Assembly (NCBI RefSeq): GCF_010994755.1
Contig: NZ_WHSB02000003.1
Span: 310,001-374,000 of the forward strand
Direction of reading: 5' to 3'
From: Shinella lacus
Lineage (GTDB): Bacteria; Pseudomonadota; Alphaproteobacteria; Rhizobiales; Rhizobiaceae
Length of the DNA stretch: 64,000 nucleotides
Positions 1 to 64,000 of this stretch are shown piece by piece. How positions within the stretch are numbered: position 1 is the first letter of the stretch; each line of letters opens with the position of its first letter. A program made the position numbers and the translations under genes. The notes under the pieces are model-generated. The model was not told the DNA's origin. It made no database searches and was given only the letters and a program-made list of their open reading frames with translations.

Positions 1-768
1 TCCGGCGCCATCGACTTCACTTACATCGGCAACAACCCGTCGCTGCGCCTGGCCGCCACCGGCGCGGACGTGAAGCTCATCGGTCTTTCCAGCTGGAACC
101 GCTCGAACGAGACGCAGATCGTCGTCAAGCCGGATTCGCCGATCCAGAAGATCGAGGACCTGAAGGGCAAGAAGGTCGCCTATCTCTCGGGCACGGTGCG
201 CCATTCGACCTTCGCCAAGGCGCTGAAGGCAGCCGGCCTTTCGCTCACCGACGTCGAGAGCCTGAACCTCGGCATTGAAAGCTCCGGCCCGGCGCTGGTG
301 CGCGGCGATGTCGATGCCATCGTCGAGAGCACCGGCCCCGTCCAGACGCTCGTCGAAAAGGGCGTCGCGCGCGTGATCTTCGATGCCGGCGTGTCGGGAA
401 AGCCGGAATGGGCCGTGCCGCATCTCATCAGCGTCAACGGTGACTTCGCCCGCAAGTACCCCGATATCGTGACGCGCCTGCTGGCCGTCGACATCGCAAC
501 TGACCGCTGGGCCGACGCCAACCCGGAAGAGACGATCGCGATCTTCGTCAAGGAGACCGGCAGCAGCGACAAGGCCGTGCGCGCGACCTATCCGGACGGC
601 AAGTTCTTCCAGAATCCGGAAATCAGCGAAGAGGCTGTGCGGGCGCTTCAGGGCGAGGAAACCTTCATGGCGGATGCCGAGCTCCTGAAGGGCAAGGTCG
701 ACTACACGACCTGGATCGACCGCTCGTTCTACGACGCGGCGCTCAAGAGGGTTGCCGCCAGCAACTGA
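1..768 (+). CDS. ABC transporter solute-binding protein, NitT/TauT/SsuA type (5' truncated)
   Basis: The reading frame is open from base 1 and ends at TGA 766-768, so about 255 C-terminal residues are visible and the N-terminus with any signal peptide is outside the window. The visible part (TYIGNNPSLRLA, then DLKGKKVAYLSGTVRH, then GPALVRGDVDAIVES) resembles periplasmic binding proteins of the NMT1/SsuA/TauA group that deliver nitrate, sulfonates or other small anions and amines to an ABC importer. The first internal start is a GTG at 70, but codons before it continue the same fold. The substrate cannot be decided. A strong hairpin with a T-run follows at once, so this is probably the last gene of an operon whose other genes lie upstream. 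Confidence 0.8.
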   Translation, partial: SGAIDFTYIGNNPSLRLAATGADVKLIGLSSWNRSNETQIVVKPDSPIQKIEDLKGKKVAYLSGTVRHSTFAKALKAAGLSLTDVESLNLGIESSGPALVRGDVDAIVESTGPVQTLVEKGVARVIFDAGVSGKPEWAVPHLISVNGDFARKYPDIVTRLLAVDIATDRWADANPEETIAIFVKETGSSDKAVRATYPDGKFFQNPEISEEAVRALQGEETFMADAELLKGKVDYTTWIDRSFYDAALKRVAASN

Positions 769-780
769 TAGCGTAGGTTT

Positions 781-814
781 GGGCGTCGGCGTGTTCGCGC
801 CGGCGCCCCTTTTT
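781..814 (+). terminator. Intrinsic terminator after the truncated solute-binding protein gene
   Basis: Arms 781-791 and 798-808 pair over 11 positions with one G-T wobble, with a six-base loop (TGTTCG), and are followed by C then TTTTT at 810-814. It lies 12 bases after the stop codon. The U-run ends just before the MFS start at 825, so the next gene must have its own promoter or depend on read-through. Confidence 0.8.
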
Positions 815-824
815 GTTGATTGTG

Positions 825-2249
825 ATGTCCTCCATTCCCGCTTCGCCGATACCGCTCCACCGCACCCGCATCGTCCCGGCCGTTGTCGCCGTGGCCTTCT
901 TCATGCAGATGCTCGACAGCACGATCATCGCGACGTCGCTGCCGGCGATGGCGCATGCCTTTTCCACGGATGTGGTGACGCTGAACATCGGCTTCACGGC
1001 CTATCTGCTGGCGATGGCGGTGTTCATTCCGCCCGCCGGCTGGCTCGCCGATCGGTTTGGCGCCCGCGCGGTGTTCCTTTCCGCCATCGTGCTCTTCACG
1101 CTGTCCTCCGTCGCCTGCGGCTTTTCCGGCTCGCTTGCGGAATTCACCGCGGCGCGGCTTTTCCAGGGGGCATCCGCCGCGCTGATGACGCCGGTCGGGC
1201 GCCAGCTCGTGCTGCGCGGCGCGCCGAAGGCGGAACTGGTGCGGGCGATCGCCACCATCACCTGGCCGGCTTTGATTGCCCCCGTCATTGGCCCGCTGAT
1301 CGGCGCCTGGATCACCACCCATGCGGGCTGGGAGTGGAATTTCTTCATCAACCTGCCGCTTGGCCTTCTCGGCGTCGTGCTCGTCGCCTTCTTCGTGCCG
1401 CATGCGCCGGGCGAGGGGCCGCGCCCCTTCGATCTGCCGGGCTTTCTCCTGACCAGCGGCGCGCTGGCGCTGACGCTGGCGGGGCTGGAGCTCTCCAGCG
1501 CCTCGACGGGCGGCGCGGGTGCGCTGGCGATCCTCGCCGCCGGCGTTGTCGCAGGCACGCTTGCCATCCGCCATCTCAAGCGAGCGCCGCATGCCCTGCT
1601 CGACATGGCCGTGCTGAAGGTGCCGACTTTCGCCTTCGCGACGCTTTCGGCCGGCACGGCCGGGCGGCTGGCGGTCAATGCAACACCATTCTTGCTGCCC
1701 TTGCTGTTCCAGGTCGGCCTTGGCTACGACGCGGTGGAGACGGGCTCGCTCGTGCTGGTCTATTTCCTCGGCAACCTCCTGATGAAGAGCGTTACGACCC
1801 CCGCACTCCGCCTCTTCGGCTTCCGCTCGCTGCTCGTCGTCAACGGCCTGGTCGCGGCGCTGACCATCGGCGCCTTCGCTTTCGTCGACGGCGGGACGCC
1901 GCGCCTCCTGCTCTTCGGCCTGCTGATCGCCTGCGGCCTGTCGCGCTCGATGCAGTTCACCGCGCTGACGACCATCGCTTTTGCCGATGTGACACCGGCA
2001 CAGCGCAGTGCGGCAACGACAATCTCGGCCATGTTGCAGCAGCTTTCGCAGCTTCTCGGCGTCGCCGTCGCCGCCGTGGTCATCCGCCTCGCCTCCGCCT
2101 TTTTCCCCGAGACCGCCGGTGGCGGAATGCTCATGGATATCCGCGCCGCCTTCCTCTGCATCGCCGTGATCGGCTTCGTTTCCGCGCTGCGCTTCCTGGC
2201 GCTGCCGCGTGATGCCGGGGCGGAAGTCTCCGGCCACCGCCGCGGATGA
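825..2249 (+). CDS. MFS transporter, DHA2 (EmrB/QacA-like) family
   Basis: This 474-residue protein is almost entirely hydrophobic helices. It opens with the DHA2-like segment FMQMLDSTIIATSLPAMA and carries an MFS motif A (GWLADRFGARAVF) near residue 75. Members are proton-driven drug or solute exporters of the inner membrane with 12-14 helices. ATG 825 is preferred; TTG 813 and GTG 822 are in frame upstream, but 813 falls inside the terminator U-run. No good ribosome binding site is visible before any of them, so the start is uncertain. The substrate is unknown. The gene stands between two unrelated units and is followed by the D-aminopeptidase gene on the same strand after about 90 bases. 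Confidence 0.8.
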   Translation: MSSIPASPIPLHRTRIVPAVVAVAFFMQMLDSTIIATSLPAMAHAFSTDVVTLNIGFTAYLLAMAVFIPPAGWLADRFGARAVFLSAIVLFTLSSVACGFSGSLAEFTAARLFQGASAALMTPVGRQLVLRGAPKAELVRAIATITWPALIAPVIGPLIGAWITTHAGWEWNFFINLPLGLLGVVLVAFFVPHAPGEGPRPFDLPGFLLTSGALALTLAGLELSSASTGGAGALAILAAGVVAGTLAIRHLKRAPHALLDMAVLKVPTFAFATLSAGTAGRLAVNATPFLLPLLFQVGLGYDAVETGSLVLVYFLGNLLMKSVTTPALRLFGFRSLLVVNGLVAALTIGAFAFVDGGTPRLLLFGLLIACGLSRSMQFTALTTIAFADVTPAQRSAATTISAMLQQLSQLLGVAVAAVVIRLASAFFPETAGGGMLMDIRAAFLCIAVIGFVSALRFLALPRDAGAEVSGHRRG

Positions 2250-2338
2250 AGGCGCGCGACCCGGATTTTTGACATGTTGCTAAGCGGCTCCCGACCGGAC
2301 CAATATCGGCCCGTGAGATTCGCAACGGAAAGCCCGGC

Positions 2339-3901
2339 ATGACCAAAATCGACGACAAACGGCTCGAAGCGGAGATCGATGCGCTTCCGGCCCGGTTCCA
2401 GGGACCGGGCGGTGTCGTCGGGGTGGTCAGCGAAGGGCGGGTCGTGGCGCGCCGCGCCTGGGGGTTTTCGAACCTTGACGAGCGGCATGCAATGACGCCC
2501 GACACGCGGCTGCCGATCTGCTCGATCTCCAAGCAGTTCACCTGCGCGGCCATGCTCGCCGTGTGCGGCGAGCCCGAGGCCCTGGATGCGCGGCTTCCCG
2601 CACACCTGCCGAACTTCGAAGGCCCGCTTCCCACGGTACGCGACCTTTGCAACAATCAGTCGGGACTGCGCGATTACTGGGCGCTCACCGTGCTCCACGG
2701 CGGCAAGGCGGAACAGACCTTTTCCCGCGCCGATGCGGGCCCGGTCCTTGCCCGCATGCGAACCGGGCATTTTGCACCCGGCACGCACTATTCCTACAGC
2801 AACGGCAATTTCCGCATTCTTTCGGACATGCTGGAGGAGGTTTCGTCCGAGACGCTCGAAGCCCTCTATGCCCGCCACATCTGGCAGCCGGCCGGCATGG
2901 CCGGCGCCGTGTTGACCGCCGACACCCGCCAGCCCGCGGATGGCGTCGTCGGCTACGAAGGCAACGACGCTTCTGGCTACCTGCCCGCGGAAAACGGCAT
3001 CTACTGGCGGGGCGATGCCGGCATTTCCGCCTCGCTCGACGACATGCTCGCCTATGAACGCTGGATCGATGCCACGCACGACGATCCCGCCAGCCTCTAC
3101 CAGCGCATCGCCGCGCCGCAGACCTTCCGCGATGGCAGGCCGGCCGCCTATGGTTTCGCCCTGCAGCATTCACGCCTTGGCGATTTCGCCTTCACCAGCC
3201 ACGGCGGCGCGCTGCGCGGCTTCCGGGCCCACCGGATGTGCTCGACCGAGGCCCGCCTCTCGGTCGTGGTGATGTTCAACCACCACGGCGATGCCCATGG
3301 CGCGGCCCACCGGTTGCTGCGCGCGGCACTCGGCCTGCCCCATCCCGCGTCGCAGCCGCTGCGCGGGAGCTGGACGGGGCAATGGATCAGCGAGGAAACC
3401 GGCCTGCTGGCACGGCTGGAGCCGGGCCGCGAGACAGTCTCCCTGCGGTTCGGCACGTCGGTCGAGGCGCTGTCGGAAGCGCCGGACGGCAGCCTCGCCT
3501 CCGCGACGGTCAAGCTCGCCCGCGCGGGCGAGGACCTGCTGATGGAGCGTCCGCACGAAAATCACGCCGAGCGGCTCTTGCCTGTCCCCACCGCTCCGCC
3601 GGTGGCGGACGCCAGCATCGCTGGGCGCTACCGTTCCTCCGAACTGGAGGCGGATATCGTCATCGAATGCCGCGACGGCGGCACCTATCTCTGGGCAGAA
3701 GGCTTTCTTGGCACAGGCCGCCCCGAGATCGTCTACCCGGCCGGCCCGGATCTCTGGATCGTCGTGACCCGCCGCTCGATGGACGCCCCGGCGCCGGGAG
3801 ACTGGACGCTGCGCGTCGCCCGCGATACCGCGGGAAACATCACCGGCCTGACGCTCGGCTGCTGGCTGGCGCGGGGCATTGATTATGTCAAACAGGCGTG
3901 A
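2339..3901 (+). CDS. dap: D-aminopeptidase (DAP), SxxK serine hydrolase
   Basis: The 520-residue protein matches the length and layout of the Ochrobactrum anthropi D-aminopeptidase, a penicillin-recognising serine hydrolase that removes N-terminal D-amino acids from peptides and amides. The catalytic SxxK is Ser62-Ile-Ser-Lys65, the second motif is Tyr153-Ser-Asn155, and a His-Gly-Gly motif starts at His288. The region after about residue 330 fits the two beta-barrel C-terminal domains of DAP that replace the PBP transpeptidase tail. No signal peptide is visible, so it is probably cytoplasmic. It lies 66 bases before a YtcJ-like amidohydrolase gene on the same strand, suggesting joint use on amide or peptide substrates. 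Confidence 0.85.
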   Translation: MTKIDDKRLEAEIDALPARFQGPGGVVGVVSEGRVVARRAWGFSNLDERHAMTPDTRLPICSISKQFTCAAMLAVCGEPEALDARLPAHLPNFEGPLPTVRDLCNNQSGLRDYWALTVLHGGKAEQTFSRADAGPVLARMRTGHFAPGTHYSYSNGNFRILSDMLEEVSSETLEALYARHIWQPAGMAGAVLTADTRQPADGVVGYEGNDASGYLPAENGIYWRGDAGISASLDDMLAYERWIDATHDDPASLYQRIAAPQTFRDGRPAAYGFALQHSRLGDFAFTSHGGALRGFRAHRMCSTEARLSVVVMFNHHGDAHGAAHRLLRAALGLPHPASQPLRGSWTGQWISEETGLLARLEPGRETVSLRFGTSVEALSEAPDGSLASATVKLARAGEDLLMERPHENHAERLLPVPTAPPVADASIAGRYRSSELEADIVIECRDGGTYLWAEGFLGTGRPEIVYPAGPDLWIVVTRRSMDAPAPGDWTLRVARDTAGNITGLTLGCWLARGIDYVKQA

Positions 3902-3967
3902 TGCCACCGAACGCCTTGTCAAACATAGCGTAAGGCCGCCCGTTCGGCGCTTTGGAGGGAGCATTGC

Positions 3968-5594
3968 ATGGCAGTCCGAATTGAAGCCGATCTCATCCTG
4001 CACAATGGCCGCATCTGGCGTGGCCGGGAGGAGGGCATCAGCACGGCTGTTGCCGTGCGGCAGGGCAAGGTGCTGACCACCGGCAGCGATGCCGACATTC
4101 TGGCGCTCCGGGGACCCGGCACGGAGGTCATCGATCTCGAAGGCCGTTTTGCCAGCCCCGGCCTCATCGACAACCACCTGCACCTGATCGCGACCGGCAT
4201 CGCCATGGGCTTCGTCGACGCCACGCCCGCGGCGGCGCCGACGCTCGCCACGCTGATGGCGGCGATTGCCGAGCGTGCCGCGGCAACGCCGAAAGGCGGC
4301 TGGGTCTGTGCCCGGGGCTACGACCAGGTCAAGCTCGATACCGGCCGGCATCCGACGCGCGAGGATCTCGACCGCGCCGCCCCCGATCACCCGGTCTATT
4401 TGACGCGGGCCTGCGGCCACATCTCGATCGCCAATTCCCGTGCGCTGGCGCTTGCCGGCGTCCACGAGGCAACACCCGTGCCCGACGGTGGCGTGATCGG
4501 CGTCACCGATGGCCGGCTGAACGGTTTTCTTGCGGAAAACGCCCAGAACCTCATCAAGGCCGCCATGCCGCCGGCGACGACCGAGGAGCTCATCGACGGC
4601 ATCGAGCGGGCAGGGCACCATCTCCTCTCCTTCGGCATCACCAGCTGCATGGACGCGGCGGTCGGCCATGTCGCCGGTTTTTGCCGAAATCCAGGCCTAC
4701 GAGATGGCGAAACTTTCCGGCCGCCTGCCGGTGCGCGTCTGGCTGACGCTGCTCGGCGATCCCGGCGTCTCAATCGTCGAGGACGCCTGGCGGGCCGGGC
4801 TGCTTTCCGGGGTCGGCGACGACATGCTGCGCGTTGGTGGGGTCAAGATCTTCCTCGATGGTTCGGCGGGCGGACGCACCGCCTGGATGACGAAACCCTA
4901 CGAAGGAGAACCGGACAATATCGGCGTGCAGATGCTGCCGGATGAAACGGTCGAGGCGGTGGTCAGGGATTGCCATGACCGCGGCTACCAGATGGTCTGC
5001 CACGCCATCGGCGACGGCGCGATCGAGCAGCTCATCACGGCCTATGAAAAGGCGCTCGCCGCCAATCCCGATCCCGACCGCCGCCACCGCATCGAGCATT
5101 GCGGCTTTTCCACGCCGGCGCAGAATGCCCGCATGCAAGCCGCCGGCATCCTGCCCGCGCCGCAGATGGCCTTCATCCACGATTTCGGCGACAGCTACAT
5201 TTCCGTGCTCGGGGAAGCGCGCGGCAAGCTGTCCTACCCGATCGGCACTTGGATGCGCATGGGAATGAAACCCTCGACCGGCTCGGATTCGCCGGTCTGC
5301 TCGCCCAATCCCTTTCCGAACCTCCACGCCATGATCACGCGCCAGACCGGCAAGGGCACGGTGATGGAGGCATCCGAACGGCTGAGCCCCGAAGAGGCCC
5401 TTCAGGCCTATACGGAATACGGCGCATGGTCACAGAAGGCCGAGGCGGTGAAGGGGCGGCTGGTGCCCGGCCAGTGGGCCGACATCGCCGTCTTCGACAA
5501 CGATCTCCTGACTGCCGAGCCCGAGAACATCCTGTCGGGCACACGCTGCCTGCTGACCCTGCTTGCAGGCCGTGTCGTGCATGATGTGCGCTAG
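3968..5594 (+). pseudogene. YtcJ-like amidohydrolase (Amidohydro_3), frameshifted
   Basis: ATG 3968 follows a good GGAGGGA ribosome site. The first frame encodes about 237 residues of a metal-dependent amidohydrolase (GLIDNHLHL gives the HxH metal pair) and then turns into nonsense, ending at 4945. From about 4683 the next frame continues the same family without loss (AEIQAYEMA, then CHAIGDGAIEQL, then RRHRIEHCGF) to TAG 5594. Removing one T from the five-T run at 4678-4682 restores a continuous 541-codon gene reading VAGFAEIQ across the join. This is either a real one-base insertion that inactivates the gene or a homopolymer error. Family members are annotated as metal-dependent hydrolases of unknown substrate. 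It is partnered with the D-aminopeptidase just upstream. Confidence 0.85.
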
Positions 5595-5669
5595 AGGTCT
5601 GCAAATCTTGATCGAAGGCGACGCCCACCCAAACCTATTTGCGCGGCTGATTGACCTAGCCGTGGCACA

Positions 5670-6137
5670 TCACCCGATCAACCGGGAGAGCAACGTCAGG
5701 AACTGCTCGCGGGCGCGCGGGCTGCCGAGCCGTTCGAGGCAGTCGGCCTCGAAGTCTGCCTCGGCGCGCCGGGCGTCTGCCAGCAGGTGCTGGCCGGCGG
5801 GGGTGAGGTAGAGCGCGTAGGAGCGCCGGTCGTTCGGGGCGCTGCGCCGCTCCGTGAGGCAGCGGCTTTCGAGGTCGTTCATCAGCGCCACGAAGTTCGC
5901 TCGCTGGATGCCGAGCGCCGTCGCAATCTCCGATTGTTTGCGTCCCGGCCGCTCGGCGATCAGTGCCAGCACGCAGAATTCGGCGGGGCGTAAATCGACC
6001 CGGGAGAAATGGTGGAGGAAGCGGTGGACGAACTGCCCGTGCGCGCGCCTTAACTGATGGACGACGCTTTGCGCGACGGCGGAGGCTTCAAGCACGTCTG
6101 CAATGCTGGACTCGTAAGTTTGGCTTATCTTTTCCAT
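5670..6137 (-). CDS. MarR-family transcriptional regulator
   Basis: This 155-residue protein has the MarR winged helix-turn-helix in its centre (RKQSEIATALGIQRANFVAL) followed by the family wing signature near NDRRSYALYLT. The N- and C-terminal helices would form the dimer interface. MarR proteins are ligand-releasable repressors, commonly of their own gene and of an efflux or catabolic neighbour. It is convergent with the broken amidohydrolase gene. Its own promoter lies in 6138-6300, which carries a near-perfect 14-base direct repeat that is the likely operator. No target gene is adjacent apart from itself. Confidence 0.85.
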   Translation of the reverse strand: MEKISQTYESSIADVLEASAVAQSVVHQLRRAHGQFVHRFLHHFSRVDLRPAEFCVLALIAERPGRKQSEIATALGIQRANFVALMNDLESRCLTERRSAPNDRRSYALYLTPAGQHLLADARRAEADFEADCLERLGSPRAREQFLTLLSRLIG

Positions 6138-6206
6138 GGCTTGGCCATCTTTCTCCCACCCGGCGGCGTTTCCGGCTTACGGCCTGCCATAGAGCATAGG
6201 AGCAAG

Positions 6207-6259
6207 TTTTCCACGCGCAAGATGCGGCATTGATGATTGCAGGAATTTTCTACGCGCAA
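6207..6259. repeat. 14-base direct repeat, candidate MarR operator
   Basis: TTTTCCACGCGCAA at 6207-6220 and TTTTCTACGCGCAA at 6246-6259 differ at one base and start 39 bases apart. They lie 70-120 bases upstream of the marR start. The 6138-6360 interval otherwise shows no convincing gene. Confidence 0.5.
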
Positions 6260-6303
6260 TCAGGAGGCGAGAAATCATTTTGCTGAATTTCACCCATTGG
6301 TCG

Positions 6304-6331
6304 ATGCCCCGAGCCTGCGTCGGGGCATTTT
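6304..6331. terminator. Stem-loop 3' of the aminotransferase gene
   Basis: ATGCCCCGA (6304-6312) and TCGGGGCAT (6320-6328) form a perfect 9 bp stem with a 7-base loop, followed on the plus strand by a short T-run. It lies 30 bases beyond the aminotransferase stop codon. The T-run is on the wrong strand for that gene, so it may act as a mRNA 3' stabiliser rather than a classical terminator. Confidence 0.5.
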
Positions 6332-6360
6332 CATTCAACCCAGGGATAGGTCTGACGGCC

Positions 6361-7533
6361 TCAGTCGAGCGCGAATCGGTTGAGGCGGTCCTTCAGCAGC
6401 GCGATCGTCTCGACGTCTGCGTTGGCGAAGGCGAAACGCAGGTAGCCCTCCTGCTGGGCGCCGAAATAGCTGCCGGGCAGGCAGAGGATGCCGGCTTCCT
6501 TGGCAAGCTTTTCCGCCACGCGGGCGGAGGGTGCGGCGCCGAACGGGTGGCCGATGAAGGCGAAATAGGCGCCGACCGCGCCGACGCGCCAGGAGGGAAC
6601 GCCGGCCATTGTCGAAAGAAGGCCCTCGACGCGCCGTGCGATCTCGCGACGGTTTTCCTCGCGCCAGTCTGCCAAAAGCGGCAGCGCGGTGGCGACGGCG
6701 GCCTGGGCGGAGCGGGGCGGGCAGATCTGCAGGTTGTCCATGATCTTCGCCACCTGCGTGACGACATCGGCACCCGCGGTGATCGCGCCCAGGCGATGGC
6801 CGGGAATGCAGAAGGATTTGGAGAAGCTGTAAAGGCTGATCAGCGTGTTCTCCCAGCCTGCGCGGCTGAACAGGTCATGCGGCCGGCCGGCACCCGCCGG
6901 CAGGAAGTCGCGATAGGTCTCGTCGAGGATGAGCCAGACGCCGCGCGCGGCGCAGAGATCGTAGATGGCCGCAAGCAGCGCCGGCGGATAGACCGCGCCT
7001 GTCGGGTTGTTCGGCGAGACGAGGGCGACGGCGCGCACATCCGGGGTGATGGCTGCGGCGAGGGCATCGACATCCGGCAGGAAACCGTTTGCCGGATCAC
7101 AGGCGGCGAACCGGGTTTTGATGCCCAGCATGGCGAGCGTGGTTTCCTGGTTGAAATAGTAGGGATCAGTCATCAGCACGGCATCGCCGGCGCCGGCGAC
7201 CGCCATGGCGGCGCAGATGAAGGCCTGGTTGCACCCGGCCGTCACATGGATATTGCCCGCCGAAAGGGCGACGCCGTAGCTCTCGGAGACATGGCCGGCA
7301 TAGGCCTTGCGCAGGCTGTCCTCGCCCTCGATCGGCCCGTAGCCGGTATAGGCGCGCGAGGCGGCGTTTTCGCCGAGCAGCCGCAGCATGTCGGGATGCG
7401 GCGGATAGCCGGGCACGGCCTGCGACAGGTCGATCATCGGGCCGCTGCGGCCGTCATAGGCATCGCCCCAGGCGAAGACGGCGGGGATCGGCGGCGGGGC
7501 GAGGGATTCGACGAGCGGGTTGAAGCGGGGCAT
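6361..7533 (-). CDS. PLP-dependent aminotransferase, class I/II
   Basis: The 390-residue fold-type I aminotransferase starts at ATG 7533 (MPRFNPLVESL). An earlier in-frame ATG at 7626 would add a low-complexity, unlikely extension. Recognisable elements are SPNNPTGAVYP near residue 165, the LILDETYRDF aspartate segment, and YSFSKSFCIPGHRLG, which contains the PLP-binding lysine. It transfers amino groups between an amino acid and a 2-oxo acid; the donor is unknown. It follows the LysR gene by 31 bases on the same strand and probably shares a transcript. Together they face the ureohydrolase/ABC operon, so it may act on an amine or guanidino compound imported there. Confidence 0.85.
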   Translation of the reverse strand: MPRFNPLVESLAPPPIPAVFAWGDAYDGRSGPMIDLSQAVPGYPPHPDMLRLLGENAASRAYTGYGPIEGEDSLRKAYAGHVSESYGVALSAGNIHVTAGCNQAFICAAMAVAGAGDAVLMTDPYYFNQETTLAMLGIKTRFAACDPANGFLPDVDALAAAITPDVRAVALVSPNNPTGAVYPPALLAAIYDLCAARGVWLILDETYRDFLPAGAGRPHDLFSRAGWENTLISLYSFSKSFCIPGHRLGAITAGADVVTQVAKIMDNLQICPPRSAQAAVATALPLLADWREENRREIARRVEGLLSTMAGVPSWRVGAVGAYFAFIGHPFGAAPSARVAEKLAKEAGILCLPGSYFGAQQEGYLRFAFANADVETIALLKDRLNRFALD

Positions 7534-7564
7534 GGTGATGTCCGTAAAATCGGGGTCGTGAAGA

Positions 7565-8584
7565 TCAGGCGCGGGTCTTGCGCTGGGTGGGAGTGGCCCG
7601 GCGCTTGGCCGGGGTCGGGGTCGCAATCGGGCGAAGGTTTTCCGCCGCGCGGCCGCTGCGCCCGCGCAGGATCATGCGGGCGGAGGTCTGCGGTTCGGGC
7701 ATGCTTTCCTCGAGCGAGGCGAAGAACCAGTCGATAAACACCTTGACGATCGGCGTCTGGCGCACCGCCTGCCGGCAGGCGACGTAGAAGGCGTCGTAGG
7801 CCGGCACCGTGAGGTCGAACGGCACGACCAGCTCGCCGCGGGCGATCAGGTTGCTGGCGGTGATGGTGTCGCCGAGCGCGATGCCCTGCCCGTGCAGGGC
7901 GGCTTCCGTGGAAAGGCGCGCGTCGCTCATGAAATGCTGGCGGCCGCGCACCACGTCCACGGCATCGGCAGCGGAAAGCCAGGTGTTCCATTCGCGCCCG
8001 TCGTCGCCGTGAAACAGCGTGTGGTCCGAGAGATCGCGCAGCGAGCGCAGCGGACGGTTGTTCAGCAGCGTCGGGCTGGCAATGGGGAAGAGCTGCAGCT
8101 TCGACCACAGCCGCGTCCAGCAGTCCGGCCAGTTGCCGTCGCCGTAGAGCAGGCAGACATCCGTGTCGAGCGAGCGCAGGTGGTCCGGATCGTTGGAGGC
8201 GATGAGCGTGACGCGCACGCCCGGAAACTGGTCGGTGAAGGCGTTGAGGCGCGGGATCAGCCAGAGCGACAGGAGCGCCGGCACGCAGGTGATGGTGATG
8301 TCGCCGCTGGTCTCCGGCTGTTTCATCAGCGCGGTCGCCGCCGCGATCTCGCCAAACGCATTGGTGACGGCCGGCAGCAGCAGCGCGCCCTGCGGCGTCA
8401 GCTTCAGCCGCTTGCCGCCGCGCTCGAACAGCACGGTGCCGAGCGATTCCTCCAGCGCGCGGATCTGGTGACTGACGGCGCCATGCGTCACGTTCAACTC
8501 GCGCGCGGCGGCGGAAACGGCGCCCCGGCGGGCGGTCGCCTCGAAGGCGCGAAGCGGGTTGAGCGGTGGCAGGCGCGAGGCCAT
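7565..8584 (-). CDS. LysR-family transcriptional regulator (GcvA-like)
   Basis: This 339-residue protein has an N-terminal helix-turn-helix (LRAFEATARRGAVSAAAREL, then NVTHGAVSHQIRALEE) and a C-terminal effector-binding domain. ATG 8584 (MASRLPPLNPL) is preferred to ATG 8614, because the typical LysR start PLNPLRAFE follows it. The last 35 or so residues are Arg/Ala/Pro-rich and probably disordered. It is divergent from the ureohydrolase gene with a 179-base gap and lies upstream of the aminotransferase gene, the usual position of an activator of the divergent operon. The effector may be agmatine or another guanidino compound, by inference only. Confidence 0.85.
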   Translation of the reverse strand: MASRLPPLNPLRAFEATARRGAVSAAARELNVTHGAVSHQIRALEESLGTVLFERGGKRLKLTPQGALLLPAVTNAFGEIAAATALMKQPETSGDITITCVPALLSLWLIPRLNAFTDQFPGVRVTLIASNDPDHLRSLDTDVCLLYGDGNWPDCWTRLWSKLQLFPIASPTLLNNRPLRSLRDLSDHTLFHGDDGREWNTWLSAADAVDVVRGRQHFMSDARLSTEAALHGQGIALGDTITASNLIARGELVVPFDLTVPAYDAFYVACRQAVRQTPIVKVFIDWFFASLEESMPEPQTSARMILRGRSGRAAENLRPIATPTPAKRRATPTQRKTRA

Positions 8585-8599
8585 TGGGAAACCTGATCC

Positions 8600-8642
8600 G
8601 TGAGTTTTTCTCACATCAAACGCTATAACAATATCAATTGAT
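8600..8642. promoter_or_regulatory. Candidate LysR operators between lysR and the ureohydrolase gene
   Basis: GTGAG-TTTTT-CTCAC (8600-8614) is a perfect inverted repeat 16 bases before lysR. ATCAATTGAT (8633-8642) is a perfect 10-base palindrome. A partial relative, GTGAAAAACGAG, begins at 8668. They sit where a LysR protein would bind to repress its own gene and activate the divergent operon. Confidence 0.4.
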
Positions 8643-8763
8643 TTTCCAGCCGTTTTATTACGATAATGTGAAAAACGAGGGCAAAGCCCCGGGGGAACAG
8701 AGTTTGGACGCTTCTTGCACCGGCCCCCGGTCTGCCCGCATTTCTGATGGTGAGGTAGCGACG

Positions 8764-9816
8764 ATGGACGGCAAAAAGCTCGACGAACTCAAGGCGAAAT
8801 ATGGCGCAAGCCACGGCGGCGAACTGTTCGACCCCGCCTTCCGCAAGGTTGCCGACAAGATCTTCACCAAGAACGGCACGCGCCTTGCGCCCTTTGCCGG
8901 CGTGCCGACCTTCCTCTCCGCCCCCTACATGCCGGTCGACGCCAACGAGCCGGATTTCGGCAACCTCCAGGTCGCCATCACCGGCGTGCCGATGGACCTC
9001 GGCGTCACCAACCGTCCGGGCTCGCGCTTCGGGCCGCGCGCCATGCGCACCATCGAGCGCATCGGCCCCTACAACCATGTGCTCGACTGCGCGCCGGTGC
9101 AGGACCTGCGGGTGGCCGATATCGGCGACGTGCCGTTCCAGAGCCGCTACCGGCTGGAACTCAGCCATGACGACATCGAGAAGCGCTTCAACCAGATCGT
9201 CGATGCCGGCGTGATCCCGCTTGCCGTCGGCGGCGACCATTCGATCACGCACCCGATCATGAAGGCGGTCGGCAAGAAGCAGCCGGTCGGCATGATCCAT
9301 ATCGACGCCCATTGCGACACCGGCGGCTCCTTCGACGGCACGAAGTTCCACCACGGCGGCCCGTTCCGCAATGCGGTGCTCGACGGCGTGCTCGACCCCA
9401 CCCGCACCATCCAGATCGGCATTCGCGGTTCGTCGGAATATCTCTGGGAGTTCTCCTACGAGTCCGGCATGACGGTCATCCATGCCGAAGAAGTGAACGG
9501 CCTTGGCATTCCGGCCATCATCGAGAAGGCGAAGGCCATCGTCGGCGACGGCCCGACCTATCTTTCCTTCGACGTCGACAGCCTTGACCCGAGCTTTGCG
9601 CCGGGCACCGGCACGCCGGAAATCGGCGGGCTGACGACGCGCGAGGTGCTGGAACTGATCCGCGGCCTCAAGGGCGTCAACTTCGTCGGCGGCGACGTGG
9701 TGGAGGTCGCCCCGCAATATGACGCGACCACGAACACCGCCCAGGCGGGCGCGCAGGTGCTCTTCGAAATTCTGAGCCTGATGGTATTCAGCCCTTCCGT
9801 GGCGCGGACCGCCTGA
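8764..9816 (+). CDS. speB: Agmatinase/arginase-family ureohydrolase
   Basis: The 350-residue protein is a binuclear manganese ureohydrolase. Metal ligands appear in GGDHSITHP, HIDAHCDTGG and SFDVDSLDPSFAPGTGTPE. These enzymes hydrolyse a guanidino group to urea plus an amine: agmatine to putrescine, or 4-guanidinobutyrate or 3-guanidinopropionate to the amino acid. The sequence does not by itself decide among them. ATG 8764 (MDGKKLDELKAKYG) is chosen; an upstream in-frame start at 8638 would run through the promoter region. A Pot-type ABC operon for a cationic amine follows on the same strand, so agmatine is the most natural substrate. The LysR gene is divergent. Confidence 0.8.
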   Translation: MDGKKLDELKAKYGASHGGELFDPAFRKVADKIFTKNGTRLAPFAGVPTFLSAPYMPVDANEPDFGNLQVAITGVPMDLGVTNRPGSRFGPRAMRTIERIGPYNHVLDCAPVQDLRVADIGDVPFQSRYRLELSHDDIEKRFNQIVDAGVIPLAVGGDHSITHPIMKAVGKKQPVGMIHIDAHCDTGGSFDGTKFHHGGPFRNAVLDGVLDPTRTIQIGIRGSSEYLWEFSYESGMTVIHAEEVNGLGIPAIIEKAKAIVGDGPTYLSFDVDSLDPSFAPGTGTPEIGGLTTREVLELIRGLKGVNFVGGDVVEVAPQYDATTNTAQAGAQVLFEILSLMVFSPSVARTA

Positions 9817-9843
9817 CATAGAATAGCAACAATGGGAACGCGC

Positions 9844-9865
9844 CCGGCGGGAAGCAACCCGCCGG
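9844..9865 (+). repeat. Intercistronic hairpin between speB and the binding-protein gene
   Basis: CCGGCGGG (9844-9851) and CCCGCCGG (9858-9865) pair perfectly around AAGCAA. There is no T-run, so it is more likely a processing or stability element than a full terminator. The SD of the next gene (AGGAG) follows. Confidence 0.5.
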
Positions 9866-9886
9866 CCTAACAGGAGAAAGACGACT

Positions 9887-10975
9887 ATGCGTGACATCCT
9901 CAAGACCAATGTCAGCCGCCGCGCCGTGCTCGGCGCCGGCGTCGCCGGTGCCTCGCTGCTCGCCATGCCGGCGGTGCTGCGTGCGCAGGACAAGTCGCTG
10001 AAGGTCGGCGTCTACGGCGGTTACTTCAAGGATTCGTTCGACAAGAACATCTTTGCCGATTTCACCAAGGAAACCGGCATCGCCGTCGAATCCGTCGCCG
10101 AGCCGACGGGTGAAGCCTGGCTCGTGCAGCTGGAACAGGCCGCCAAGGCCGGCCAGGCGCCCGCCGACGTCTCGATGATGTCGCAGGTCGCCATGCTGAA
10201 GGGCCAGACCACCGAGCTCTGGGCGCCGCTCGACACCGCGAAGATCCCCAACGCCACCAACCTCATCGACCATTTCGTCAACAAATATCCGGATGGCCGC
10301 GTCGCCGGCATCGGTGCCGTCGCCTGGTACATCACGCTCGTCACCAACACGGATGTCTTCAAGGAAGCCCCGACCTCCTGGAACGCGCTGTGGGATCCGG
10401 CCAATGCCGACAAGCTCGGCCTGCTGGCGCTCGTCTCCAACTCCTTCCTGCTCGAAGTGACGGCGAAGACCCATTTCGGCGGCACGAATGCGCTCGACAC
10501 CGAGGAAGGCCTCCTCAAGGCTTTCGAAAAGCTTGCCGAAGTGAAGCCGAATGTTCGGCTCTGGTATCGTGACGAGGCACAGTTCGAGCAGTCGCTGAAG
10601 TCGGGCGAAATCCCGATGGGCCAGTATTACCATGACGTGACGGGCCTTGCCGCTGCTGATGGCCAGCCGGTCCGCTCCACCTTCCCGAAGGAAGGCGGCA
10701 TCATGGATTCCGGCTGCTGGGCGCTGTCGCGCGCCTCGGAAAAGGTCGAGGAAGCCCATACCTTCATCAACTACATGAGCCAGCCGAAGATCCAGGCGAT
10801 CCTGTCGCGCAAGGTCGGCACCGCGCCGACGGTCAAGCGCGACCTCATCGACCTGACGGCCGAAGAATTCGCCGCCGTGTCGTCCGATATCGAGCCGATC
10901 ATCCCGCGCTACGACCTCTACACCACCAAGGCCGACTGGCTGAACCAGAAGTGGACGGAAATGATCGCAGGCTAA
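9887..10975 (+). CDS. Polyamine-type ABC transporter, periplasmic binding protein
   Basis: The 362-residue solute-binding protein has a twin-arginine-like N-terminus (VSRRAVLGAGVAGASLLAMP) with likely cleavage after VLRAQD. The mature part resembles PotD/PotF: SLKVGVYGGYFKDSF at the start and a late segment ending VKRDLIDLTAEEF. It would capture a polyamine or related cation (putrescine, spermidine, agmatine) in the periplasm for the permeases encoded downstream. The start is supported by an AGGAGAAAG ribosome site. It lies 70 bases after the ureohydrolase gene and is separated from the ATPase gene by a perfect 11 bp hairpin, a common way to raise binding-protein levels over the membrane subunits. 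Confidence 0.85.
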   Translation: MRDILKTNVSRRAVLGAGVAGASLLAMPAVLRAQDKSLKVGVYGGYFKDSFDKNIFADFTKETGIAVESVAEPTGEAWLVQLEQAAKAGQAPADVSMMSQVAMLKGQTTELWAPLDTAKIPNATNLIDHFVNKYPDGRVAGIGAVAWYITLVTNTDVFKEAPTSWNALWDPANADKLGLLALVSNSFLLEVTAKTHFGGTNALDTEEGLLKAFEKLAEVKPNVRLWYRDEAQFEQSLKSGEIPMGQYYHDVTGLAAADGQPVRSTFPKEGGIMDSGCWALSRASEKVEEAHTFINYMSQPKIQAILSRKVGTAPTVKRDLIDLTAEEFAAVSSDIEPIIPRYDLYTTKADWLNQKWTEMIAG

Positions 10976-10997
10976 AGTCTGTTCATTCCAGACGACA

Positions 10998-11023
10998 ACC
11001 GGCCGGCTGAAAAGCCGGCCGGT
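10998..11023 (+). repeat. Intercistronic hairpin after the binding-protein gene
   Basis: ACCGGCCGGCT (10998-11008) and AGCCGGCCGGT (11013-11023) form a perfect 11 bp stem capped by a GAAA tetraloop, 22 bases after the stop. No T-run follows. It probably stabilises the upstream message or attenuates transcription into the ATPase gene. Confidence 0.65.
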
Positions 11024-11055
11024 CAAGAAAGCAGAAAACGCCGCGCGGGGAACCC

Positions 11056-12090
11056 ATGTCCGGACTGACTCTCCAGAATATCGTCAAGCAGTTCGGCCAG
11101 TTTACGGCCGTCAAGAATGTCGAACTGACCGTGCCGCACGGCACCTTCGTCTGCCTGCTCGGTCCCTCCGGCTGCGGCAAGACCACCCTGATGCGGATGG
11201 TCGCCGGCCTTGACCTGCCGACGAGCGGGGCGATCCAGCTCGACGGCAAGGACATCACCAATGTGCCGACGCACAAGCGCGATCTCGGCATGGTCTTCCA
11301 GTCGCTGGCGCTCTTCCCGCACCTGACGGTCGGCGAGAACATCGCCTATTCGCTGCGCATCCGCGGCATCGGCAAGGAGGAGCAGAAGAAGCGCGTCGAC
11401 GAGCTTCTCTCGATGATCCATCTCACCGGCTATGCCGACCGCCCGGTCGCCAAGCTTTCCGGCGGCCAGCGCCAGCGCGTCGCGATTGCGCGTGCCCTCG
11501 CCATCTCGCCGAAACTCTTCTTGCTCGACGAACCGCTCTCCGCCCTTGACGCCAAGCTGCGTGAAGCGATGCAGGTCGAGCTTCGCCAGCTCCAGCAGCG
11601 CCTCGGCATCACCACCATCGTCGTCACCCACGACCAGCGCGAGGCGATGACCATGGCCGATACGGTCGTGGTGATGAACAGCGGCGAAATCCGCCAGGCC
11701 GCCGCCCCGGTCGAGATCTACCGCCGCCCGGCCGATACTTTCGTCGCCGATTTCATCGGCATGACCAACCTCATCGATTTTTCCGCCGATAGCACCGGCG
11801 CCAATGTGCTCGGCACGCCGGTCACGGGCCTTGCCATTCCCGCCGGCCTCAAGTCCGGCGTGCTTTCGGTGCGCCCGGAAGACGTGCACCTGACGGCGCC
11901 CGGCAATGGCGCGATCTCCGGCACGGTCACCTTCGTGCGCGATCTCGGCGGCACGATCGAGACCTTCGTGGAGGCCGGCGGCAAGCAGGTCGTCGCCGTC
12001 TCCATGCCGAATGCGCGGCCTGACGTCACCGTCGGCCAGGCCGTCGGCATCCAGCTCAACCCGGCCGATTGCGTGGTGCTCAAGTCATGA
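11056..12090 (+). CDS. potA: Polyamine-type ABC transporter, ATP-binding protein
   Basis: The 344-residue ATPase has Walker [10 protein letters not shown] near residue 38, signature LSGGQRQRVAIARAL, Walker [13 protein letters not shown] and the switch His in VVTHDQREA. A C-terminal TOBE regulatory domain spans about residues 240-344. This is the MalK/PotA layout, powering import through the two permeases encoded next. The preceding hairpin and the CGCGGGGAAC ribosome region support ATG 11056. The stop codon overlaps the next start as ATGA, so translation is coupled. A paralogue lies at 22088-23185. Confidence 0.9.
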   Translation: MSGLTLQNIVKQFGQFTAVKNVELTVPHGTFVCLLGPSGCGKTTLMRMVAGLDLPTSGAIQLDGKDITNVPTHKRDLGMVFQSLALFPHLTVGENIAYSLRIRGIGKEEQKKRVDELLSMIHLTGYADRPVAKLSGGQRQRVAIARALAISPKLFLLDEPLSALDAKLREAMQVELRQLQQRLGITTIVVTHDQREAMTMADTVVVMNSGEIRQAAAPVEIYRRPADTFVADFIGMTNLIDFSADSTGANVLGTPVTGLAIPAGLKSGVLSVRPEDVHLTAPGNGAISGTVTFVRDLGGTIETFVEAGGKQVVAVSMPNARPDVTVGQAVGIQLNPADCVVLKS

Positions 12091-12941
12091 GACGAGAGCC
12101 CCCACAAAAACTCACCGATTATGGCCCGCTGTTCTTTCCCGCGGGCATGCTGATCGTCTTCTTCGTCGTGCCGTTCGCGACGATGATCGCCGTCTCCTTC
12201 TTCCGGCGCGATCCGTCCGGCTTCTACACGCCGGATTTCGTCTTCGACAATTATGCCCGCTTCCTCAGCCTGTTCTTCGGCAAGGTGCTCGGCTTCTCGC
12301 TGTTCCTCGCGGTCATGGTCGCGATCTGCTGCGTCGTGCTCGCCGTGCCCTTCACCTATCTTCTCTCGCGCGCCAAGCGCAGGACGCAGGTGCTCTGGCT
12401 GGTGGCGCTGCTCTCCATCCTGTCGCTGTCCGAGGTCATCATCGGCTTTGCCTGGTCGACGCTCTTCTCGCGCACCGCCGGCATCACCAATCTCCTCGTG
12501 ATGCTCGGCGTCATGGAGCAGGCGGTGGCGCTCAACCCGAGTTTCAGCGCGGTATTGACCGCCATGGTCTACCAGGCGCTGCCCTATACCGTGCTCGTGC
12601 TCTACCCAGCCCTCGTCCGGCTCGACCCGACGCTGACGGAGGCCGCGCGAACGCTGGGAGCCTCGCCGATCAAGTCCTTCTTCACCGTCGTCGTGCCGGC
12701 GCTGCGCAACACCATCGTGGCGACGCTGATCATGGTCTTCATCTTCGCGCTCGGCTCCTACCTGCTGCCGCAGATCCTCGGCCGGCCGCAGCACTGGACG
12801 CTCTCGGTGCTCATCACCGACCAGGCGATCTACCAGTCCAACATGCCGTTCGCTGCCGCCATGGCCGTGTTCCTCGTGCTCGTCACGCTCGGCCTCGTCG
12901 CACTCACGGTCTATGCCGGCCGCAAGGGAGAAGCCGCATGA
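12087..12941 (+). CDS. potB: Polyamine-type ABC transporter, permease (PotB-like)
   Basis: The 284-residue inner-membrane protein has about six hydrophobic helices and the EAA loop EAARTLGASPIKSFFTVV near residue 190, which docks on the ATPase. The start ATG 12087 overlaps the potA stop by four bases (ATGA). It pairs with the PotC-like permease encoded next to form the translocation channel. Confidence 0.88.
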   Translation: MRREPPQKLTDYGPLFFPAGMLIVFFVVPFATMIAVSFFRRDPSGFYTPDFVFDNYARFLSLFFGKVLGFSLFLAVMVAICCVVLAVPFTYLLSRAKRRTQVLWLVALLSILSLSEVIIGFAWSTLFSRTAGITNLLVMLGVMEQAVALNPSFSAVLTAMVYQALPYTVLVLYPALVRLDPTLTEAARTLGASPIKSFFTVVVPALRNTIVATLIMVFIFALGSYLLPQILGRPQHWTLSVLITDQAIYQSNMPFAAAMAVFLVLVTLGLVALTVYAGRKGEAA

Positions 12942-13735
12942 ATACGTTCCTGCAAAAGGCCTATTTCGGCCTGATAGGCCTCTTCCTGTCGCTGCCGCTC
13001 ATCGTGGTGGCCGGCGTCTCGGTCAATGAAAAGCAGGACCTCGCCTTCCCGCCGAAGGGCTTTTCGCTTGGCTGGTACGCCGAGATCTTCACCAATGTCG
13101 AATGGCGCAACGCGCTCTTCGCCTCGATCACGCTGGCGGCGCTGTCGGCGGCCGTGGCGCTCCTCATTGCGCTGCCGCTCGCCTGGTTCCTCTGGCGGCG
13201 CCATGCGCCCTGGGCGAACATCTTCCAGTTGCTCGGCGTCGCACCCTTCACGCTGCCGCCGGTCATCACGGCGCTCGGCCTGTTGACCTTCTGGGCGGCG
13301 ACGGGCTTCTACGGCCAGCCGGCAACCGCCGTCATCAGCCATGCGATCTTCTTCGTGACGCTGCCGCTGGTGACGCTGTCGCTCGGCTTCTCCTCCATCG
13401 ACCGTTCGCTGGTGGAAGCGGCCGCGACCATGGGCGCCGACGACCGCACGATCTTCCGCACCGTTGTCCTGCCGCTGATCCTGCCCTACCTCATCTCCGG
13501 TTACGCGTTCGCCTTCGTGCTGTCGCTCAACGAATACATCGTCGCCTACATGACGATCGGCTTCACCATGGAGACGCTGCCGATCAAGATCTTCAACGCG
13601 TTGCGCTACGGCTATACGCCGACGATGGCCTCGGTCACGATCCTCTTCGTCGCGATCGCCGCCACGATCTTCGGCCTCGTCGCGCGCTTCGGGGACCTGC
13701 CCAAACTGCTCGGCGCGATGTCGACAAAGGACTAG
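12938..13735 (+). CDS. potC: Polyamine-type ABC transporter, permease (PotC-like)
   Basis: The 265-residue permease begins MNTFLQKAYFGLIGLF and carries the EAA loop EAAATMGADDRTIFRTVVLP. It starts by ATGA overlap with the potB-like gene, completing a binding protein-ATPase-permease-permease set. The next gene, a carbon-nitrogen hydrolase, follows after 8 bases, so the hydrolase is part of the same transcript and probably works on the imported compound. Confidence 0.88.
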   Translation: MNTFLQKAYFGLIGLFLSLPLIVVAGVSVNEKQDLAFPPKGFSLGWYAEIFTNVEWRNALFASITLAALSAAVALLIALPLAWFLWRRHAPWANIFQLLGVAPFTLPPVITALGLLTFWAATGFYGQPATAVISHAIFFVTLPLVTLSLGFSSIDRSLVEAAATMGADDRTIFRTVVLPLILPYLISGYAFAFVLSLNEYIVAYMTIGFTMETLPIKIFNALRYGYTPTMASVTILFVAIAATIFGLVARFGDLPKLLGAMSTKD

Positions 13736-13743
13736 GAGCAACC

Positions 13744-14526
13744 ATGCGCATTGCCGCCCTTCAGATGCATGCGATCGCCGGCGATGGCGACGGCAATCTC
13801 CAGCGCATCGCGGCTGCTGCCGCCGATGCGGCGGCGGGCGGCGCCAAGCTGCTGATCGTGCCGGAACTCGCCGTCACCGGCTACGGTGCGGGGGAGGCGG
13901 CCTTTGCCGGCCTCGCCTCACCCGCCACCGGCGAGGTGGCGCAACGGCTCGGCACGATTGCGCGCGAGAGCGGGCTTGCCATCGTCGCAGGTTTTGCCGA
14001 GCAGGAAGGCCGCGATACCTTCAACAGCGCGCTCTTCACCGATGGCATCGGCACCAATGCCGTCTACCGCAAGTCCCACCTCTACGGCGACTATGAGCGC
14101 AATGCCTTCCGGCCCGGCGTTCCCGCCTCCGTCATGGTGGAACTCGGCGGCATCCGGCTCGGCATGCTGATCTGCTACGACGTGGAGTTTCCGGAAAATG
14201 TGCGCCGCCTGGCGCTTGCCGGCGCCGATCTCGTCGTCGTGCCGACGGCGCTGCCGAAGGGCTCCTCCGGCACCTTCATCGCCAACCATATGATCCAGGT
14301 GCGCGCCTTCGAAAACCAGGTCTTCGTCGCCTACATCAATCATTGCGGCGCCGACGACCATTTCACCTATGCCGGCCTGTCGCGCATCGCCGCACCCGAC
14401 GGCAAGCTGCTCGCCGAAGCATCGGCCGAGGGTGAAACGCTGCTCTTTGCCGAAATCCGCCCGGAGGATTATGCGAAGTCGCGGGCGGAAAACACCTATC
14501 TGGTGGATCTCGGCCGCCCGGCCTAG
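13744..14526 (+). CDS. Carbon-nitrogen hydrolase (nitrilase superfamily amidase)
   Basis: The 260-residue protein has the complete nitrilase-superfamily triad: Glu41 in VPELAVTGYG, Lys110 in VYRKSHLYG and Cys144 in LICYDVEFPE. These enzymes hydrolyse amides, nitriles or N-carbamoyl compounds. It is shorter than, and clearly different from, the N-carbamoylputrescine amidase encoded at 15465-16337, and looks more like the general amidase branch that includes R-stereoselective amidases. Its place at the end of the ureohydrolase/Pot operon suggests an amide step in amine breakdown. Its TAG stop and the stop of the convergent EamA gene share the same CTAG palindrome. Confidence 0.85.
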   Translation: MRIAALQMHAIAGDGDGNLQRIAAAAADAAAGGAKLLIVPELAVTGYGAGEAAFAGLASPATGEVAQRLGTIARESGLAIVAGFAEQEGRDTFNSALFTDGIGTNAVYRKSHLYGDYERNAFRPGVPASVMVELGGIRLGMLICYDVEFPENVRRLALAGADLVVVPTALPKGSSGTFIANHMIQVRAFENQVFVAYINHCGADDHFTYAGLSRIAAPDGKLLAEASAEGETLLFAEIRPEDYAKSRAENTYLVDLGRPA

Positions 14527-15401
14527 AGGCTGATCAGGGCTGTTCCGACGACGGCCAATGCCGCTCCAGCCCAGGCACGGGGTGCGGGAACGATGCCGGT
14601 GCGCGCCCAGACCATCGGCAGGATAACGACCGGCGTCATCGACGAGAGCGTCGAGACGATGCCGATCGTGCCATGCGCCAGCGCCGCCATCAGCAGCGAC
14701 ATGCCAAGCCCGACGCCGAAGAAGGCGGAGCCAACCGCAAAACCGAGCGCGCGCCTTTCGATGCGGGCCGCGGGCTTCAGCGCCGGCAGAGGCACGAGCA
14801 TCAAAAGCAGGAAGAACAGCGCCGCGATGCCGGAGCGCACGGCCATCGCCGTGAAGGGCTCCACGCCGCTCGCCATGGCCGGACGCGCGGCAAGGCTACC
14901 GAGCGCCTGGCCAAGCGCGGTCACGACGCCGAGCGCGATGCCGAGCCACGGCGTTTTCTCGCCGCCCTTGGCTTTGGAGTTGCTGCCCGCGCCGATCGCC
15001 AGCACGATGCCGCAGAGCACGCAGGCGATGCCGATGCCCTGCTGGAGATCGAGCGTTTCGTCGAGGAAGACATAACCGAGGCCGACCGCGAAGGGTGCCG
15101 TGAGCGAGAACAGCAGCGCGGTCGTGCGGGGGCCGGCGGCATAGATCGCCGCGAAATAGGTGGTGCTGGCGATGATGATGCCGAACAGGCTGGAGGCGGC
15201 GAGGAAGCCGAGCTGCCAGGCTTCCATCGTGCGCCAGCCGCCGACGACGAGCGATGCCGCCGCCGTCATCACGAAGGCGGCGCCCATCTGCAGGCGGGCG
15301 AGGTCGAGGAGGGCCAGGCGGCCGCGCAACTCGCCGACGAGCATGCCGCTCAGCGCAATGCAGACGGCGGCCGACAGGGCAAGGATTTCAGCGATGTACA
15401 T
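14523..15401 (-). CDS. EamA/DMT-family transporter
   Basis: The 292-residue membrane protein has ten predicted hydrophobic segments arranged as two EamA repeats (about residues 3-135 and 150-290), the RhaT/YdcZ-type drug-metabolite transporter layout. Such proteins mostly export metabolites or amino acids. It lies downstream of the aguB gene on the same strand, behind an 11 bp hairpin, so it may be a partly uncoupled last gene of that operon. The substrate is unknown. Confidence 0.85.
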   Translation of the reverse strand: MYIAEILALSAAVCIALSGMLVGELRGRLALLDLARLQMGAAFVMTAAASLVVGGWRTMEAWQLGFLAASSLFGIIIASTTYFAAIYAAGPRTTALLFSLTAPFAVGLGYVFLDETLDLQQGIGIACVLCGIVLAIGAGSNSKAKGGEKTPWLGIALGVVTALGQALGSLAARPAMASGVEPFTAMAVRSGIAALFFLLLMLVPLPALKPAARIERRALGFAVGSAFFGVGLGMSLLMAALAHGTIGIVSTLSSMTPVVILPMVWARTGIVPAPRAWAGAALAVVGTALISL

Positions 15402-15405
15402 GGAA

Positions 15406-15431
15406 AGGCCGGATGATTGATCGTCCGGCCT
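15406..15431 (-). terminator. Stem-loop between aguB and the EamA gene
   Basis: AGGCCGGA (15406-15413) pairs with TCCGGCCT (15424-15431), and the stem continues inward through a T-G wobble, G-C and A-T to a TTGA loop. It lies 34 bases after the aguB stop and ends 4 bases before the EamA start codon. It could terminate the aguB transcript or occlude the EamA ribosome site. Confidence 0.5.
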
Positions 15432-15464
15432 ATCGCATAGTTTCCGGGCCGCGGATAGGGCTTT

Positions 15465-16337
15465 TCAGAGCTGCCCGTCCAGCGTGCCGACGCGGCCGTA
15501 GAGATCCGGCCGGCGGTCGCGGAAAAGGCCCCAGCCCCAGCGCTGCTTCTCGATGGCGTCGAGGTCGAAGGTCGCGACCAGCACGGTCTCGTTCTCACGG
15601 TCTGCTTCCACCACCTTCGCGCCGGTATGGTCGGCGATGAAGGAGGAGCCGTAGAAGGTCATCGACGTGTTGTTGCGGCCGTCCTCGGTGCCGATGCGGT
15701 TGGAGGCGATGAGCGGCACCATGTTGGCGCCCGCATGGCCCTGCATCACGCGCTGCCAGTGCCCGGCGCTGTCGATGGTCGGGTCCTGCGGCTCTGTTCC
15801 GATCGCGGTCGGATAGAGCAGGATTTCCGCGCCCATCAGCGCCATGCTGCGCGCCGCTTCCGGGAACCACTGGTCCCAGCAGATGCCGCAGCCGATCGTG
15901 CCGAACCGGGTCTTCCAGACCTTGAAGCCCGTGTCGCCCGGTGAGAAGTAGAATTTCTCCGTATAACCCGGCCCGTCCGGAACATGGCTCTTGCGGTAGT
16001 TGCCGAGCACCGTGCCGTCCGCATCGACGATGGCGAGCGAGTTGAAGAACGCCCGCTCGGCCTTTTCGAAATAGCTGACCGGCAGCACGACGCCGAGTTC
16101 GGCGGCGAGCTTGGCGAAATGGCCGATCAGCGGGTTGCCCTCGAACGGTTTTGCCAGGTCGTAGAAGCCGGCATATTGGTCCTGGCAGAAATAGGGCGTC
16201 TCGAACAGTTCCTGGATCAGGATGATGTTCGCGCCCTGCCGGGCGGCCTCGCGCACCAGCCGTTCAGCGCTGGCGATGTTCTGCTCGATGTCCCAGGTGC
16301 AGGCCATCTGGGTGGCGGCAAGCGTTACGGTTCTCAT
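15465..16337 (-). CDS. aguB: N-carbamoylputrescine amidase
   Basis: This 290-residue nitrilase-superfamily enzyme has Glu43 (IQELFETPYF), Lys116 (YRKSHVPDGPGY) and Cys153 (CGICWDQWFPE), a pattern typical of AguB. AguB converts N-carbamoylputrescine to putrescine, CO2 and ammonia in the agmatine deiminase route. No agmatine deiminase (aguA) gene is present in the window, so either it lies elsewhere or the enzyme is used on another N-carbamoyl amine. It follows the amidohydrolase gene by 12 bases and belongs to the minus-strand Pot operon that starts near 23185. Confidence 0.88.
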   Translation of the reverse strand: MRTVTLAATQMACTWDIEQNIASAERLVREAARQGANIILIQELFETPYFCQDQYAGFYDLAKPFEGNPLIGHFAKLAAELGVVLPVSYFEKAERAFFNSLAIVDADGTVLGNYRKSHVPDGPGYTEKFYFSPGDTGFKVWKTRFGTIGCGICWDQWFPEAARSMALMGAEILLYPTAIGTEPQDPTIDSAGHWQRVMQGHAGANMVPLIASNRIGTEDGRNNTSMTFYGSSFIADHTGAKVVEADRENETVLVATFDLDAIEKQRWGWGLFRDRRPDLYGRVGTLDGQL

Positions 16338-16349
16338 GATGATCTCCGG

Positions 16350-18020
16350 TCAGGCCTGGTAGGTGACGCGGCCGTCGCAGATCGTCGTGACGGGACGGAT
16401 CGCCGCGAGGTTTGCATGTTCGGCGGCTTCAACATTGCCGGAAAGCACGACGATATCGGCGAGATAGCCGGGCTTCAGCACGCCCTTGCGGTCTTCCATG
16501 AACTCCACCCAGGCGCCGTTCTTCGTATAGGCGGCGAGCGTTTCGTTAAGCGAAAGCCGCTCATCCTTCATGCCGTCCTTCCAGACCTCGCGCGTCATGG
16601 CGCACTGGATGCAGTTCATCGGATCGAGCGGCGAGACCGGCCAATCGGTGGCAAAGACGATCTCGGCCCCGGCATCGACCAGCGTGCGCCACGCGAAGGC
16701 ATAGGGCCAGCGGTCTTCACCGATGTAGGAAAGGTAGGGTTCGAGCGGCAGGCCGGCGCTGCCCGGCGGGTGGGTCGGCTGCATGGAGGCGACGGTGCCG
16801 AGTTCCTTGAAGCGCGGAATGTCGTCCGGATGCACGACCTCGATATGCTCGATGCGGTTGCGGCTGTCGCGCTTGCCGTTCGCGTTGATCGCGGCCTCAT
16901 AGCCGTTCAGCACCATGCGCACCGCGCCGTCGCCGATGGCATGCACCGCGACCGGCAGGCCGAGCTTGTCGGAGGCGATCGCGACATCGTCGAAATGCGC
17001 CTGCGAAAACAGCGGATCGCCCTTCAGGCCCGGCTGGTGGGCATAGTCCTCGACGAAGACCGCCGTGCCCGATTCCGTCACGCCGTCCATGAAGAGCTTG
17101 ACGAAGTCGCAGCGCAGGCGGTCGGAGTTGAAGCGGTCGCGCCAGGCGGCGGCCTTGGTTTCAAGGTCCGACAGCGGCATGAAGTTCTTCATGTGGAAGG
17201 GCATGCGCACGCGCACCGGAAGGCCGACCGTGCGCTCGATCTCGTCCAGCATTTCGAGCTGATAGAGGCTGCCGTCCATGTTCTGCAACGAGGTGATGCC
17301 GAGCGAGGCGACATAGGCGAGGCCCTGCTTGATGATCGCGATGTCGCCGGCGCGTTCTTCCGCCGTCACATGCTCCGGATCGCCGCCGGTGCCGACGCCG
17401 AGCATTTCGCGTCCGCCGGTCTCGCCGAGGGCCGAGACCGGGCGGATGGCGTTGCTTTCGCGCAATTCGCCGTTGGCAAGGCCGTCGTCGCCCATGACGA
17501 TCTCGTTGCCGACGCCCACGTCGCGGCCTTCCAGGATGCCGCCCATCTTGAGGGCGAGCGTGTTCGCCCAGGCGGTGTGGTGGTCGGGTGCGAAGATGAG
17601 CAGCGCGCGGTCCGAGAGGATCCGGTCGAGGTGATGGCGCGTCACGCGCTCTTCGTCGGAGAGGATCGTGTAGTCGGCCTGCTGGGCGACCAGCAACTGG
17701 CGCTCCGGATATTGGGCCGCATAGGCCTTGATCGCGGCTTCCAGCGCGTCAAAACCCTTGACGCCGGAAAGCGACAGTTCGCTGAGCTCGGCGGAACCGC
17801 CGAAAATATGCATGTGCGCTTCGTTGAAGCCCGGCAGCACCGTGCCGCCCTTGGCGTCGATGACATGGGTATCGGGGCCGGAAAAGGCGTCGATCTCGGC
17901 TTCGGAACCGACGGCCAGGATGCGGTTGCCGGCAACGGCGACCGCGGCTGCCCGCGGGTTCGCCTCGTCCATCGTCAGCACCCGCGCGTTGCGGATGATA
18001 AAGCTCGCTTCGGTCTGCAT
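16350..18020 (-). CDS. YtcJ-like amidohydrolase (Amidohydro_3)
   Basis: The 556-residue metal-dependent hydrolase has GFNEAHMHIFGG (HxH metal pair) near residue 70, VAVHAIGDGAVRMVLNGY and RNRIEHIEVV in the barrel, and a C-terminal GVLKPGYLADIVVLSG strand returning to the small beta domain. These enzymes hydrolyse C-N bonds in amides, cyclic amides or imines; YtcJ itself has no assigned substrate. ATG 18020 begins the usual N-terminal composite domain. It lies between the SxxK hydrolase and aguB genes, all in one direction with gaps of 12-21 bases. It is the intact counterpart of the frameshifted gene at 3968-5594. Confidence 0.87.
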   Translation of the reverse strand: MQTEASFIIRNARVLTMDEANPRAAAVAVAGNRILAVGSEAEIDAFSGPDTHVIDAKGGTVLPGFNEAHMHIFGGSAELSELSLSGVKGFDALEAAIKAYAAQYPERQLLVAQQADYTILSDEERVTRHHLDRILSDRALLIFAPDHHTAWANTLALKMGGILEGRDVGVGNEIVMGDDGLANGELRESNAIRPVSALGETGGREMLGVGTGGDPEHVTAEERAGDIAIIKQGLAYVASLGITSLQNMDGSLYQLEMLDEIERTVGLPVRVRMPFHMKNFMPLSDLETKAAAWRDRFNSDRLRCDFVKLFMDGVTESGTAVFVEDYAHQPGLKGDPLFSQAHFDDVAIASDKLGLPVAVHAIGDGAVRMVLNGYEAAINANGKRDSRNRIEHIEVVHPDDIPRFKELGTVASMQPTHPPGSAGLPLEPYLSYIGEDRWPYAFAWRTLVDAGAEIVFATDWPVSPLDPMNCIQCAMTREVWKDGMKDERLSLNETLAAYTKNGAWVEFMEDRKGVLKPGYLADIVVLSGNVEAAEHANLAAIRPVTTICDGRVTYQA

Positions 18021-18041
18021 GGCGTGTTTCCTCGATGTTTT

Positions 18042-19223
18042 TTAGATTGCCCGGCGGCTGAGCGCCCGGAGGAACGTGAACAGGTCCTGGTTCTCCTCGT
18101 CGCCCAGCGGTTCGGGGTGGGAGGAGAGCTTGACGATGACCGTTTCGGTGCTGGGATCGACATAGAGCCATTGGCCGTGGATGCCGATGGCGCAAAAGGC
18201 CTGGTCGGCCTCGCCGGACTGATACCACTGGCTGCGGTAGCGCCCGTTCGGCAGGTCGACATTGCGGCCCTGCTGCCAGGCCTCCTTGTCGCCGTTTTCC
18301 TGCATGTCGCGGATCCAGGCTTCCGGCACGATCTGCTTGCCATCGCGCGCGCCGCCGTTGCGCAGCAATTCGCCCAGACGCGCGAGGTCGCGCGCCGTCA
18401 TGGAGACGCCGCCGGCGGTGCGCGGCGTACCGATGGCATCCACGCTGATATCGGCATTGCCCTTGGCGCCCATCGGCTTCCACAGCAGTTCGGAGGTGAG
18501 GTCGGCGAAGCGCGCGCCCGTGACACGCTCGATGACGACGCCGAGCAGGTCAGCATTCGGTGAGGCGTAGTAGAATGGCCCGCCATGCGGACGTTCTGCC
18601 TTCTGCAAGGTGACGAGGAAGGAGGCGAGTGTCTCGGGCTGAATATTCGGCTCCGGCGGGTTCCAGAGCATGGCGCGGCGATAACGCGCGAAGGCGCCGT
18701 GCGGGTCGAGATAGGCTTCCTCGAAATCTAGGCTGACGCGCATGTCGAGCACGTCGCGATAGGTGCAGTCGCCATAGACGCCGCCCTTGGCCTCGGGAAG
18801 GTAGTCCGTCACCGGCCGGTCGGGATCGATGAGACCCTGGGCCTCGAGAATGCCGGAAACGACCGCCGTCAGCGACTTCGAGATGGAGAAGACGAGATGC
18901 GGCGCGTTGGGGTCGGCATGCGGCGCGTAATATTCCGCAACGACTTCGCCCCGGCGCATCATGACGAAGGCGTCGGTATGGGCGAAGTCGAGGAAGGCGC
19001 GCGCGCTTGCGGCACCCGCAAGGCCGGTTTCCATCGCCGTGTCGAGGAAGGCATCGCTTTGAAGCGGCACTTCCGCCACGGCGGCTTCCGCGGCGATCAC
19101 CGCCGTCGGCACGAAATCGCGGACATTCTGAAAGGTCCAGCGGCTATAGGGGGCAGTGCGCCAATTGGCGAGGGTGACATCGGCGCGGGCAAAGCCGTGC
19201 TGGTCCTTGAACGTCTTGATCAT
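18042..19223 (-). CDS. SxxK serine hydrolase (beta-lactamase/EstB family)
   Basis: The 393-residue protein belongs to the class C beta-lactamase-like hydrolases (often esterases or amidases). The nucleophile motif is Ser113-Ile-Ser-Lys116, the second motif is the Tyr of YYASPNADLLG, and a His-Gly-Gln (IHGQWLYV) near residue 355 replaces the KTG of true beta-lactamases. No signal peptide is seen, so it is probably cytosolic and not a resistance enzyme. It lies between the solute-binding protein gene (behind a hairpin) and the amidohydrolase gene, and probably prepares the imported substrate. The same pairing of SxxK hydrolase and amidohydrolase occurs at 2339-5594. Confidence 0.85.
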   Translation of the reverse strand: MIKTFKDQHGFARADVTLANWRTAPYSRWTFQNVRDFVPTAVIAAEAAVAEVPLQSDAFLDTAMETGLAGAASARAFLDFAHTDAFVMMRRGEVVAEYYAPHADPNAPHLVFSISKSLTAVVSGILEAQGLIDPDRPVTDYLPEAKGGVYGDCTYRDVLDMRVSLDFEEAYLDPHGAFARYRRAMLWNPPEPNIQPETLASFLVTLQKAERPHGGPFYYASPNADLLGVVIERVTGARFADLTSELLWKPMGAKGNADISVDAIGTPRTAGGVSMTARDLARLGELLRNGGARDGKQIVPEAWIRDMQENGDKEAWQQGRNVDLPNGRYRSQWYQSGEADQAFCAIGIHGQWLYVDPSTETVIVKLSSHPEPLGDEENQDLFTFLRALSRRAI

Positions 19224-19240
19224 GACACATCCAGCCGAAG

Positions 19241-19267
19241 CGCGGGAAGGCGATGTGCCTTCCCGCG
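19241..19267 (-). repeat. Intercistronic hairpin after the second PotD-like gene
   Basis: CGCGGGAAGGC (19241-19251) and GCCTTCCCGCG (19257-19267) form a perfect 11 bp stem with a five-base loop, about 35 bases past the binding-protein stop and before the serine hydrolase gene. Confidence 0.65.
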
Positions 19268-19301
19268 TAGGGCAGTCCTCATTTGTTTCGGCCGGGGCCG
19301 C

Positions 19302-20336
19302 TTACTTCTGCAGTTCGGTCCAGAGCTTGGTGTAGAGCTCCTGCACTTCCGGTGCGCAGGCGAGGTTGAACTTGCCTGCGGCCTTCAGTTCGGCCGGAAT
19401 GTTGATTTCCGGCGCATCCTTCATGTCTGCCGGCATGAAGGGCTCCGAGCCCTTGATGCCATTGGCGTAGCGCGCAAAGGTCGAGATCATCGCGGCATTT
19501 TCCGGATCCATGATGAAGTTCAAGAAAAGCTTGGCGTTGTCGACGTTCTTGGCATCCTTGAGGATCGCGGCATTGTCCATCCAGACCGGATAGCCTTCCT
19601 TCGGGTAGCCGTAGACGACGTCCGGGTTCTGCAGACGGGCGCGGAACGATGCGCCGTTCCAGTTCACGCCGGCGGCAAGGTCGACCTTCGAATATTTCTC
19701 GATATTGCCGTAGTCCATCGAGATCCACTTCGGCTTGGCGGCCGTGAGGATGTCGCGCGCTTTCTTGAGAACCGTCAGGTCGCCGGTGCAGGGCTCGCCG
19801 CCCGCATAGGTCACGACCATGTGCATGACGTCGGACATTTCCGGCACGACATTGACCTTGCCGACGAGTTCGGCCGGCGGATCGAGGAAGATGGCGGATG
19901 TGTTGATGTCGCCCTTGTAGATCGACTTGTTGACGGTCACGCCCGTGGTGCCCCACAGCCACGGAACCGTATAGTGGCGACCCGTGTCGAACGGCACGTC
20001 AACCCACTGCGGATCGACGTTCTTGAAGTTCTCCATCTGGTCGGGGCGCGATTCGAGCAGCAGGCCTTCCGAAATCCAGATCGGCACGACGCTTGCCGAT
20101 GGCACGACGATGTCGAAGCCGTGGCCGCCCTGGCGGATCTTGGCAAGCGCGGTATCGTTCGAGTCGTAGTCGGTGACCGTCACCTTGACCTTGTAGGCTT
20201 CTTCGAACTTCTTGATCATTTCGGGGCTGGTATAGTTGCCCCAGTTGAAGATGTTGAGTTCACCCTCGGCATGCGCGATGGCGGTGGAGGCCATCATGCC
20301 GGCCGCGAGTACGATCAATCCCAGTTTCATTTTCAT
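19302..20336 (-). CDS. potD: Polyamine-type ABC transporter, periplasmic binding protein (PotD-like)
   Basis: The 344-residue protein begins [20 protein letters not shown] with cleavage likely after AHAEG, a clear Sec signal peptide. The mature protein shows the PotD/PotF start [20 protein letters not shown] and an internal [20 protein letters not shown], typical of spermidine/putrescine binding proteins. It is the last transporter gene of the operon (order PotA, PotB, PotC, PotD) and is followed by a hairpin and then three hydrolase genes. The ligand is probably a polyamine conjugate or related cation. Confidence 0.88.
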
Positions 20337-20353
20337 TGGCTGTTCTCCTTTGT

Positions 20354-21166
20354 CTATTCGTTGTTTTTGTTCGGGTTCCGGCTGAGGAAGAAGAAGACGG
20401 TGACGATTGCGAGCGACAGCACGAGGAAGGCTGTCGAGATCGCGTTCATCTCCGGCGTCACGACACGGCGCAACTGACCCAGCATGTAGGTCGGCAGCGT
20501 ATCCTGTCCACCGGACTTGACGAACTCGGTGATGACGACGTCGTCGAGCGAGATCACGAAGGCCAGCATCAGGCCGGCGAGAATGCCGGGCCAGAGCAAC
20601 GGCAGCGTGACATAGCGGAAGGTCTGGAAGGACGAGGCGTAGAGGTCGGATGCCGCCCGTTCCAGCGAGAGGTCCATGCTTTCGAGCCGCGCGCGGATCG
20701 GCATATAGGCGAAGGGAATGCAGAAGGCCGCATGCGCGACGATGAGGTAGCCGAGGCCGGAATAACCGGTCCACACCTTGATGCGCGAGAAGAGGATCAG
20801 GAGCGCCACCGCGGTGACGATTTCCGGCACCAGCAGCGGCATGTTGATAATGGAATATTTGAAGGTGAGGCCGCGATAGGGTGCGGTGCGCGTGGTGGCG
20901 ATGGCCGCGAGCGTCGCGCAGGCCGTGGCGATGACGGCGGCGACCGCGGCGATGCGCAGCGACCGCCAGGAGGCTTCCATCACCTGCTGGTTGTTCCAGG
21001 CGCTTTCGAACCAGCGCAGCGAAAAGCCTTCCCAGGTGGCGATCGAGGTGCCCGAGTTGAAGGAATAGACGACGAGCGTGGCGATCGGCAGGTAGAGCAG
21101 GAAGAAGCACAGCATCGCGATCGTCGCGAAACCCGGTTGCCGCTTGATCGAGAAGGACTTAGCCAT
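20354..21166 (-). CDS. potC: Polyamine-type ABC transporter, permease (PotC-like)
   Basis: The 270-residue inner-membrane permease starts at ATG 21166 ([13 protein letters not shown]), overlapping the end of the PotB-like gene by 8 bases. The EAA-type loop is [20 protein letters not shown]. It has six hydrophobic segments and pairs with the PotB-like subunit. An in-frame ATG at 21217 lies inside the upstream gene and is less likely. Confidence 0.87.
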
Positions 21167-22085
21167 GGGCGCTGCCTCCGCTCTTGGATGCATTGCGCAC
21201 GTAATAGAGCATCGCAAACAGCACGATAATGACGAGCGTGACGGAGAGCGCCGCGCCGAGCGGCCAGTTCCGCCCCTGGCCGAATTGCAGTTCGATCAGG
21301 TTGCCGAGCATCAGGTTCTTGCCGCCGCCGAGAACGCGGGGCACGACATAGGCCGAGAGCGCCGGCACGAAAACCAGGATGGAGCCGGCGATGATGCCGG
21401 GCTTGACCAGCGGGATGACGATGCGCCACAGGACGCCGAAGCGGGAGGCGTAGAGGTCGTAGCCAGCCTCGATCAACCGGAAATCGAGCTTTTCCAGGCT
21501 CGCATAGAGCGGCAGCACCATCAGCGGCAGGTAGACATACGTCATGCCGAGCATGATGGCGAAGTCGGTGAACATCATCTGGATCGGCGACGAGATGAGG
21601 CCGATCGACATCAGAAAGGAATTGACGATGCCCTCGCTGCGGATCACCTCCTGGATGGCGAAGGTGCGGATGAGCATGTTCGTCCAGAACGGAATGGTGA
21701 TCAGGAACAGCCAGAGCGAGCGGTTGTGCGGGGCGCGTGTCGCGATGAAATAGGCCGTCGGGAAGCCGAAGATCAGGCAAAGCACGGTGGTGGCGAATGC
21801 AAGCTTGACGCTGCGCCAGAAGATCAGGAAATGCGCGTCGGCGAGCGAAACGGTCTCGTCGAAAATATCGCGCGTGAAGAGCACGTTGAACCAGCCCTCC
21901 GAGGAGAATTCCAGCTTCACGTCGCCATAGCTGCCCGGCGCGAGGAAGGAATAGAACACCACGATGAGAAGGGGACCGACCCCCGCGGCGAGGATGAGCA
22001 CAAGGGCGGGCGCGCTGAGCAGCCAGCGATCCCGGACGTCCTTCTTCTGCCTCTGTTCGCCGACGTCCTGAGCACTGTCCGTCAT
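21159..22085 (-). CDS. potB: Polyamine-type ABC transporter, permease (PotB-like)
   Basis: The 308-residue permease has a charged N-terminal cytoplasmic segment (MTDSAQDVGEQRQKKDVRDR), six hydrophobic helices and the coupling loop EAGYDLYASRFGVLWRIVIP. It begins 2 bases after the ATPase stop, so translation is coupled. Confidence 0.87.
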   Translation of the reverse strand: MTDSAQDVGEQRQKKDVRDRWLLSAPALVLILAAGVGPLLIVVFYSFLAPGSYGDVKLEFSSEGWFNVLFTRDIFDETVSLADAHFLIFWRSVKLAFATTVLCLIFGFPTAYFIATRAPHNRSLWLFLITIPFWTNMLIRTFAIQEVIRSEGIVNSFLMSIGLISSPIQMMFTDFAIMLGMTYVYLPLMVLPLYASLEKLDFRLIEAGYDLYASRFGVLWRIVIPLVKPGIIAGSILVFVPALSAYVVPRVLGGGKNLMLGNLIELQFGQGRNWPLGAALSVTLVIIVLFAMLYYVRNASKSGGSAHG

Positions 22086-22087
22086 CT

Positions 22088-23185
22088 CTAGTCCCTCAGG
22101 ATCTGTGCGACGTCATCATTGATGGCGACGCTGATGCGTTCGCCAACGGAGAAGCCGCAGGGGGCGCTGTTGGCGTTCTGCTGGCGCACGGTGAAGGTCT
22201 TTCCGTCATCGATCGTGACGTGGAAATGGTTGTCCGTGCCGAGATAGACGATGGTGTGGATCGCGCCTTCCAGCACGCCGGAGCCGGGCGGGCCGAGGCG
22301 GGCATGTTCGGGGCGGATGACGATGGTGACCTTGCCCTGTGGCGTGACGCCTTCCGGATAGGTGGCGGAGATTTCAGCACCCGACGAGAGCCGCACGCGG
22401 GCCTTGTCGCCGGAAACCGAAACGACGTCTGCCTCCAGGAAGTTCGTCTCACCGATGAAATCGGCGACGAAGCGTTCGGACGGGCGGTCGTAGATGTCCC
22501 AGGGCGAGCCGATCTGGCGCACCGTGCCCGTCGACATGACGGCGATGCGGTCGGACATGGTGAGCGCTTCTTCCTGGTCGTGGGTGACGAAGACGAAGGT
22601 GATGCCGGTTTCGGTCTGGAGTCGCTTCAGTTCCACCTGCATGGACTTGCGCAGCTTGAGATCGAGGGCGGAGAGCGGTTCGTCGAGCAGCAGCACCTTC
22701 GGTCGCGGTGCAAGGGCGCGGGCAAGCGCCACGCGCTGCTGCTGGCCGCCGGAAAGCTGGGTGACCGGGTTGTTGCCGCGCCCGTCGAGATGCACGAGCT
22801 TCAGCATGTCGCCCACGACCGAGTCGATTTCCGACTTCGGCTTGCCCAGCATCTTCAGGCCGAAACCGATGTTTTCGGCCACCGTCAGGTGCGGGAAGAG
22901 GGCGTAGTTCTGAAACACCGTGTTGACCGGCCGCTGGTTCGGCAGCAGGCGGGAAATGTCCGTCCCGTCGAGCAGGACCTGCCCTTCGGTGGGCAGTTCG
23001 AAACCGGCGATCATGCGAAGGAGGGTGGTCTTTCCGCAGCCGGACGGGCCGAGAAGGGTGAAGAATTCATTCGAGCGGATTTCCAGCGAGACGTCGTTGA
23101 CGGCCTGGAAGTTGCCGAACCATTTCTTGATGCCATGCATGCCAATGGCGCCGCCATGGGCACCGGTCGTTCGGGTCTCAGTCAT
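22088..23185 (-). CDS. potA: Polyamine-type ABC transporter, ATP-binding protein
   Basis: The 365-residue ATPase has Walker [10 protein letters not shown], signature [15 protein letters not shown], Walker [13 protein letters not shown], switch [11 protein letters not shown], and a C-terminal TOBE domain. ATG 23185 ([12 protein letters not shown]) is chosen because a GGGGAA ribosome site precedes it. An in-frame ATG at 23263 would extend into the promoter region. It is the first gene of the minus-strand operon and is divergent from the GntR gene, which probably controls it. Confidence 0.9.
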
Positions 23186-23293
23186 CGGTTCCCCGTTTTT
23201 CGGCAGGCGTGTCCCGAGCTTTGCCCGATCCGCCGGCTGTCCTCTCGTCCGGCCGCTAATCACGGCTCTTATGTGATAGGCTTGTCTTGCTTA

Positions 23294-23323
23294 TGATCAC
23301 AACAAACCATAATTTGATCAAAT
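23294..23323. promoter_or_regulatory. Tandem TGATCA palindromes, candidate GntR operator
   Basis: TGATCA occurs at 23294-23299 and again at 23315-23320, exactly 21 bases (two helical turns) apart. The second lies in the longer palindrome ATTTGATCAAAT (23312-23323). They lie in the 255-base gap between divergent potA and gntR. Confidence 0.45.
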
Positions 23324-23440
23324 CTGTAAAGGGCCATTTTGTGCTTTGGGAATTTATCCGCCCTGCGTGCAAAGATCACGGAATTCAGCCCTGAGACGAA
23401 AGACGGCATGGGCCGGGTCTGCAGACGGGAGGATTTGAGC

Positions 23441-24127
23441 ATGTTGGTTGCAGCCAGTCGAGAGACTTCCGAATCGGCCAAGCAGTGGGTCTACCGCGTG
23501 CTCAGGCGGGGCATCATGACGGGCCAGTTCGAGCCGGGCGACCCGGTCACCATCAACGGCCTTGCCGAGACGCTTGGCGTCAGCGCGATGCCGGTGCGCG
23601 AGGCCCTGCACCGCCTCGTCGCCGATGGCGCGCTGGAGCTGCTCGACAACCGCCGGGTGCGCGTGCCGGACCTCGATCCGCAGCGTTTCGAAGAGGTGCT
23701 GGAGGCCCGCGTGGCGCTGGAAACGCGGGCTGCCGAGCGCGCCATGCCCTTTATCGACGAGACACGGCTCGCCCGCATGCGGGCCTTCGACAAGCAGGCC
23801 GACCAAGCACTTGCAGAGGGCGCTTTCGGGCGGCTGGTGGAGGCGAATTTCGATTTCCACCGCTGCCTTTACGAGGCGCGGCCGGGCACCGTGCTGCTGC
23901 CGCTGATCGAATCCCTCTGGCTGCGCCTCGGGCCCTTCATGCGCCGGGCGGGCGAGACGCTGTCGGAGACCTACCAGGTCGACCGGCACGCCGAGGCGCT
24001 GGTGGCAATCGTCAAGCAGGATGCGGAAGCCCTGAAGGCCGCCATCGCCGCCGATATCCGCGACGGCGCCGGTCTTCTCGGGCGCAGCCATTTCGAACGG
24101 ATCGCCGCGCTCGGGAAAACGGCCTGA
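23441..24127 (+). CDS. GntR-family transcriptional regulator (FCD/VanR type)
   Basis: The 228-residue protein has an N-terminal winged helix (RVLRRGIMTGQFEPGDPVTI, then GVSAMPVREALHRLVADGAL) and an all-helical FCD effector domain (about residues 85-220). The domain keeps the acidic and His residues usually involved in metal or ligand binding (DETRLARMRAFD, FDFHRCLYEA). ATG 23441 follows GGGAGGATTTGAGC, a strong ribosome site; the in-frame ATG at 23339 is unlikely. It is divergent from the Pot operon and probably represses it in the absence of a substrate-derived ligand. Confidence 0.87.
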   Translation: MLVAASRETSESAKQWVYRVLRRGIMTGQFEPGDPVTINGLAETLGVSAMPVREALHRLVADGALELLDNRRVRVPDLDPQRFEEVLEARVALETRAAERAMPFIDETRLARMRAFDKQADQALAEGAFGRLVEANFDFHRCLYEARPGTVLLPLIESLWLRLGPFMRRAGETLSETYQVDRHAEALVAIVKQDAEALKAAIAADIRDGAGLLGRSHFERIAALGKTA

Positions 24128-24226
24128 CGGAAAGACGGGAACTTTTGCGCCGAGGCGCTTGCCGGTCGGGGTCAATCGCCGGTAAATCTCTGCGCGATTT
24201 GTTCTGCCCGTGCGTCGGAGGCCGCC

Positions 24227-24388
24227 TTGAACGACAACAATGTTCTGAAATTCGAACGCCGGAAGCCGGAGCCCGAGAACAAGCCCAAGGCGCCGGGACC
24301 GAAAAAGGGCCTCATCTGGCTCGCCGTCATCGCCGTGATCGCACTCGTCTGGGCCTATTACCAGTTCCTCGCGCCGCAGGCTCTCTGA
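24227..24388 (+). CDS. Small single-span membrane protein, 53 residues
   Basis: A TTG start at 24227 follows a perfect GGAGG (24217-24221) at good spacing. The frame encodes a polar, Pro/Lys/Glu-rich N-terminus (KFERRKPEPENKPKAP), then a positively charged PKKG and one hydrophobic helix (LIWLAVIAVIALVWAYYQFL), ending at TGA. The charge pattern suggests N-in topology. It matches in style the small conserved membrane proteins of unknown function common in Rhizobiaceae. It is downstream of gntR by 99 bases and convergent with livF. Confidence 0.65.
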   Translation: MNDNNVLKFERRKPEPENKPKAPGPKKGLIWLAVIAVIALVWAYYQFLAPQAL

Positions 24389-24392
24389 GCCC

Positions 24393-25123
<731 letters not shown>

Positions 25124-25127
<4 letters not shown>

Positions 25128-25942
25128 GCCGTCACCTCTTCCTCGCTGACGCCGAGATAGGCGGCGATTACCGCCGGGTCGTTGGCGACGCTGTCCGGCG
25201 TGCCGTCGGATATGACCTCGCCGTGATCGAGCACGACGATATGGTCGGCGATGCGCATGACGAGGCCCATGTCGTGTTCGATGACGAGCACGGAGAGATC
25301 ATGTTCGGCGCAGAGCCGCTGGATGACCTCGGAGAGTTCCCGCGTCTCCGACGGGTTGAGGCCGGCGGCCGGCTCGTCGAGGCAGATCAGCGCCGGCGAG
25401 GTGCACATGGCCCGCGCGATCTCAAGCCTCCGCTGGCGGCCATAGGGCAGTTCCCCGGCAAGGCGGTTGGCGTCGCTGGCGAGGTTCATCTGGGACAGCC
25501 AGAAATAGGCGCGGTCGACCGCCTCGGTCTCGGCGGCGCGGTAGGCGCGGGTGCGGAAGACGCCGCTCAGCAGGTTGTTGCGGGTGGCGAGATGCTGGGC
25601 GACCAGCAGGTTTTCCACCACCGACATTTCCTTGAACAGCCGGATGTTCTGGAAGGTGCGGGCGATGCCGGCGCGGGTGACGAGGTGCGAGCCGCCGGTA
25701 ATCGGCCGCGTCATCAACTGGCCGATATCCTGCGGGCCGTTGCGACCATTGAGCAGGATGCGGCCTTCGCTGGCGCGGTAGAAGCCGGTGATGCAGTTGA
25801 AGATCGTCGTCTTGCCGGCACCGTTCGGGCCGATCAGCGCGGTGATGGCGCCCCTCTCGGCGGCGAAGCTGACATCGCGATTGGCGACGATGCCGCCGAA
25901 ACGCATGGTGACGTTCTGGACTTCCAGAATAGGCGTCTTCAT
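25124..25942 (-). CDS. livG: Branched-chain amino acid-type ABC transporter, ATPase LivG
   Basis: The 272-residue ATPase has Walker A GPNGAGKTT, the atypical LivG signature LPYGRQRRLEIARAM and Walker B LICLDEPAAGLNP. The C-terminal HDMGLVMRIADHIVVLDHGE switch and tail are standard. It overlaps livM and livF by four bases on each side. Confidence 0.9.
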
Positions 25943-27246
25943 CGTCCGGCCTCCGTCTGCGGCTCAAGACGGAGCGCGATGCCCGCCTCGCTGTGGCTGG
26001 AGGGGAAGAAGGCGGGGCGGGTGAGGCGCACCAGGCCGCGCGGCTTCCAGATCATCATCACCACCATGAGGATGCCGAAGACCAGCACGCGGTATTCGGC
26101 AAAGTCGCGCAGCAGCTCTGGCAGGATGGTCAGCACGATGGCGGCAAGGACGACGCCGACCGTGGAGCCGAGGCCGCCGAGCACGACGATGGCGAGGATG
26201 AGGGCGGATTCGAAGAAGGTGAAGGATGTCGGGTTCACGAAGCCCTGGTGGACCGCGAAGAACACGCCGGCAATGCCGCCCGTTGAGGCACCGAGCATGA
26301 AGGCGGAAAGTTTCGTAAAGACGTGGTTCACGCCGAGCGAGCGACAGGCGATCTCGTCTTCGCGCAACGCTTCCCACATGCGCCCGAGCGGCATGACACG
26401 CAGCCGGTGCACGGCGTAGATGACCGCGCAGACGACGAGGAACAGCACGACATAGATGAACCAGAACTTGTAGTCGCCGCTATAGCTGATGCCGAGGAAT
26501 TCATGGATCGGCACGCCGCCCTGCTTGGCCGTGCGGGTGAATTCGAGGCCGAAGAGGGTGGGGGCGGGCACGGGCGCGCCGTTCGGTCCGCCAGTGAATT
26601 CCAGCCAGTTGTTCAGCACCAGGCGGATGATCTCGCCGAAGCCGAGCGTGACGATGGCGAGATAGTCGCCATGCATCTTCAGCACGGGGAATGCGAGGAC
26701 CATGCCGAAAAGCCCGGCGAGGAAGGGCGCGATGACCAGCGCGCTCCAGAAGCCGAGGCCGAGATACTGATAGCCGAGCGCCAAGAGATAGGCGCCGACC
26801 GCATAGAAGGCGACGAAGCCGAGATCGAGCAGGCCGGCAAGGCCGACGACGATATTGAGGCCCAAGCCGAGCAGGCAATAGATCAGCGCGAGGATCGCGA
26901 TGCCGAGGAAATATTTGTCGGCGAAGAAGGGCAGGGCGAGACCGGCAAGGAACAGCACCGCGAGCGGCAGGAGGGGAGAGCGTTCCTGCCCGGTATTGAC
27001 GGTGACGCCGGAATTGCTGCTCGTGAGCCGGCTGCGCAGGCGTTTGCCGATTTCGCTCATGCCGGCAAGCGAGACGAGCACGCGGCCGGCCGTGATGATG
27101 GCCGCGAGCGTCACCGAACGGCCGAGTTCGTTGCGAAAACCGAAGCCGTCGAGCACCAGGCCGGAGATCGGTCCGAACAGGATGAGCGAGATGACGAAGG
27201 TGAGGACGGCTTCCTTGAGAAGGGAGGCAAGGCGATTGTTCTGCAT
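25939..27246 (-). CDS. livM: Branched-chain amino acid-type ABC transporter, permease LivM
   Basis: The 435-residue permease begins MQNNRLASLLKEAVLTFVIS at ATG 27246. It has an extra N-terminal hydrophobic stretch of roughly 100 residues before the conserved LivM core (LGLNIVVGLAGLLDLGFVAF), and the cytoplasmic MWEALREDEIACRSLGVNH loop. This is at the longer end for LivM. It lies 14 bases after livH. Confidence 0.88.
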   Translation of the reverse strand: MQNNRLASLLKEAVLTFVISLILFGPISGLVLDGFGFRNELGRSVTLAAIITAGRVLVSLAGMSEIGKRLRSRLTSSNSGVTVNTGQERSPLLPLAVLFLAGLALPFFADKYFLGIAILALIYCLLGLGLNIVVGLAGLLDLGFVAFYAVGAYLLALGYQYLGLGFWSALVIAPFLAGLFGMVLAFPVLKMHGDYLAIVTLGFGEIIRLVLNNWLEFTGGPNGAPVPAPTLFGLEFTRTAKQGGVPIHEFLGISYSGDYKFWFIYVVLFLVVCAVIYAVHRLRVMPLGRMWEALREDEIACRSLGVNHVFTKLSAFMLGASTGGIAGVFFAVHQGFVNPTSFTFFESALILAIVVLGGLGSTVGVVLAAIVLTILPELLRDFAEYRVLVFGILMVVMMIWKPRGLVRLTRPAFFPSSHSEAGIALRLEPQTEAGR

Positions 27247-27260
27247 GGCGTTTCCTCCCG

Positions 27261-28178
27261 TCAGACCTTCTGCACTTCCGCCCGGCCGAGCAGGCCGTAG
27301 GGGCGGAAGAACAGGAGGATGATGAGGAGCGAGAAGGCGAAGACGTCCTTGTAATCGGTGCTGACGTAGCCGGCGAACAGCGCCTCCGTCAGGCCGAGCA
27401 GGATGCCGCCGAGCACGGCGCCCGGCAGCGAGCCGATGCCGCCGAGAACGGCCGCGGTGAAGGCCTTGATGCCCATGACGAAGCCGATGAAGAAATTGAA
27501 CGAACCGTAGTTGAAGGTCACCAGCGTGCCGCCCACGGCGGCCGTCGCCGCGCCGATGACGAAGACGGAGGAGATGATCCGGTCCGTGTTGACGCCGAGG
27601 ATGGCGGAAATCTGCCGGTTCTGCCGAGTGGCGCGGCATTCGCGGCCGATGCGCGTATAGTTGATCACATAGGTGAGGATGCCCATGGCGACCAGCGCTG
27701 CAATCAGGATCACCGTCTGCATATAGGTGATCTGCACGAAATGCTGGCCCTCGCCGAAGCGGAAGGCGCCCTGGATGAGGATCGGCACGCCCTGGTCGCG
27801 CGCGCCCTGCGAGATCTGCACATAGCTCTGCAGCATCAGCGAGATGCCGATCGCCGAGATCAGCGGCGCGAGCTTGGTGGAGCCCCGAAGCGGCCGGTAG
27901 GCCACCCGCTCGATCGCCCAGCCATAAATGCCGGTAATAACGCAGGTGATGATGAGGATCGAGATCAGTGCGAAGGGCACGGACTGGAAGCCGAAGAAAT
28001 GCAGCACGGCCAGCGTGATCGCGGCGATATAGGCGGAGACCATGTAGACATCGCCATGGGCGAAGTTGATCATGCGGATGACCCCGTAGACCATGGTGTA
28101 TCCGACGGCGATGAGGCCGTAAATCGTGCCGAGCGTCACGCCGTTGACGAGCTGCTGCGCCAAGATGAACGCGTCCAT
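27261..28178 (-). CDS. livH: Branched-chain amino acid-type ABC transporter, permease LivH
   Basis: The 305-residue permease starts at ATG 28178 (MDAFILAQQLVNGVTLGTIY), with AAAGGGGTT upstream as ribosome site; ATG 28208 is an alternative. The conserved LivH N-terminus (YGLIAVGYTMVYGVIRMINF, then HGDVYMVSAY) is clear. It follows livK behind a strong hairpin. Confidence 0.9.
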   Translation of the reverse strand: MDAFILAQQLVNGVTLGTIYGLIAVGYTMVYGVIRMINFAHGDVYMVSAYIAAITLAVLHFFGFQSVPFALISILIITCVITGIYGWAIERVAYRPLRGSTKLAPLISAIGISLMLQSYVQISQGARDQGVPILIQGAFRFGEGQHFVQITYMQTVILIAALVAMGILTYVINYTRIGRECRATRQNRQISAILGVNTDRIISSVFVIGAATAAVGGTLVTFNYGSFNFFIGFVMGIKAFTAAVLGGIGSLPGAVLGGILLGLTEALFAGYVSTDYKDVFAFSLLIILLFFRPYGLLGRAEVQKV

Positions 28179-28213
28179 GGCGAACCCCTTTATGGATTGT
28201 TCTGGCAATTGGA

Positions 28214-28242
28214 GGCCGGCTGAAGACGCGCTTCAGCCGGCC
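28214..28242 (-). repeat. Intercistronic hairpin after livK
   Basis: GGCCGGCTGAAG (28214-28225) and CTTCAGCCGGCC (28231-28242) form a perfect 12 bp stem with a five-base loop, 13 bases after the livK stop and before livH. It probably sets the excess of binding protein over permeases. Confidence 0.65.
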
Positions 28243-28255
28243 GGCTCGAAGGAGC

Positions 28256-29377
28256 TTAGTTGCTGGGAACCGGGGCGCCCGCGTCGTCGAAGGCGTAGAA
28301 GACGAACTTGAAGTCCTTCACGTCGCCCTTGTCGTTCCAGGCGAGATCACCAACCGCCGACTTGACGGAGTTGGCGCGAAGCCACGCGATCTGGTCCTCG
28401 ACGGAGCCTTCCTTGGTGCCCTGGACGGCCGCGACGATGGTCTGCGCGCTGGCATAGCCGAAGAGCGTGTAGTTGTCGGGGGCGATGTTCGCCTTCTTCA
28501 ACGCCGCCTGCGCATCCGCCGTCGCCGGGTCTTCCAGCGGGTTGGCGGCGGAGGAGTAGTAGACGTTCTTCAGGTTCTGCGCGCCGCCGGCGGCGGTGAC
28601 GATTTCGGTCTGGGCCAGCGCATCGCCGCTGACGAACTTCACGTCGAGGCCCTGTTCGTGGATCTGGCGGATGAGGGGGCCAGCTTCCGGAATGAGGCCG
28701 CCGAAATAGACGGCGGTGGCGCCGGCGCTCTTGATCTTGGTGACCAGCGCATTGAAGTCGCGCTCGCCGCGCGTCAGGCCCTCGTAGAGCACCGGTTCGA
28801 CGCCGCGCTCTTCCAGCGTCTTCTTCAAGGCATCGACGAGGCCCTGGCCATAGGTGTCCTTGTCATGGATCAGCGCGATCTTGTCGAGCTTCAGCGTATC
28901 GAGAATGAAGGCGCCGGCGACCACAGCCTGCTGGTCGTCGCGCCCGCAGGTGCGGAACATGGTCTCGAAGCCGCGATCGGTGACGATCGGGTTGGTCGAG
29001 GACGGCGTGACCGTCAGGATGCCGTTGTCGTTGTAGATCTCCGAGGCCGGGATCGTGCTCGACGAGCAGAAATGGCCGACGACGGCCTGCACCTTGTCCT
29101 GGTCGACGAAGCGGTTGGCGACGGCGACGGCCTGTTTCGGCTCGCAGGCATCGTCGCCCTTCACGAGCTCGATCTGCTTGCCGTCAATGCCGCCGGAGGC
29201 GTTCACTTCGTTCACATAGGCCGAGACGCCTGTCCAGACCTGCTCGCCGAAGGTGGCGTTGGCGCCGGTCATCGGGCCGGCGACGCCGATCTTGATGGTG
29301 TCGGCGGCGAGTGCCGGAACGAGAAACAGCGAAGATGCAATCGCGGTGGCCGCGAAGAATGTCGAGAAACGAGTCAT
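28256..29377 (-). CDS. livK: Branched-chain amino acid-type ABC transporter, binding protein LivK
   Basis: The 373-residue protein has a Sec signal peptide (FFAATAIASSLFLVPALAAD, with cleavage near ALA-AD). The mature start DTIKIGVAGPMTGANATFGE is characteristic of Leu/Ile/Val-type periplasmic binding proteins, as are EIYNDNGILTVTPSSTNP and KIALIHDKDTYGQGLVDALK. It is the first gene of livKHMGF and is divergent from the hyuA operon across a 290-base region. Joint regulation with hyuA is likely, and the cargo may be the HyuAB substrate rather than a branched-chain amino acid. Confidence 0.9.
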   Translation of the reverse strand: MTRFSTFFAATAIASSLFLVPALAADTIKIGVAGPMTGANATFGEQVWTGVSAYVNEVNASGGIDGKQIELVKGDDACEPKQAVAVANRFVDQDKVQAVVGHFCSSSTIPASEIYNDNGILTVTPSSTNPIVTDRGFETMFRTCGRDDQQAVVAGAFILDTLKLDKIALIHDKDTYGQGLVDALKKTLEERGVEPVLYEGLTRGERDFNALVTKIKSAGATAVYFGGLIPEAGPLIRQIHEQGLDVKFVSGDALAQTEIVTAAGGAQNLKNVYYSSAANPLEDPATADAQAALKKANIAPDNYTLFGYASAQTIVAAVQGTKEGSVEDQIAWLRANSVKSAVGDLAWNDKGDVKDFKFVFYAFDDAGAPVPSN

Positions 29378-29503
29378 GAAAGGCTTCCCTCTGGTTAAGC
29401 CGTTGATCTTCCTTGATGCGACGCGCGTTCAATCGGCGTTCTGGTTCTTTTCCGCCCGCCGCCGGCTCTTCCGGCCGGGTTGGTGGCAAACGGTCTCTGT
29501 CGT

Positions 29504-29530
29504 GATTGCGACGCTTCCCCTGTCGCAATC
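29504..29530. promoter_or_regulatory. Perfect inverted repeat in the livK-hyuA intergenic region
   Basis: GATTGCGAC (29504-29512) and GTCGCAATC (29522-29530) are exact inverted copies around a 9-base spacer. It lies about 130 bases upstream of livK and 16 bases before the hyuA -35 element. It could be a regulator site for either gene or a hairpin in a long livK leader. Confidence 0.4.
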
Positions 29531-29545
29531 CGTCGGTATTTCAAG

Positions 29546-29574
29546 TTGACACATGTATGATAAGTGATATATCC
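29546..29574 (+). promoter_or_regulatory. hyuA promoter with overlapping GntR-type operator
   Basis: TTGACA (29546-29551) is followed 16 bases later by TATATC (29568-29573), a plausible sigma-70 promoter. The segment 29552-29574 (CATGTATGATA, A, GTGATA, then TATCC) matches the site before gntR at 39124-39146 in 20 of 23 positions. It overlaps the spacer and -10, a repressor-type position. Confidence 0.6.
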
Positions 29575-29669
29575 AAAATCCGTCAAGCAGAAATCTTGCA
29601 TCGCTGCGCCAGCCGTGGAAACTGGTGCTCAAAGGTCCAAGCGACAGGGAATCGAGTGTGGGGAACGAC

Positions 29670-31754
29670 ATGGTGAACAACGCACCGCGGAACTGCCGCG
29701 TCGGGGTGGATATCGGCGGCACCTTCACGGACATCGCCCTCGATGTGGATGGCGCGCTCCATTCGACGAAGGTGCTGACCGACTACACCGCACCGGAGCG
29801 GGCGATCCTCAAGGGCGTCGCCGCCGTCGCCGAACTCGCCGGCATCGCGCTCTCGGAAATCGGCCTGCTGATCCACGGCACGACGCTCGCCACCAATGCG
29901 CTGATCGAGCGGCGCGGCGCCAAGACCGCCTTCGTCACCTCCGAGGGTTTTCGCGACACGCTGGAAATGCGCACGGAAAACCGCTTCGAGCAGTACGATC
30001 TCAACATCACCCTGCCGCCGGCACTGATCGCCCGAGCCGACCGCTTTACCGTGCGCGAACGCATGAACGCCGCCGGCAAGGTGCTGCTGGCGCTGGACGA
30101 GGCTTCCGTCGAGGCCGTCGTCTCGGCCATCGCGGCAGGCGGCTATGAAAGCGTCGCCATCGGCTTCATCCACGCTTACGCCAACGGCGCGCATGAGGCC
30201 GCCGTGCGCGACGCCCTCGTGAAGCGCCTGCCACATGTCTCCGTGTCGATCTCGTCGGAAGTCTCGCCGCAGATGCGCGAATTCGAGCGCTTCAACACGG
30301 TCTGCGCCAATGCCTATGTGAAGCCCGCGATCAAATCCTATCTCGACCGTCTCGTCGTCTCGCTGAAGCAGATCGGCGTCGGATGTCCGGTCTTCATGAT
30401 CCATTCCGGCGGCGGCATCGTCTCGGTGGAAAGCGCCTCGGAGTTTCCGGTGCGCCTCGTCGAATCCGGTCCCGCGGGCGGCGCGATCTTCGCCGCCGAT
30501 ATCGCCCGGCGCCACGGCCTCGACACGGTGCTCTCCTTCGACATGGGCGGCACGACGGCCAAGATCTGCCTGATCGAGAACCAGGTGCCGAAGACCGCCA
30601 AGACCTTCGAGGTCGCCCGCACCTATCGCTTCCGCAAGGGCTCCGGCATGCCGATCTCCATTCCTGTGGTCGAGATGGTGGAAATCGGTGCCGGCGGCGG
30701 CTCCATCGCCGGCGTCGATGCCATGCGTCAGATCCGCGTCGGCCCGCATTCCGCCGCCTCCGAGCCCGGTCCGGCCTGTTACCAGCGCGGCGGCAAGAAC
30801 CCGACCGTCACCGATGCGGACCTCATTCTCGGCAAGCTCGACCCCGACAACTTTGCCGGTGGCGCCATTCCGCTCTCCGTCGCGGCGAGCCGTCAGGCGA
30901 TGGCGGACGATATCGGCGCGGTGATCGGCCTCGATCCGGATGGCGCCGCCTACGGCACCTGCGAGATGGTGGACGAGAACATGGCCAATGCCGGCCGCGT
31001 CCACACGGTCGAAAACGGCAAGAACATCGCCGATTTCACCATGATCACCTTCGGCGGCGCTGGCCCGCTGCATGCCGCAAGGCTTTGCGAGAAGATGGGC
31101 ATCTCCACCTTCCTCGTGCCGGCCGGTGCCGGTGTCGGTTCGGCCATCGGCTTCCTGCGCGCGCCCTTCGGCTATGAATCGGTGCGCAGCGCCGTCTTCA
31201 ATCTCTCCGATTTCGATTTTACCGCGGCCAATCATCTGCTGGACAGCATGAAGGCCGAGGCGACCGGCTTCGTGGAAGGCGGGCTGGATGCCGGCGCACC
31301 GGTGATCGAACGCACGCTCTTCATGCGGTATGCGGGGCAGGGCTGGGATATTCCCGTGGCGCTCGCCGCCGATCGGTTCGATGCTCAGAGCGCGGAAAAG
31401 CTCGTGGACCTGTTCGAAGCCGATTATGCCCGCTTCTTCGGCCGCGCCATCGAGGGGCTGGACATCGAGATCGTCAGCTGGTCCGTGAAGGCCAGTTCGC
31501 CGCTGCCGCCGGTGGAACGGGTTGCCGCTGTCGATGAGGGCAGCGTCGTCACGTCGGCAAAGACCCGCCGTCTCTTCGAAGCCGCGCAAGGCGCCTTCCT
31601 TGATGCCGGCATTCATGAGCGTGATGACCTGAAGCCCGGCGATGTCGTGAAAGGTCCCGCCATCGTCGTGGAGCGCGAGACCTCCACCATGCTCACCGCC
31701 GCCTTCAAGGCCGTCGTCCAGAACGACGGGTGCCTGCTCGTTACCCGGCTGTAA
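29670..31754 (+). CDS. hyuA: Hydantoinase/oxoprolinase family protein, subunit A
   Basis: The 694-residue protein has the HyuA hallmark GVDIGGTFTDIALDVDGALH (ATP phosphate-binding loop of the ASKHA fold), then IHGTTLATNALIERRGAKTA and SGPAGGAIFAADIARRHGLD with FDMGGTTAKICLI. These proteins form the ATP-using half of hydantoinases, N-methylhydantoinases, 5-oxoprolinases and related carboxylases. ATG 29670 is chosen after GGGGAACGAC. It is the first gene of a six-gene operon, directly followed by hyuB. The actual substrate (hydantoin, oxoproline, lactam or ketone) cannot be read from the sequence. Confidence 0.88.
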   Translation: MVNNAPRNCRVGVDIGGTFTDIALDVDGALHSTKVLTDYTAPERAILKGVAAVAELAGIALSEIGLLIHGTTLATNALIERRGAKTAFVTSEGFRDTLEMRTENRFEQYDLNITLPPALIARADRFTVRERMNAAGKVLLALDEASVEAVVSAIAAGGYESVAIGFIHAYANGAHEAAVRDALVKRLPHVSVSISSEVSPQMREFERFNTVCANAYVKPAIKSYLDRLVVSLKQIGVGCPVFMIHSGGGIVSVESASEFPVRLVESGPAGGAIFAADIARRHGLDTVLSFDMGGTTAKICLIENQVPKTAKTFEVARTYRFRKGSGMPISIPVVEMVEIGAGGGSIAGVDAMRQIRVGPHSAASEPGPACYQRGGKNPTVTDADLILGKLDPDNFAGGAIPLSVAASRQAMADDIGAVIGLDPDGAAYGTCEMVDENMANAGRVHTVENGKNIADFTMITFGGAGPLHAARLCEKMGISTFLVPAGAGVGSAIGFLRAPFGYESVRSAVFNLSDFDFTAANHLLDSMKAEATGFVEGGLDAGAPVIERTLFMRYAGQGWDIPVALAADRFDAQSAEKLVDLFEADYARFFGRAIEGLDIEIVSWSVKASSPLPPVERVAAVDEGSVVTSAKTRRLFEAAQGAFLDAGIHERDDLKPGDVVKGPAIVVERETSTMLTAAFKAVVQNDGCLLVTRL

Positions 31755-31765
31755 GGAACGAACCG

Positions 31766-33439
31766 ATGAACCAGTCCCCCGAAAATCGATCTCTGATCGA
31801 TATCCATATGCAGGTCATGTGGAACCGCCTGATCTCCGTCGTGGAGGAACAGGCCCAAACGCTGATCCGCACCGCGTTTTCCACCTCCGTGCGCGAGGCG
31901 GGCGACCTCTCCGCCGGGGTGTTCGACCTCGAAGGCCGCATGCTGGCGCAGGCCGTCACCGGCACGCCGGGCCATGTCAACGCCATGGCCGAATCCGTCG
32001 CCCATTTCATCCGCGATATCGGTCCGGAAAACATCTTTGAAGGCGACGTCTACATCACCAACGATCCGTGGAAGGGCACCGGCCACCTGCACGACATCAC
32101 GGTCGTCACGCCGTCCTTCCATCATGGCAAGCTGGTCGGCTATTTCGCCTCCACCGCCCATGTGGTCGATATCGGCGGTCGCGGCTTCGGGCCGGATGCG
32201 CGCGAAGTCTATGAAGAGGGCCTCTTCATCCCGATCATGAAGTTCGTCGAGCGCGGCGAACTGAACCGCACGCTCATCCACATCGTGCGCAACAATGTGC
32301 GGGAGAACGACAAGGTGGTCGGCGACTTTCATGCGCTCGCCGCCTGCAACGAGACCGGCCACCGTCGCCTCATCGACATGCTGACGGAATTCAATCTCGA
32401 AGACCTGTCGATGATCGGCGGCTTCATCCTGAAGCACAGCCGCGAGGCAACGTTGGAGCGGCTGAAGAACCTGCCGCATGGCAGCTGGTCCTACAGCCTC
32501 GATCTCGACGGTTATGGCGAGCCGGTGCATCTGGCTGCCAAGCTCACCATCGGCCCGGAGGGCGTGCTGGTCGATTTCGACGGCACGTCGGGCATGAGCA
32601 AGTTCGGCATTAACGTGCCGCTCGTCTATGCCAAGGCCTACGCCTGCTACGGCATCAAATGCGTGGTCGCGCCGGAAATTCCGAACAATGCCGCCTCGCT
32701 CGCGCCCTTCGATGTCGCGGCGCCCGAAGGCTGCATCCTCAATGCCAAGCGCCCTGCGCCCGTCGCCGTGCGCCACGTGCTCGGCCATTTCGTGCCGGAT
32801 CTCGTGCTCGGCGCGCTGCACCAGGCGCTGCCCGGCCAGGTGCCGGCGGAGGGTGCCAGCGCGCTCTGGAACCTGCATATGAGTGTGCGACCCCTTTCCG
32901 ACCAGATCGGCGGCAAGGGCGCGGAAATCCTGATGTTCAATTCCGGCGGTTCCGGCGCGCGTGCCTCGCTGGACGGGCTGAACGCCACCGCCTTCCCGAG
33001 CGGCGTGCACACCATGCCGATTGAGGCGACGGAGAATGTCGGCCCGGTCATCGTCTGGCGCAAGGAACTGCGCGAAGGCTCCGGCGGGGCTGGCGCCCAG
33101 CGCGGCGGTCTCGGCCAGATGATCGAGATCGAAGCGGCCGAAGGGTTTTCGTTCCGCTTCTCCGCCATGTTCGACCGCTTGAACCACCCGGCCCGCGGCC
33201 GTGACGGTGGCCTCGACGGCGCGCCCGGCGGCGTGGCGCTCGATGACGGCACGGCGCTGAAGGGCAAGGGCCTGCAATTCGTGCCGGAAGGTCGGCGCCT
33301 CGTGCTCTCGCTGCCCGGCGGCGGAGGTTATGGCGATCCGGCCGCGCGTCCGGCAGAGGTCGTCGCCCATGACGTCAGGCATGGTTACATCACAGAGGAG
33401 CAGGCCGCGCTTTACGGCAAGGCGGGAGGCAAGGCATGA
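31766..33439 (+). CDS. hyuB: Hydantoinase/oxoprolinase family protein, subunit B
   Basis: The 557-residue HyuB protein begins MNQSPENRSLIDIHMQVMWN. It shows the family segments AFSTSVREAGDLSAGVFD, YITNDPWKGTGHLHDI and the C-terminal GGGGYGDPAARP. It completes a HyuA-HyuB enzyme that opens a cyclic amide using ATP, or a relative of it. It starts 11 bases after hyuA and its stop overlaps the aminotransferase start as ATGA. Confidence 0.88.
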   Translation: MNQSPENRSLIDIHMQVMWNRLISVVEEQAQTLIRTAFSTSVREAGDLSAGVFDLEGRMLAQAVTGTPGHVNAMAESVAHFIRDIGPENIFEGDVYITNDPWKGTGHLHDITVVTPSFHHGKLVGYFASTAHVVDIGGRGFGPDAREVYEEGLFIPIMKFVERGELNRTLIHIVRNNVRENDKVVGDFHALAACNETGHRRLIDMLTEFNLEDLSMIGGFILKHSREATLERLKNLPHGSWSYSLDLDGYGEPVHLAAKLTIGPEGVLVDFDGTSGMSKFGINVPLVYAKAYACYGIKCVVAPEIPNNAASLAPFDVAAPEGCILNAKRPAPVAVRHVLGHFVPDLVLGALHQALPGQVPAEGASALWNLHMSVRPLSDQIGGKGAEILMFNSGGSGARASLDGLNATAFPSGVHTMPIEATENVGPVIVWRKELREGSGGAGAQRGGLGQMIEIEAAEGFSFRFSAMFDRLNHPARGRDGGLDGAPGGVALDDGTALKGKGLQFVPEGRRLVLSLPGGGGYGDPAARPAEVVAHDVRHGYITEEQAALYGKAGGKA

Positions 33440-34647
33440 ACATGATCGCGTTTGAAAGTCTTCGGGCATCCACCATCAAATCCTCGCCCTCAATGGCTGT
33501 TTCCATGGCGGCGAAGGCCATGCGGGCGAAGGGTGAGCAGGTGATCGACCTGTCGCTCGGTGAGCCGGATTTCGACACGCCCGCCCATATCGTGGACGCC
33601 GCGGTGGATGCGATGAAGCGCGGCATCACCCGCTACACCGCGCCCGATGGCCTGCCGGAGCTGCGTGAGGCGATCGTCCGCAAATTCAAGCGGGAGAACG
33701 GTCTCGACTATGCCATGGACGAGATTTCCATCGGCAACGGTGCCAAGCAGATTCTGTTCAATGCCTTCCTCGGCACGCTGGAGCCCGGCGACGAGGTGGT
33801 CGTGCCGGCGCCCTACTGGGTCTCCTACACGGACATCGTCATCTTACATGGCGGCGTGCCTGTCATCGTGCCCTGCGGCGTCGAGCAGGCCTTCAAGATC
33901 ACGCCCGAACGGCTGGAAGCGGCGATCACGCCGAAGACGCGCTGGTTCCTGTTCAATTCGCCTTCCAACCCGACAGGGGCGATCTACACCGCCGCCGAGC
34001 TGAAGGCGCTGGGCGAGGTTCTGGCCCGCCATCCCCGCGTCGCCATCATGTCGGACGAGATCTACGAACACATCGTCTGTGCCGACGTGCCCTTCACCTC
34101 CTTCGCCAATGCCTGCCCGGAGCTTCGCGACCGCACGCTGCTTATCAACGGCGTCTCCAAGGCCTATGCCATGACCGGCTGGCGGCTGGGTTATGCGGCG
34201 GGGCCGAAGGCGCTGACGAAGGTGCTGAACAAGATGCAGTCGCAGAGCACGACCTGCCCATCGTCGATCACGCAGGTTGCCGCCGCCGCGGCGCTGAACG
34301 GCCCGCAGGATTTCGTCACGACGGCTGTCGCGGAATACAAGGCGCGCGGCGAGCTGGTGACACGCGGCTTCCGCGCCATTCCGGGGCTTGAGGTGCGCGC
34401 GCCGGAAGGCGCCTTCTACCTCTTCCCGAAATGCGCCGTCCATATCGGCAAGACCGCACCGGATGGCACCGTGATCGAGAACGACACGGCGCTTGCCGCC
34501 TACCTGCTGACGGAAGGCAAGGTCGCGACCGTGCCGGGCGCCGCCTTCGGCGTCGAGCCCTATATCCGCCTGTCCTTCGCCACATCGCGCGACAATCTCA
34601 CGCTGGCCATCGCGCGCATCGCCGATGCCTTGGCTCGGCTTCGCTAA
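33436..34647 (+). CDS. Aspartate-type aminotransferase (class I)
   Basis: The 403-residue PLP enzyme resembles rhizobial aspartate aminotransferases: SLGEPDFDTPAHIVDAAVDA, SPSNPTGAIYT, the Lys of NGVSKAYAMTGWRLGY, and a C-terminal Arg region RLSFATSRDNL. Within this operon it may transaminate an amino acid released by HyuAB rather than serve central metabolism. It is coupled to hyuB by ATGA overlap and followed after 11 bases by the dehydrogenase-like gene. Confidence 0.87.
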   Translation: MNMIAFESLRASTIKSSPSMAVSMAAKAMRAKGEQVIDLSLGEPDFDTPAHIVDAAVDAMKRGITRYTAPDGLPELREAIVRKFKRENGLDYAMDEISIGNGAKQILFNAFLGTLEPGDEVVVPAPYWVSYTDIVILHGGVPVIVPCGVEQAFKITPERLEAAITPKTRWFLFNSPSNPTGAIYTAAELKALGEVLARHPRVAIMSDEIYEHIVCADVPFTSFANACPELRDRTLLINGVSKAYAMTGWRLGYAAGPKALTKVLNKMQSQSTTCPSSITQVAAAAALNGPQDFVTTAVAEYKARGELVTRGFRAIPGLEVRAPEGAFYLFPKCAVHIGKTAPDGTVIENDTALAAYLLTEGKVATVPGAAFGVEPYIRLSFATSRDNLTLAIARIADALARLR

Positions 34648-34658
34648 CGAGGAACCCC

Positions 34659-35465
34659 ATGTCCCATTTCCAGAGAGTTTTATTGACGGGGGCGGCCGGC
34701 AGCGTCGGCACGGCGCTTCGCCAGTCCGGCACGCGGCTCGGCACGATCGTCCGGCTTTCCGACCGCAAACCTTGTGAAAACGTCGCCTCGCATGAGGAGG
34801 ATTTCCCGCTGGAGCTTGCCGATTTCGATGCGGTTTCGGAAGCGGTGAAAGGCTGCGACGCCATCGTGCATCTCGGCGGGCAGCCGCTCGAAGGGGCATG
34901 GAAGACCATCCTCGATTCCAACATTTCCGGCGGCTACCACATCTACGAGGCCGCGCGCCGCCACGGCGTCAAGCGCATCGTCTATGCCAGTTCCGTGCAC
35001 GCCATCGGCTATTACGAGCGAACGGAGACGATCGACGGCAGCGTGCCGACGCGGCCGGATAGCCTCTACGGCGTCTCGAAGACCTTCGTGGAAAACCTCG
35101 GGCGTTACTATTTCGACAAGTTCGGCATCGAGACGGTCTCGCTCCGCATCGGCTCCTGCTTTCCGGAGCCGACCGATCGCCGCCACCTCATCACTTGGCT
35201 CTCCTATCGCGATTGCCGCCAGCTCGTCGAAAAGAGCCTGTCGGCGCCGCGCGTCGGCTTCATGGTCGCCTATGGCATGTCGAACAATTCGCAGGCCTTC
35301 TGGGACAATCGCACCGCCGCCGTGCTCGGCTACAAGCCGCAAGACAGCGCCGACGACTATGCCGACAAGGTTTTCGCCAAGACCGAGCAGGGCGACCCGA
35401 ACGACCCGGCCGTGCGCTACCAGGGCGGCAGTTTCACGGCTGCCGGTCATTTCGAGGACGAGTGA
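34659..35465 (+). CDS. NAD-dependent epimerase/dehydratase family, uronate dehydrogenase-like
   Basis: The 268-residue extended SDR protein has the nucleotide loop TGAAGSVG (residues 10-17), the catalytic pair Tyr137-x3-Lys141 (LYGVSK), and RIGSCFPEPTDRRHLITWLS. Length and sequence style closely follow Agrobacterium uronate dehydrogenase, which oxidises galacturonate or glucuronate to the aldarolactone. The SSNH motif remembered for that enzyme is SSVH here (Val113), and residues after HLGG also differ, so the substrate is probably not a uronate. ATG 34659 follows a GAGGAA ribosome site. Confidence 0.82.
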   Translation: MSHFQRVLLTGAAGSVGTALRQSGTRLGTIVRLSDRKPCENVASHEEDFPLELADFDAVSEAVKGCDAIVHLGGQPLEGAWKTILDSNISGGYHIYEAARRHGVKRIVYASSVHAIGYYERTETIDGSVPTRPDSLYGVSKTFVENLGRYYFDKFGIETVSLRIGSCFPEPTDRRHLITWLSYRDCRQLVEKSLSAPRVGFMVAYGMSNNSQAFWDNRTAAVLGYKPQDSADDYADKVFAKTEQGDPNDPAVRYQGGSFTAAGHFEDE

Positions 35466-36658
35466 TGCAGGCTTCGAAGACATCATATGACGTCGTGATC
35501 GTCGGTGGAGCCGTGGTCGGCAGCGCCACGGCCTATTTCCTCGCCACCAATCCCGATTTTACGGGTTCCGTGCTGGTGATCGAGAAGGACTGGACCTACC
35601 AGCGCTCGGCCACGGCACTCTCCTCCAGCTCCATCCGCCACCAGTTTTCCAACGCGATCAACGTCAAGGTCTCGCAGTTCGGCACGGAATTCATCCGCAA
35701 TTTCGAGGAGAACGTCGCGGTCGACGACGACACGCCGGAAATCGGCTTTCACGAGAACGGCTATCTCTTCCTCGCCGGCGACGAGCGCGGCGCGGATGTG
35801 CTTCGCCGCAACCATGAAACGCAGGTCGCCTGCGGCGCCGAGGTTTCGCTGCTCGCTCCCGAGGGGCTCGGCCGGCGGTTTCCCTGGCTGAACGTCGAGG
35901 GGCTGACGCTGGGCAGCACCGGCGAGCGCGGCGAGGGCTGGTTCGACAGCGTCGGTCTCCTCCAGGGCTTCCGCAAGAAGGCCCGGTCGCTCGGCGTCGA
36001 ATATATCGAGGACGAAGTTGTCGCGGTGAACCGCGAGGGCGATCGCGTGGTCTCGGTAACGACGAAGGGCGGGCAGACGATCGCCTGCGGCACGATGGTC
36101 AACACCTCGGGCACCAACGGCAAGAAGATGGCCCGCATGGCCGGCCTCGACATCCCGGTCGAGCCACGCCGGCGGTCGCTGTTCGTCGTGGATTGCCGCA
36201 CCCCGCTCGAAGGCTCGGTCGGCCTCACCATCGACCCGACCGGCGTGTTCTTCCGCCCAGAGGGGAAATTCTACCTGATGGGCACCTATCCGAAACACGA
36301 TCCGGAGGTCGATCCGAACGATTTCGAGGTGATGCACCACGAATTCGAGGATGAGATCTGGGAGACGCTCGCCCATCGCGTGCCGGCCTTCGAGGCGATC
36401 AAGGTCGTGAACAGTTGGGCGGGGCATTACGATTATTGCACGCTCGATCACAATGTCATCCTCGGCCCGCATGGCGAGTTGAAGAACTTCCTCTTCGCCA
36501 ACGGCTTTTCCGGCCATGGCCTGCAACAGTCGCCGGCCATGGGGCGGGGGCTTTCGGAACTGATCACCTATGGCGGCTTCCGCACGCTCGACCTTTCGCC
36601 CTTCGGCTACGCGCGTGTGGCCGCGAACCGCCCCTTCCTTGAAGATGCCGTGATCTGA
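35465..36658 (+). CDS. FAD-dependent oxidoreductase (DAO/DadA-like)
   Basis: The 397-residue protein has an N-terminal FAD Rossmann motif (DVVIVGGAVVGSATAYFLA, with E at the end of strand two in VIEKDW) and the DAO-family C-terminus (WAGHYDYCTLDHNVILGPHG, then NGFSGHGLQQSPAMGRGLSE). Relatives oxidise D-amino acids, sarcosine, glycine or other secondary amines. It starts by a TGATG overlap with the previous gene. It may remove nitrogen from an N-substituted amino acid formed by HyuAB. Confidence 0.85.
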   Translation: MQASKTSYDVVIVGGAVVGSATAYFLATNPDFTGSVLVIEKDWTYQRSATALSSSSIRHQFSNAINVKVSQFGTEFIRNFEENVAVDDDTPEIGFHENGYLFLAGDERGADVLRRNHETQVACGAEVSLLAPEGLGRRFPWLNVEGLTLGSTGERGEGWFDSVGLLQGFRKKARSLGVEYIEDEVVAVNREGDRVVSVTTKGGQTIACGTMVNTSGTNGKKMARMAGLDIPVEPRRRSLFVVDCRTPLEGSVGLTIDPTGVFFRPEGKFYLMGTYPKHDPEVDPNDFEVMHHEFEDEIWETLAHRVPAFEAIKVVNSWAGHYDYCTLDHNVILGPHGELKNFLFANGFSGHGLQQSPAMGRGLSELITYGGFRTLDLSPFGYARVAANRPFLEDAVI

Positions 36659-36674
36659 CGGCCGGGAGACAGAC

Positions 36675-38360
36675 ATGAAAACCGAGAACAAGGCCCGCAG
36701 CGGCGGCCAGGTGCTGGTCGACGCCTTGAGAATCCATGGCGTCGAGCGGGTGTTCGGCGTGCCGGGCGAGAGTTATCTGGCGGTGCTGGATGCCTTCCAT
36801 GATGCGGAAAAGACGATCGAATTCGTGATCTGCCGGCAGGAAGGCGGGGCGGCCTATATGGCGGAGGCCTATGGCAAGCTGACGGGCAAGCCCGGCATCT
36901 GCTTCGTCACCCGCGGGCCGGGCGCCACCAATGCCTCGGTCGGCGTGCACACGGCTTTCCAGGATTCGACGCCGATGATCCTGTTCATCGGCCAGGTGGC
37001 GCGCGACCAGATGGAACGCGAGGCCTTCCAAGAGATCGACTATCGCCGCATGTTCGGCCAGATGGCGAAATGGGTGGTGGAGATCGAGGATGCGGCGCGC
37101 ATTCCGGAACTGATCAGCCAGGCCTTCCACCGCGCCGTCAACGGCCGGCCGGGACCGGTGGTGGTGGCGCTGCCGGAGGATATGCTGACCGACCTTGTGG
37201 TCGTTGCCGATACACCGGCTTTCAAGCGGGTGGAAGTCTATGCCGGAGAGCCGCAGCTCGACGAACTGACCACGCTGCTGGCGAAGGCCGAACGTCCAAT
37301 GGTCGTCGCCGGTGGGGGTGGCTGGACGCAGCAGGCCGTTGCCGATCTCAAGGCCTTTTCGGAAGCCTTCTCGCTCCCGGTCGCCGCCTCGTTCCGCTGC
37401 CAGGACCTCTTCGACAACACGCATCCGAACTATGCGGGCGACCTCGGCCTTGCCGCCGGGCCGAAGCTGATCCAGCACGTCAAGGATTGCGACCTGCTGA
37501 TTTCCATCGGTGCCCGGCTCGGCGAGATGACCACGGGGTCCTATACGCTGATCGATATTCCAGTGCCGAAGCAGACGCTCGTTCACATCCACCCCGGTGC
37601 CGAAGAACTCGGCCGCGTCTATTACGCGACGTTGCCGATCAATGCGAGCGTCGCCGGCTTCCTGTCGCAAGCGACGAAGCTGAAGCCCGCCGCTACGCCG
37701 CGTTGGGTCGAATGGACGAAGGCGGCGCATGCCGACTATCTTGCAAACATCGATTACCCGCAGGTTCCCGGTCCCGTGCAGATGGGCGCGGTGATGGAAT
37801 GGTTGCGCGATCACCTGCCGGCCAATGCGATCCTGACGACGGGGGCGGGCAACTATTCCGCCTGGGCGCACCGCTTCTACCAGTACCGCACCTTCCGCAC
37901 CCAGCTCGGGCCGACCAACGGCTCGATGGGCTACGGCGTGCCGGCGGCGATCGCGGCAAAGATCACCGCGCCGGAGCGCGCGGTCGTCGCCTTCGCCGGC
38001 GATGGCTGCTTCCTGATGAACGGGCAGGAACTGGCCACCGCGATGCAGTATGATGCCCGCGTCATCTTCCTTGTCATCAACAACGGAATGTACGGCACGA
38101 TCCGCATGCACCAGGAACGAAACTATCCGGGCCGGGTTTCCGGCACACGGCTCACCAATCCGGATTTTGCCGATCTCGCCCGCTCCTACGGCCTGCACGG
38201 CGAGACGGTGGAGAACACGGAAGAGTTCGCCGATGCCTTCCGGCGTTCGGAGGCATCCGGCAAGCCGGCGCTGATCGATATCCGCATCGATCCGGAGGCG
38301 CTGACGCCGAAGATGAGCCTGTCGCAGATCCGCGAGCAGGCGCTTGCCGCGGGCCGGTGA
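36675..38360 (+). CDS. Thiamine diphosphate-dependent enzyme, acetolactate synthase-like
   Basis: The 561-residue protein has the three-domain ThDP layout. The N-terminal PYR domain holds the cofactor-activating Glu in ICRQEGGAAYMAEAYGKL and RGPGATNASVGVHTAFQD. The middle domain spans about 195-330. The C-terminal PP domain has the Mg/ThDP motif GDGCFLMNGQELATA with INNGMYGT. It is not clearly IlvB. In this context it could decarboxylate or ligate a 2-oxo acid produced by the aminotransferase or oxidase. It is the last gene of the hyuA operon and converges with gntR at a 6-base gap. Confidence 0.83.
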   Translation: MKTENKARSGGQVLVDALRIHGVERVFGVPGESYLAVLDAFHDAEKTIEFVICRQEGGAAYMAEAYGKLTGKPGICFVTRGPGATNASVGVHTAFQDSTPMILFIGQVARDQMEREAFQEIDYRRMFGQMAKWVVEIEDAARIPELISQAFHRAVNGRPGPVVVALPEDMLTDLVVVADTPAFKRVEVYAGEPQLDELTTLLAKAERPMVVAGGGGWTQQAVADLKAFSEAFSLPVAASFRCQDLFDNTHPNYAGDLGLAAGPKLIQHVKDCDLLISIGARLGEMTTGSYTLIDIPVPKQTLVHIHPGAEELGRVYYATLPINASVAGFLSQATKLKPAATPRWVEWTKAAHADYLANIDYPQVPGPVQMGAVMEWLRDHLPANAILTTGAGNYSAWAHRFYQYRTFRTQLGPTNGSMGYGVPAAIAAKITAPERAVVAFAGDGCFLMNGQELATAMQYDARVIFLVINNGMYGTIRMHQERNYPGRVSGTRLTNPDFADLARSYGLHGETVENTEEFADAFRRSEASGKPALIDIRIDPEALTPKMSLSQIREQALAAGR

Positions 38361-38366
38361 CGATGC

Positions 38367-39098
38367 TCAGTCGTCCGCTTCGCTGCCGGCCGGTTCGTCG
38401 AGCATCAGCCGGTAGCGGCTGAGGCTTTCCTCCAGATGCGCGGCCAGCGCCTGCTTGGCCGCCTTCGGATCGCCCTGGGTGATCGCCGCGAGGATGGCGG
38501 CGTGCTCCTTGTTGATCTTCTTCAGATAGGCATTGTAGGAGCGGCCGGACTGGCGGTGTTTCAGCACGAGGTCGAAATTGATCTCGCCCATCACCGCGAC
38601 GAGGAAGCGCGGGAAATGCGGGTTGCGCGTCGCCTTGGCGATGGCGAGGTGGAATTCGAAGTCGGCGCGCGCCTCGATTTCCGCATCGCTCGTGTCGAGG
38701 TTCTCGATATAATCGAAGGCGCGGGCGATTTCGGCGAGTGCTTCGGGCGTGCGGCGCTGGGCGGCAAGCGCCACGGACTGCATTTCCACGCCGAGCCGGA
38801 GTTCGAGGATCTGCATCGCCGAGCGGATGTCGTCGATGCGGCTGATCTCGAAATTCAGCGTCTTGGCGTCCTTCTCCGTGACATAGACGCCCGCACCCTG
38901 GCGGGCCATGACGCGGCCTGCCACCTTGAGCGAGGTCAGCGCCTCGCGGATGACGGTGCGCGAGACGCCGAACTCCTCGCACAACTGCGCGCTTGACGGG
39001 ATCTTCTCACCGGGCGCATAAAGTCCGGAGTCCATGCGCTCGGCCAGTTTGGCGACGACGATTTCCGCGAGATTGCCGCGCTGCGTGATGATCGACAT
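38367..39098 (-). CDS. GntR/FadR-type transcriptional regulator with FCD domain
   Basis: The 243-residue protein has the winged helix AEIVVAKLAERMDSGLYAPG followed by QLCEEFGVSRTVIREALTSL, then an FCD effector domain with metal-site residues (FDYIENLD, FEFHLAIAKA). ATG 39098 follows GGCGGGATCGCC; ATG 39134 is less likely. It sits between the hyuA operon and the divergent dehydrogenase/SDR units. A 23-base site nearly identical to that at the hyuA promoter lies 26-48 bases upstream of its own start, so it is the likely regulator of the whole locus, including itself. Confidence 0.87.
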   Translation of the reverse strand: MSIITQRGNLAEIVVAKLAERMDSGLYAPGEKIPSSAQLCEEFGVSRTVIREALTSLKVAGRVMARQGAGVYVTEKDAKTLNFEISRIDDIRSAMQILELRLGVEMQSVALAAQRRTPEALAEIARAFDYIENLDTSDAEIEARADFEFHLAIAKATRNPHFPRFLVAVMGEINFDLVLKHRQSGRSYNAYLKKINKEHAAILAAITQGDPKAAKQALAAHLEESLSRYRLMLDEPAGSEADD

Positions 39099-39123
39099 GG
39101 CGATCCCGCCTTTGTTGAAGTTT

Positions 39124-39146
39124 GCATTTATCACATATCATACATG
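39124..39146 (-). promoter_or_regulatory. GntR-type operator embedded in the 3' end of the dehydrogenase gene
   Basis: Read on the minus strand the segment gives CATGTATGATA, T, GTGATA, then AATGC, matching 29552-29574 at 20 of 23 positions. It covers the last four codons and the stop of the FAD/Fe-S dehydrogenase gene and lies just upstream of gntR. This arrangement suggests autoregulation. Confidence 0.6.
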
Positions 39147-42100
39147 GCGTCGTCCTTGAGGGGAAGCGCCGCGTCATCTTCAAGTCTTGCGCGAAGGATT
39201 TGTAGAGGATGCGGGATCTGCCGCTCGTCCATCAGCTTTGCCTGCGAGCGGCAGGAATAGCCGGTCGCCATCATCACGTCATCCGCCCCGGTGGCCGCAA
39301 GCGCCGGCTGCCAGCTCATGGCATAGAGCCGTTGGGAAATCTCCCGGTTGCGCACCTCATGGCCAAAAGTGCCGGCCATGCCGCAGCAGCCGGTGTCGGC
39401 GGCGACCACGTCGATGCCGAGTTTTGCGAAGACGGCGATCCATTGGCCGACGGCGGCGGGCGCGGTGCTACGCTCGGTACAATGCGCCATGAGACGATGG
39501 CGCGGCTGGTTGCCGGGGAGGGTGGGCAGGCGATCGGTGAGGGTCACAAGCCATTCCTGCGGAAGGAGCACACGCGCTCGCATGGCGGCCGCGCCGGCAT
39601 ATTCGCTGCGGAAGGCGAGCGTCATCGAGGGGTCGAGGCCGACGAGGGGGATGCCTGTTTCGGCAAGCCGGTCGAGCTTCCGCGCGGTGCGTCGCGCCGT
39701 CCTGTGGAAGGCGCCGAGATAACCATGCACATGCAACGCCTTGCCGTTCAGCAGCGGTGGTGCGAGGAAGGGGTGCATCCCGAGGCGCCGTGCGACTGCC
39801 ACGGCATCCAGCAGCACCTGCCTGTCGAAATGTTCGGTGAAGGCGTCCGGCACGAAGATGACGGCGTCGGCGCGTTGCGCGGGGGTGAGCCGCGCGAGCG
39901 CCTGCGGTGTGGCGGTCGGCACGCGGCCGAGTTCCCGGCCCAGCGAAAGCGCGGGGAGGGTGGGAAGCGCGGTCAGGCCTGCGCGCCGCAGCAGCCCCTT
40001 GCCGAGGGACGAGCCGACGGCGAGGTTGTAGAGCGGGCGCGCCCGCGTCATCAGCGGCAACATCGTCTCGATGGTCGCGACGATCGGGTCCTTTACCGGC
40101 CGCAGATAACGTCCGTAATAGAGCTCGAAAAACTTGGCGCGGAAGGCCGGCACGCTGACCTTGACCGGACATTGCCCGGCGCAGGCCTTGCAGGCGAGGC
40201 AGGTGTCCATCGCCGCGCGCACTTCGTGGGAGAAGTCGCCGCGATTGGCGGGGTTGAGGCTGTTCCAGGCCCGCCGCGCAAGCCGCAGGACGACGCTCGT
40301 GCGGCGCTGCTGTTCGGCCTCGCGGCGCGGATCGATGCCTTTTTCGGAAAGCCGCCGCAGCCATTCGCGCATCAGCGAGGCGCGTCCCTTCGGCGAAAAC
40401 CGCCGGTCGCGCGTCGCCTTGTAGGAGGGACACATCAGGCTGTCGGCATCGAAGTCGAAACAGGCACCGTTGCCGTTGCAATAGGCGGCATTGTCGAAGG
40501 CGGCGCGGATATCGTTGCCGATGGCGCGGTCGAGCGTTCCGCGCAGGGGAACGGCGTCGATCTTCGGCAGGCTACCGCCCGCAGGCGCGACGATCTTGCC
40601 GGGATTCAGCTGGTTGAGCGGATCGAAGGCCTGCTTGATCTCCTGCAGGCGCGGATAGAGCGGTCCAAAGAAGGCCGGCACATATTCCGAGCGAACGCCT
40701 TTGCCATGTTCGCCCCACAGCACGCCGCCATATTTTTGCGTCAGCGCCACGACGGCATCGCTGATGCGCCGGACGAGGGCTGCATGATCGTCCCGGGTGA
40801 GATCGAGCGCCGGGCGCACGTGCAAGACCCCGGCATCCACATGGCCGAACATGCCGTAGGTAAGCCCCTCCGCGTCCAGCAGCGCGCGAAACTCCCGGAT
40901 GTAAGCGGCAAGATGGTCCGGCGGCACGGCGGTGTCCTCGACGAAGGGCACGGGCCGCGTCGGCCCCTCCACATTGCCGAGCAGCCCGACCGCTCGCTTG
41001 CGCATCGCCCAGATCGCCTCGATATCGGCCTTTTCGACGGTGATCGTGTAACCCTTGCGGCCGGCAAAGGCGGTTTTCGCAAGCGCGGCGGTGACGGCCG
41101 CAAGCTTTTCGGAAAGCTCTTCCGGCGTATCGGCCAGCACTTCGGCGATGTTGATGCCGTCCGCGTCGCCGGGAAAGAAGGCGGCGATGCGTGGCCAGAC
41201 GATATCGCCTCCGGCGAGCCGCAGCACCGTCTCGTCGATGGTCTCGACCGAGGCGACGTCGAGCGCAACAAGGGTGCGGGCGTCTTCGAGGGCGGCGTTG
41301 AAATCGTCGTAACGGATGTTGATGAGCGCCGCGCAGGGGGGAATGGGAAGCAGGTTGAGCTCCGCCTCCGCGATCATCGCCAGCGTGCCCTCGGAGCCGC
41401 AGAGAACCGCGTTGAGGTCGAAGCGGCCGTCCTCGCGCTGGAGATGGGCGAGGTCATAGCCCGTCATGAAGCGGTTGAGTTTCGGGAAGATCCGTTCGAT
41501 CAGCGCCTTGTCGTCACGGGCGATGCGGGCCAGCGTACGGTGGATATGGCCGATGCGGTCCTGCCGCGCCTGAAGCGCCCGCAACTCCTCCTCGCGCACC
41601 GGGCGGGAGAGGAAATCGCTGCCATCCGCCAGTACCACGCGAAGGCCCAGTACATGATTGCTGGTCTTGCCGTAGAGGCAGGAGCCCTGTCCGCAGGCGT
41701 CGGTGGAGACCATGCCGCCGATCGTCGCGCGGTTCGATGTTGACAATTCCGGCGCGAAGAACAGGCCGTGCGGCGCCAGCGCCTTGTTCAACTGGTCCTT
41801 GACGACGCCGGCCTCGACACGGGCGATGCGGCGAACCGGGTCGATCTCCAAAATCCTGTTCATGTGGTGCGAGCAGTCGACGATGATGCCTTCGCTCAGC
41901 GACTGGCCGTTCGTCCCGGTGCCACCGCCGCGGGGTGCAATCGTGACGCCGGAAAATTCCGGGCGGGCGAGGGCCTTGGCAATGCGCTTGAGATCGCCGA
42001 TGTTTTTGGGAAAGACGATGCCGGCCGGTTCCACCTGGTAGATGGAGTTGTCCGTGGAAAAGACGAGCCGATCCGCAGGCCCCGTGCCGATATCGCCCTC

Positions 42101-42181
42101 GAAGCCGTGGGTTGCGAGATGGCGAAGGAAATTGTCGCTTGGCGAGGCGATGCGCCGGTCGGCATCGAGGCGGGGAATCAT
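39131..42181 (-). CDS. FAD-linked oxidase / Fe-S oxidoreductase fusion (D-2-hydroxyacid dehydrogenase type)
   Basis: The 1016-residue fusion joins a GlcD-like FAD half to a GlpC-like iron-sulfur half. The FAD-binding PP-loop is GGTGTNGQSLSEG; the C-terminal FAD-oxidase domain follows to about residue 540. Next come CNGNGACFDFD and CLACKACAGQCPVK for 4Fe-4S clusters, and a CCG-type domain near ADTGCCGMAGTFGHEVRN. Such fusions oxidise D-lactate, D-2-hydroxyglutarate or related acids and pass electrons to the quinone pool. The start at 42181 (MIPRLDADRR) is preferred to ATG 42226, which lies in the regulatory site. It probably oxidises a 2-hydroxy acid intermediate of the locus. Confidence 0.85.
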   Translation of the reverse strand: MIPRLDADRRIASPSDNFLRHLATHGFEGDIGTGPADRLVFSTDNSIYQVEPAGIVFPKNIGDLKRIAKALARPEFSGVTIAPRGGGTGTNGQSLSEGIIVDCSHHMNRILEIDPVRRIARVEAGVVKDQLNKALAPHGLFFAPELSTSNRATIGGMVSTDACGQGSCLYGKTSNHVLGLRVVLADGSDFLSRPVREEELRALQARQDRIGHIHRTLARIARDDKALIERIFPKLNRFMTGYDLAHLQREDGRFDLNAVLCGSEGTLAMIAEAELNLLPIPPCAALINIRYDDFNAALEDARTLVALDVASVETIDETVLRLAGGDIVWPRIAAFFPGDADGINIAEVLADTPEELSEKLAAVTAALAKTAFAGRKGYTITVEKADIEAIWAMRKRAVGLLGNVEGPTRPVPFVEDTAVPPDHLAAYIREFRALLDAEGLTYGMFGHVDAGVLHVRPALDLTRDDHAALVRRISDAVVALTQKYGGVLWGEHGKGVRSEYVPAFFGPLYPRLQEIKQAFDPLNQLNPGKIVAPAGGSLPKIDAVPLRGTLDRAIGNDIRAAFDNAAYCNGNGACFDFDADSLMCPSYKATRDRRFSPKGRASLMREWLRRLSEKGIDPRREAEQQRRTSVVLRLARRAWNSLNPANRGDFSHEVRAAMDTCLACKACAGQCPVKVSVPAFRAKFFELYYGRYLRPVKDPIVATIETMLPLMTRARPLYNLAVGSSLGKGLLRRAGLTALPTLPALSLGRELGRVPTATPQALARLTPAQRADAVIFVPDAFTEHFDRQVLLDAVAVARRLGMHPFLAPPLLNGKALHVHGYLGAFHRTARRTARKLDRLAETGIPLVGLDPSMTLAFRSEYAGAAAMRARVLLPQEWLVTLTDRLPTLPGNQPRHRLMAHCTERSTAPAAVGQWIAVFAKLGIDVVAADTGCCGMAGTFGHEVRNREISQRLYAMSWQPALAATGADDVMMATGYSCRSQAKLMDERQIPHPLQILRARLEDDAALPLKDDAMYDM

Positions 42182-42219
42182 GGGCAAGGGTTCCGGAAGC
42201 GGCTTGCACTTCGTAAAAG

Positions 42220-42243
42220 TTAGCATATAAGTGATAACATACC
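42220..42243. promoter_or_regulatory. GntR-type site between the dehydrogenase and SDR genes
   Basis: ATAAGTGATA at 42227-42236 is identical to the 10-base core at the hyuA promoter, flanked here by CAT on the left and ACAT on the right. The divergent starts are 42181 and 42283, so one bound protein could control both. The match outside the core is weaker than for the other two sites. Confidence 0.5.
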
Positions 42244-42282
42244 AATATGGCCACGCAACTTGAAAATCGCGAGGAGTGAAAC

Positions 42283-43032
42283 GTGAAGAACCAGTCTGTT
42301 GTCATCGTCGGCGGCGCTTCGGGCCTCGGTCTCACGACGGCCAAGCTGATGATCGCGCATGGCGCGCAAAAGATCGGCCTGATCGACCGCAACGAGGCGC
42401 TGCTCGCCACTTCGGCGGCAGAACTCGAAGCTCTCGGCGCCGAGGTGGCGACGGCGGTGGCGGATATTTCCCGCGCGGAGACGGCGCATGCGGGCTTCGC
42501 TGCGGTTGCCGGCAAGCTCGGCCGCGTGCACGCCCTGGTCAACAGTGCGGCGATCTATCCGCGAAAGGCCATTCTCGACATTACCGACGAGGACTGGGAC
42601 CTGGAAAACGCCATTAACGTCAAGGGCACCTATCACATGATGGTCGCCGCCGTGCGCCACATGCGCCAGTTCGTCAATCCGCCGGAGGTGACCGGCCGCA
42701 TCGTCAACATCACCTCGGTCGATGCCTTCAAGGCCCATCCGCAGAACGCGCATTACGCCGCCACCAAGGCCGCCGTCGTCAGTCTTACGAAATCCTTCGC
42801 GCAGGAATGCGCCAAGGATCAGATCCTGGTGAATTCCGTGGCGCCCGCCGGCTTTGCCACGGACCGCGCCAAGGAACTCGGCTTCCTGCCGGAACTCGCG
42901 AAAGCCAGCGCGCTCGGCCGCGCGGCGGAACCGGTTGAAATGGCCGAATGGATCGTCATGATGGCCTCCAGCCGCAACACCTATGCGACCGGCGAGAATG
43001 TCGTGATCAGCGGAGGTTACATCTATGTCTGA
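42283..43032 (+). CDS. Short-chain dehydrogenase/reductase
   Basis: The 249-residue classical SDR has the NAD(P) loop VGGASGLGL, the NSAAIYPRK strand, Ser in ITSVDAF, and Tyr-x3-Lys in [16 protein letters not shown] start at 42283 is supported by a strong GAGGAG (42271-42276). It is divergent from the FAD/Fe-S dehydrogenase gene and overlaps the next SDR gene by 8 bases. Together they may interconvert a hydroxy and oxo intermediate. Confidence 0.87.
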
Positions 43033-43768
43033 CGCCTATCGCCTCGCTGTCGTCACGGGCGCGACCAGCGGCATCGGCAAGGCGATCGTGCCCATGCTGC
43101 GCCGGCGCGGGCTGGCGGTCCATGCCGTCGGCCGCAACGAGGCGGTGCTGGCCGAGCTCGCCGAAAACTGCGGCGCCGTGCCCGTGGTGGCGGATGTGCG
43201 CGACACGGCGCGCATCGCAGACGCGCTGGCCGGCGTCGAGGTCGATATTCTCGTCAACAATGCCGGCATCCTGTCGACCCGGGCGGCCTTCCAGGACATC
43301 GATCCCGCAGAAATCGACGCGATGATCGACGTCAACCTCAAGGCGCCGATGCATCTGACACGCGCCTTCCTGCCCGGCATGGTCGCCCGCAAGCGCGGCC
43401 ATCTCATCTATATCGGCTCCAGCGGCGGGCAGGCGCCCTATCCGGGCATGGGCGCCTACGGTCCATCGAAGGCCGGCCTCAGCCTGTTTTGCGACAATCT
43501 GCGCTGCGACCTGCTCGGCACCTCCGTGCGGGTCAGCGAGATCGTGCCGGGCCGCGTCCAGACGGCGCTCTACCGCACCTCCATCCCCGGCAACCAAGCT
43601 GCCGCCGTGCTCTATGACGGCTATCGGCCGATCCAGCCGGAAAACATCGCGCAGGTCGTCAACGACGTGATTGCGCTGCCGGTCCATGTCGACGTCGCCC
43701 GTGTCGAGGTTTTCCCGACCGACCAGGCGACCGGCGGCGGGACGATGGTGAAGTTCGAGGCGCCGTAG
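43025..43768 (+). CDS. Short-chain dehydrogenase/reductase
   Basis: The 247-residue classical SDR has [25 protein letters not shown], Ser in [11 protein letters not shown], and the catalytic YGPSKAG. It overlaps the preceding SDR gene and is only distantly similar to it, so they probably catalyse different steps rather than being a recent duplication. Confidence 0.87.
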
Positions 43769-43778
43769 GAGAAACACG

Positions 43779-43979
43779 ATGGCGGGGGATGGCGACAAGG
43801 AAAAAGAAAAGACGGAGGAGGCGCCCGATCTCGTCCGGCACTATCGCCCTGTCGCGATCCGCTCCGTGCTCGCCGCCCACGCCATGATCCCGCGAACGCC
43901 CGTGCCCACCGTCTCGGAGCCGTCGTCGGATATGGGCTTTGCCCTGCCGACGGGCTTTCATTCCGTTCCAGAGGATTGA
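43779..43979 (+). CDS. Small hypothetical protein, 66 residues
   Basis: ATG 43779 follows AGGAGA (43767-43772) at good spacing, overlapping the SDR stop region. The protein is polar, with an acidic/basic N-terminus (GDKEKEKTEEAPDL) and a Pro-rich middle, and no hydrophobic segment. The function is not recognised. It may be co-transcribed with the SDR pair. The ribosome site is the main support. Confidence 0.5.
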   Translation: MAGDGDKEKEKTEEAPDLVRHYRPVAIRSVLAAHAMIPRTPVPTVSEPSSDMGFALPTGFHSVPED

Positions 43980-44044
43980 GCCTCCCGGCTTGATTTCGCC
44001 GCGCGCATGGCGCATCTGGCATGCGACCTCAACGCGGTGGCGGT

Positions 44045-44647
44045 ATGAAAGCAAGCGGACTGAACGTACTGGTCATCGACGAGAACCGGATTCGCGCCGC
44101 CATCATCGAGGAGGGCCTGCGCGATTCGGGCTATGACCAGGTCACCGTCATCGACGTGATGCACGGGCTCGCCCGGCGCATCGCCGATCTCAACCCGGAC
44201 GTGATCGTCATCGATCTCGAAAACCCCAACCGCGACATGCTGGAGAGCATCTTCCAGCTTTCCCGCGCGGTGAAGCGTCCCATCGCCATGTTCGTCGACA
44301 AGTCGGACGAGGCCTCTATAGAGGCCGCGGTGGAGGCGGGCGTCTCCGCCTATATCGTCGACGGGCTGAAGCAGGAGCGCGTGCGGCCGATCCTGAAAAT
44401 GGCGATCAGCCGCTTCAACGCCTTCTCTCGCCTCAGCCGGGAGTTGGAGGAGACGCGCGGCGAGCTGGAGAACCGCAAGGCGATCGACCGCGCCAAGGGG
44501 CTGTTGATGCGCTCACGCGGGCTTTCGGAAGAGGAGGCCTATGCGCTGCTGCGCCGCACGGCGATGAACCAGAACCGCAAGATCGTCGAGATCGCCCAAA
44601 GCCTCATCACGGCGGCCAGCCTGCTCGATCCGGGAGCCAAGGAATGA
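44045..44647 (+). CDS. nasT: NasT-type response regulator with ANTAR RNA-binding domain
   Basis: The 200-residue protein has an N-terminal receiver-like domain (VLVIDENRIRAAIIEEGLRD, with Asp in VIVIDLENPN) and a C-terminal ANTAR domain (AIDRAKGLLMRSRGLSEEEA, then YALLRRTAMNQNRKI). ANTAR proteins bind paired hairpins in leader RNA and prevent termination. Its partner NasS is encoded next by ATGA overlap, and a matching two-hairpin leader with terminator lies at 46025-46119 before the nitrate genes. In known NasTS systems, NasS holds NasT inactive until nitrate or nitrite binds NasS. Confidence 0.92.
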   Translation: MKASGLNVLVIDENRIRAAIIEEGLRDSGYDQVTVIDVMHGLARRIADLNPDVIVIDLENPNRDMLESIFQLSRAVKRPIAMFVDKSDEASIEAAVEAGVSAYIVDGLKQERVRPILKMAISRFNAFSRLSRELEETRGELENRKAIDRAKGLLMRSRGLSEEEAYALLRRTAMNQNRKIVEIAQSLITAASLLDPGAKE

Positions 44648-45855
44648 CCACGCGCCACGCCATCACCGCCGGTTTCGTGCCGCTGCTCGACAGTGCGCTC
44701 CTCGTCGTCGCCCGGGAAAAGGGTTTTGCCGAGGTGCAGTCGATCGACCTTACGCTCGTGCGCGAACGCTCCTGGGCGAGCATTCGCGACCGCCTTGCCG
44801 TTCGCCAGTTCGATGTCGCGCATATCCTCGGCCCCATGCCGATCGCCTGCAATCTCGGCCTCAGTGCGCCGGCACCCGAGATGGTCGTGCCGATGGCGCT
44901 GGGTCTCGGCGGCAATGCCGTCACCGTCTCGGCGGCGCTGTGGCAGGCGATGGCGGGCGAGGGTGCGACGGCCGATCTCGATGCCCGTGCTAGTGGCGCT
45001 GCGCTCCGCAAGGTCATCGACGGGCGGAAAGGCGAGCCGCTGCGCTTCGGCGTCGTGCATCCCTATTCAGGGCATAATTACGAGCTGCGCTACTGGCTGG
45101 CGGCCAGCGGCATCGATCCGGACCGCGACATCGAGATCGTTGTGCTGCCGCCGCCGGACATGGGCGATGCGCTCGCCGAAGGCGCGATCGACGGCTATTG
45201 CGCCGGCGAGCCCTGGAACACGTTCGGCGTCATGAAACGCGGTGGGCATCTCGCCACCGTCAAGGCCGCGATCTGGCGGTCGAGCCCGGAAAAGGTGCTG
45301 GGCGTCAATGCCCGCTGGGGCGAAGGCCACCCGGAGGCGTTGGCGGCCCTGCTCGTGGCGCTCTACGAAGCGTCGCTATGGTGTGCCAGGCCGGAAAACC
45401 GCGAGGAACTGGCGCAGCTTCTGGCAAAACCCGCCTATGTCGGGCGAGATGCCGCGCTGCTGCTGCCGGCGCTGAGCGGGGAGCTTCCGGTCGGCCGCGG
45501 TGCGGTGCAAAACGTCAGGGACTTTTTCGTGCCCAATGCCAAGGCGGCGACCTTCCCGTGGAAAAGCCATGCGCTGTGGTTCTACACCCAGATGGTCCGC
45601 TGGGGGCAGGTCGCGCACACCGCCGAACGCCAGAAGATTGCCGCGGAAACCTATCGGCCGGATCTCTATCGCGCCGCGCTGAAGGGGCTCGGCATCGCCA
45701 TGCCGTCGGCCAGTTCCAAGGTCGAGGGTGCCCTGACCGTGGAGACGCCGGTCGGCTCGTCCGGGGCGCTGACGCTCGGGCCGGACGGCTTCTTCGATGG
45801 CGGGCGTTTCGATCCGGATGCCGTGGATGCCTATATCGCGGCGCAAATGCGATAG
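44644..45855 (+). CDS. nasS: NasS nitrate/nitrite sensor (NrtA-like, cytoplasmic)
   Basis: The 403-residue protein is similar to the nitrate-binding proteins NrtA/CmpA (TAGFVPLLDSALLVVAREKG, then HPYSGHNYELRYWLAASGI and CAGEPWNTFGVM) but starts directly with the mature fold and has no signal peptide. This is the NasS arrangement: a cytosolic sensor that binds nitrate or nitrite and releases NasT. It overlaps nasT by four bases. It should not be annotated as a transporter component. Confidence 0.9.
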   Translation: MTTRHAITAGFVPLLDSALLVVAREKGFAEVQSIDLTLVRERSWASIRDRLAVRQFDVAHILGPMPIACNLGLSAPAPEMVVPMALGLGGNAVTVSAALWQAMAGEGATADLDARASGAALRKVIDGRKGEPLRFGVVHPYSGHNYELRYWLAASGIDPDRDIEIVVLPPPDMGDALAEGAIDGYCAGEPWNTFGVMKRGGHLATVKAAIWRSSPEKVLGVNARWGEGHPEALAALLVALYEASLWCARPENREELAQLLAKPAYVGRDAALLLPALSGELPVGRGAVQNVRDFFVPNAKAATFPWKSHALWFYTQMVRWGQVAHTAERQKIAAETYRPDLYRAALKGLGIAMPSASSKVEGALTVETPVGSSGALTLGPDGFFDGGRFDPDAVDAYIAAQMR

Positions 45856-45865
45856 CGCTTATTTT

Positions 45866-45903
45866 ATGCGCACTGCACAAAAAGTGGCTTCGTTCGTGCG
45901 CAT
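45866..45903. promoter_or_regulatory. Inverted repeat and possible NtrC region upstream of the nitrate operon
   Basis: ATGCGCAC (45866-45873) and GTGCGCAT (45896-45903) are exact inverted copies. Within, GCAC-N5-GTGG (45875-45887) is one base from the GCAC-N5-GTGC pattern of NtrC sites. It lies about 75-110 bases upstream of the sigma-54 promoter, the usual enhancer distance. It could alternatively be the 3' hairpin of nasS. Confidence 0.4.
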
Positions 45904-45976
45904 GCGCCAAGCATTGTCTTGCACCGTGGTTTCAAAAAATTCCCAATAACTTTTAGAATCAAGTGTTTGAAGAAAC

Positions 45977-45992
45977 TGGCACGCTGATTGCT
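45977..45992 (+). promoter_or_regulatory. Sigma-54 promoter of the narK-nirBD-nasC operon
   Basis: TGGCACG-CTGA-TTGCT matches the sigma-54 consensus, with GG (45978-45979) and GC (45990-45991) exactly ten bases apart. Transcription should start near 46003, giving a leader of about 165 nt that contains the ANTAR hairpins. It implies NtrC control by nitrogen limitation. Confidence 0.8.
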
Positions 45993-46024
45993 TTGTTTCT
46001 TGTGGGCCTTCGGGTCACGAAATC

Positions 46025-46060
46025 GGCGTCCAACGACGGGCGCCTCCAGCAAAGCCGCTG
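46025..46060 (+). ncRNA. Two-hairpin ANTAR antitermination motif (NasT target)
   Basis: Hairpin 1 pairs 46025-46031 with 46038-46044 and has the hexaloop AACGAC. Hairpin 2 pairs CAGC (46047-46050) with GCTG (46057-46060) and has the hexaloop AAAGCC. Both loops have A at position 1 and G at position 4, the invariant bases of ANTAR-recognised RNA. The right side of hairpin 2 is also the left arm of the terminator, so the two structures exclude each other. Confidence 0.8.
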
Positions 46061-46119
46061 ATCAGGATTGTGCGCACCCTTGAGGGTCGCGCGTGCCTGG
46101 CCAGCGGCTTTTTGTTTTT
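46051..46119 (+). terminator. Leader terminator controlled by NasT
   Basis: AAAGCCGCTG (46051-46060) pairs perfectly with CAGCGGCTTT (46102-46111). The interior adds CAGG/CCTG and a GCGC-ACCC stem with a TTGA loop. TTTTTGTTTTT follows to 46119. It ends 47 bases before the narK start. Confidence 0.85.
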
Positions 46120-46166
46120 CAACCCCATGATGGATCGGCACGACCTTGTCGGGCCTCGGAGAAGCC

Positions 46167-47393
46167 ATGTCTGAGAACAAGCAGCCCCTATCCCCGCGCG
46201 AACCGGCAATCGCGCTCTGGATGTCCACTTTCGCCTTCACCATCTGTTTCGCCGTCTGGACGATCTTCGCGATCATCGGCATCCGTATCAAGGATGATCT
46301 CGGCCTCTCCGAAGCCCAGTTCGGCCTGCTCGTCGGCACGCCCATCCTCACCGGCTCGCTGGTGCGCATCCTGCTCGGCGTCTGGACGCCGCGCTACGGC
46401 GGCCGCCTCGTCTATACGCTGACCATGCTGGCGGCGGCACTTTCGACGCTGCTGCTCTCCCATGCCACGACCTTTCCGCAGATGCTGCTCGCCGGCCTCG
46501 GCGTGGGGCTGGCCGGCGGGTCCTTTGCCGTCGGTGTCGCCTATGTCTCGCCCTTCTTTCCGGCGGAAAAGCAGGGCACGGTGCTCGGCATCTTCGGCGC
46601 CGGCAATGTCGGCGCTGCGCTGACGAAATTCCTCGCGCCCCTCGTGCTCGTCGCCGCCGGCTGGCAGATGGTGGCGGAACTCTGGGCCGCGGCACTCATC
46701 CTCACGGCCTGCCTCTTCTGGTTCACCACCAGCGACGACCCGGCCTTCCGCAACAGCCGCGACGGCAAGGCGCCGAAGCGCAGCCTCGCGCAGGAATTCG
46801 CGCCGCTGAAGAATGCCCGCGTCTGGCGCTTCTCGCTCTACTATTTCTTCGCTTTCGGCGGCTTCGTCGCCCTGTCGCTCTGGCTGCCGCGTTATCTGGT
46901 CGGCGTGTACGGCTTCGATATCGCCACCGCCGGCATGATCGCCGCCGCCTATTCCATTCCCGGCAGCATTTTCCGCGCCTTCGGCGGCGTGCTTTCGGAC
47001 CGCAAGGGCGCGCGCAGCGTCATGTACTGGATGTTCGGTGTTTCGGCCGTCGCCACGCTCATCCTGTCGCTCCCGACCGGTGTCACGCCCATCATTTTCA
47101 TCGCCGTCGTCTTCGTGCTCGGCTTCGTCATGAGCCTCGGCAAGGCGGCCGTCTACAAGCACATCCCGGCCTACTACCCCGATAGCGTCGGCGCGGTCGG
47201 CGGTGTCGTCGGCATGGTCGGCGGGCTCGGCGGCTTCGTGCTGCCCATCGCCTTCGGCCTGCTCAAGGATGCGACGGGCCTCTGGTCGAGCTGTTTCCTG
47301 CTGCTTTTCGCCGTTGTCGCCGTCTCGCTTCTCTGGATGCACCTCTCCATCCGCCAGATGGAGCGCCCCTCCGTCTCCGCCGTCGCCGCGTAA
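46167..47393 (+). CDS. narK: NarK/NasA-family nitrate/nitrite transporter (MFS)
   Basis: The 408-residue protein has 12 hydrophobic helices and the nitrate-porter signatures GAGNVGAALTKFLAPLVL and GGVVGMVGGLGGFVLP, with the substrate Arg in the helix 2 region (RILLGVWTPRYGGR). It imports nitrate, and perhaps exports nitrite, across the inner membrane. It is the first gene behind the sigma-54 promoter and ANTAR leader. ATG 46167 has GGAG upstream. NirB follows after 15 bases. Confidence 0.9.
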   Translation: MSENKQPLSPREPAIALWMSTFAFTICFAVWTIFAIIGIRIKDDLGLSEAQFGLLVGTPILTGSLVRILLGVWTPRYGGRLVYTLTMLAAALSTLLLSHATTFPQMLLAGLGVGLAGGSFAVGVAYVSPFFPAEKQGTVLGIFGAGNVGAALTKFLAPLVLVAAGWQMVAELWAAALILTACLFWFTTSDDPAFRNSRDGKAPKRSLAQEFAPLKNARVWRFSLYYFFAFGGFVALSLWLPRYLVGVYGFDIATAGMIAAAYSIPGSIFRAFGGVLSDRKGARSVMYWMFGVSAVATLILSLPTGVTPIIFIAVVFVLGFVMSLGKAAVYKHIPAYYPDSVGAVGGVVGMVGGLGGFVLPIAFGLLKDATGLWSSCFLLLFAVVAVSLLWMHLSIRQMERPSVSAVAA

Positions 47394-47408
47394 TTGCAAG
47401 GAAACACC

Positions 47409-49859
47409 ATGACTGAGAAACTCGTCATCATCGGCAACGGCATGGCCCCGGGCCGCATGCTGGAGCACCTGCTGGAAAAGGCGCCCGGCCAGTACGAGGT
47501 CACCATTTTCAACGCCGAGCCGCGGGTGAACTACGACCGCATCATGCTCTCGCCGGTGCTCTCCGGCGAGAAGGATTACGAGCAGATCATCATCCATGGC
47601 GACGGCTGGTACATCAAGCACGGCATCACGCTCTACAAGGGCCACCGCATCATCGCCATCGACCGCGATGCCAGGACGGTCACCTCCGATCACGGCGTCA
47701 CCGAGAGCTACGACAAGCTGGTGATCGCCACCGGCTCCGTGCCCTTCATCATCCCCGTGCCGGGCAACAACCTGCCCGGCGTCATCACCTATCGCGACCT
47801 CGACGACGTGCAGGCCATGCTGCTCGCCGCCCAGTCGCGCGAAAAGGCCATTGTCATCGGTGGCGGCCTGCTCGGCCTCGAAGCCGCCGCCGGCCTTGCC
47901 GGCCGCGGCATGGATGTTACCGTGCTGCATGTCATGCCCACCCTGATGGACCGCCAGCTCGACCCCGCCGCCGGCTACCTCCTGCAGAAGGAGCTGGAAG
48001 GCCGCGGCATCAAGATCCTCTGCAAGGCGAACACCAAGGCCATCGTTGGAAACGGCAGAGTCGAGGGCATCGAGCTGGACGATGGCCGCATCATCCCCGC
48101 GACGCTCGTCGTGATGGCCGTCGGCATCCGCCCGAGCGTGGGGCTCGCTAAGGAGGCGGGCCTCGCCGTCAATCGCGGCATCGTCGTCGATCACGGCATG
48201 CAGACTTCGGACGGCAGCATTCTGGCGCTCGGTGAATGCGCGGAAGTGGGCGGCATGGTTTACGGCCTCGTCGCCCCGCTTTATGAGATGGCCCGCGTTG
48301 CCGCCTCGCATCTTGCCGGCGAGCGTTCCGCCGCCTTCGTCCACTCCGATACGCCAACGAAACTGAAGGTCACCGGCATCGAGCTCTTCTCGCTCGGCGA
48401 TTTCGCCGATGGCGACGACCGGGAGGAGATCGTGCTGCGCGACGCGTCGGCGGGCGTCTACAAGCGGCTGGTGCTGAAGGACAACCGCATCATCGGCACT
48501 GTGCTCTATGGCGAGACGGCGGATGGCGCCTGGTTCAACGACCTCAAGAAGAAGGCGACCGACATCTCCCAGATGCGCGAGACCCTGATCTTCGGCCAGG
48601 CCTACCAGGGGGGCGCTCCGCTGGACCCTATGGCGGCCGTTGCAGCCTTGCCGGATGATGCGGAAATCTGCGGCTGCAACGGCGTCTGCAAGGGCCGGAT
48701 CGTCTCGACCATTACCGACAAGGGCCTGACCTCGCTGGACGACGTGCGCGCCCACACCAAGGCGTCTGCCTCCTGCGGCTCCTGCACCGGCCTCGTCGAG
48801 CAGTTGATGACGCTGACGCTCGGCGACAGCTACAACCCGGCCGCCGTGCAGCCGATGTGCGGCTGCACCGATCTCGGCCATGACGACGTGCGCCGCCTGA
48901 TCAAAGCAAAGGGGTTGAAGACCATTCCGGCCGTCATGCAGGAACTGGAATGGAAGACCTCCTGCGGCTGCGCCAAGTGCCGCCCGGCGCTCAACTACTA
49001 CCTCGTTTGCGACTGGCCGGACGAATATGCCGACGACTACCAGTCGCGTTTCATCAACGAGCGCGTGCACGCCAATATCCAGAAGGACGGCACCTATTCC
49101 GTCGTGCCGCGCATGTGGGGCGGCGTCACCAATGCCGGGGAATTGCGAGCCATTGCCGATGTCGTCGACAAGTTCGAAATCCCGCTGGTGAAGGTGACGG
49201 GCGGCCAGCGCATCGACCTGCTCGGCATCGAGAAGGAGGACCTGCCCGCCGTCTGGGCCGATCTCGGCAAGGCGGGCTTCATCTCGGGGCAAGCCTACGC
49301 GAAAGGGTTGCGCACCGTAAAAACCTGCGTCGGCTCCGACTGGTGCCGCTTCGGCACGCAGGATTCCACCGGGCTCGGCATCCGCATCGAAAAGTTCATG
49401 TGGGGCTCGTGGACGCCCGCCAAGCTGAAGCTCGCCGTCTCCGGCTGTCCGCGCAACTGCGCCGAGGCGACCTGCAAGGATATCGGCGTGATCTGCGTCG
49501 ACTCGGGCTTCGAGATCCATTTCGCCGGTGCGGCGGGTCTCGACATCAAGGGCACCGAGGTGCTCGGCCTCGTCAAGACCGAGGACGAGGCGCTGGAGCA
49601 TATCGTGGCGCTGACGCAGATGTACCGCGAGCAGGCGCGCTATCTGGAGCGCATCTACAAATGGGCCAAGCGCATCGGCCTTGAGGAAATCCGCCGCCAG
49701 ATCATGGGGGATGAGGCGAAGCGCAAGGCCTTCTACGGCCGCTTCGTCTTCAGCCAGAAGTTCGCCCAGGTCGACCCGTGGTCGGAGCGCGTCTCCGGCA
49801 AGGACAAACACGAATTCCGGCCGATGGCGACGATCGGCTACACGCAGGCCGCGGAGTGA
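47409..49859 (+). CDS. nirB: Assimilatory NADH-nitrite reductase, large subunit
   Basis: The 816-residue cytosolic enzyme reduces nitrite to ammonium. The N-terminal 400 residues are a pyridine nucleotide-disulfide oxidoreductase (VIIGNGMAPGRML, then VIGGGLLGLEAAAGLAGRG). BFD-like [2Fe-2S] segments follow at about residues 420-460 (CGCNGVCKG, then CGSCTG) and again near 485-530. The sulfite/nitrite reductase half carries the siroheme-4Fe4S cysteines, CVGSDWCRF near 639 and GCPRNCAEATC near 679. Length is slightly under enteric NirB. It is followed by nirD after 4 bases. Confidence 0.93.
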   Translation: MTEKLVIIGNGMAPGRMLEHLLEKAPGQYEVTIFNAEPRVNYDRIMLSPVLSGEKDYEQIIIHGDGWYIKHGITLYKGHRIIAIDRDARTVTSDHGVTESYDKLVIATGSVPFIIPVPGNNLPGVITYRDLDDVQAMLLAAQSREKAIVIGGGLLGLEAAAGLAGRGMDVTVLHVMPTLMDRQLDPAAGYLLQKELEGRGIKILCKANTKAIVGNGRVEGIELDDGRIIPATLVVMAVGIRPSVGLAKEAGLAVNRGIVVDHGMQTSDGSILALGECAEVGGMVYGLVAPLYEMARVAASHLAGERSAAFVHSDTPTKLKVTGIELFSLGDFADGDDREEIVLRDASAGVYKRLVLKDNRIIGTVLYGETADGAWFNDLKKKATDISQMRETLIFGQAYQGGAPLDPMAAVAALPDDAEICGCNGVCKGRIVSTITDKGLTSLDDVRAHTKASASCGSCTGLVEQLMTLTLGDSYNPAAVQPMCGCTDLGHDDVRRLIKAKGLKTIPAVMQELEWKTSCGCAKCRPALNYYLVCDWPDEYADDYQSRFINERVHANIQKDGTYSVVPRMWGGVTNAGELRAIADVVDKFEIPLVKVTGGQRIDLLGIEKEDLPAVWADLGKAGFISGQAYAKGLRTVKTCVGSDWCRFGTQDSTGLGIRIEKFMWGSWTPAKLKLAVSGCPRNCAEATCKDIGVICVDSGFEIHFAGAAGLDIKGTEVLGLVKTEDEALEHIVALTQMYREQARYLERIYKWAKRIGLEEIRRQIMGDEAKRKAFYGRFVFSQKFAQVDPWSERVSGKDKHEFRPMATIGYTQAAE

Positions 49860-49863
49860 GCAA

Positions 49864-50199
49864 ATGGACATGAACTGGATCGCCATTGGCAACATCGCCG
49901 ATATCCCGCTGCGCGGCGCGCGTTGCGTGAAGACGCCGCAGGGCAAGATCGCCGTCTTCCGCACGGCCGAAAACGAGGTCTTCGCCATCGAGGATCATTG
50001 CCCGCACAAGGGCGGGCCGCTGTCGCAGGGCATCGTGCATGCCAAGGCCGTGACCTGCCCGCTGCACAACTGGGTGATCTCGCTCGAAACCGGCAAGGCG
50101 CTCGGGGCCGACCTGGGGGCGGTGAAGACCGTGCCGCTGCGCAACGAGGACGGCGCTCTCTTCATCGCGCTCGAAAGCCTGATGATGGCGGCGGAATGA
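49864..50199 (+). CDS. nirD: Nitrite reductase, small subunit
   Basis: The 111-residue Rieske-fold protein keeps both metal-binding pairs, CPHKGG and CPLHNW, so a [2Fe-2S] cluster is likely; in some NirD these ligands are missing. It associates with NirB. Its stop overlaps the nasC start as ATGA. Confidence 0.9.
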   Translation: MDMNWIAIGNIADIPLRGARCVKTPQGKIAVFRTAENEVFAIEDHCPHKGGPLSQGIVHAKAVTCPLHNWVISLETGKALGADLGAVKTVPLRNEDGALFIALESLMMAAE

Positions 50200-52856
50200 T
50201 GGAAAACGAGGTAAAGACAACCTGCCCCTATTGCGGCGTCGGCTGCGGCGTCATCGCCAAGGTGGGCGACGACGGCACGGTCTCCGTCAAGGGCGATCCG
50301 GACCACCCGTCGAATTACGGGCGGCTCTGCTCGAAGGGATCGGCGCTCGGCGAGACGGTCGATCTCGACGGACGCCTCCTCCATCCGGAAATCCGCGGAA
50401 CGCGGGCGGCGTGGGACGAAGCGCTCGACCTCGTCGCCCGGACGTTTTCCGCGGCCATCGCCGAACACGGCCCGGACTCCGTCGCCTTCTATGTCTCCGG
50501 ACAGCTCCTGACCGAGGATTATTACGTTGCCAACAAGCTGATGAAGGGGTTCATCGGCTCGGCCAATATCGACACCAATTCGCGCCTCTGCATGTCGTCC
50601 TCCGTCGCCGGCCATCGCCGCGCCTTCGGGGCCGATACGGTGCCGGGGACCTACGAGGATCTGGAACTGGCGGATCTGGTCATCCTTACGGGCTCAAACC
50701 TCGCCTGGTGCCATCCGGTCCTCTACCAGCGGCTGGCCGCCGCCAAGGCGAAGCGGCCGGGCATGAAGATCGTCGTCATCGATCCGCGCCGCACGATGAC
50801 GGCCGATCTTGCCGACCTGCATCTGGCGATCCGCCCGGACACCGATGTCGCGCTGTTCGTCGGTCTCTTCTCCCATCTCGTCCTGAACAATGCGATCGAC
50901 CAGAACTATGTCGCGGCGCATACGAGCGGCTTTGCGGAAGCCTTCGTTGCCTCTTCTTCCGTCTCCTTCGCCGACGTGCTGGAGCAGACCGGCCTGCCGG
51001 CCATGCAGCTGCGCGAATTCTACCGGCTTTTCACCACGACCGAGAAGGTCGTGACCTGCTACAGCCAGGGGGTCAACCAGTCGTCCTCGGGCACCGACAA
51101 GGTCAACGTCATCCTCAACTGCCACCTTGCGACCGGTCGCATCGGCCGGCCGGGCATGGGGCCGTTCTCGCTGACCGGCCAGCCGAACGCCATGGGTGGC
51201 CGCGAGGTCGGCGGGCTTGCCAATATGCTGGCCGCCCATATGGCGATCGAGAGCGCGGAGGACCGCGACCGCGTGCAGCGCTTCTGGCAATCGCCGCGCA
51301 TTGCCGAAAGGCCGGGGCTGAAGGCCGTCGATCTCTTCCAGGCGGTCGCGGATGGCCGCATCAAGGCGCTGTGGATCATGGCGACCAACCCCGTCGTCTC
51401 CATGCCGGATGCCGATGCCGTCGCGGCGGCGATCAAGGCCTGTCCCTTCGTGGTCGTTTCCGATATCCTGAAGACGACGGACACCGCCCGACACGCCCAC
51501 ATCCTGCTGCCCTCGCTCGGCTGGGGCGAGAAGAGCGGCACGGTCACCAACTCCGAGCGCCGCATTTCAAGGCAGCGCAGTTTTCTCGACGCGCCGGGCG
51601 AGGCCCGCGCCGACTGGTGGCAGCTTGCCGAAGTCGGCCGCCGCATGGGCTTCGCCGCCGCCTTCGATTATGAAGCGCCCGCTGAGGTTTTCGAGGAGCA
51701 CGCGGCACTTTCCGCCTTCGAGAACGAGGGCGGTCGCGATTTCGACATCGGTGCCTATGCCGGGCTCACCCGGCAGACCTACGATACGCTCGCCCCGTTC
51801 CAATGGCCGCAGCCGGCGGAGGGCGGCAAGGCCGAAACCCGTTTTTTCGCCGACGGTGGCTTCTACCACGCGGACGGCAAGGCGCGGTTCGTCGCGGTCG
51901 AGCCGACCCTGTCGGACCGCACCAGCACGGCCTATCCGTTCACCCTCAACACGGGCCGCATTCGCGACCAGTGGCATACGATGACCCGCACGGGGAAAAG
52001 CGCGCGGCTGTCCTCGCATATCGCCGAGCCCTTCGCGGAGCTGCATCCGCGTGATGCGATGGAGATCGGGGTCGGCAATGCCGGCCTCGTCGAAATCGAA
52101 AGCCCGCAGGGCAAGGCGGTCGTGCGCGCCCTTATCACCGATCGCCAGGCGCGCGGCAGCCTCTTCGTGCCGATGCACTGGAACGATCAATTCGCGGCGG
52201 CGGGCCGTATCGATGCCGTCGTGCCGCCCGTGACCGACAGGATCTCCGGCCAGCCCGCCTCGAAAAACGTCGCCGTCGCGGCCCGCAAATTCAAGGCGGC
52301 GCACTACGGCTTCGTAGTGTCGCAGGCAAAGCCTGACGATCTCGATGCGGCCTATTGGGCGCTGGCGAAAGCGGAAGGCGGGTGGCGGCTCGAACTGGCG
52401 TTCGACCAGCCTGTCGAGGACTGGTGCGAATGGTGCCGTAAAACCCTGTCCATTCCCGACGGCATTGAGCCGCTCGGTTATACCGATCGCCCGTCCGGCG
52501 AGATCCGGCTCGCCTTCTTCGATGGCCCGCGCCTGCTCGCGGCCTTTTTCCTGGCGCGCGAGCCGGTCGCCGTCGCGCGCAGCTGGGCGGTCGCGCAGCT
52601 CGGTGCCGAACACGCCAACCTGCGCAAGCGCTTCGCCCTCGTCGCTGGACGCCCGGGCGCCGACAAGCCGGACCCCGGCGCAACGGTCTGCGCCTGCTTC
52701 GGCGTCGGCGTCAACCAGATCGTCGCCGCCGTGCGCGGCGGCTGCCGCAGCGTCGACGCGGTGGGCAAGGCGCTCAACGCGGGAACCAATTGCGGGTCCT
52801 GCCGCGGCGAAATTCAAAACATCGTCGATGGATGCCTCGCCGCCGCGGCGGAATGA
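50196..52856 (+). CDS. nasC: Assimilatory nitrate reductase catalytic subunit
   Basis: The 886-residue molybdopterin oxidoreductase has an N-terminal 4Fe-4S site (Cys10, Cys13, Cys17, Cys45). The bis-MGD domain follows (SRLCMSSSVAGHRRAFGADT contains the likely Mo-ligand Cys). The molydopterin-binding domain near residues 575-690 starts at FTLNTGRIRDQWHTMTRTGK. A C-terminal BFD-like [2Fe-2S] domain (CACFGVGVNQI, then CGSCRGE) begins near residue 832, as in NasA/NasC of other proteobacteria. No Tat signal is present, so it is cytoplasmic and assimilatory. ATG codons at 50196 and 50199 are both possible. It completes nitrate to ammonium with NirBD. Confidence 0.93.
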   Translation: MMENEVKTTCPYCGVGCGVIAKVGDDGTVSVKGDPDHPSNYGRLCSKGSALGETVDLDGRLLHPEIRGTRAAWDEALDLVARTFSAAIAEHGPDSVAFYVSGQLLTEDYYVANKLMKGFIGSANIDTNSRLCMSSSVAGHRRAFGADTVPGTYEDLELADLVILTGSNLAWCHPVLYQRLAAAKAKRPGMKIVVIDPRRTMTADLADLHLAIRPDTDVALFVGLFSHLVLNNAIDQNYVAAHTSGFAEAFVASSSVSFADVLEQTGLPAMQLREFYRLFTTTEKVVTCYSQGVNQSSSGTDKVNVILNCHLATGRIGRPGMGPFSLTGQPNAMGGREVGGLANMLAAHMAIESAEDRDRVQRFWQSPRIAERPGLKAVDLFQAVADGRIKALWIMATNPVVSMPDADAVAAAIKACPFVVVSDILKTTDTARHAHILLPSLGWGEKSGTVTNSERRISRQRSFLDAPGEARADWWQLAEVGRRMGFAAAFDYEAPAEVFEEHAALSAFENEGGRDFDIGAYAGLTRQTYDTLAPFQWPQPAEGGKAETRFFADGGFYHADGKARFVAVEPTLSDRTSTAYPFTLNTGRIRDQWHTMTRTGKSARLSSHIAEPFAELHPRDAMEIGVGNAGLVEIESPQGKAVVRALITDRQARGSLFVPMHWNDQFAAAGRIDAVVPPVTDRISGQPASKNVAVAARKFKAAHYGFVVSQAKPDDLDAAYWALAKAEGGWRLELAFDQPVEDWCEWCRKTLSIPDGIEPLGYTDRPSGEIRLAFFDGPRLLAAFFLAREPVAVARSWAVAQLGAEHANLRKRFALVAGRPGADKPDPGATVCACFGVGVNQIVAAVRGGCRSVDAVGKALNAGTNCGSCRGEIQNIVDGCLAAAAE

Positions 52857-52869
52857 AGGGGGAGGTGCT

Positions 52870-53208
52870 TCAGCCGAACTCCACCGTCACGAAGACCAGT
52901 TCCGTGGTGCCGGTGTTGGTGAGGTCGTACACGAAGGCTGTGTCGGACGTCAGGTCCGGAAAGTGACGCGTGTCGCCGGCGGCATAGGTCACGTCGACGA
53001 CGCGGCCGTCGCCATAGCGGGAGCGCGCCGTGCCATCGCCCAGCACCGTCCAGAAATACGGCCTGTCATGCCGGTGCGGCGCCAGGCTTTCGCCCGGCTG
53101 GAGCCGCAGGTGCCAGATGCGCATGCCGGGCTGATCGAGCACCAGCACGGTGCCGATCCTGTCGTTTGCCCGCGCCGTCGCGCGTTCCGTTTCCGAGAGC
53201 GGCGTCAT
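52870..53208 (-). CDS. Cupin-domain protein
   Basis: The 112-residue single-domain cupin shows the first cupin motif around LQPGESLAPHRHDRPYF and a second around GDTRHFPDLTSDT. It could bind a metal through the His residues. The function is unknown; small cupins often act as isomerases, dioxygenases or ligand sensors. It overlaps the OYE gene by four bases (ATGA) and probably shares its LysR-controlled transcript. Confidence 0.78.
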   Translation of the reverse strand: MTPLSETERATARANDRIGTVLVLDQPGMRIWHLRLQPGESLAPHRHDRPYFWTVLGDGTARSRYGDGRVVDVTYAAGDTRHFPDLTSDTAFVYDLTNTGTTELVFVTVEFG

Positions 53209-54308
53209 GCGGCGCTGCTCCAGGCCGGGTAGGTGGCGTAGCCTTCATTGTCGCCGCCGAACAGCGTCGTCGCGTCGAAGGTGGCGAGCGGCAGGTTTTC
53301 GCGGTAGCGGCGCGGCAGGTCGGGATTGGCGATGAAGGGGCGTCCGAAGGCGGCGACATCCGCCAGTCCCTCCGAAAGGATCGCCTCCGCCCGCTGCGAG
53401 TCGTATTTGCCGGCGACGATGATCTTGCCGGAAAAGGCCGCCCGCAGATCGCGGCGGAAGGAGGCGGGCGTGACGGGCGCATCGTCCCAGTCGGCCTCGG
53501 CGAGGTGGATATAGGCGAGCCCGAGACGGTCGAGTTCGCGCGCCGCCTTCAGCGTCGTCGGCACGATCTCGTCGTCGACCATGCCGCGCTGGGTGATGAA
53601 CGGCGACAGGCGGATGCCGGTGCGCGCAGCACCCGCCTCGGCCGCGACGGCTTCCGCCACTTCGACGAGAAAGCGGATGCGGTTCTCCTGGCTGCCGCCA
53701 TAGTCGTCCGTGCGCTGGTTTGCCGAGCGGCGCAGGAACTGGTCGACCAGATAGCCGTTCGCGCCATGAATTTCGACCCCGTCGAAACCGGCCTTCATCG
53801 CATTGGCCGCCGCCCTGGCGAAAGCGCCGACGACCGCGCTGATTTCCTCCGTCGTCAGCGCCCGCGGCACCGGGCAATCGGCAAGGCCGCCTTCGCCTGT
53901 CGCGGGATCAACGATCCAGACTTTTGCCTCGGGCGAAATGGCGGACGGGGCGACCGGCAGGCCATCGGCATGGAAGCTCGCATGGCTCATGCGGCCGACA
54001 TGCCAGAGCTGCAGCACCATGCGCCCGCCGGCCGCGTGCACCGCATCGGTCACCGCGCGCCAGCCCGCAACCTGTGCGTCGGAATGAATGCCGGGCGTGA
54101 AGGAATATCCTTGTCCTTGCGGCGAAATCTGCGTCGCCTCGGTGATGATGAGCGCGGCGGAGGCGCGCTGGGCGTAGTAGCGCGCCATCATCTCGTTCGG
54201 CACATTGCCGGGCTGCGTGCTGCGCGCGCGGGTCATCGGCGCCATGGCGATGCGGTGCGGCAGGTCGATGGCGCCGAGCGAGACGGGCTGGAAAAGCGAA
54301 GCGGTCAT
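53205..54308 (-). CDS. Old Yellow Enzyme family alkene reductase (NemA-like)
   Basis: The 367-residue FMN-dependent TIM-barrel enzyme shows PMTRARSTQPGNVPNEMMAR, LQLWHVGRMSH, the substrate-binding His/Asn of GVEIHGANGYLVDQFLRR, NQRTDDYGG, and FGRPFIANPDLP. These enzymes reduce activated alkenes, nitro esters and N-ethylmaleimide with NADPH. It is divergent from the LysR gene and preceded by a two-part operator candidate shared with the MDR gene at 56669. Confidence 0.9.
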   Translation of the reverse strand: MTASLFQPVSLGAIDLPHRIAMAPMTRARSTQPGNVPNEMMARYYAQRASAALIITEATQISPQGQGYSFTPGIHSDAQVAGWRAVTDAVHAAGGRMVLQLWHVGRMSHASFHADGLPVAPSAISPEAKVWIVDPATGEGGLADCPVPRALTTEEISAVVGAFARAAANAMKAGFDGVEIHGANGYLVDQFLRRSANQRTDDYGGSQENRIRFLVEVAEAVAAEAGAARTGIRLSPFITQRGMVDDEIVPTTLKAARELDRLGLAYIHLAEADWDDAPVTPASFRRDLRAAFSGKIIVAGKYDSQRAEAILSEGLADVAAFGRPFIANPDLPRRYRENLPLATFDATTLFGGDNEGYATYPAWSSAA

Positions 54309-54384
54309 GGTCGTCCTCGATGTTTAGGCAGCGGATAAGCCCGGCCGCCATGGTTAGAGGTGGACAGTACTGCTTGCGGAAACT

Positions 54385-54419
54385 CCCGATAATTGCTTTG
54401 ATCCGGAAATCATAATTCG
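54385..54419. promoter_or_regulatory. LysR-type operator between OYE and lysR
   Basis: CCCGATAATT (54385-54394) and ATAATTCG (54412-54419) flank the internal palindrome TGAT-N6-ATCA (54399-54412). The same two blocks with the same spacing occur at 56733-56767. The site lies 14 bases before lysR and 77 before OYE. Confidence 0.6.
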
Positions 54420-54432
54420 GAAAAGCCGATCA

Positions 54433-55329
54433 ATGCTGCTTGAAAACCTGTCTCTCTTCCTGCGCATCGTCGAGAAAGGCGGCCTCGCCGTCGCGGGCCG
54501 CGAGGTCGGGCTTTCGCCCGCGACCGTCTCGGAGCGGCTCGCCGCGCTGGAGGCCTATTACGGGGCAACGCTGCTCACCCGCACGACACGCGCCATCAGT
54601 CTGACGGAGGAGGGGCGCGCGCTCGTCGAAGGCGCCCGGCGGCTGCTGGCGGAGGCGGAGGAACTGGAAAGCCGCGTGCGGCGCGGCGCAGATGTCATTT
54701 CCGGACCCATCCGGCTGAGTGCCCCGGAAGATCTCGGCCGCCGCCTGCTGGTGCCGGTCATCGATGCCTTCCTCACGGACCACCCCGCGGTGACGATCGA
54801 TCTCAACCTGACGGATGGTTATGTCGATCTCGTCGGGCAGGGCATGGATTTCGCCATCCGGCATGGTGTGCTCGCGGATAGCAGCCTCCGGGCGAAACCG
54901 CTCGGCGACAACCGTCGCATCGTCTGCGCCTCGCCCGCCTATCTGGAAAGGCACGGCACGCCGCAGCATCCGGACGAACTCGAAAACCATGAATGCATCG
55001 TCATGCGCTTCGGGCAGAACATCGACCGCGAATGGTCCTTCGTCATCGATGGCGTGGTTCGAAAGGTCACCGTGCACGGCCGGCGCGTGGTGAATGACGG
55101 CGGGCTGGTGCGCCAATGGTGCAAGCAGGGGCTGGGCGTCGCGCTCAAATCAATCCGCGACGTCGATGCCGATCTCGCCTCCGGCGCGCTGGTGGAGCTG
55201 CTCAAGGATTTTTCCACCGGCAGCACGGCCTTGCAGATCGTCTATCCGCCAAGCGCCGTCCAGCCGCGGCGCGTGCGCCTGTTGATCGAGCGCATCGCCG
55301 CGGCCCTTTCACCGGGCCGCGGCGCCTAG
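54433..55329 (+). CDS. LysR-family transcriptional regulator
   Basis: The 298-residue protein has the N-terminal helix-turn-helix LFLRIVEKGGLAVAGREVGL, then SPATVSERLAALEAYYG, and a periplasmic-binding-like effector domain. It resembles the subgroup (AaeR/DsdC style) that controls quinone or electrophile detoxification genes. It is divergent from the OYE-cupin operon and probably also controls the MDR-ABM pair at 55333-56669, judging from the shared operator. Confidence 0.87.
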   Translation: MLLENLSLFLRIVEKGGLAVAGREVGLSPATVSERLAALEAYYGATLLTRTTRAISLTEEGRALVEGARRLLAEAEELESRVRRGADVISGPIRLSAPEDLGRRLLVPVIDAFLTDHPAVTIDLNLTDGYVDLVGQGMDFAIRHGVLADSSLRAKPLGDNRRIVCASPAYLERHGTPQHPDELENHECIVMRFGQNIDREWSFVIDGVVRKVTVHGRRVVNDGGLVRQWCKQGLGVALKSIRDVDADLASGALVELLKDFSTGSTALQIVYPPSAVQPRRVRLLIERIAAALSPGRGA

Positions 55330-55332
55330 TCG

Positions 55333-55647
55333 TCAGGCGGAGACCTGGTTGAGGAAGATCAGGCGCAGCGGCTCGGCGAGCAGGTCGTCGATCGTCACGG
55401 CGAAGGCTTGGAAATAATCCGCCGCGACGTGCTCATCCAGCGCCGCCTGGCTTGCGAAGGCTTCGCGCATATAGAAGGTGCCGGGCTCGTCACGCAGCTC
55501 GAAGAGCACGTAGTCGAGATTTCCGGGCTCCGCGCGGGTCGGCTCGATGAGCGCGAGCAGGCCCGCGCGCAACGCGTCCCGGTTGCCGGGTTTGGCCTTC
55601 AGAACGGCGATGGCGATGAGTTTTTCGGCTTGTGTCGTCATCGTCAT
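55333..55647 (-). CDS. Antibiotic biosynthesis monooxygenase-domain protein (YgiN-like)
   Basis: The 104-residue ferredoxin-like protein has the ABM pattern IAIAVLKAKPGNRDALRAGL, NLDYVLFELRDEPGTFYMRE and a final hydrophobic strand. YgiN-type proteins are small dimers linked to quinone oxidation. It follows the MDR oxidoreductase gene by 8 bases and converges with lysR. The start is either ATG 55647 or ATG 55641 (MTMTTQ). Confidence 0.82.
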   Translation of the reverse strand: MTMTTQAEKLIAIAVLKAKPGNRDALRAGLLALIEPTRAEPGNLDYVLFELRDEPGTFYMREAFASQAALDEHVAADYFQAFAVTIDDLLAEPLRLIFLNQVSA

Positions 55648-55655
55648 GTCCCTCC

Positions 55656-56669
55656 TCAGAAGCCTTCGAGCACGATCTTGCCCTTGGCCTTGCCGGATTC
55701 GATGAGCGCATGGGCGCGCTTGAGGTTTTCCGCATTGATGGCGCCGAAATGGTCGGCAAGCGTCGACTTGATCTTGCCGGCATCGACCAGTTCGCTGATG
55801 CGGTTCAGCAGGTCGTGCTGCTTTTCGATATCGGCGGTGGCAAACAGCGAGCGGGTGAACATCAGCTCCCAATGCAGCGAGATCGACTTGCGCTTCAGCG
55901 GCAGGGCGTTCAGCACCTTCGGGTCGTCGATCAGGCCGAACCGACCCTGCGGCGCGATCAGTTCGACGATGTCGGCGAGATGGTCGTCCGTGTTGGTCGT
56001 GGAGAAGACGAAGGCGGGCTGGCCGATGCCGAGCGCCTCGACCTGAGGGGCCAGCGGCTGGCGGTGGTCGACGACATGGTGGGCGCCGAGCGACTTCACC
56101 CAGTCCTGAGTTTCCGGCCGGGACGCGGTGGCGATTACCGTCAGGTCGGTCAGTGCGCGGGCGATCTGGATGGCGATCGAGCCGACGCCGCCGGCGCCGC
56201 CGATGATGAGGATGGCGTTTGCGGCGCCGGCAACCGGACGGGTGACCTCCAGCCGGTCGAACAGCATTTCCCAGGCGGTGATCGAGGTCAGCGGGAGGGC
56301 GGCAGCGGCGGCGAAGTCGATCGACGCTGGCTTCCTGCCGACGATGCGCTCGTCGACGAGGTGGAACTCCGCATTGGTGCCGGACCGGTTGATCGCGCCG
56401 GCATAGAAGACAGCGTCGCCCGGCTTGAACAGGCTGGCCTCCGGCCCGACGGCGGTAACGACACCGGCGGCATCCCAGCCAAGCACTTTCCAGTCGCCCG
56501 GTTCCGGCTTGGCGGAGGCGCGGATCTTGGTGTCGACCGGATTGACCGAAACGGCCTTCACCTCGACGAGGATATCGCGCCCCTGCGGCTCGGGCCGCGG
56601 CAGGTCGAAATCGACAAGCGCCGTCGCGGCATCGATCGGTTGCGGGGTCTGGTAGCCAATGGCACGCAT
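55656..56669 (-). CDS. MDR-family zinc-type alcohol dehydrogenase/quinone oxidoreductase
   Basis: The 337-residue protein starts at ATG 56669 (MRAIGYQTPQPID); longer starts run through the promoter. It has the quinone-oxidoreductase N-domain and the NADPH loop AILIIGGAGGVGSIAIQIAR. The structural and catalytic zinc cysteines of true alcohol dehydrogenases are absent, so it is a zinc-independent QOR-type reductase. Together with OYE and the ABM protein it suggests an electrophile/quinone stress unit. Confidence 0.85.
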   Translation of the reverse strand: MRAIGYQTPQPIDAATALVDFDLPRPEPQGRDILVEVKAVSVNPVDTKIRASAKPEPGDWKVLGWDAAGVVTAVGPEASLFKPGDAVFYAGAINRSGTNAEFHLVDERIVGRKPASIDFAAAAALPLTSITAWEMLFDRLEVTRPVAGAANAILIIGGAGGVGSIAIQIARALTDLTVIATASRPETQDWVKSLGAHHVVDHRQPLAPQVEALGIGQPAFVFSTTNTDDHLADIVELIAPQGRFGLIDDPKVLNALPLKRKSISLHWELMFTRSLFATADIEKQHDLLNRISELVDAGKIKSTLADHFGAINAENLKRAHALIESGKAKGKIVLEGF

Positions 56670-56732
56670 TTCAATCTCCTGAATGTGCAAAAGTCGGTTC
56701 GTATAGGGTGAAGATAGGACCATACGGCATGC

Positions 56733-56767
56733 CCCGATAATTTGCCGAAATCCAAAATGATAATTCG
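56733..56767. promoter_or_regulatory. Second LysR-type operator, upstream of the MDR gene
   Basis: CCCGATAATT (56733-56742) and ATAATTCG (56760-56767) repeat the two blocks of 54385-54419, both starting 27 bases apart, with AAAT also shared at positions 23-26. It lies 64 bases upstream of the MDR start. TTCGAA then recurs twice at 56764-56778. Confidence 0.6.
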
Positions 56768-56814
56768 AATTTTTCGAAGTTGTCTTCCGGGCGTGCCGTG
56801 GGGAGCCTTCGGCG

Positions 56815-56868
56815 TTGACAAGCGGGCGTGAAGTTCTCATATATAAAATAGTAATTCAAATAAGAATT
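56815..56868 (+). promoter_or_regulatory. caiB promoter with IclR-type palindrome
   Basis: TTGACA (56815-56820) and TCATAT (56838-56843) are 17 bases apart. The palindrome ATTC-AAATAA-GAAT (56855-56868) lies just downstream, near the expected transcription start, and is nearly identical to the one before maoC. Confidence 0.55.
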
Positions 56869-56906
56869 CTGCGGAATCTTTCGAGGCGTCGCAGGGAGGA
56901 GCCTTC

Positions 56907-58061
56907 ATGCAGGATGAACCCGGATTGCTCGCCGGTCTGACCGTGGTCGATATGAGCCAGTTCCTTTCCGGCCCCTATTGCTCGCTTCGGCTGCTCGACC
57001 TCGGCGCCCGGGTCATCAAGATCGAGCGGCCGGACGGCGGAGACCTGTCGCGTCGGCTCTATCTCAGCGACACCGAGGTCGGCGGCGATTCGACCCTGTT
57101 CCACGCCATCAACCGTGGCAAGGAGAGCCTCGGCATCGATCTCAAGAACCCGGACGATCTCGCCTTCCTGCGCAAACTCATCGCGAGGGCCGATGTGCTG
57201 ATCCAGAATTTCCGCCCGGGCGTCATCGAGCGCCTCGGCCTGGATTATGCGGCGGCGAAGGCGATCAACCCGGCCATCGTCTATGCCTCGATCAGCGGTT
57301 ACGGCGAGGATGGCCCCTGGGTGATGCGGCCGGGGCAGGATCTTCTGGCGCAGGCGCGTTCCGGCCTGATGTGGCTGAACGGCGACGAGGAGCAGGGGCC
57401 GGTGCCGTTCGGTCTCGCGGTTGCCGACATGCTGGCCGGCGCCAATGCCTGCCAGGGCATTCTGGCGGCACTGGTGCGGCGCGGCATTTCCGGCAAGGGC
57501 GCCCATATCCAGACAAGCCTGCTCGAAGGGCTGGTCGATTTTCAGTTCGAGGTGCTGACGACCCATCTCAACGACGGCGGGCGCAAGCCGAAACGCTCCG
57601 GCTTCCGCAGCGCGCATGCCTATCTTTCCGCGCCCTACGGCGTCTATCCGGCGAAGGACGGCTATCTGGCGATCGCCATGACGCCGCTCGGCCGGTTGCA
57701 GGATCTCTTGCAGATCGAGGCGCTTGGCATCTATCGCGACGACAGCAAGGCGTGGTTCACGGCGCGCGATGCGATCAAGCGGATCATTGCCGAGCGCATC
57801 GCGACCGAGACTGTCGACCATTGGCTGTCCATCCTCGAACCCGCGGATATCTGGTGCTCCAAGGTGCTGGAATGGCCGGAACTGCTGGCGAGCGACGGTT
57901 TCCGCATGCTCGACATGTTGCAGACGGTCACCCGCGAAGACGACGTCTCGATCGGCACGACCCGCTGCCCCGTGCGCGTCGACGGCCGCCGGCCGCGCGG
58001 CGGGCAGGCGGCGCCGCGGGTCGGCGAACATACCGGCCGCATCCGGGCGGAGTTCGCCTGA
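56907..58061 (+). CDS. CaiB/BaiF family CoA-transferase
   Basis: The 384-residue class III CoA-transferase has GLTVVDMSQFLSGPYCSLRL at the N-terminus, IKIERPDGGD, the catalytic Asp region GIDLKNPDD and NFRPGVIERLGLDYA. These enzymes move CoA between carboxylic acids. An excellent ribosome site (AGGGAGGAG) precedes ATG 56907. Its stop overlaps the solute-binding-like gene as TGATG. The IclR-type palindrome in its promoter links it to maoC and the ABC operon, suggesting activation of an imported or derived acid. Confidence 0.88.
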   Translation: MQDEPGLLAGLTVVDMSQFLSGPYCSLRLLDLGARVIKIERPDGGDLSRRLYLSDTEVGGDSTLFHAINRGKESLGIDLKNPDDLAFLRKLIARADVLIQNFRPGVIERLGLDYAAAKAINPAIVYASISGYGEDGPWVMRPGQDLLAQARSGLMWLNGDEEQGPVPFGLAVADMLAGANACQGILAALVRRGISGKGAHIQTSLLEGLVDFQFEVLTTHLNDGGRKPKRSGFRSAHAYLSAPYGVYPAKDGYLAIAMTPLGRLQDLLQIEALGIYRDDSKAWFTARDAIKRIIAERIATETVDHWLSILEPADIWCSKVLEWPELLASDGFRMLDMLQTVTREDDVSIGTTRCPVRVDGRRPRGGQAAPRVGEHTGRIRAEFA

Positions 58062-59197
58062 TGGGCGGCGTCACCCTGAAGGGCATGACCTGGAGCCATC
58101 CGCGCGGCTACGATCCGATGGTGGCCTGCTCGGACGATTGGTTGCAGAAGACCGGCGTCGCGCTCGAATGGGACAAGCGCTCGCTGCAGGATTTCGAGAG
58201 TTTTCCCGTCGAAGAACTGGCGCGCCGCTACGATCTCATCGTGATCGACCATCCGCATGTCGGCCAGATCACGGCGGAAAACTGCCTCGCGGCTCTGGAT
58301 GAGCCGGACCGGGAGACCGCCTTCGCGGCGCTGGCCGAAGGCTCCGTCGGCAAATCCTTCCCAAGCTACAACTGGCAGGGCCGCCAATGGGCGTTCCCGA
58401 TCGACGCGGCGACGCAGGTGCTGGCCTTCCGGCCGGACCGGCTCGACGCGCCGCCGACAACCTGGGCGGAGGTGCTCGACCTTGCAAAAGCCGGCGAGGT
58501 GCTGCTGCCGCTGCGCCCGCCGCATTCGCTGATGTGCCTGTTCACGCTGTGCGGCAATCTCGGCCACCCATGTTCGGTGGAGCGGGACCGGCCGTTCGTC
58601 GATGCCGAGACCGGCGTCCAGGCGATCGAGATGATCCGCGAACTGGCGGCGCTCGTCGATCCCGCCTGCATCGGCATGGACCCGATCGCCGTGCTGGACC
58701 TGATGGGCGAGGAGGGCGCGCGCTACAGCCTCTCGCCGCTGATCTACGGTTATGTCAGCTATTCCCTCGAAGGTTTTCGCGCAAACCGCATCGCCTTTGC
58801 CGATATGCCAGTTGCCGGCGCTGGCGGGCCGGTCGGGTCGGCGCTTGGCGGCACGGGCATTGCCGTCTCGGCTTTCTCCGAAAACCGCGAGGCGGCCATC
58901 GATTTCGCTTACTGGATTGCGGGCGGCGCGGTGCAGGCCGGTCGCTACTGGCGTTCCGGCGGCCAGCCCGGCCATGCCGCGGGCTGGGAGGATGAGGCGG
59001 CCAATGCCGCGACGCTGGGCTTCTACCAGAACACTCGCAGCACGCTGGAAGGCGCCTGGCTGCGGCCGCGCCATGACGGCTACATGCCGTTCCAGGAGGC
59101 TGCGTCGCAGCGCATCAACCGAGCCGTGACGAGCGCGGAGCCGGCGGTGAAGGCCGTGGCCGACCTCAACGATCTGTTCGTCAGGAGTTTTCGCTAG
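58061..59197 (+). CDS. Extracellular-solute-binding-like protein lacking a signal peptide
   Basis: The 378-residue protein resembles family 1 solute-binding proteins (VEELARRYDLIVIDHPHVGQ; PTTWAEVLDLAKAGEVLLPL; FSENREAAIDFAYWIAGGAV) but starts directly in the mature fold with MGGVTLKGMTWSHPRGYDPM. No upstream in-frame segment encodes a signal peptide: the frame there is antisense-like shadow inside caiB. It should be cytosolic. It is translationally coupled to the CoA-transferase gene by TGATG. A role as a ligand sensor, chaperone or enzyme accessory is possible; it is not obviously a transporter subunit. It converges with maoC. Confidence 0.75.
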   Translation: MGGVTLKGMTWSHPRGYDPMVACSDDWLQKTGVALEWDKRSLQDFESFPVEELARRYDLIVIDHPHVGQITAENCLAALDEPDRETAFAALAEGSVGKSFPSYNWQGRQWAFPIDAATQVLAFRPDRLDAPPTTWAEVLDLAKAGEVLLPLRPPHSLMCLFTLCGNLGHPCSVERDRPFVDAETGVQAIEMIRELAALVDPACIGMDPIAVLDLMGEEGARYSLSPLIYGYVSYSLEGFRANRIAFADMPVAGAGGPVGSALGGTGIAVSAFSENREAAIDFAYWIAGGAVQAGRYWRSGGQPGHAAGWEDEAANAATLGFYQNTRSTLEGAWLRPRHDGYMPFQEAASQRINRAVTSAEPAVKAVADLNDLFVRSFR

Positions 59198-59201
59198 GCG
59201 C

Positions 59202-59729
59202 TCACGCCTCCGGCTTGCCGTCCCGGTATTTGACGGTCTGGATGTGCTCGCAATAGAGCACCAGCTCGCCTTCGCCTTTGAAGACCTCGTAGGAGGCGCG
59301 GATGAGGCCGAGCGCGTCATATTTCGGCTGTTTGTCGAGATTGGTGCGGATCGTATAGATCGTGTCGCCGATGAAGACGGGCTTGATAAAGCGCAGGCGA
59401 TCATAGCCGTAGGAGAAGGCTTTGACGCAGTTGGTCGCCACCAGCCCGAGACCGGCCGAAAAGACGAAGGCGCCGGCCACGAGGCGGCGGCCGAACAGGC
59501 CTTCCGTCTCGGCAAAGATCTGGTCGCCAACATAGGGGTGCATGTCGAGCACCAGCGCGTTGAACTGCATCGATTCGCCCTCGGAAATCGTGCGGCGCAA
59601 CGAGCGGATCTTATGGCCGACCGCGAAATCCTCGTAGAACCAGTTCTCCGAATTCCACACCGGCAACGCCGCATGGGCCTCCGGCATGGTTTTGGGATGA
59701 GTACTTTCGATTCCGACGGTCGACGTCAT
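59202..59729 (-). CDS. MaoC-like hydratase/dehydratase
   Basis: The 175-residue hot-dog protein has the MaoC-like segments [35 protein letters not shown], and [16 protein letters not shown], and a catalytic Asp/His pair is plausible (D74, H76 region). Such proteins hydrate enoyl-CoA or mesaconyl-CoA-type substrates. ATG 59729 follows AGGAG. It lies 63 bases after iclR, with its own palindrome in the gap, and ends 4 bases from the SBP-like stop. Confidence 0.82.
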
Positions 59730-59775
59730 GCTTGGCTCCTCTGAACGAGAAGACCATGTCACAGAAGAATGATAT

Positions 59776-59789
59776 ATTCAAATACGAAT
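59776..59789. promoter_or_regulatory. IclR-type palindrome upstream of maoC
   Basis: ATTC-AAATAC-GAAT differs at a single base from the palindrome at 56855-56868. It lies 47-60 bases upstream of maoC, next to a TATATC -10-like hexamer read on the minus strand. Confidence 0.6.
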
Positions 59790-59792
59790 TGA

Positions 59793-60581
59793 TTAATCGC
59801 CGGGCTTGAAGTCGGCGCCGGTCATTTCGGAAAGCTTGCTGGTCGTCTCGCTGATGAGCTGGATCGTCGTGGAAATGTCGGGCGCGACAGGTGTGTTGAT
59901 CAGCGTGATATAGGGCACGGTCAGGGCGGCGATCGCGGTGCCGTCCGCGCCGAGCACGGGGGCCGAGAGGTTGATGACGCCGGCCGTCTGCGCGCTCGGC
60001 ATCATCTCGTAGCCGCGCGTGCGGATGAGATCGAGCCGCGCCAGAAATTCCGGCGTCACGCGCCCGTCCGTGCCGCCATCGCCGACATGTTCGGCGATCA
60101 TGCGCTCGCGTTCCAGCCCGGGGCGGAAGGCGAGCAGCACATGGCCAGAACCCGTATCGAACAGGCCGATGCGCGAGCCGACGCGGATGGAAATGCCCCA
60201 GTAACCCGGGGCTTCCTGCTGGGCGATGACCACCGGATTGCCGCGGTCGAAGACGACGAGCTGGTTGGCCTGGCGCGAGGCTTCGGCAAGCTCGCGCATC
60301 AGCGGCACGGCGAAGGAAACCAGACGCCGCACCGGAGCGTGGAGCTGCGCGAGGCCGAAGAGTTTCAGCGTCAGCGAGAAGCGGTCGCCGTCGATGCGGG
60401 TGACGTAGCCCCGTTTCACGAGGCGGTCGAGCATGCGGTAGAATTCGTTCGGGCTGCGGTCGAGCCGCTTGGCGATTTCCGCCTGCGTCAGCCCGCCATC
60501 GACGCCGGCGAGCAGTTCCAGGATGTCGAGGCCCTTGTCGAGCGCCGGCGCGCGGTAGCGATCGTTTTCGTCTTCCGACAC
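59793..60581 (-). CDS. IclR-family transcriptional regulator
   Basis: The 262-residue protein has the IclR winged helix (ALDKGLDILELLAGVDGGLT, then QAEIAKRLDRSPNEFYRMLD) and a C-terminal GAF-like effector domain (TAGVINLSAPVLGADGTAIA, then ALTVPYI). GTG 60581 is preferred because GAGGGA precedes it; ATG 60632 would translate the operator region. It is divergent from the ABC operon and upstream of maoC. Related palindromes at these promoters and at caiB suggest one IclR regulon. Confidence 0.83.
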   Translation of the reverse strand: MSEDENDRYRAPALDKGLDILELLAGVDGGLTQAEIAKRLDRSPNEFYRMLDRLVKRGYVTRIDGDRFSLTLKLFGLAQLHAPVRRLVSFAVPLMRELAEASRQANQLVVFDRGNPVVIAQQEAPGYWGISIRVGSRIGLFDTGSGHVLLAFRPGLERERMIAEHVGDGGTDGRVTPEFLARLDLIRTRGYEMMPSAQTAGVINLSAPVLGADGTAIAALTVPYITLINTPVAPDISTTIQLISETTSKLSEMTGADFKPGD

Positions 60582-60597
60582 CTGAAATCCCTCTAGT

Positions 60598-60693
60598 GAA
60601 TGAGTAAATTCATATACGCAGAAATACCCCATGGCAATGCCGGAATCCGGTTTTCCGCTTGACGATGAATGAATAATTGGTTTGTATATGAAT
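60598..60693. promoter_or_regulatory. iclR-ABC intergenic region with IclR-type half-sites
   Basis: GAAT-GAGTAA-ATTC spans 60598-60611. ATTCATATAC (60608-60617) and its exact inverse GTATATGAAT (60684-60693) lie 66 bases apart; ATTCATATACG matches the maoC palindrome at 10 of 11 positions. The right copy overlaps the -10 of a TTGACG (60659-60664) promoter for the ABC operon. Looping between the copies is possible. Confidence 0.5.
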
Positions 60694-60740
60694 GAAGCTC
60701 TTATTGGTGAGGGCTGGCGAAAGCCACATGGGAGGAGAAC

Positions 60741-62051
60741 ATGTCGAGATTTCTAGCCGGCGTCGCGGTCGGTGCATTGATGTGCGCGGGTTCCGCGCTC
60801 GCTGCGGACCTGCCGGGAAAATTCGAGGGCGTCACCGTCGATGCGAAGCTCATCGGCGGTCAGCAGTATGAGGCGCTCTACGCGCGCATCGCTGAATGGG
60901 AAAAGGCGACGGGCGCCAAGGTGAACGTGCTTTCGAAGAAGAACCACTTCGAGCTGGACAAGGAAATCAAGTCGGATATCGCAACGGGCAACATCACCTG
61001 GTGCGTCGGCTCGAACCACTCGTCCTTCGCCCCGCAATATCCGGATATCTATACCGATCTTTCGGCCCTGCTGCCGAAGGAGGAGATCGACGCCTTCGTG
61101 CCGGCCAACATTTCGTCCTCGACGCTCAGTGGCAAGCTGGTGATGCTGCCGCGCGCGCAGTTCGACGTTTCTGCGCTCTACTACCAGAAGAGCCTCTACC
61201 AGGATGACGCCAAGAAGGCGGCGTTCAAGGAAAAATACGGCTACGACCTGACCCCGCCGGACACCTGGCAGCAGGTCACCGACCAGGCGACGTTCTTCTC
61301 CAATCCGCCGGATTTCTACGGCACGCAATATGCCGGCAAGGAAGAGGCGATCAACGGCCGCTTCTATGAAATGCTGGTGGCCGAAGGCGGCGAATATCTC
61401 GACGCCGACGGCAAGCCGGCCTTCAATTCGGAAGCGGGCGTGCGCGCCCTCGACTGGTTCGTCAACCTCTACAAGGCGAAGGCCGTGCCGGCCGGCACGA
61501 CGAACTATCTGTGGGACGATCTCGGCCAGGGCTTTGCCTCCGGCACCATCGCGGTCAACCTCGACTGGCCTGGCTGGGCAAGCTTCTTCAACGACCCGAA
61601 GTCGTCCAAGGTCGCCGGCAATGTCGGCGTGAAGGTGCAGCCGGCCGGTTCCTCCGGCAAGCGCACCGGCTGGTCCGGCCACCATGGCTTCTCGGTCACG
61701 GAAAGCTGCGCCAACAAGGAAGCCGCCGCCTCGCTCGTCTGGTTCCTCACCAACGAGGACAGCCAGAAGCTGGAATCCTCCGCCGGTCCGCTGCCGACGC
61801 GCACGGCCGTGTGGGATTTCAACATCAAGCAGGCTGAAAGCGATCCGTACCGCAAGGAAGTGCTGACCGCCTTCCAGGAAGCCGCGAAGAACGCCTTCGC
61901 GGTGCCGCAGACGGCATCGTGGATCGAGATCTCCAACGCCGTCTATCCGGAGCTCCAGGCCGCTATCCTCGGCGACAAGACCTCCAAGGAAGCGCTGGAC
62001 GCCGCCGCCGAAAAGGCGACGCAGATCCTCGAAGACGCCGGCGCGCTCTAA
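60741..62051 (+). CDS. Sugar-type ABC transporter, periplasmic binding protein
   Basis: The 436-residue family 1 solute-binding protein begins MSRFLAGVAVGALMCAGSAL with cleavage near ALAAD. GGGAGGAGAAC precedes the ATG. The mature fold includes the GKFEGVTVDAKLIGGQQYEA strand, FYEMLVAEGGEYLDADGKPA, and SWIEISNAVYPELQAAILGD. It delivers an oligosaccharide, polyol or glycerophosphodiester-like ligand; the exact cargo is unknown. Divergent iclR and its half-sites lie upstream. A hairpin follows it. Confidence 0.85.
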   Translation: MSRFLAGVAVGALMCAGSALAADLPGKFEGVTVDAKLIGGQQYEALYARIAEWEKATGAKVNVLSKKNHFELDKEIKSDIATGNITWCVGSNHSSFAPQYPDIYTDLSALLPKEEIDAFVPANISSSTLSGKLVMLPRAQFDVSALYYQKSLYQDDAKKAAFKEKYGYDLTPPDTWQQVTDQATFFSNPPDFYGTQYAGKEEAINGRFYEMLVAEGGEYLDADGKPAFNSEAGVRALDWFVNLYKAKAVPAGTTNYLWDDLGQGFASGTIAVNLDWPGWASFFNDPKSSKVAGNVGVKVQPAGSSGKRTGWSGHHGFSVTESCANKEAAASLVWFLTNEDSQKLESSAGPLPTRTAVWDFNIKQAESDPYRKEVLTAFQEAAKNAFAVPQTASWIEISNAVYPELQAAILGDKTSKEALDAAAEKATQILEDAGAL

Positions 62052-62060
62052 GACCAACCT

Positions 62061-62084
62061 GTGGCGCCGGGCAACTGGCGCCAC
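62061..62084 (+). repeat. Intercistronic hairpin after the sugar-binding protein gene
   Basis: GTGGCGCC (62061-62068) and GGCGCCAC (62077-62084) pair perfectly around an 8-base loop, 9 bases after the stop. Confidence 0.6.
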
Positions 62085-62176
62085 TTGCCACCCCTTTTGA
62101 CATTCCGGAAAATTTCAACGCCGCCGGTTTCGGCAGGCGGGTTTTCCCTGCATTCGTGAAGACTGGAGAAGCCGAT

Positions 62177-63073
62177 ATGAAAGGCTGGAGGCCACCGGCA
62201 CCGTTTCTGCTTCTACTGCCCGCCATCCTGGTGCTGGCAGCCGTCGTCATCGTCCCGCTCATCCTGTCGCTCTATTCGAGCTTCACGCCCTTCCGGCTGA
62301 CGCAGCCGGCCTCGCTCTATATGTTCGTCGGCTTTCGCAACTATGCGCGCATCCTGACGGACCTGGAGTTCTGGACGGCGTTCGGCCGCACTGTGTTGCT
62401 TTTGACCGTCGCGCTCAATGTCGAGATGCTGCTCGGCCTCGGCCTTGCCATGCTGGTGGAGAAGGCGACGCGCGGCCAGCGCCTGCTGCGCACCATCATG
62501 ATGTTTCCGATGATGTTCTCTCCGATCCTCGTCGGCTTCCAGTTCAAGTTCATGTTCAACGACAATATCGGCCTCGTGAACAACGCCCTGCAATCGCTCG
62601 GCCTGACCGACCAGGCGATCCCGTGGCTGATCGACGGCACGCTCGCCTTCACGGCGATCCTGATCGCCGAAGTCTGGTCGTCCACCTCGGTCTTCGCGAT
62701 CCTCATCCTGGCCGGCCTGCTCGCCATGCCGAAGGAGCCGATCGAGGCCGCCCGCGTCGATGGCTGCACGCCCTGGCAGACATTCCGCTACGTCACCTGG
62801 CCCTTCATCATGCCCTTCGCCTATATCGCCATGACCATCCGCTCGCTCGACGTTGCGCGTGCCTATGACATCGTCAAGATTATGACGGATGGCGGCCCGG
62901 CCAAGCGCACGGAGCTGCTCTGGACGCTCGTCTCGCGCACCGCCTATGCCGATGCCCGCATGGGTCTGGCGAACGCCATGGCCTATGTCGCGATCCTGCT
63001 TTCCATCCTCTTCACCGTCTATTTCTACCGCAAGCTTGCGGCGGCGCGGACCCAGATTGCGGCGGAGTGGTGA
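62177..63073 (+). CDS. Sugar-type ABC transporter, permease (UgpA/MalF-like)
   Basis: The 298-residue permease has six hydrophobic helices and the EAA loop EAARVDGCTPWQTFRYVTW. ATG 62177 follows TGGAGAAG. It is the first membrane subunit of the carbohydrate-type (CUT1) importer. Confidence 0.87.
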   Translation: MKGWRPPAPFLLLLPAILVLAAVVIVPLILSLYSSFTPFRLTQPASLYMFVGFRNYARILTDLEFWTAFGRTVLLLTVALNVEMLLGLGLAMLVEKATRGQRLLRTIMMFPMMFSPILVGFQFKFMFNDNIGLVNNALQSLGLTDQAIPWLIDGTLAFTAILIAEVWSSTSVFAILILAGLLAMPKEPIEAARVDGCTPWQTFRYVTWPFIMPFAYIAMTIRSLDVARAYDIVKIMTDGGPAKRTELLWTLVSRTAYADARMGLANAMAYVAILLSILFTVYFYRKLAAARTQIAAEW

Positions 63074-63078
63074 GTACG

Positions 63079-63945
63079 ATGAACGAGAACGCAAAAGCCC
63101 GTATCAACGGCATCCTCCTGTCGATCGCCCACAAGATCGGCCTCTTCTTGGCCATGACCGTCATCTGCCTGCCGGGGCTCTGGATCGTGCTCGCCTCGTT
63201 CCGGCCGACGGTCGAGATCATGGCGAAGCCGCCGGTCTGGATCCCGCAGGACCTGTCGCTCGATGCCTATGTCGCGATGTTTTCCGGCGTGGGGCAGGGC
63301 GGTATTCCGGTCATCGAGTATTTCCGCAACTCGCTGATCATCTCCGTCACCTCGACGGCGATCGCGCTCGCCATCGGCATGGCCGGCGGCTATGCCTTCG
63401 CGCGCTTCCGGTTCCGGGCCAAGTCCTCGATCTTCCTCGGCCTGATGCTGACGCGCACCGTGCCCGGCATCGCGCTCTCGCTGCCGCTGTTCTTCGTCTA
63501 TTCGAAGCTCGGCATCATCGATACGCATTTCGGGCTGATCATGGCCTATGTGGCGCTCAACGTGCCCTTCACCATCTGGCTGATCGACGGCTTCTTCCGG
63601 CAGGTGCCGAAGGATCTGGCGGAGGCCGCGCAGATCGACGGCTGCACGCGCTGGCAGGCCTTCTGGCAGGTGGAGTTTCCGCTCGCCGGCCCCGGCATCG
63701 CGTCCGCCGGCATCTTCGCCTTCCTAACCTCCTGGAACGAGTTCGCACTGGCCTCGCAGCTCACCCGTTCCGTCAACTCCAAGACCCTGCCCGTCGGCCT
63801 GCTCGACTATACGGCGGAGTTCACCATCGACTGGCGCGGCATGTGCGCGCTGGCGGTGATCATGATCATCCCCGCCCTCGTGCTGACCTTCATCGTGCAG
63901 AAGCATCTGGTTTCCGGCCTCACCTCCGGCGCAGTCAAAGGATAA
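63079..63945 (+). CDS. Sugar-type ABC transporter, permease (UgpE/MalG-like)
   Basis: The 288-residue permease has the EAA loop EAAQIDGCTRWQAFWQVEFP. It starts 5 bases after its partner (ATG 63079; GTG 63070 possible). The C-terminal FIVQKHLVSGLTSGAVKG tail is the standard CUT1 permease ending. Confidence 0.87.
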   Translation: MNENAKARINGILLSIAHKIGLFLAMTVICLPGLWIVLASFRPTVEIMAKPPVWIPQDLSLDAYVAMFSGVGQGGIPVIEYFRNSLIISVTSTAIALAIGMAGGYAFARFRFRAKSSIFLGLMLTRTVPGIALSLPLFFVYSKLGIIDTHFGLIMAYVALNVPFTIWLIDGFFRQVPKDLAEAAQIDGCTRWQAFWQVEFPLAGPGIASAGIFAFLTSWNEFALASQLTRSVNSKTLPVGLLDYTAEFTIDWRGMCALAVIMIIPALVLTFIVQKHLVSGLTSGAVKG

Positions 63946-63948
63946 TCC

Positions 63949-64000
63949 ATGGCAACCGTTTCCCTCGAAAAGCTGGTTAAGCGCTACGGCGCAGTCGAAG
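63949..64000 (+). CDS. Sugar-type ABC transporter, ATP-binding protein (3' truncated)
   Basis: ATG 63949 begins MATVSLEKLVKRYGAVE, the standard N-terminus of UgpC/MalK ATPases, before the window ends. It lies 3 bases after the second permease stop. Confidence 0.75.
   Translation, partial: MATVSLEKLVKRYGAVE

Follow-up and report, generated by a model that had tools for sequence, protein, structure and literature searches.

A conserved gene cluster in Shinella lacus that pairs HyuAB with a uronate-dehydrogenase-like enzyme, and its possible role in breaking down pipecolate-type imino acids through a lactam

What compound would call for an ATP-dependent hydantoinase-type enzyme (HyuAB), a uronate-dehydrogenase-like (Udh-like) protein, an FAD dehydrogenase of the DAO family and a ThDP enzyme in one gene cluster? 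Such a cluster occurs in Shinella lacus (GCF_010994755.1, contig NZ_WHSB02000003.1, positions 310,001–374,000). This whole stretch of 64,000 nucleotides is here called the window, and all coordinates below are positions within it. An ORF check found every gene named in a first-pass annotation of the interval 29546..43768 in the order described and free of internal stops. The family names also agreed with Pfam and NCBIfam and, for the Udh-like protein, with solved structures. The genes, with the basis for each assignment, are as follows.

24393..25127, minus strand: livF, importer ATP-binding protein (sequence; an 84–88% homologue flanks the cluster in relatives)
25124..25942, minus strand: livG, ATP-binding protein (sequence, relatives' loci)
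25939..27246, minus strand: livM, permease, start MQNNR (sequence, relatives' loci)
27261..28178, minus strand: livH, permease, start MDAFI (sequence, relatives' loci)
28256..29377, minus strand: livK, periplasmic binding protein (structure matches)
29670..31754, plus strand: hyuA, predicted ATP-binding lactamase subunit (PF05378, PF01968, PF19278; PDB 7hk5, 6yra)
31766..33439, plus strand: hyuB, predicted metal-binding ring-opening subunit (PF02538, 482.5 bits; alignment to 6yra_B)
33436..34647, plus strand: class I/II aminotransferase, PRK06107-like (score under the PRK06107 cut-off)
34659..35465, plus strand: Udh-like SDR (3ay3, E 3.7e-82; 3rft, E 1.8e-75)
35465..36658, plus strand: DAO-family FAD dehydrogenase (PF01266; relatives' neighbourhoods; tree)
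36675..38360, plus strand: ThDP enzyme of the PRK08199 family, proposed 2-oxo acid decarboxylase (927.8 bits against a cut-off of 539)
38367..39098, minus strand: GntR/FCD regulator, start MSIIT (PF00392, PF07729; a longer frame to 39134 is possible)
39131..42181, minus strand: YdiJ-family D-2-hydroxyglutarate dehydrogenase, start MIPRL, 1016 residues (NF049975; a longer frame to 42226 is possible)
42283..43032, plus strand: SDR1 (PF13561; kept with the cluster in relatives)
43025..43768, plus strand: SDR2, YdfG-like (PF00106; best NCBIfam model NF007829, below cut-off; kept with the cluster)

The six plus-strand genes from hyuA to the ThDP gene are spaced by −4 to +16 bases, and SDR1 and SDR2 overlap by 8 bases. 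The livKHMGF genes (24393–29377, minus strand) lie 292 bases from hyuA, outside the interval annotated at first. The 14.3-kb block matches 173 plasmid records, and because 37 of these contain 80% or more of it at a single site, the neighbourhood is not a product of chance. Other rhizobia keep the block, some beta- and gamma-proteobacteria have versions of it, and HyuA, HyuB, Udh and DAO remain linked across loci from several families. The liv, aminotransferase, ThDP and YdiJ genes are present in some related gene sets and missing from others; neither an aminotransferase nor a related ThDP enzyme nor YdiJ was found at the clusters of Shinella HZN7, WSC3-e and S. granuli, and the same goes for the Burkholderiaceae clusters L056, L060 and L075. 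The earlier proposal that the gene set forms one catabolic unit is supported.

HyuA retains the phosphate-site motifs, with Asp14 and Asp291, and the HyuA and HyuB domains (PF01968, PF05378, PF19278 and PF02538) all score over their cut-offs. HyuB residues Asp47, His107, Asp110 and His132 align with the metal ligands Asp41, His99, Asp102 and His124 of CapB, which mutation identified as essential in the caprolactamase study (PMC8453981). These features are consistent with the ATP-dependent ring opening predicted in the first-pass annotation. Identity as a caprolactamase was rejected, the scores being 454.9 and 172.4 bits against equivalog cut-offs of 1000 each. HyuAB relatives (60–68%) without DAO-clade or Udh neighbours were found on S. 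meliloti pSymA and in Pseudosulfitobacter. The pSymA sister cluster joins HyuAB to an aminotransferase, KdgD and a 2-oxoglutarate-semialdehyde-type dehydrogenase.

The solved structures closest to the Udh-like protein are uronate dehydrogenases, and it keeps their Tyr-Lys pair (Tyr137/Lys141) and the Ser-Ser-X-His strand as SSVH, together with an Arg that has a role in substrate binding. By alignment, Asn111 (A. tumefaciens enzyme numbering) is replaced by Val113. Val or Ile takes this place in 25 of 26 aligned members; a Pseudomonas cluster (L052) retains Asn111, and Val at 111 with Phe at 163 marks the Paracoccus-type cluster members. The residue was surveyed in 151 sampled family genomes, which yielded 42 Udh homologues outside the window, 40 of them fetched. 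Val or Ile was present in nine, of which seven adjoin DAO and/or HyuAB and none adjoins KdgD, whereas of the 31 with Asn or Gln none adjoins DAO or HyuAB and 24 adjoin KdgD. With three previously seen Val/Ile cases removed, the count beside DAO and/or HyuAB is 4/6 versus 0/31 (p 2.3e-4). For two Val-type homologues (L124 and L126), the neighbourhood contains no DAO and no HyuAB. UdhOg, a characterised enzyme that carries Ile at position 111 and Phe at 163, showed the highest Km and the smallest kcat among five uronate dehydrogenases; the authors speculated that it prefers a different uronic acid, but mannuronate gave no improvement, and all five enzymes, UdhOg included, are described as uronic-acid-specific (PMC4476818).

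The link to pipecolate comes from the DAO enzyme. A scan kept 80 DAO loci, with contexts judged within the stretch fetched for each. L-Piperideine-6-carboxylate (P6C) dehydrogenase homologues were present in 16, Udh and/or HyuAB (the window's type) in 17, and neither in 47; P6C dehydrogenase was not found in any of the 17, so the two contexts coincided in 0/80 loci within the fetched stretches. This mutual exclusion has a p value of 0.018, which is weak alone, and related loci are not independent. HyuA, HyuB, Udh and DAO are all present in 12 of the 17; in L074, HyuA is the last match before the locus end and HyuB was not found. In the DAO tree, all 27 enzymes from Udh/HyuAB contexts (the window, nine plasmid loci and the 17 scan loci) form one clade with support of 100/99 and no other members inside. 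Udh/HyuAB stands where P6C dehydrogenase sits in the DAO loci of relatives, a replacement of context.

In Burkholderia vietnamiensis G4, a DAO relative (49%) adjoins a P6C dehydrogenase scoring 807.8 against a curated cut-off of 730, and the locus also holds HGLS, an aminotransferase, annotated etfBA and a 992-residue FAD-linked oxidase that is 29% identical to the window's YdiJ. The window's DAO gave no match to the AmaA family model NF050086 at E 0.001, and its resemblance to the AmaA-like protein encoded in the same genome is confined to short local matches; the connection with pipecolate therefore depends on the neighbours of roughly 45–55%-identical relatives. That AmaA-like protein (below cut-off) belongs to a separate set on another contig, C53, with HglS, P6C dehydrogenase (NF050084) and an aminotransferase. 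No aldehyde dehydrogenase, and hence no P6C dehydrogenase, appeared among the cluster's ORFs or the genome-search matches within it; HglS is likewise absent from the cluster, the genome's single match being the one on C53.

The closest same-genome paralogue of the aminotransferase (55%; the next is 52%) lies within the genome's HglS/P6C dehydrogenase cluster, and homologues sharing at least 50% identity with the ThDP enzyme occur in 11/17 Udh/HyuAB loci, 11/16 P6C-dehydrogenase loci and 0/47 others. The 1016-residue FAD/Fe-S protein, first described as a 2-hydroxyacid dehydrogenase fusion, falls specifically in the D-2-hydroxyglutarate dehydrogenase family YdiJ, scoring 1430.6 bits with model NF049975, whose cut-off is 1350. 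The later 2-oxo and 2-hydroxy acid steps predicted earlier are supported. The Paracoccus version carries a GlcD-like FAD enzyme instead. A D-2-hydroxyacid dehydrogenase of either kind occurs together with the SDR pair in 10/17 Udh/HyuAB loci and 0/16 P6C-dehydrogenase loci in the fetched stretches; a possible task of the two SDRs is to adjust the hydroxyl centre. Aldehyde dehydrogenases from BT03, S. meliloti and Paracoccus have 2-oxoglutarate-semialdehyde (2,5-dioxovalerate) dehydrogenase as best models, below cut-off. No such gene adjoins the window's cluster, and the closest (81%) is in an arabinose-type operon. As for the importer, a livF homologue (84–88%) neighbours the clusters of Rhizobium sp. 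BT03, Rhizobium sp. SL42, L074 and R. wenxiniae. The nearest solved structures to LivK are amino-acid or Leu-Ile-Val binding proteins, 3ip5 ranking first (E 2.2e-87). In L052, L056 and L060, the binding protein next to the cluster shares 53–55% identity with that of the G4 pipecolate locus.

Our preferred reading, to which we give somewhat less than an even chance, is that a cyclic imino acid of the pipecolate type is broken down by this cluster by way of a lactam, 5-hydroxypipecolate being the likeliest substrate; we infer the substrate, its hydroxyl group, the order of steps and the activities. LivKHMGF would import the substrate, and DAO would oxidise its C6–N bond, passing electrons to electron-transfer flavoprotein. 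Hydration of the product would give a 6-hydroxy ring, a hemiaminal that is the nitrogen analogue of a uronic acid, which the Udh-like enzyme could oxidise with NAD to the 6-oxo lactam. HyuAB and ATP would then open the lactam to 2-amino-5-hydroxyadipate, and the aminotransferase would yield 5-hydroxy-2-oxoadipate. Decarboxylation by the ThDP enzyme would produce 2-hydroxyglutarate semialdehyde, an aldehyde dehydrogenase of the 2-oxoglutarate-semialdehyde family would take this to 2-hydroxyglutarate, and YdiJ would convert the D-form to 2-oxoglutarate. 5-Hydroxypipecolate, which is reported in some legumes, is favoured because the route then balances. Counting against this reading are the 47 DAO loci of neither context, the HyuAB relatives that lack DAO-clade and Udh neighbours, the clusters of reduced gene content, the position of the aldehyde dehydrogenase gene away from the window's cluster, the two Val-type Udh homologues apart from DAO and HyuAB, the Asn111 of L052 and the specificity described for UdhOg. 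The order given by the first-pass annotation (import, ring opening, amine removal, 2-oxo and 2-hydroxy acid steps) calls for revision, as ring opening is probably not first: DAO and the Udh-like enzyme most likely make the lactam that HyuAB opens, and the lactam would therefore be an intermediate. A hydantoin or ready-made lactam, both among its guesses at the substrate, is less likely as the imported compound than a pipecolate-type imino acid. More tentatively still, bacteria might treat hydroxypipecolates as nitrogen analogues of uronic acids, with a repurposed uronate dehydrogenase giving hydroxylated 6-oxopipecolate, followed by an ATP-dependent lactamase and a ThDP decarboxylase leading to D-2-hydroxyglutarate; the pSymA sister cluster might do likewise for a 4,5-dihydroxypipecolate-type lactam, entering the uronate pathway at 5-dehydro-4-deoxyglucarate.

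Other explanations are given here in falling order of probability. Plain L- or D-pipecolate could follow the same lactam route, HyuAB giving 2-aminoadipate and the ThDP enzyme and aldehyde dehydrogenase giving glutarate. The DAO and ThDP homologues do adjoin P6C dehydrogenase, and for such loci the simplest substrate is plain pipecolate, but this unlikely reading leaves the D-2-hydroxyacid dehydrogenases and SDR pair unexplained, and the separate set on C53 already provides an AmaA-like protein, P6C dehydrogenase and HglS. It is quite unlikely that an opine-like lactam is imported and opened first by HyuAB, as for agropinic acid, with DAO cleaving the opened product. A Ti plasmid region does place an SDR, an FAD enzyme, HyuA (35%) and HyuB side by side; the alignment of its FAD enzyme with the window's DAO, however, spans only some 100 residues (36% identity), neither a Udh-like nor a related ThDP protein was detected within that 22-kb stretch, and the relatives of the DAO and ThDP enzymes occur with P6C dehydrogenase. 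A five-ring analogue such as hydroxyproline, formally identical in its chemistry, would pass through hydroxy-5-oxoproline (DAO and Udh), opening by HyuAB, and then the aminotransferase, ThDP enzyme and aldehyde dehydrogenase to D-malate and oxaloacetate. Although 5-oxoprolinases belong to the HyuAB superfamily (PMC8453981), we consider this very unlikely: P6C dehydrogenase and, in one locus, HGLS, beside which the DAO and ThDP relatives sit, both serve six-carbon chains, YdiJ exceeds the D-2-hydroxyglutarate dehydrogenase cut-off, and the aldehyde dehydrogenases look like enzymes that act on a C5 semialdehyde.

Independent modules that adjoin by chance or under loose co-regulation would suit the variable gene sets, yet the four core genes stay together across several families, the DAO clade tracks context and the operon genes overlap or sit within 16 bases; this too we consider very unlikely. 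The least probable reading, for which we see very little room, is an ordinary uronate or amino-uronate oxidation cluster with a true uronate dehydrogenase. The structural matches, the Tyr-Lys pair and the substrate-binding Arg speak for it, as does the reported specificity of UdhOg, which has similar substitutions; against it, UdhOg was the weakest of the five on uronates (PMC4476818), and in the fetched family sample the Val/Ile and Asn/Gln types keep separate company.

The open-access full texts searched yielded no gene-level route of hydroxypipecolate breakdown and no described pathway for this gene set, which the first-pass annotation had not recognised either. If correct, our preferred hydroxypipecolate reading would supply such a route in rhizobia and other bacteria, and with it an ATP-dependent detour through a lactam in place of the single aldehyde dehydrogenase step of the known pathway. 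It would also give functions to genes named generically as 'hydantoinase/oxoprolinase family', 'NAD(P)-dependent oxidoreductase', 'FAD-binding oxidoreductase' and 'thiamine pyrophosphate-binding protein', and could suggest a natural substrate for UdhOg, which is characterised but weak as a 'uronate dehydrogenase'.

The proposed route is a variation on the known pipecolate and oxidative uronate pathways. Bacterial pipecolate and D-lysine catabolism uses AmaA, the P6C dehydrogenase AmaB, an aminotransferase, HglS and D-2-hydroxyglutarate dehydrogenase. The cluster would share with it FAD-dependent ring oxidation, the aminotransferase and the final step to 2-oxoglutarate, but has the Udh-like enzyme and ATP-dependent HyuAB in place of P6C dehydrogenase, a ThDP enzyme for HglS, an extra SDR pair and a DAO outside the AmaA family model. 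The oxidative uronate pathway runs through uronate dehydrogenase, lactone opening, KdgD and 2-oxoglutarate semialdehyde dehydrogenase. Here too a hemiacetal-type carbon in a carboxylate-bearing ring is oxidised before the ring is opened, and some clusters have a related aldehyde dehydrogenase; the cluster differs in the change of Asn111 to Val/Ile, in lacking KdgD, and in a nitrogen ring that would give a lactam and thus require an ATP-driven lactamase. With CapAB caprolactamase, hydantoinases and 5-oxoprolinases it has in common the HyuA/HyuB architecture, ATP-site motifs and four metal ligands, although its lactam would be made internally and its scores fall far under the caprolactamase cut-offs. 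In agropinic acid catabolism on Ti plasmids, HyuAB acts first on an imported lactam; HyuAB-type proteins adjoin an FAD oxidoreductase and an SDR in both systems, but the sequences are distant, and the Udh-like and ThDP enzymes of the Shinella cluster have no detected counterparts in the Ti stretch.

All the genes that the first-pass annotation had placed in a candidate catabolic cluster are there, and an ORF check of the window found no internal stops in them. The hyuA, hyuB, aminotransferase, udh, dao and ThDP enzyme genes form a plus-strand operon with gaps of −4 to +16 bases, where HyuAB is a putative ATP-dependent lactamase, Udh-like a uronate-dehydrogenase-like SDR and DAO an FAD amine oxidase-like protein. 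The livKHMGF importer is divergent from this operon across a spacing of 292 bases. Downstream, gntR and ydiJ lie on the minus strand, divergent from an overlapping pair of SDR genes. Operator-like inverted repeats were sought in the two divergent intergenic regions and none were found. Left of liv, at window 15465–24127, is a separate minus-strand set encoding a carbon-nitrogen hydrolase, an Amidohydro_3 protein, a beta-lactamase-family protein and a polyamine-type ABC importer; a plus-strand gene there encodes a GntR regulator. At 44021–45855, domain matches identify an ANTAR-domain regulator and an NMT1-like protein, which we take to resemble the NasT/NasS nitrate sensor pair.

The window's genome is 7.04 Mb, and the nearest relatives of the cluster in the plasmid collection come from Sinorhizobium, Shinella and Rhizobium. 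By megablast the 14.3-kb block has a match in 173 plasmid records, and in 37 of them a single site covers 80% or more of it. In Rhizobium sp. BT03 and SL42 the set recurs, with further genes for an aldehyde dehydrogenase and an annotated electron-transfer flavoprotein (ETF) directly beyond the Liv importer; two Shinella plasmids show no more than hyuAB, udh, dao, gntR and the two SDR genes. Paracoccus sp. MA encodes an aldehyde dehydrogenase, a GlcD-like FAD enzyme, the ThDP enzyme, HyuAB, the aminotransferase, Udh, DAO and the SDR pair in a single run; a LysR regulator gene separates dao from the SDR genes. Because R. wenxiniae (locus L104) mixes the two arrangements, its Paracoccus-type enzymes adjoining Rhizobium-type Liv, aldehyde dehydrogenase and ETF genes, a common substrate for both enzyme types is suggested.

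The neighborhood of DAO relatives connects the cluster with pipecolate catabolism. In B. vietnamiensis G4, a DAO relative (49% identical) adjoins an L-piperideine-6-carboxylate (P6C) dehydrogenase that scores 807.8 against a cut-off of 730. This locus, which we take to be a recognisable lysine-pipecolate-2-oxoadipate route, further encodes a racemase, an ornithine-cyclodeaminase-type enzyme, a second DAO protein, HGLS, an aminotransferase, genes annotated etfBA and a 992-residue FAD-linked oxidase with 29% identity to the window's YdiJ. A DUF3422 protein adjoins both the lactam cluster of Rhizobium sp. SL42 (L008, 25330–27635) and the B. vietnamiensis pipecolate cluster (L015, 18694–20010).

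The DAO alignment was scanned against GTDB representative genomes, which gave at least 595 matching stretches; 351 encode relatives, and the best 80 of these 351 were kept. To establish the context of each locus, reference proteins were run by tblastn (E 1e-20, at least half coverage) against its flanks, up to 10 kb either way and less at contig ends. A P6C dehydrogenase homologue (63–86% identity) is found in 16 of these best 80 loci and Udh and/or HyuAB in 17; within the fetched stretches the two contexts never occur together (0/80), and neither occurs in 47. HyuA, HyuB, Udh and DAO are found together in 12 of the 17 Udh/HyuAB loci. L074 has HyuA, Udh and DAO, its HyuA being the last match before the locus end, with no HyuB match. 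Within the same fetched distance, L081, L114 and L116 have Udh and no HyuAB was found, and L109 has HyuAB and no Udh was found. L081, from Rhizobium giardinii, holds Udh, DAO, GntR and both SDRs in its stretch. Aminotransferase homologues accompany eight of the 17 Udh/HyuAB loci and three of the 16 P6C-dehydrogenase loci, and at L052, L056 and L060 there is a binding protein 53–55% identical to the one in the G4 pipecolate locus. At Azospirillum L020, similarity search found no member of the cluster set or the P6C set beyond DAO; Pfam matches, in two of ten ORFs scanned, were a response regulator and a histidine kinase. A maximum likelihood tree of 93 DAO proteins groups the 27 with a Udh/HyuAB context (from the window, nine plasmid loci and the 17 loci of the scan) in a single clade (support 100/99) that contains no other sequence; L109 lies on a long branch with unsure placement.

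The distribution of the later enzymes is consistent with a shared downstream route. The window's ThDP enzyme and 1016-residue protein each exceed an NCBIfam cut-off, the first for family PRK08199 and the second for the D-2-hydroxyglutarate dehydrogenase YdiJ. Among the best 80 of 351 relatives, each of the two contexts includes 11 loci with a ThDP homologue at 50% identity or more (out of 17 for Udh/HyuAB and 16 for P6C dehydrogenase), and the 47 others have none. Because these homologues are common to both contexts and absent from the rest, the simplest reading of the gene content is that Udh and HyuAB would substitute for P6C dehydrogenase, with the later steps retained. The mutual exclusion of the two contexts (p = 0.018) is modest alone. 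Both SDRs are present in 10/17 Udh/HyuAB loci versus 0/16 P6C-dehydrogenase loci (p = 3e-4; best 80 of 351 relatives), and this difference points to a difference in substrate, perhaps a hydroxyl group. Plain acetolactate chemistry was rejected for the ThDP enzyme: PRK08199 was the top score and over cut-off, the others among the best 25 of 56 models fell below their own cut-offs, and homologues sitting beside P6C dehydrogenase also count against it. DAO, P6C dehydrogenase and the ThDP enzyme occur together at L055, L063, L068, L073, L076, L077, L091, L098, L103, L108 and L111, where a pipecolate or lysine route with a ThDP decarboxylase in place of HglS is possible.

In a uronic acid the carboxylate adjoins the ring oxygen, and a hydroxyl is on the carbon at the oxygen's other side; 6-hydroxypipecolate has the same arrangement, with nitrogen replacing oxygen. 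Against solved uronate dehydrogenases the Udh-like protein gives E values between 1e-84 and 1e-74, and it retains Tyr137, Lys141, His114 and Arg175. Asn111 of the A. tumefaciens enzyme is connected with carboxyl-group binding in the accessible passages of PMC4476818. Of 26 aligned cluster members, 23 have Val here, L114 and L116 have Ile, and Pseudomonas L052 has Asn. A sample of 151 family genomes was searched, and 39 of them have a homologue at E 1e-60; 40 of the 42 Udh homologues outside the window were fetched. Among these 40 are nine Val/Ile types, seven of them next to DAO and/or HyuAB and none next to KdgD, an oxidative uronate pathway enzyme; of the 31 Asn/Gln types, 24 neighbor KdgD and none neighbors DAO or HyuAB. 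The p values for this association (Fisher, 1.9e-6; 2.3e-4 at 4/6 versus 0/31 when L121, L122 and L128, whose contigs match in length records already among the loci compared, are removed) are only indicative because related genomes are not independent. L124 and L126 carry Val-type homologues with no DAO or HyuAB detected nearby. At L160 (8442–10501), an Ile-type homologue is beside a DAO (45%), with no HyuAB detected nearby.

One characterized enzyme also differs at position 111. UdhOg of Oceanicola granulosus (Ile at 111, Phe at 163) had the largest Km and lowest kcat among five enzymes; in the portions of the article available, its authors guessed that a different uronic acid might be the natural substrate, saw no improvement with mannuronate, and called all five enzymes, UdhOg included, specific for uronic acids (PMC4476818). 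Paracoccus-type cluster members have Phe at the same Gly position as Phe163, and the UdhOg substitutions fall at both positions that also differ in these members. Judged from these residues and that partial account, the real substrate of UdhOg may be a cyclic hemiaminal.

HyuB retains all four metal ligands and HyuA two phosphate-site aspartates (7hk5 alignment and motif positions), corresponding to residues described as needed in caprolactamase in excerpts of PMC8453981. Because HyuAB scores far under the caprolactamase cut-offs, its substrate is probably a lactam other than the caprolactam type. HyuAB relatives (60–68%) on S. meliloti pSymA and a Pseudosulfitobacter plasmid lack Udh or DAO-clade neighbors, which counts against HyuAB being exclusive to this context. 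At L017 (S. meliloti ml47 pSymA, 9108–23797), HyuAB (63/68% to the window) occurs with an aminotransferase, KdgD over its cut-off, a 2-oxoglutarate-semialdehyde-type dehydrogenase, an annotated RidA, an annotated amino-acid ABC importer and a DAO protein, a set that looks like a sister lactam pathway feeding into the uronate route.

We propose that 5-hydroxypipecolate would be converted by DAO and the Udh-like enzyme to a 6-oxo lactam for HyuAB. A substrate with a C5 hydroxyl, once opened, transaminated and decarboxylated, would give 2-hydroxyglutarate semialdehyde, which an aldehyde dehydrogenase of the 2-oxoglutarate-semialdehyde family and YdiJ could convert to 2-oxoglutarate. Four aldehyde dehydrogenases were scanned: that family is the best match, sub-threshold, for three, and the one from G4 is the P6C dehydrogenase. 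In the window's strain the enzyme would have to be borrowed from outside the cluster; the most similar aldehyde dehydrogenase (81%) is encoded in an operon that also contains L-arabinonate dehydratase and GguB/GguC-type genes. Legume occurrence of 5-hydroxypipecolic acid fits the legume-symbiont hosts of the cluster without being proof, and Pseudomonas, Burkholderiaceae and Paracoccus relatives also carry the cluster. Partial texts record the compound in the leaves of Amorpha fruticosa and in one pod sample out of four, the cis form tentatively (PMC12299671), and in Caesalpinia spinosa seeds, one of 22 species (PMC11854323). Lathyrus japonicus is named in a title cited by PMC12299671.

With plain pipecolate as substrate, neither YdiJ nor the SDRs would have a role. 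The genome also carries a distinct set on another contig (C53; L022, 6932–15005), where HglS, P6C dehydrogenase, a PRK06107-type aminotransferase and an AmaA-like protein, which scores 471 and so stays under its cut-off of 600, are encoded close together; the window's DAO has no full-length similarity to this AmaA-like protein. An agropinic-acid-like opine system was considered since HyuAB adjoins an FAD enzyme on a Ti plasmid. It was rejected as first choice: the Ti enzyme shares only about 100 residues with DAO, at 36%, and no Udh-like or related ThDP protein was seen in the Ti stretch. Use of hydantoin or N-methylhydantoin is disfavored by the ten cluster proteins scanned, among which there is no carbamoylase.

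The earlier view, which did not recognise the set as a described pathway, was borne out within open-access full texts, where no published description of the route was found, a search that could miss an account in a subscription journal. The available part of one article mentions both a hydantoinase operon and pipecolate in nodules, not linked to each other (PMC5979394). The cluster is a real, conserved and apparently undescribed catabolic unit. It builds on known pathways and is not a separate type of system.
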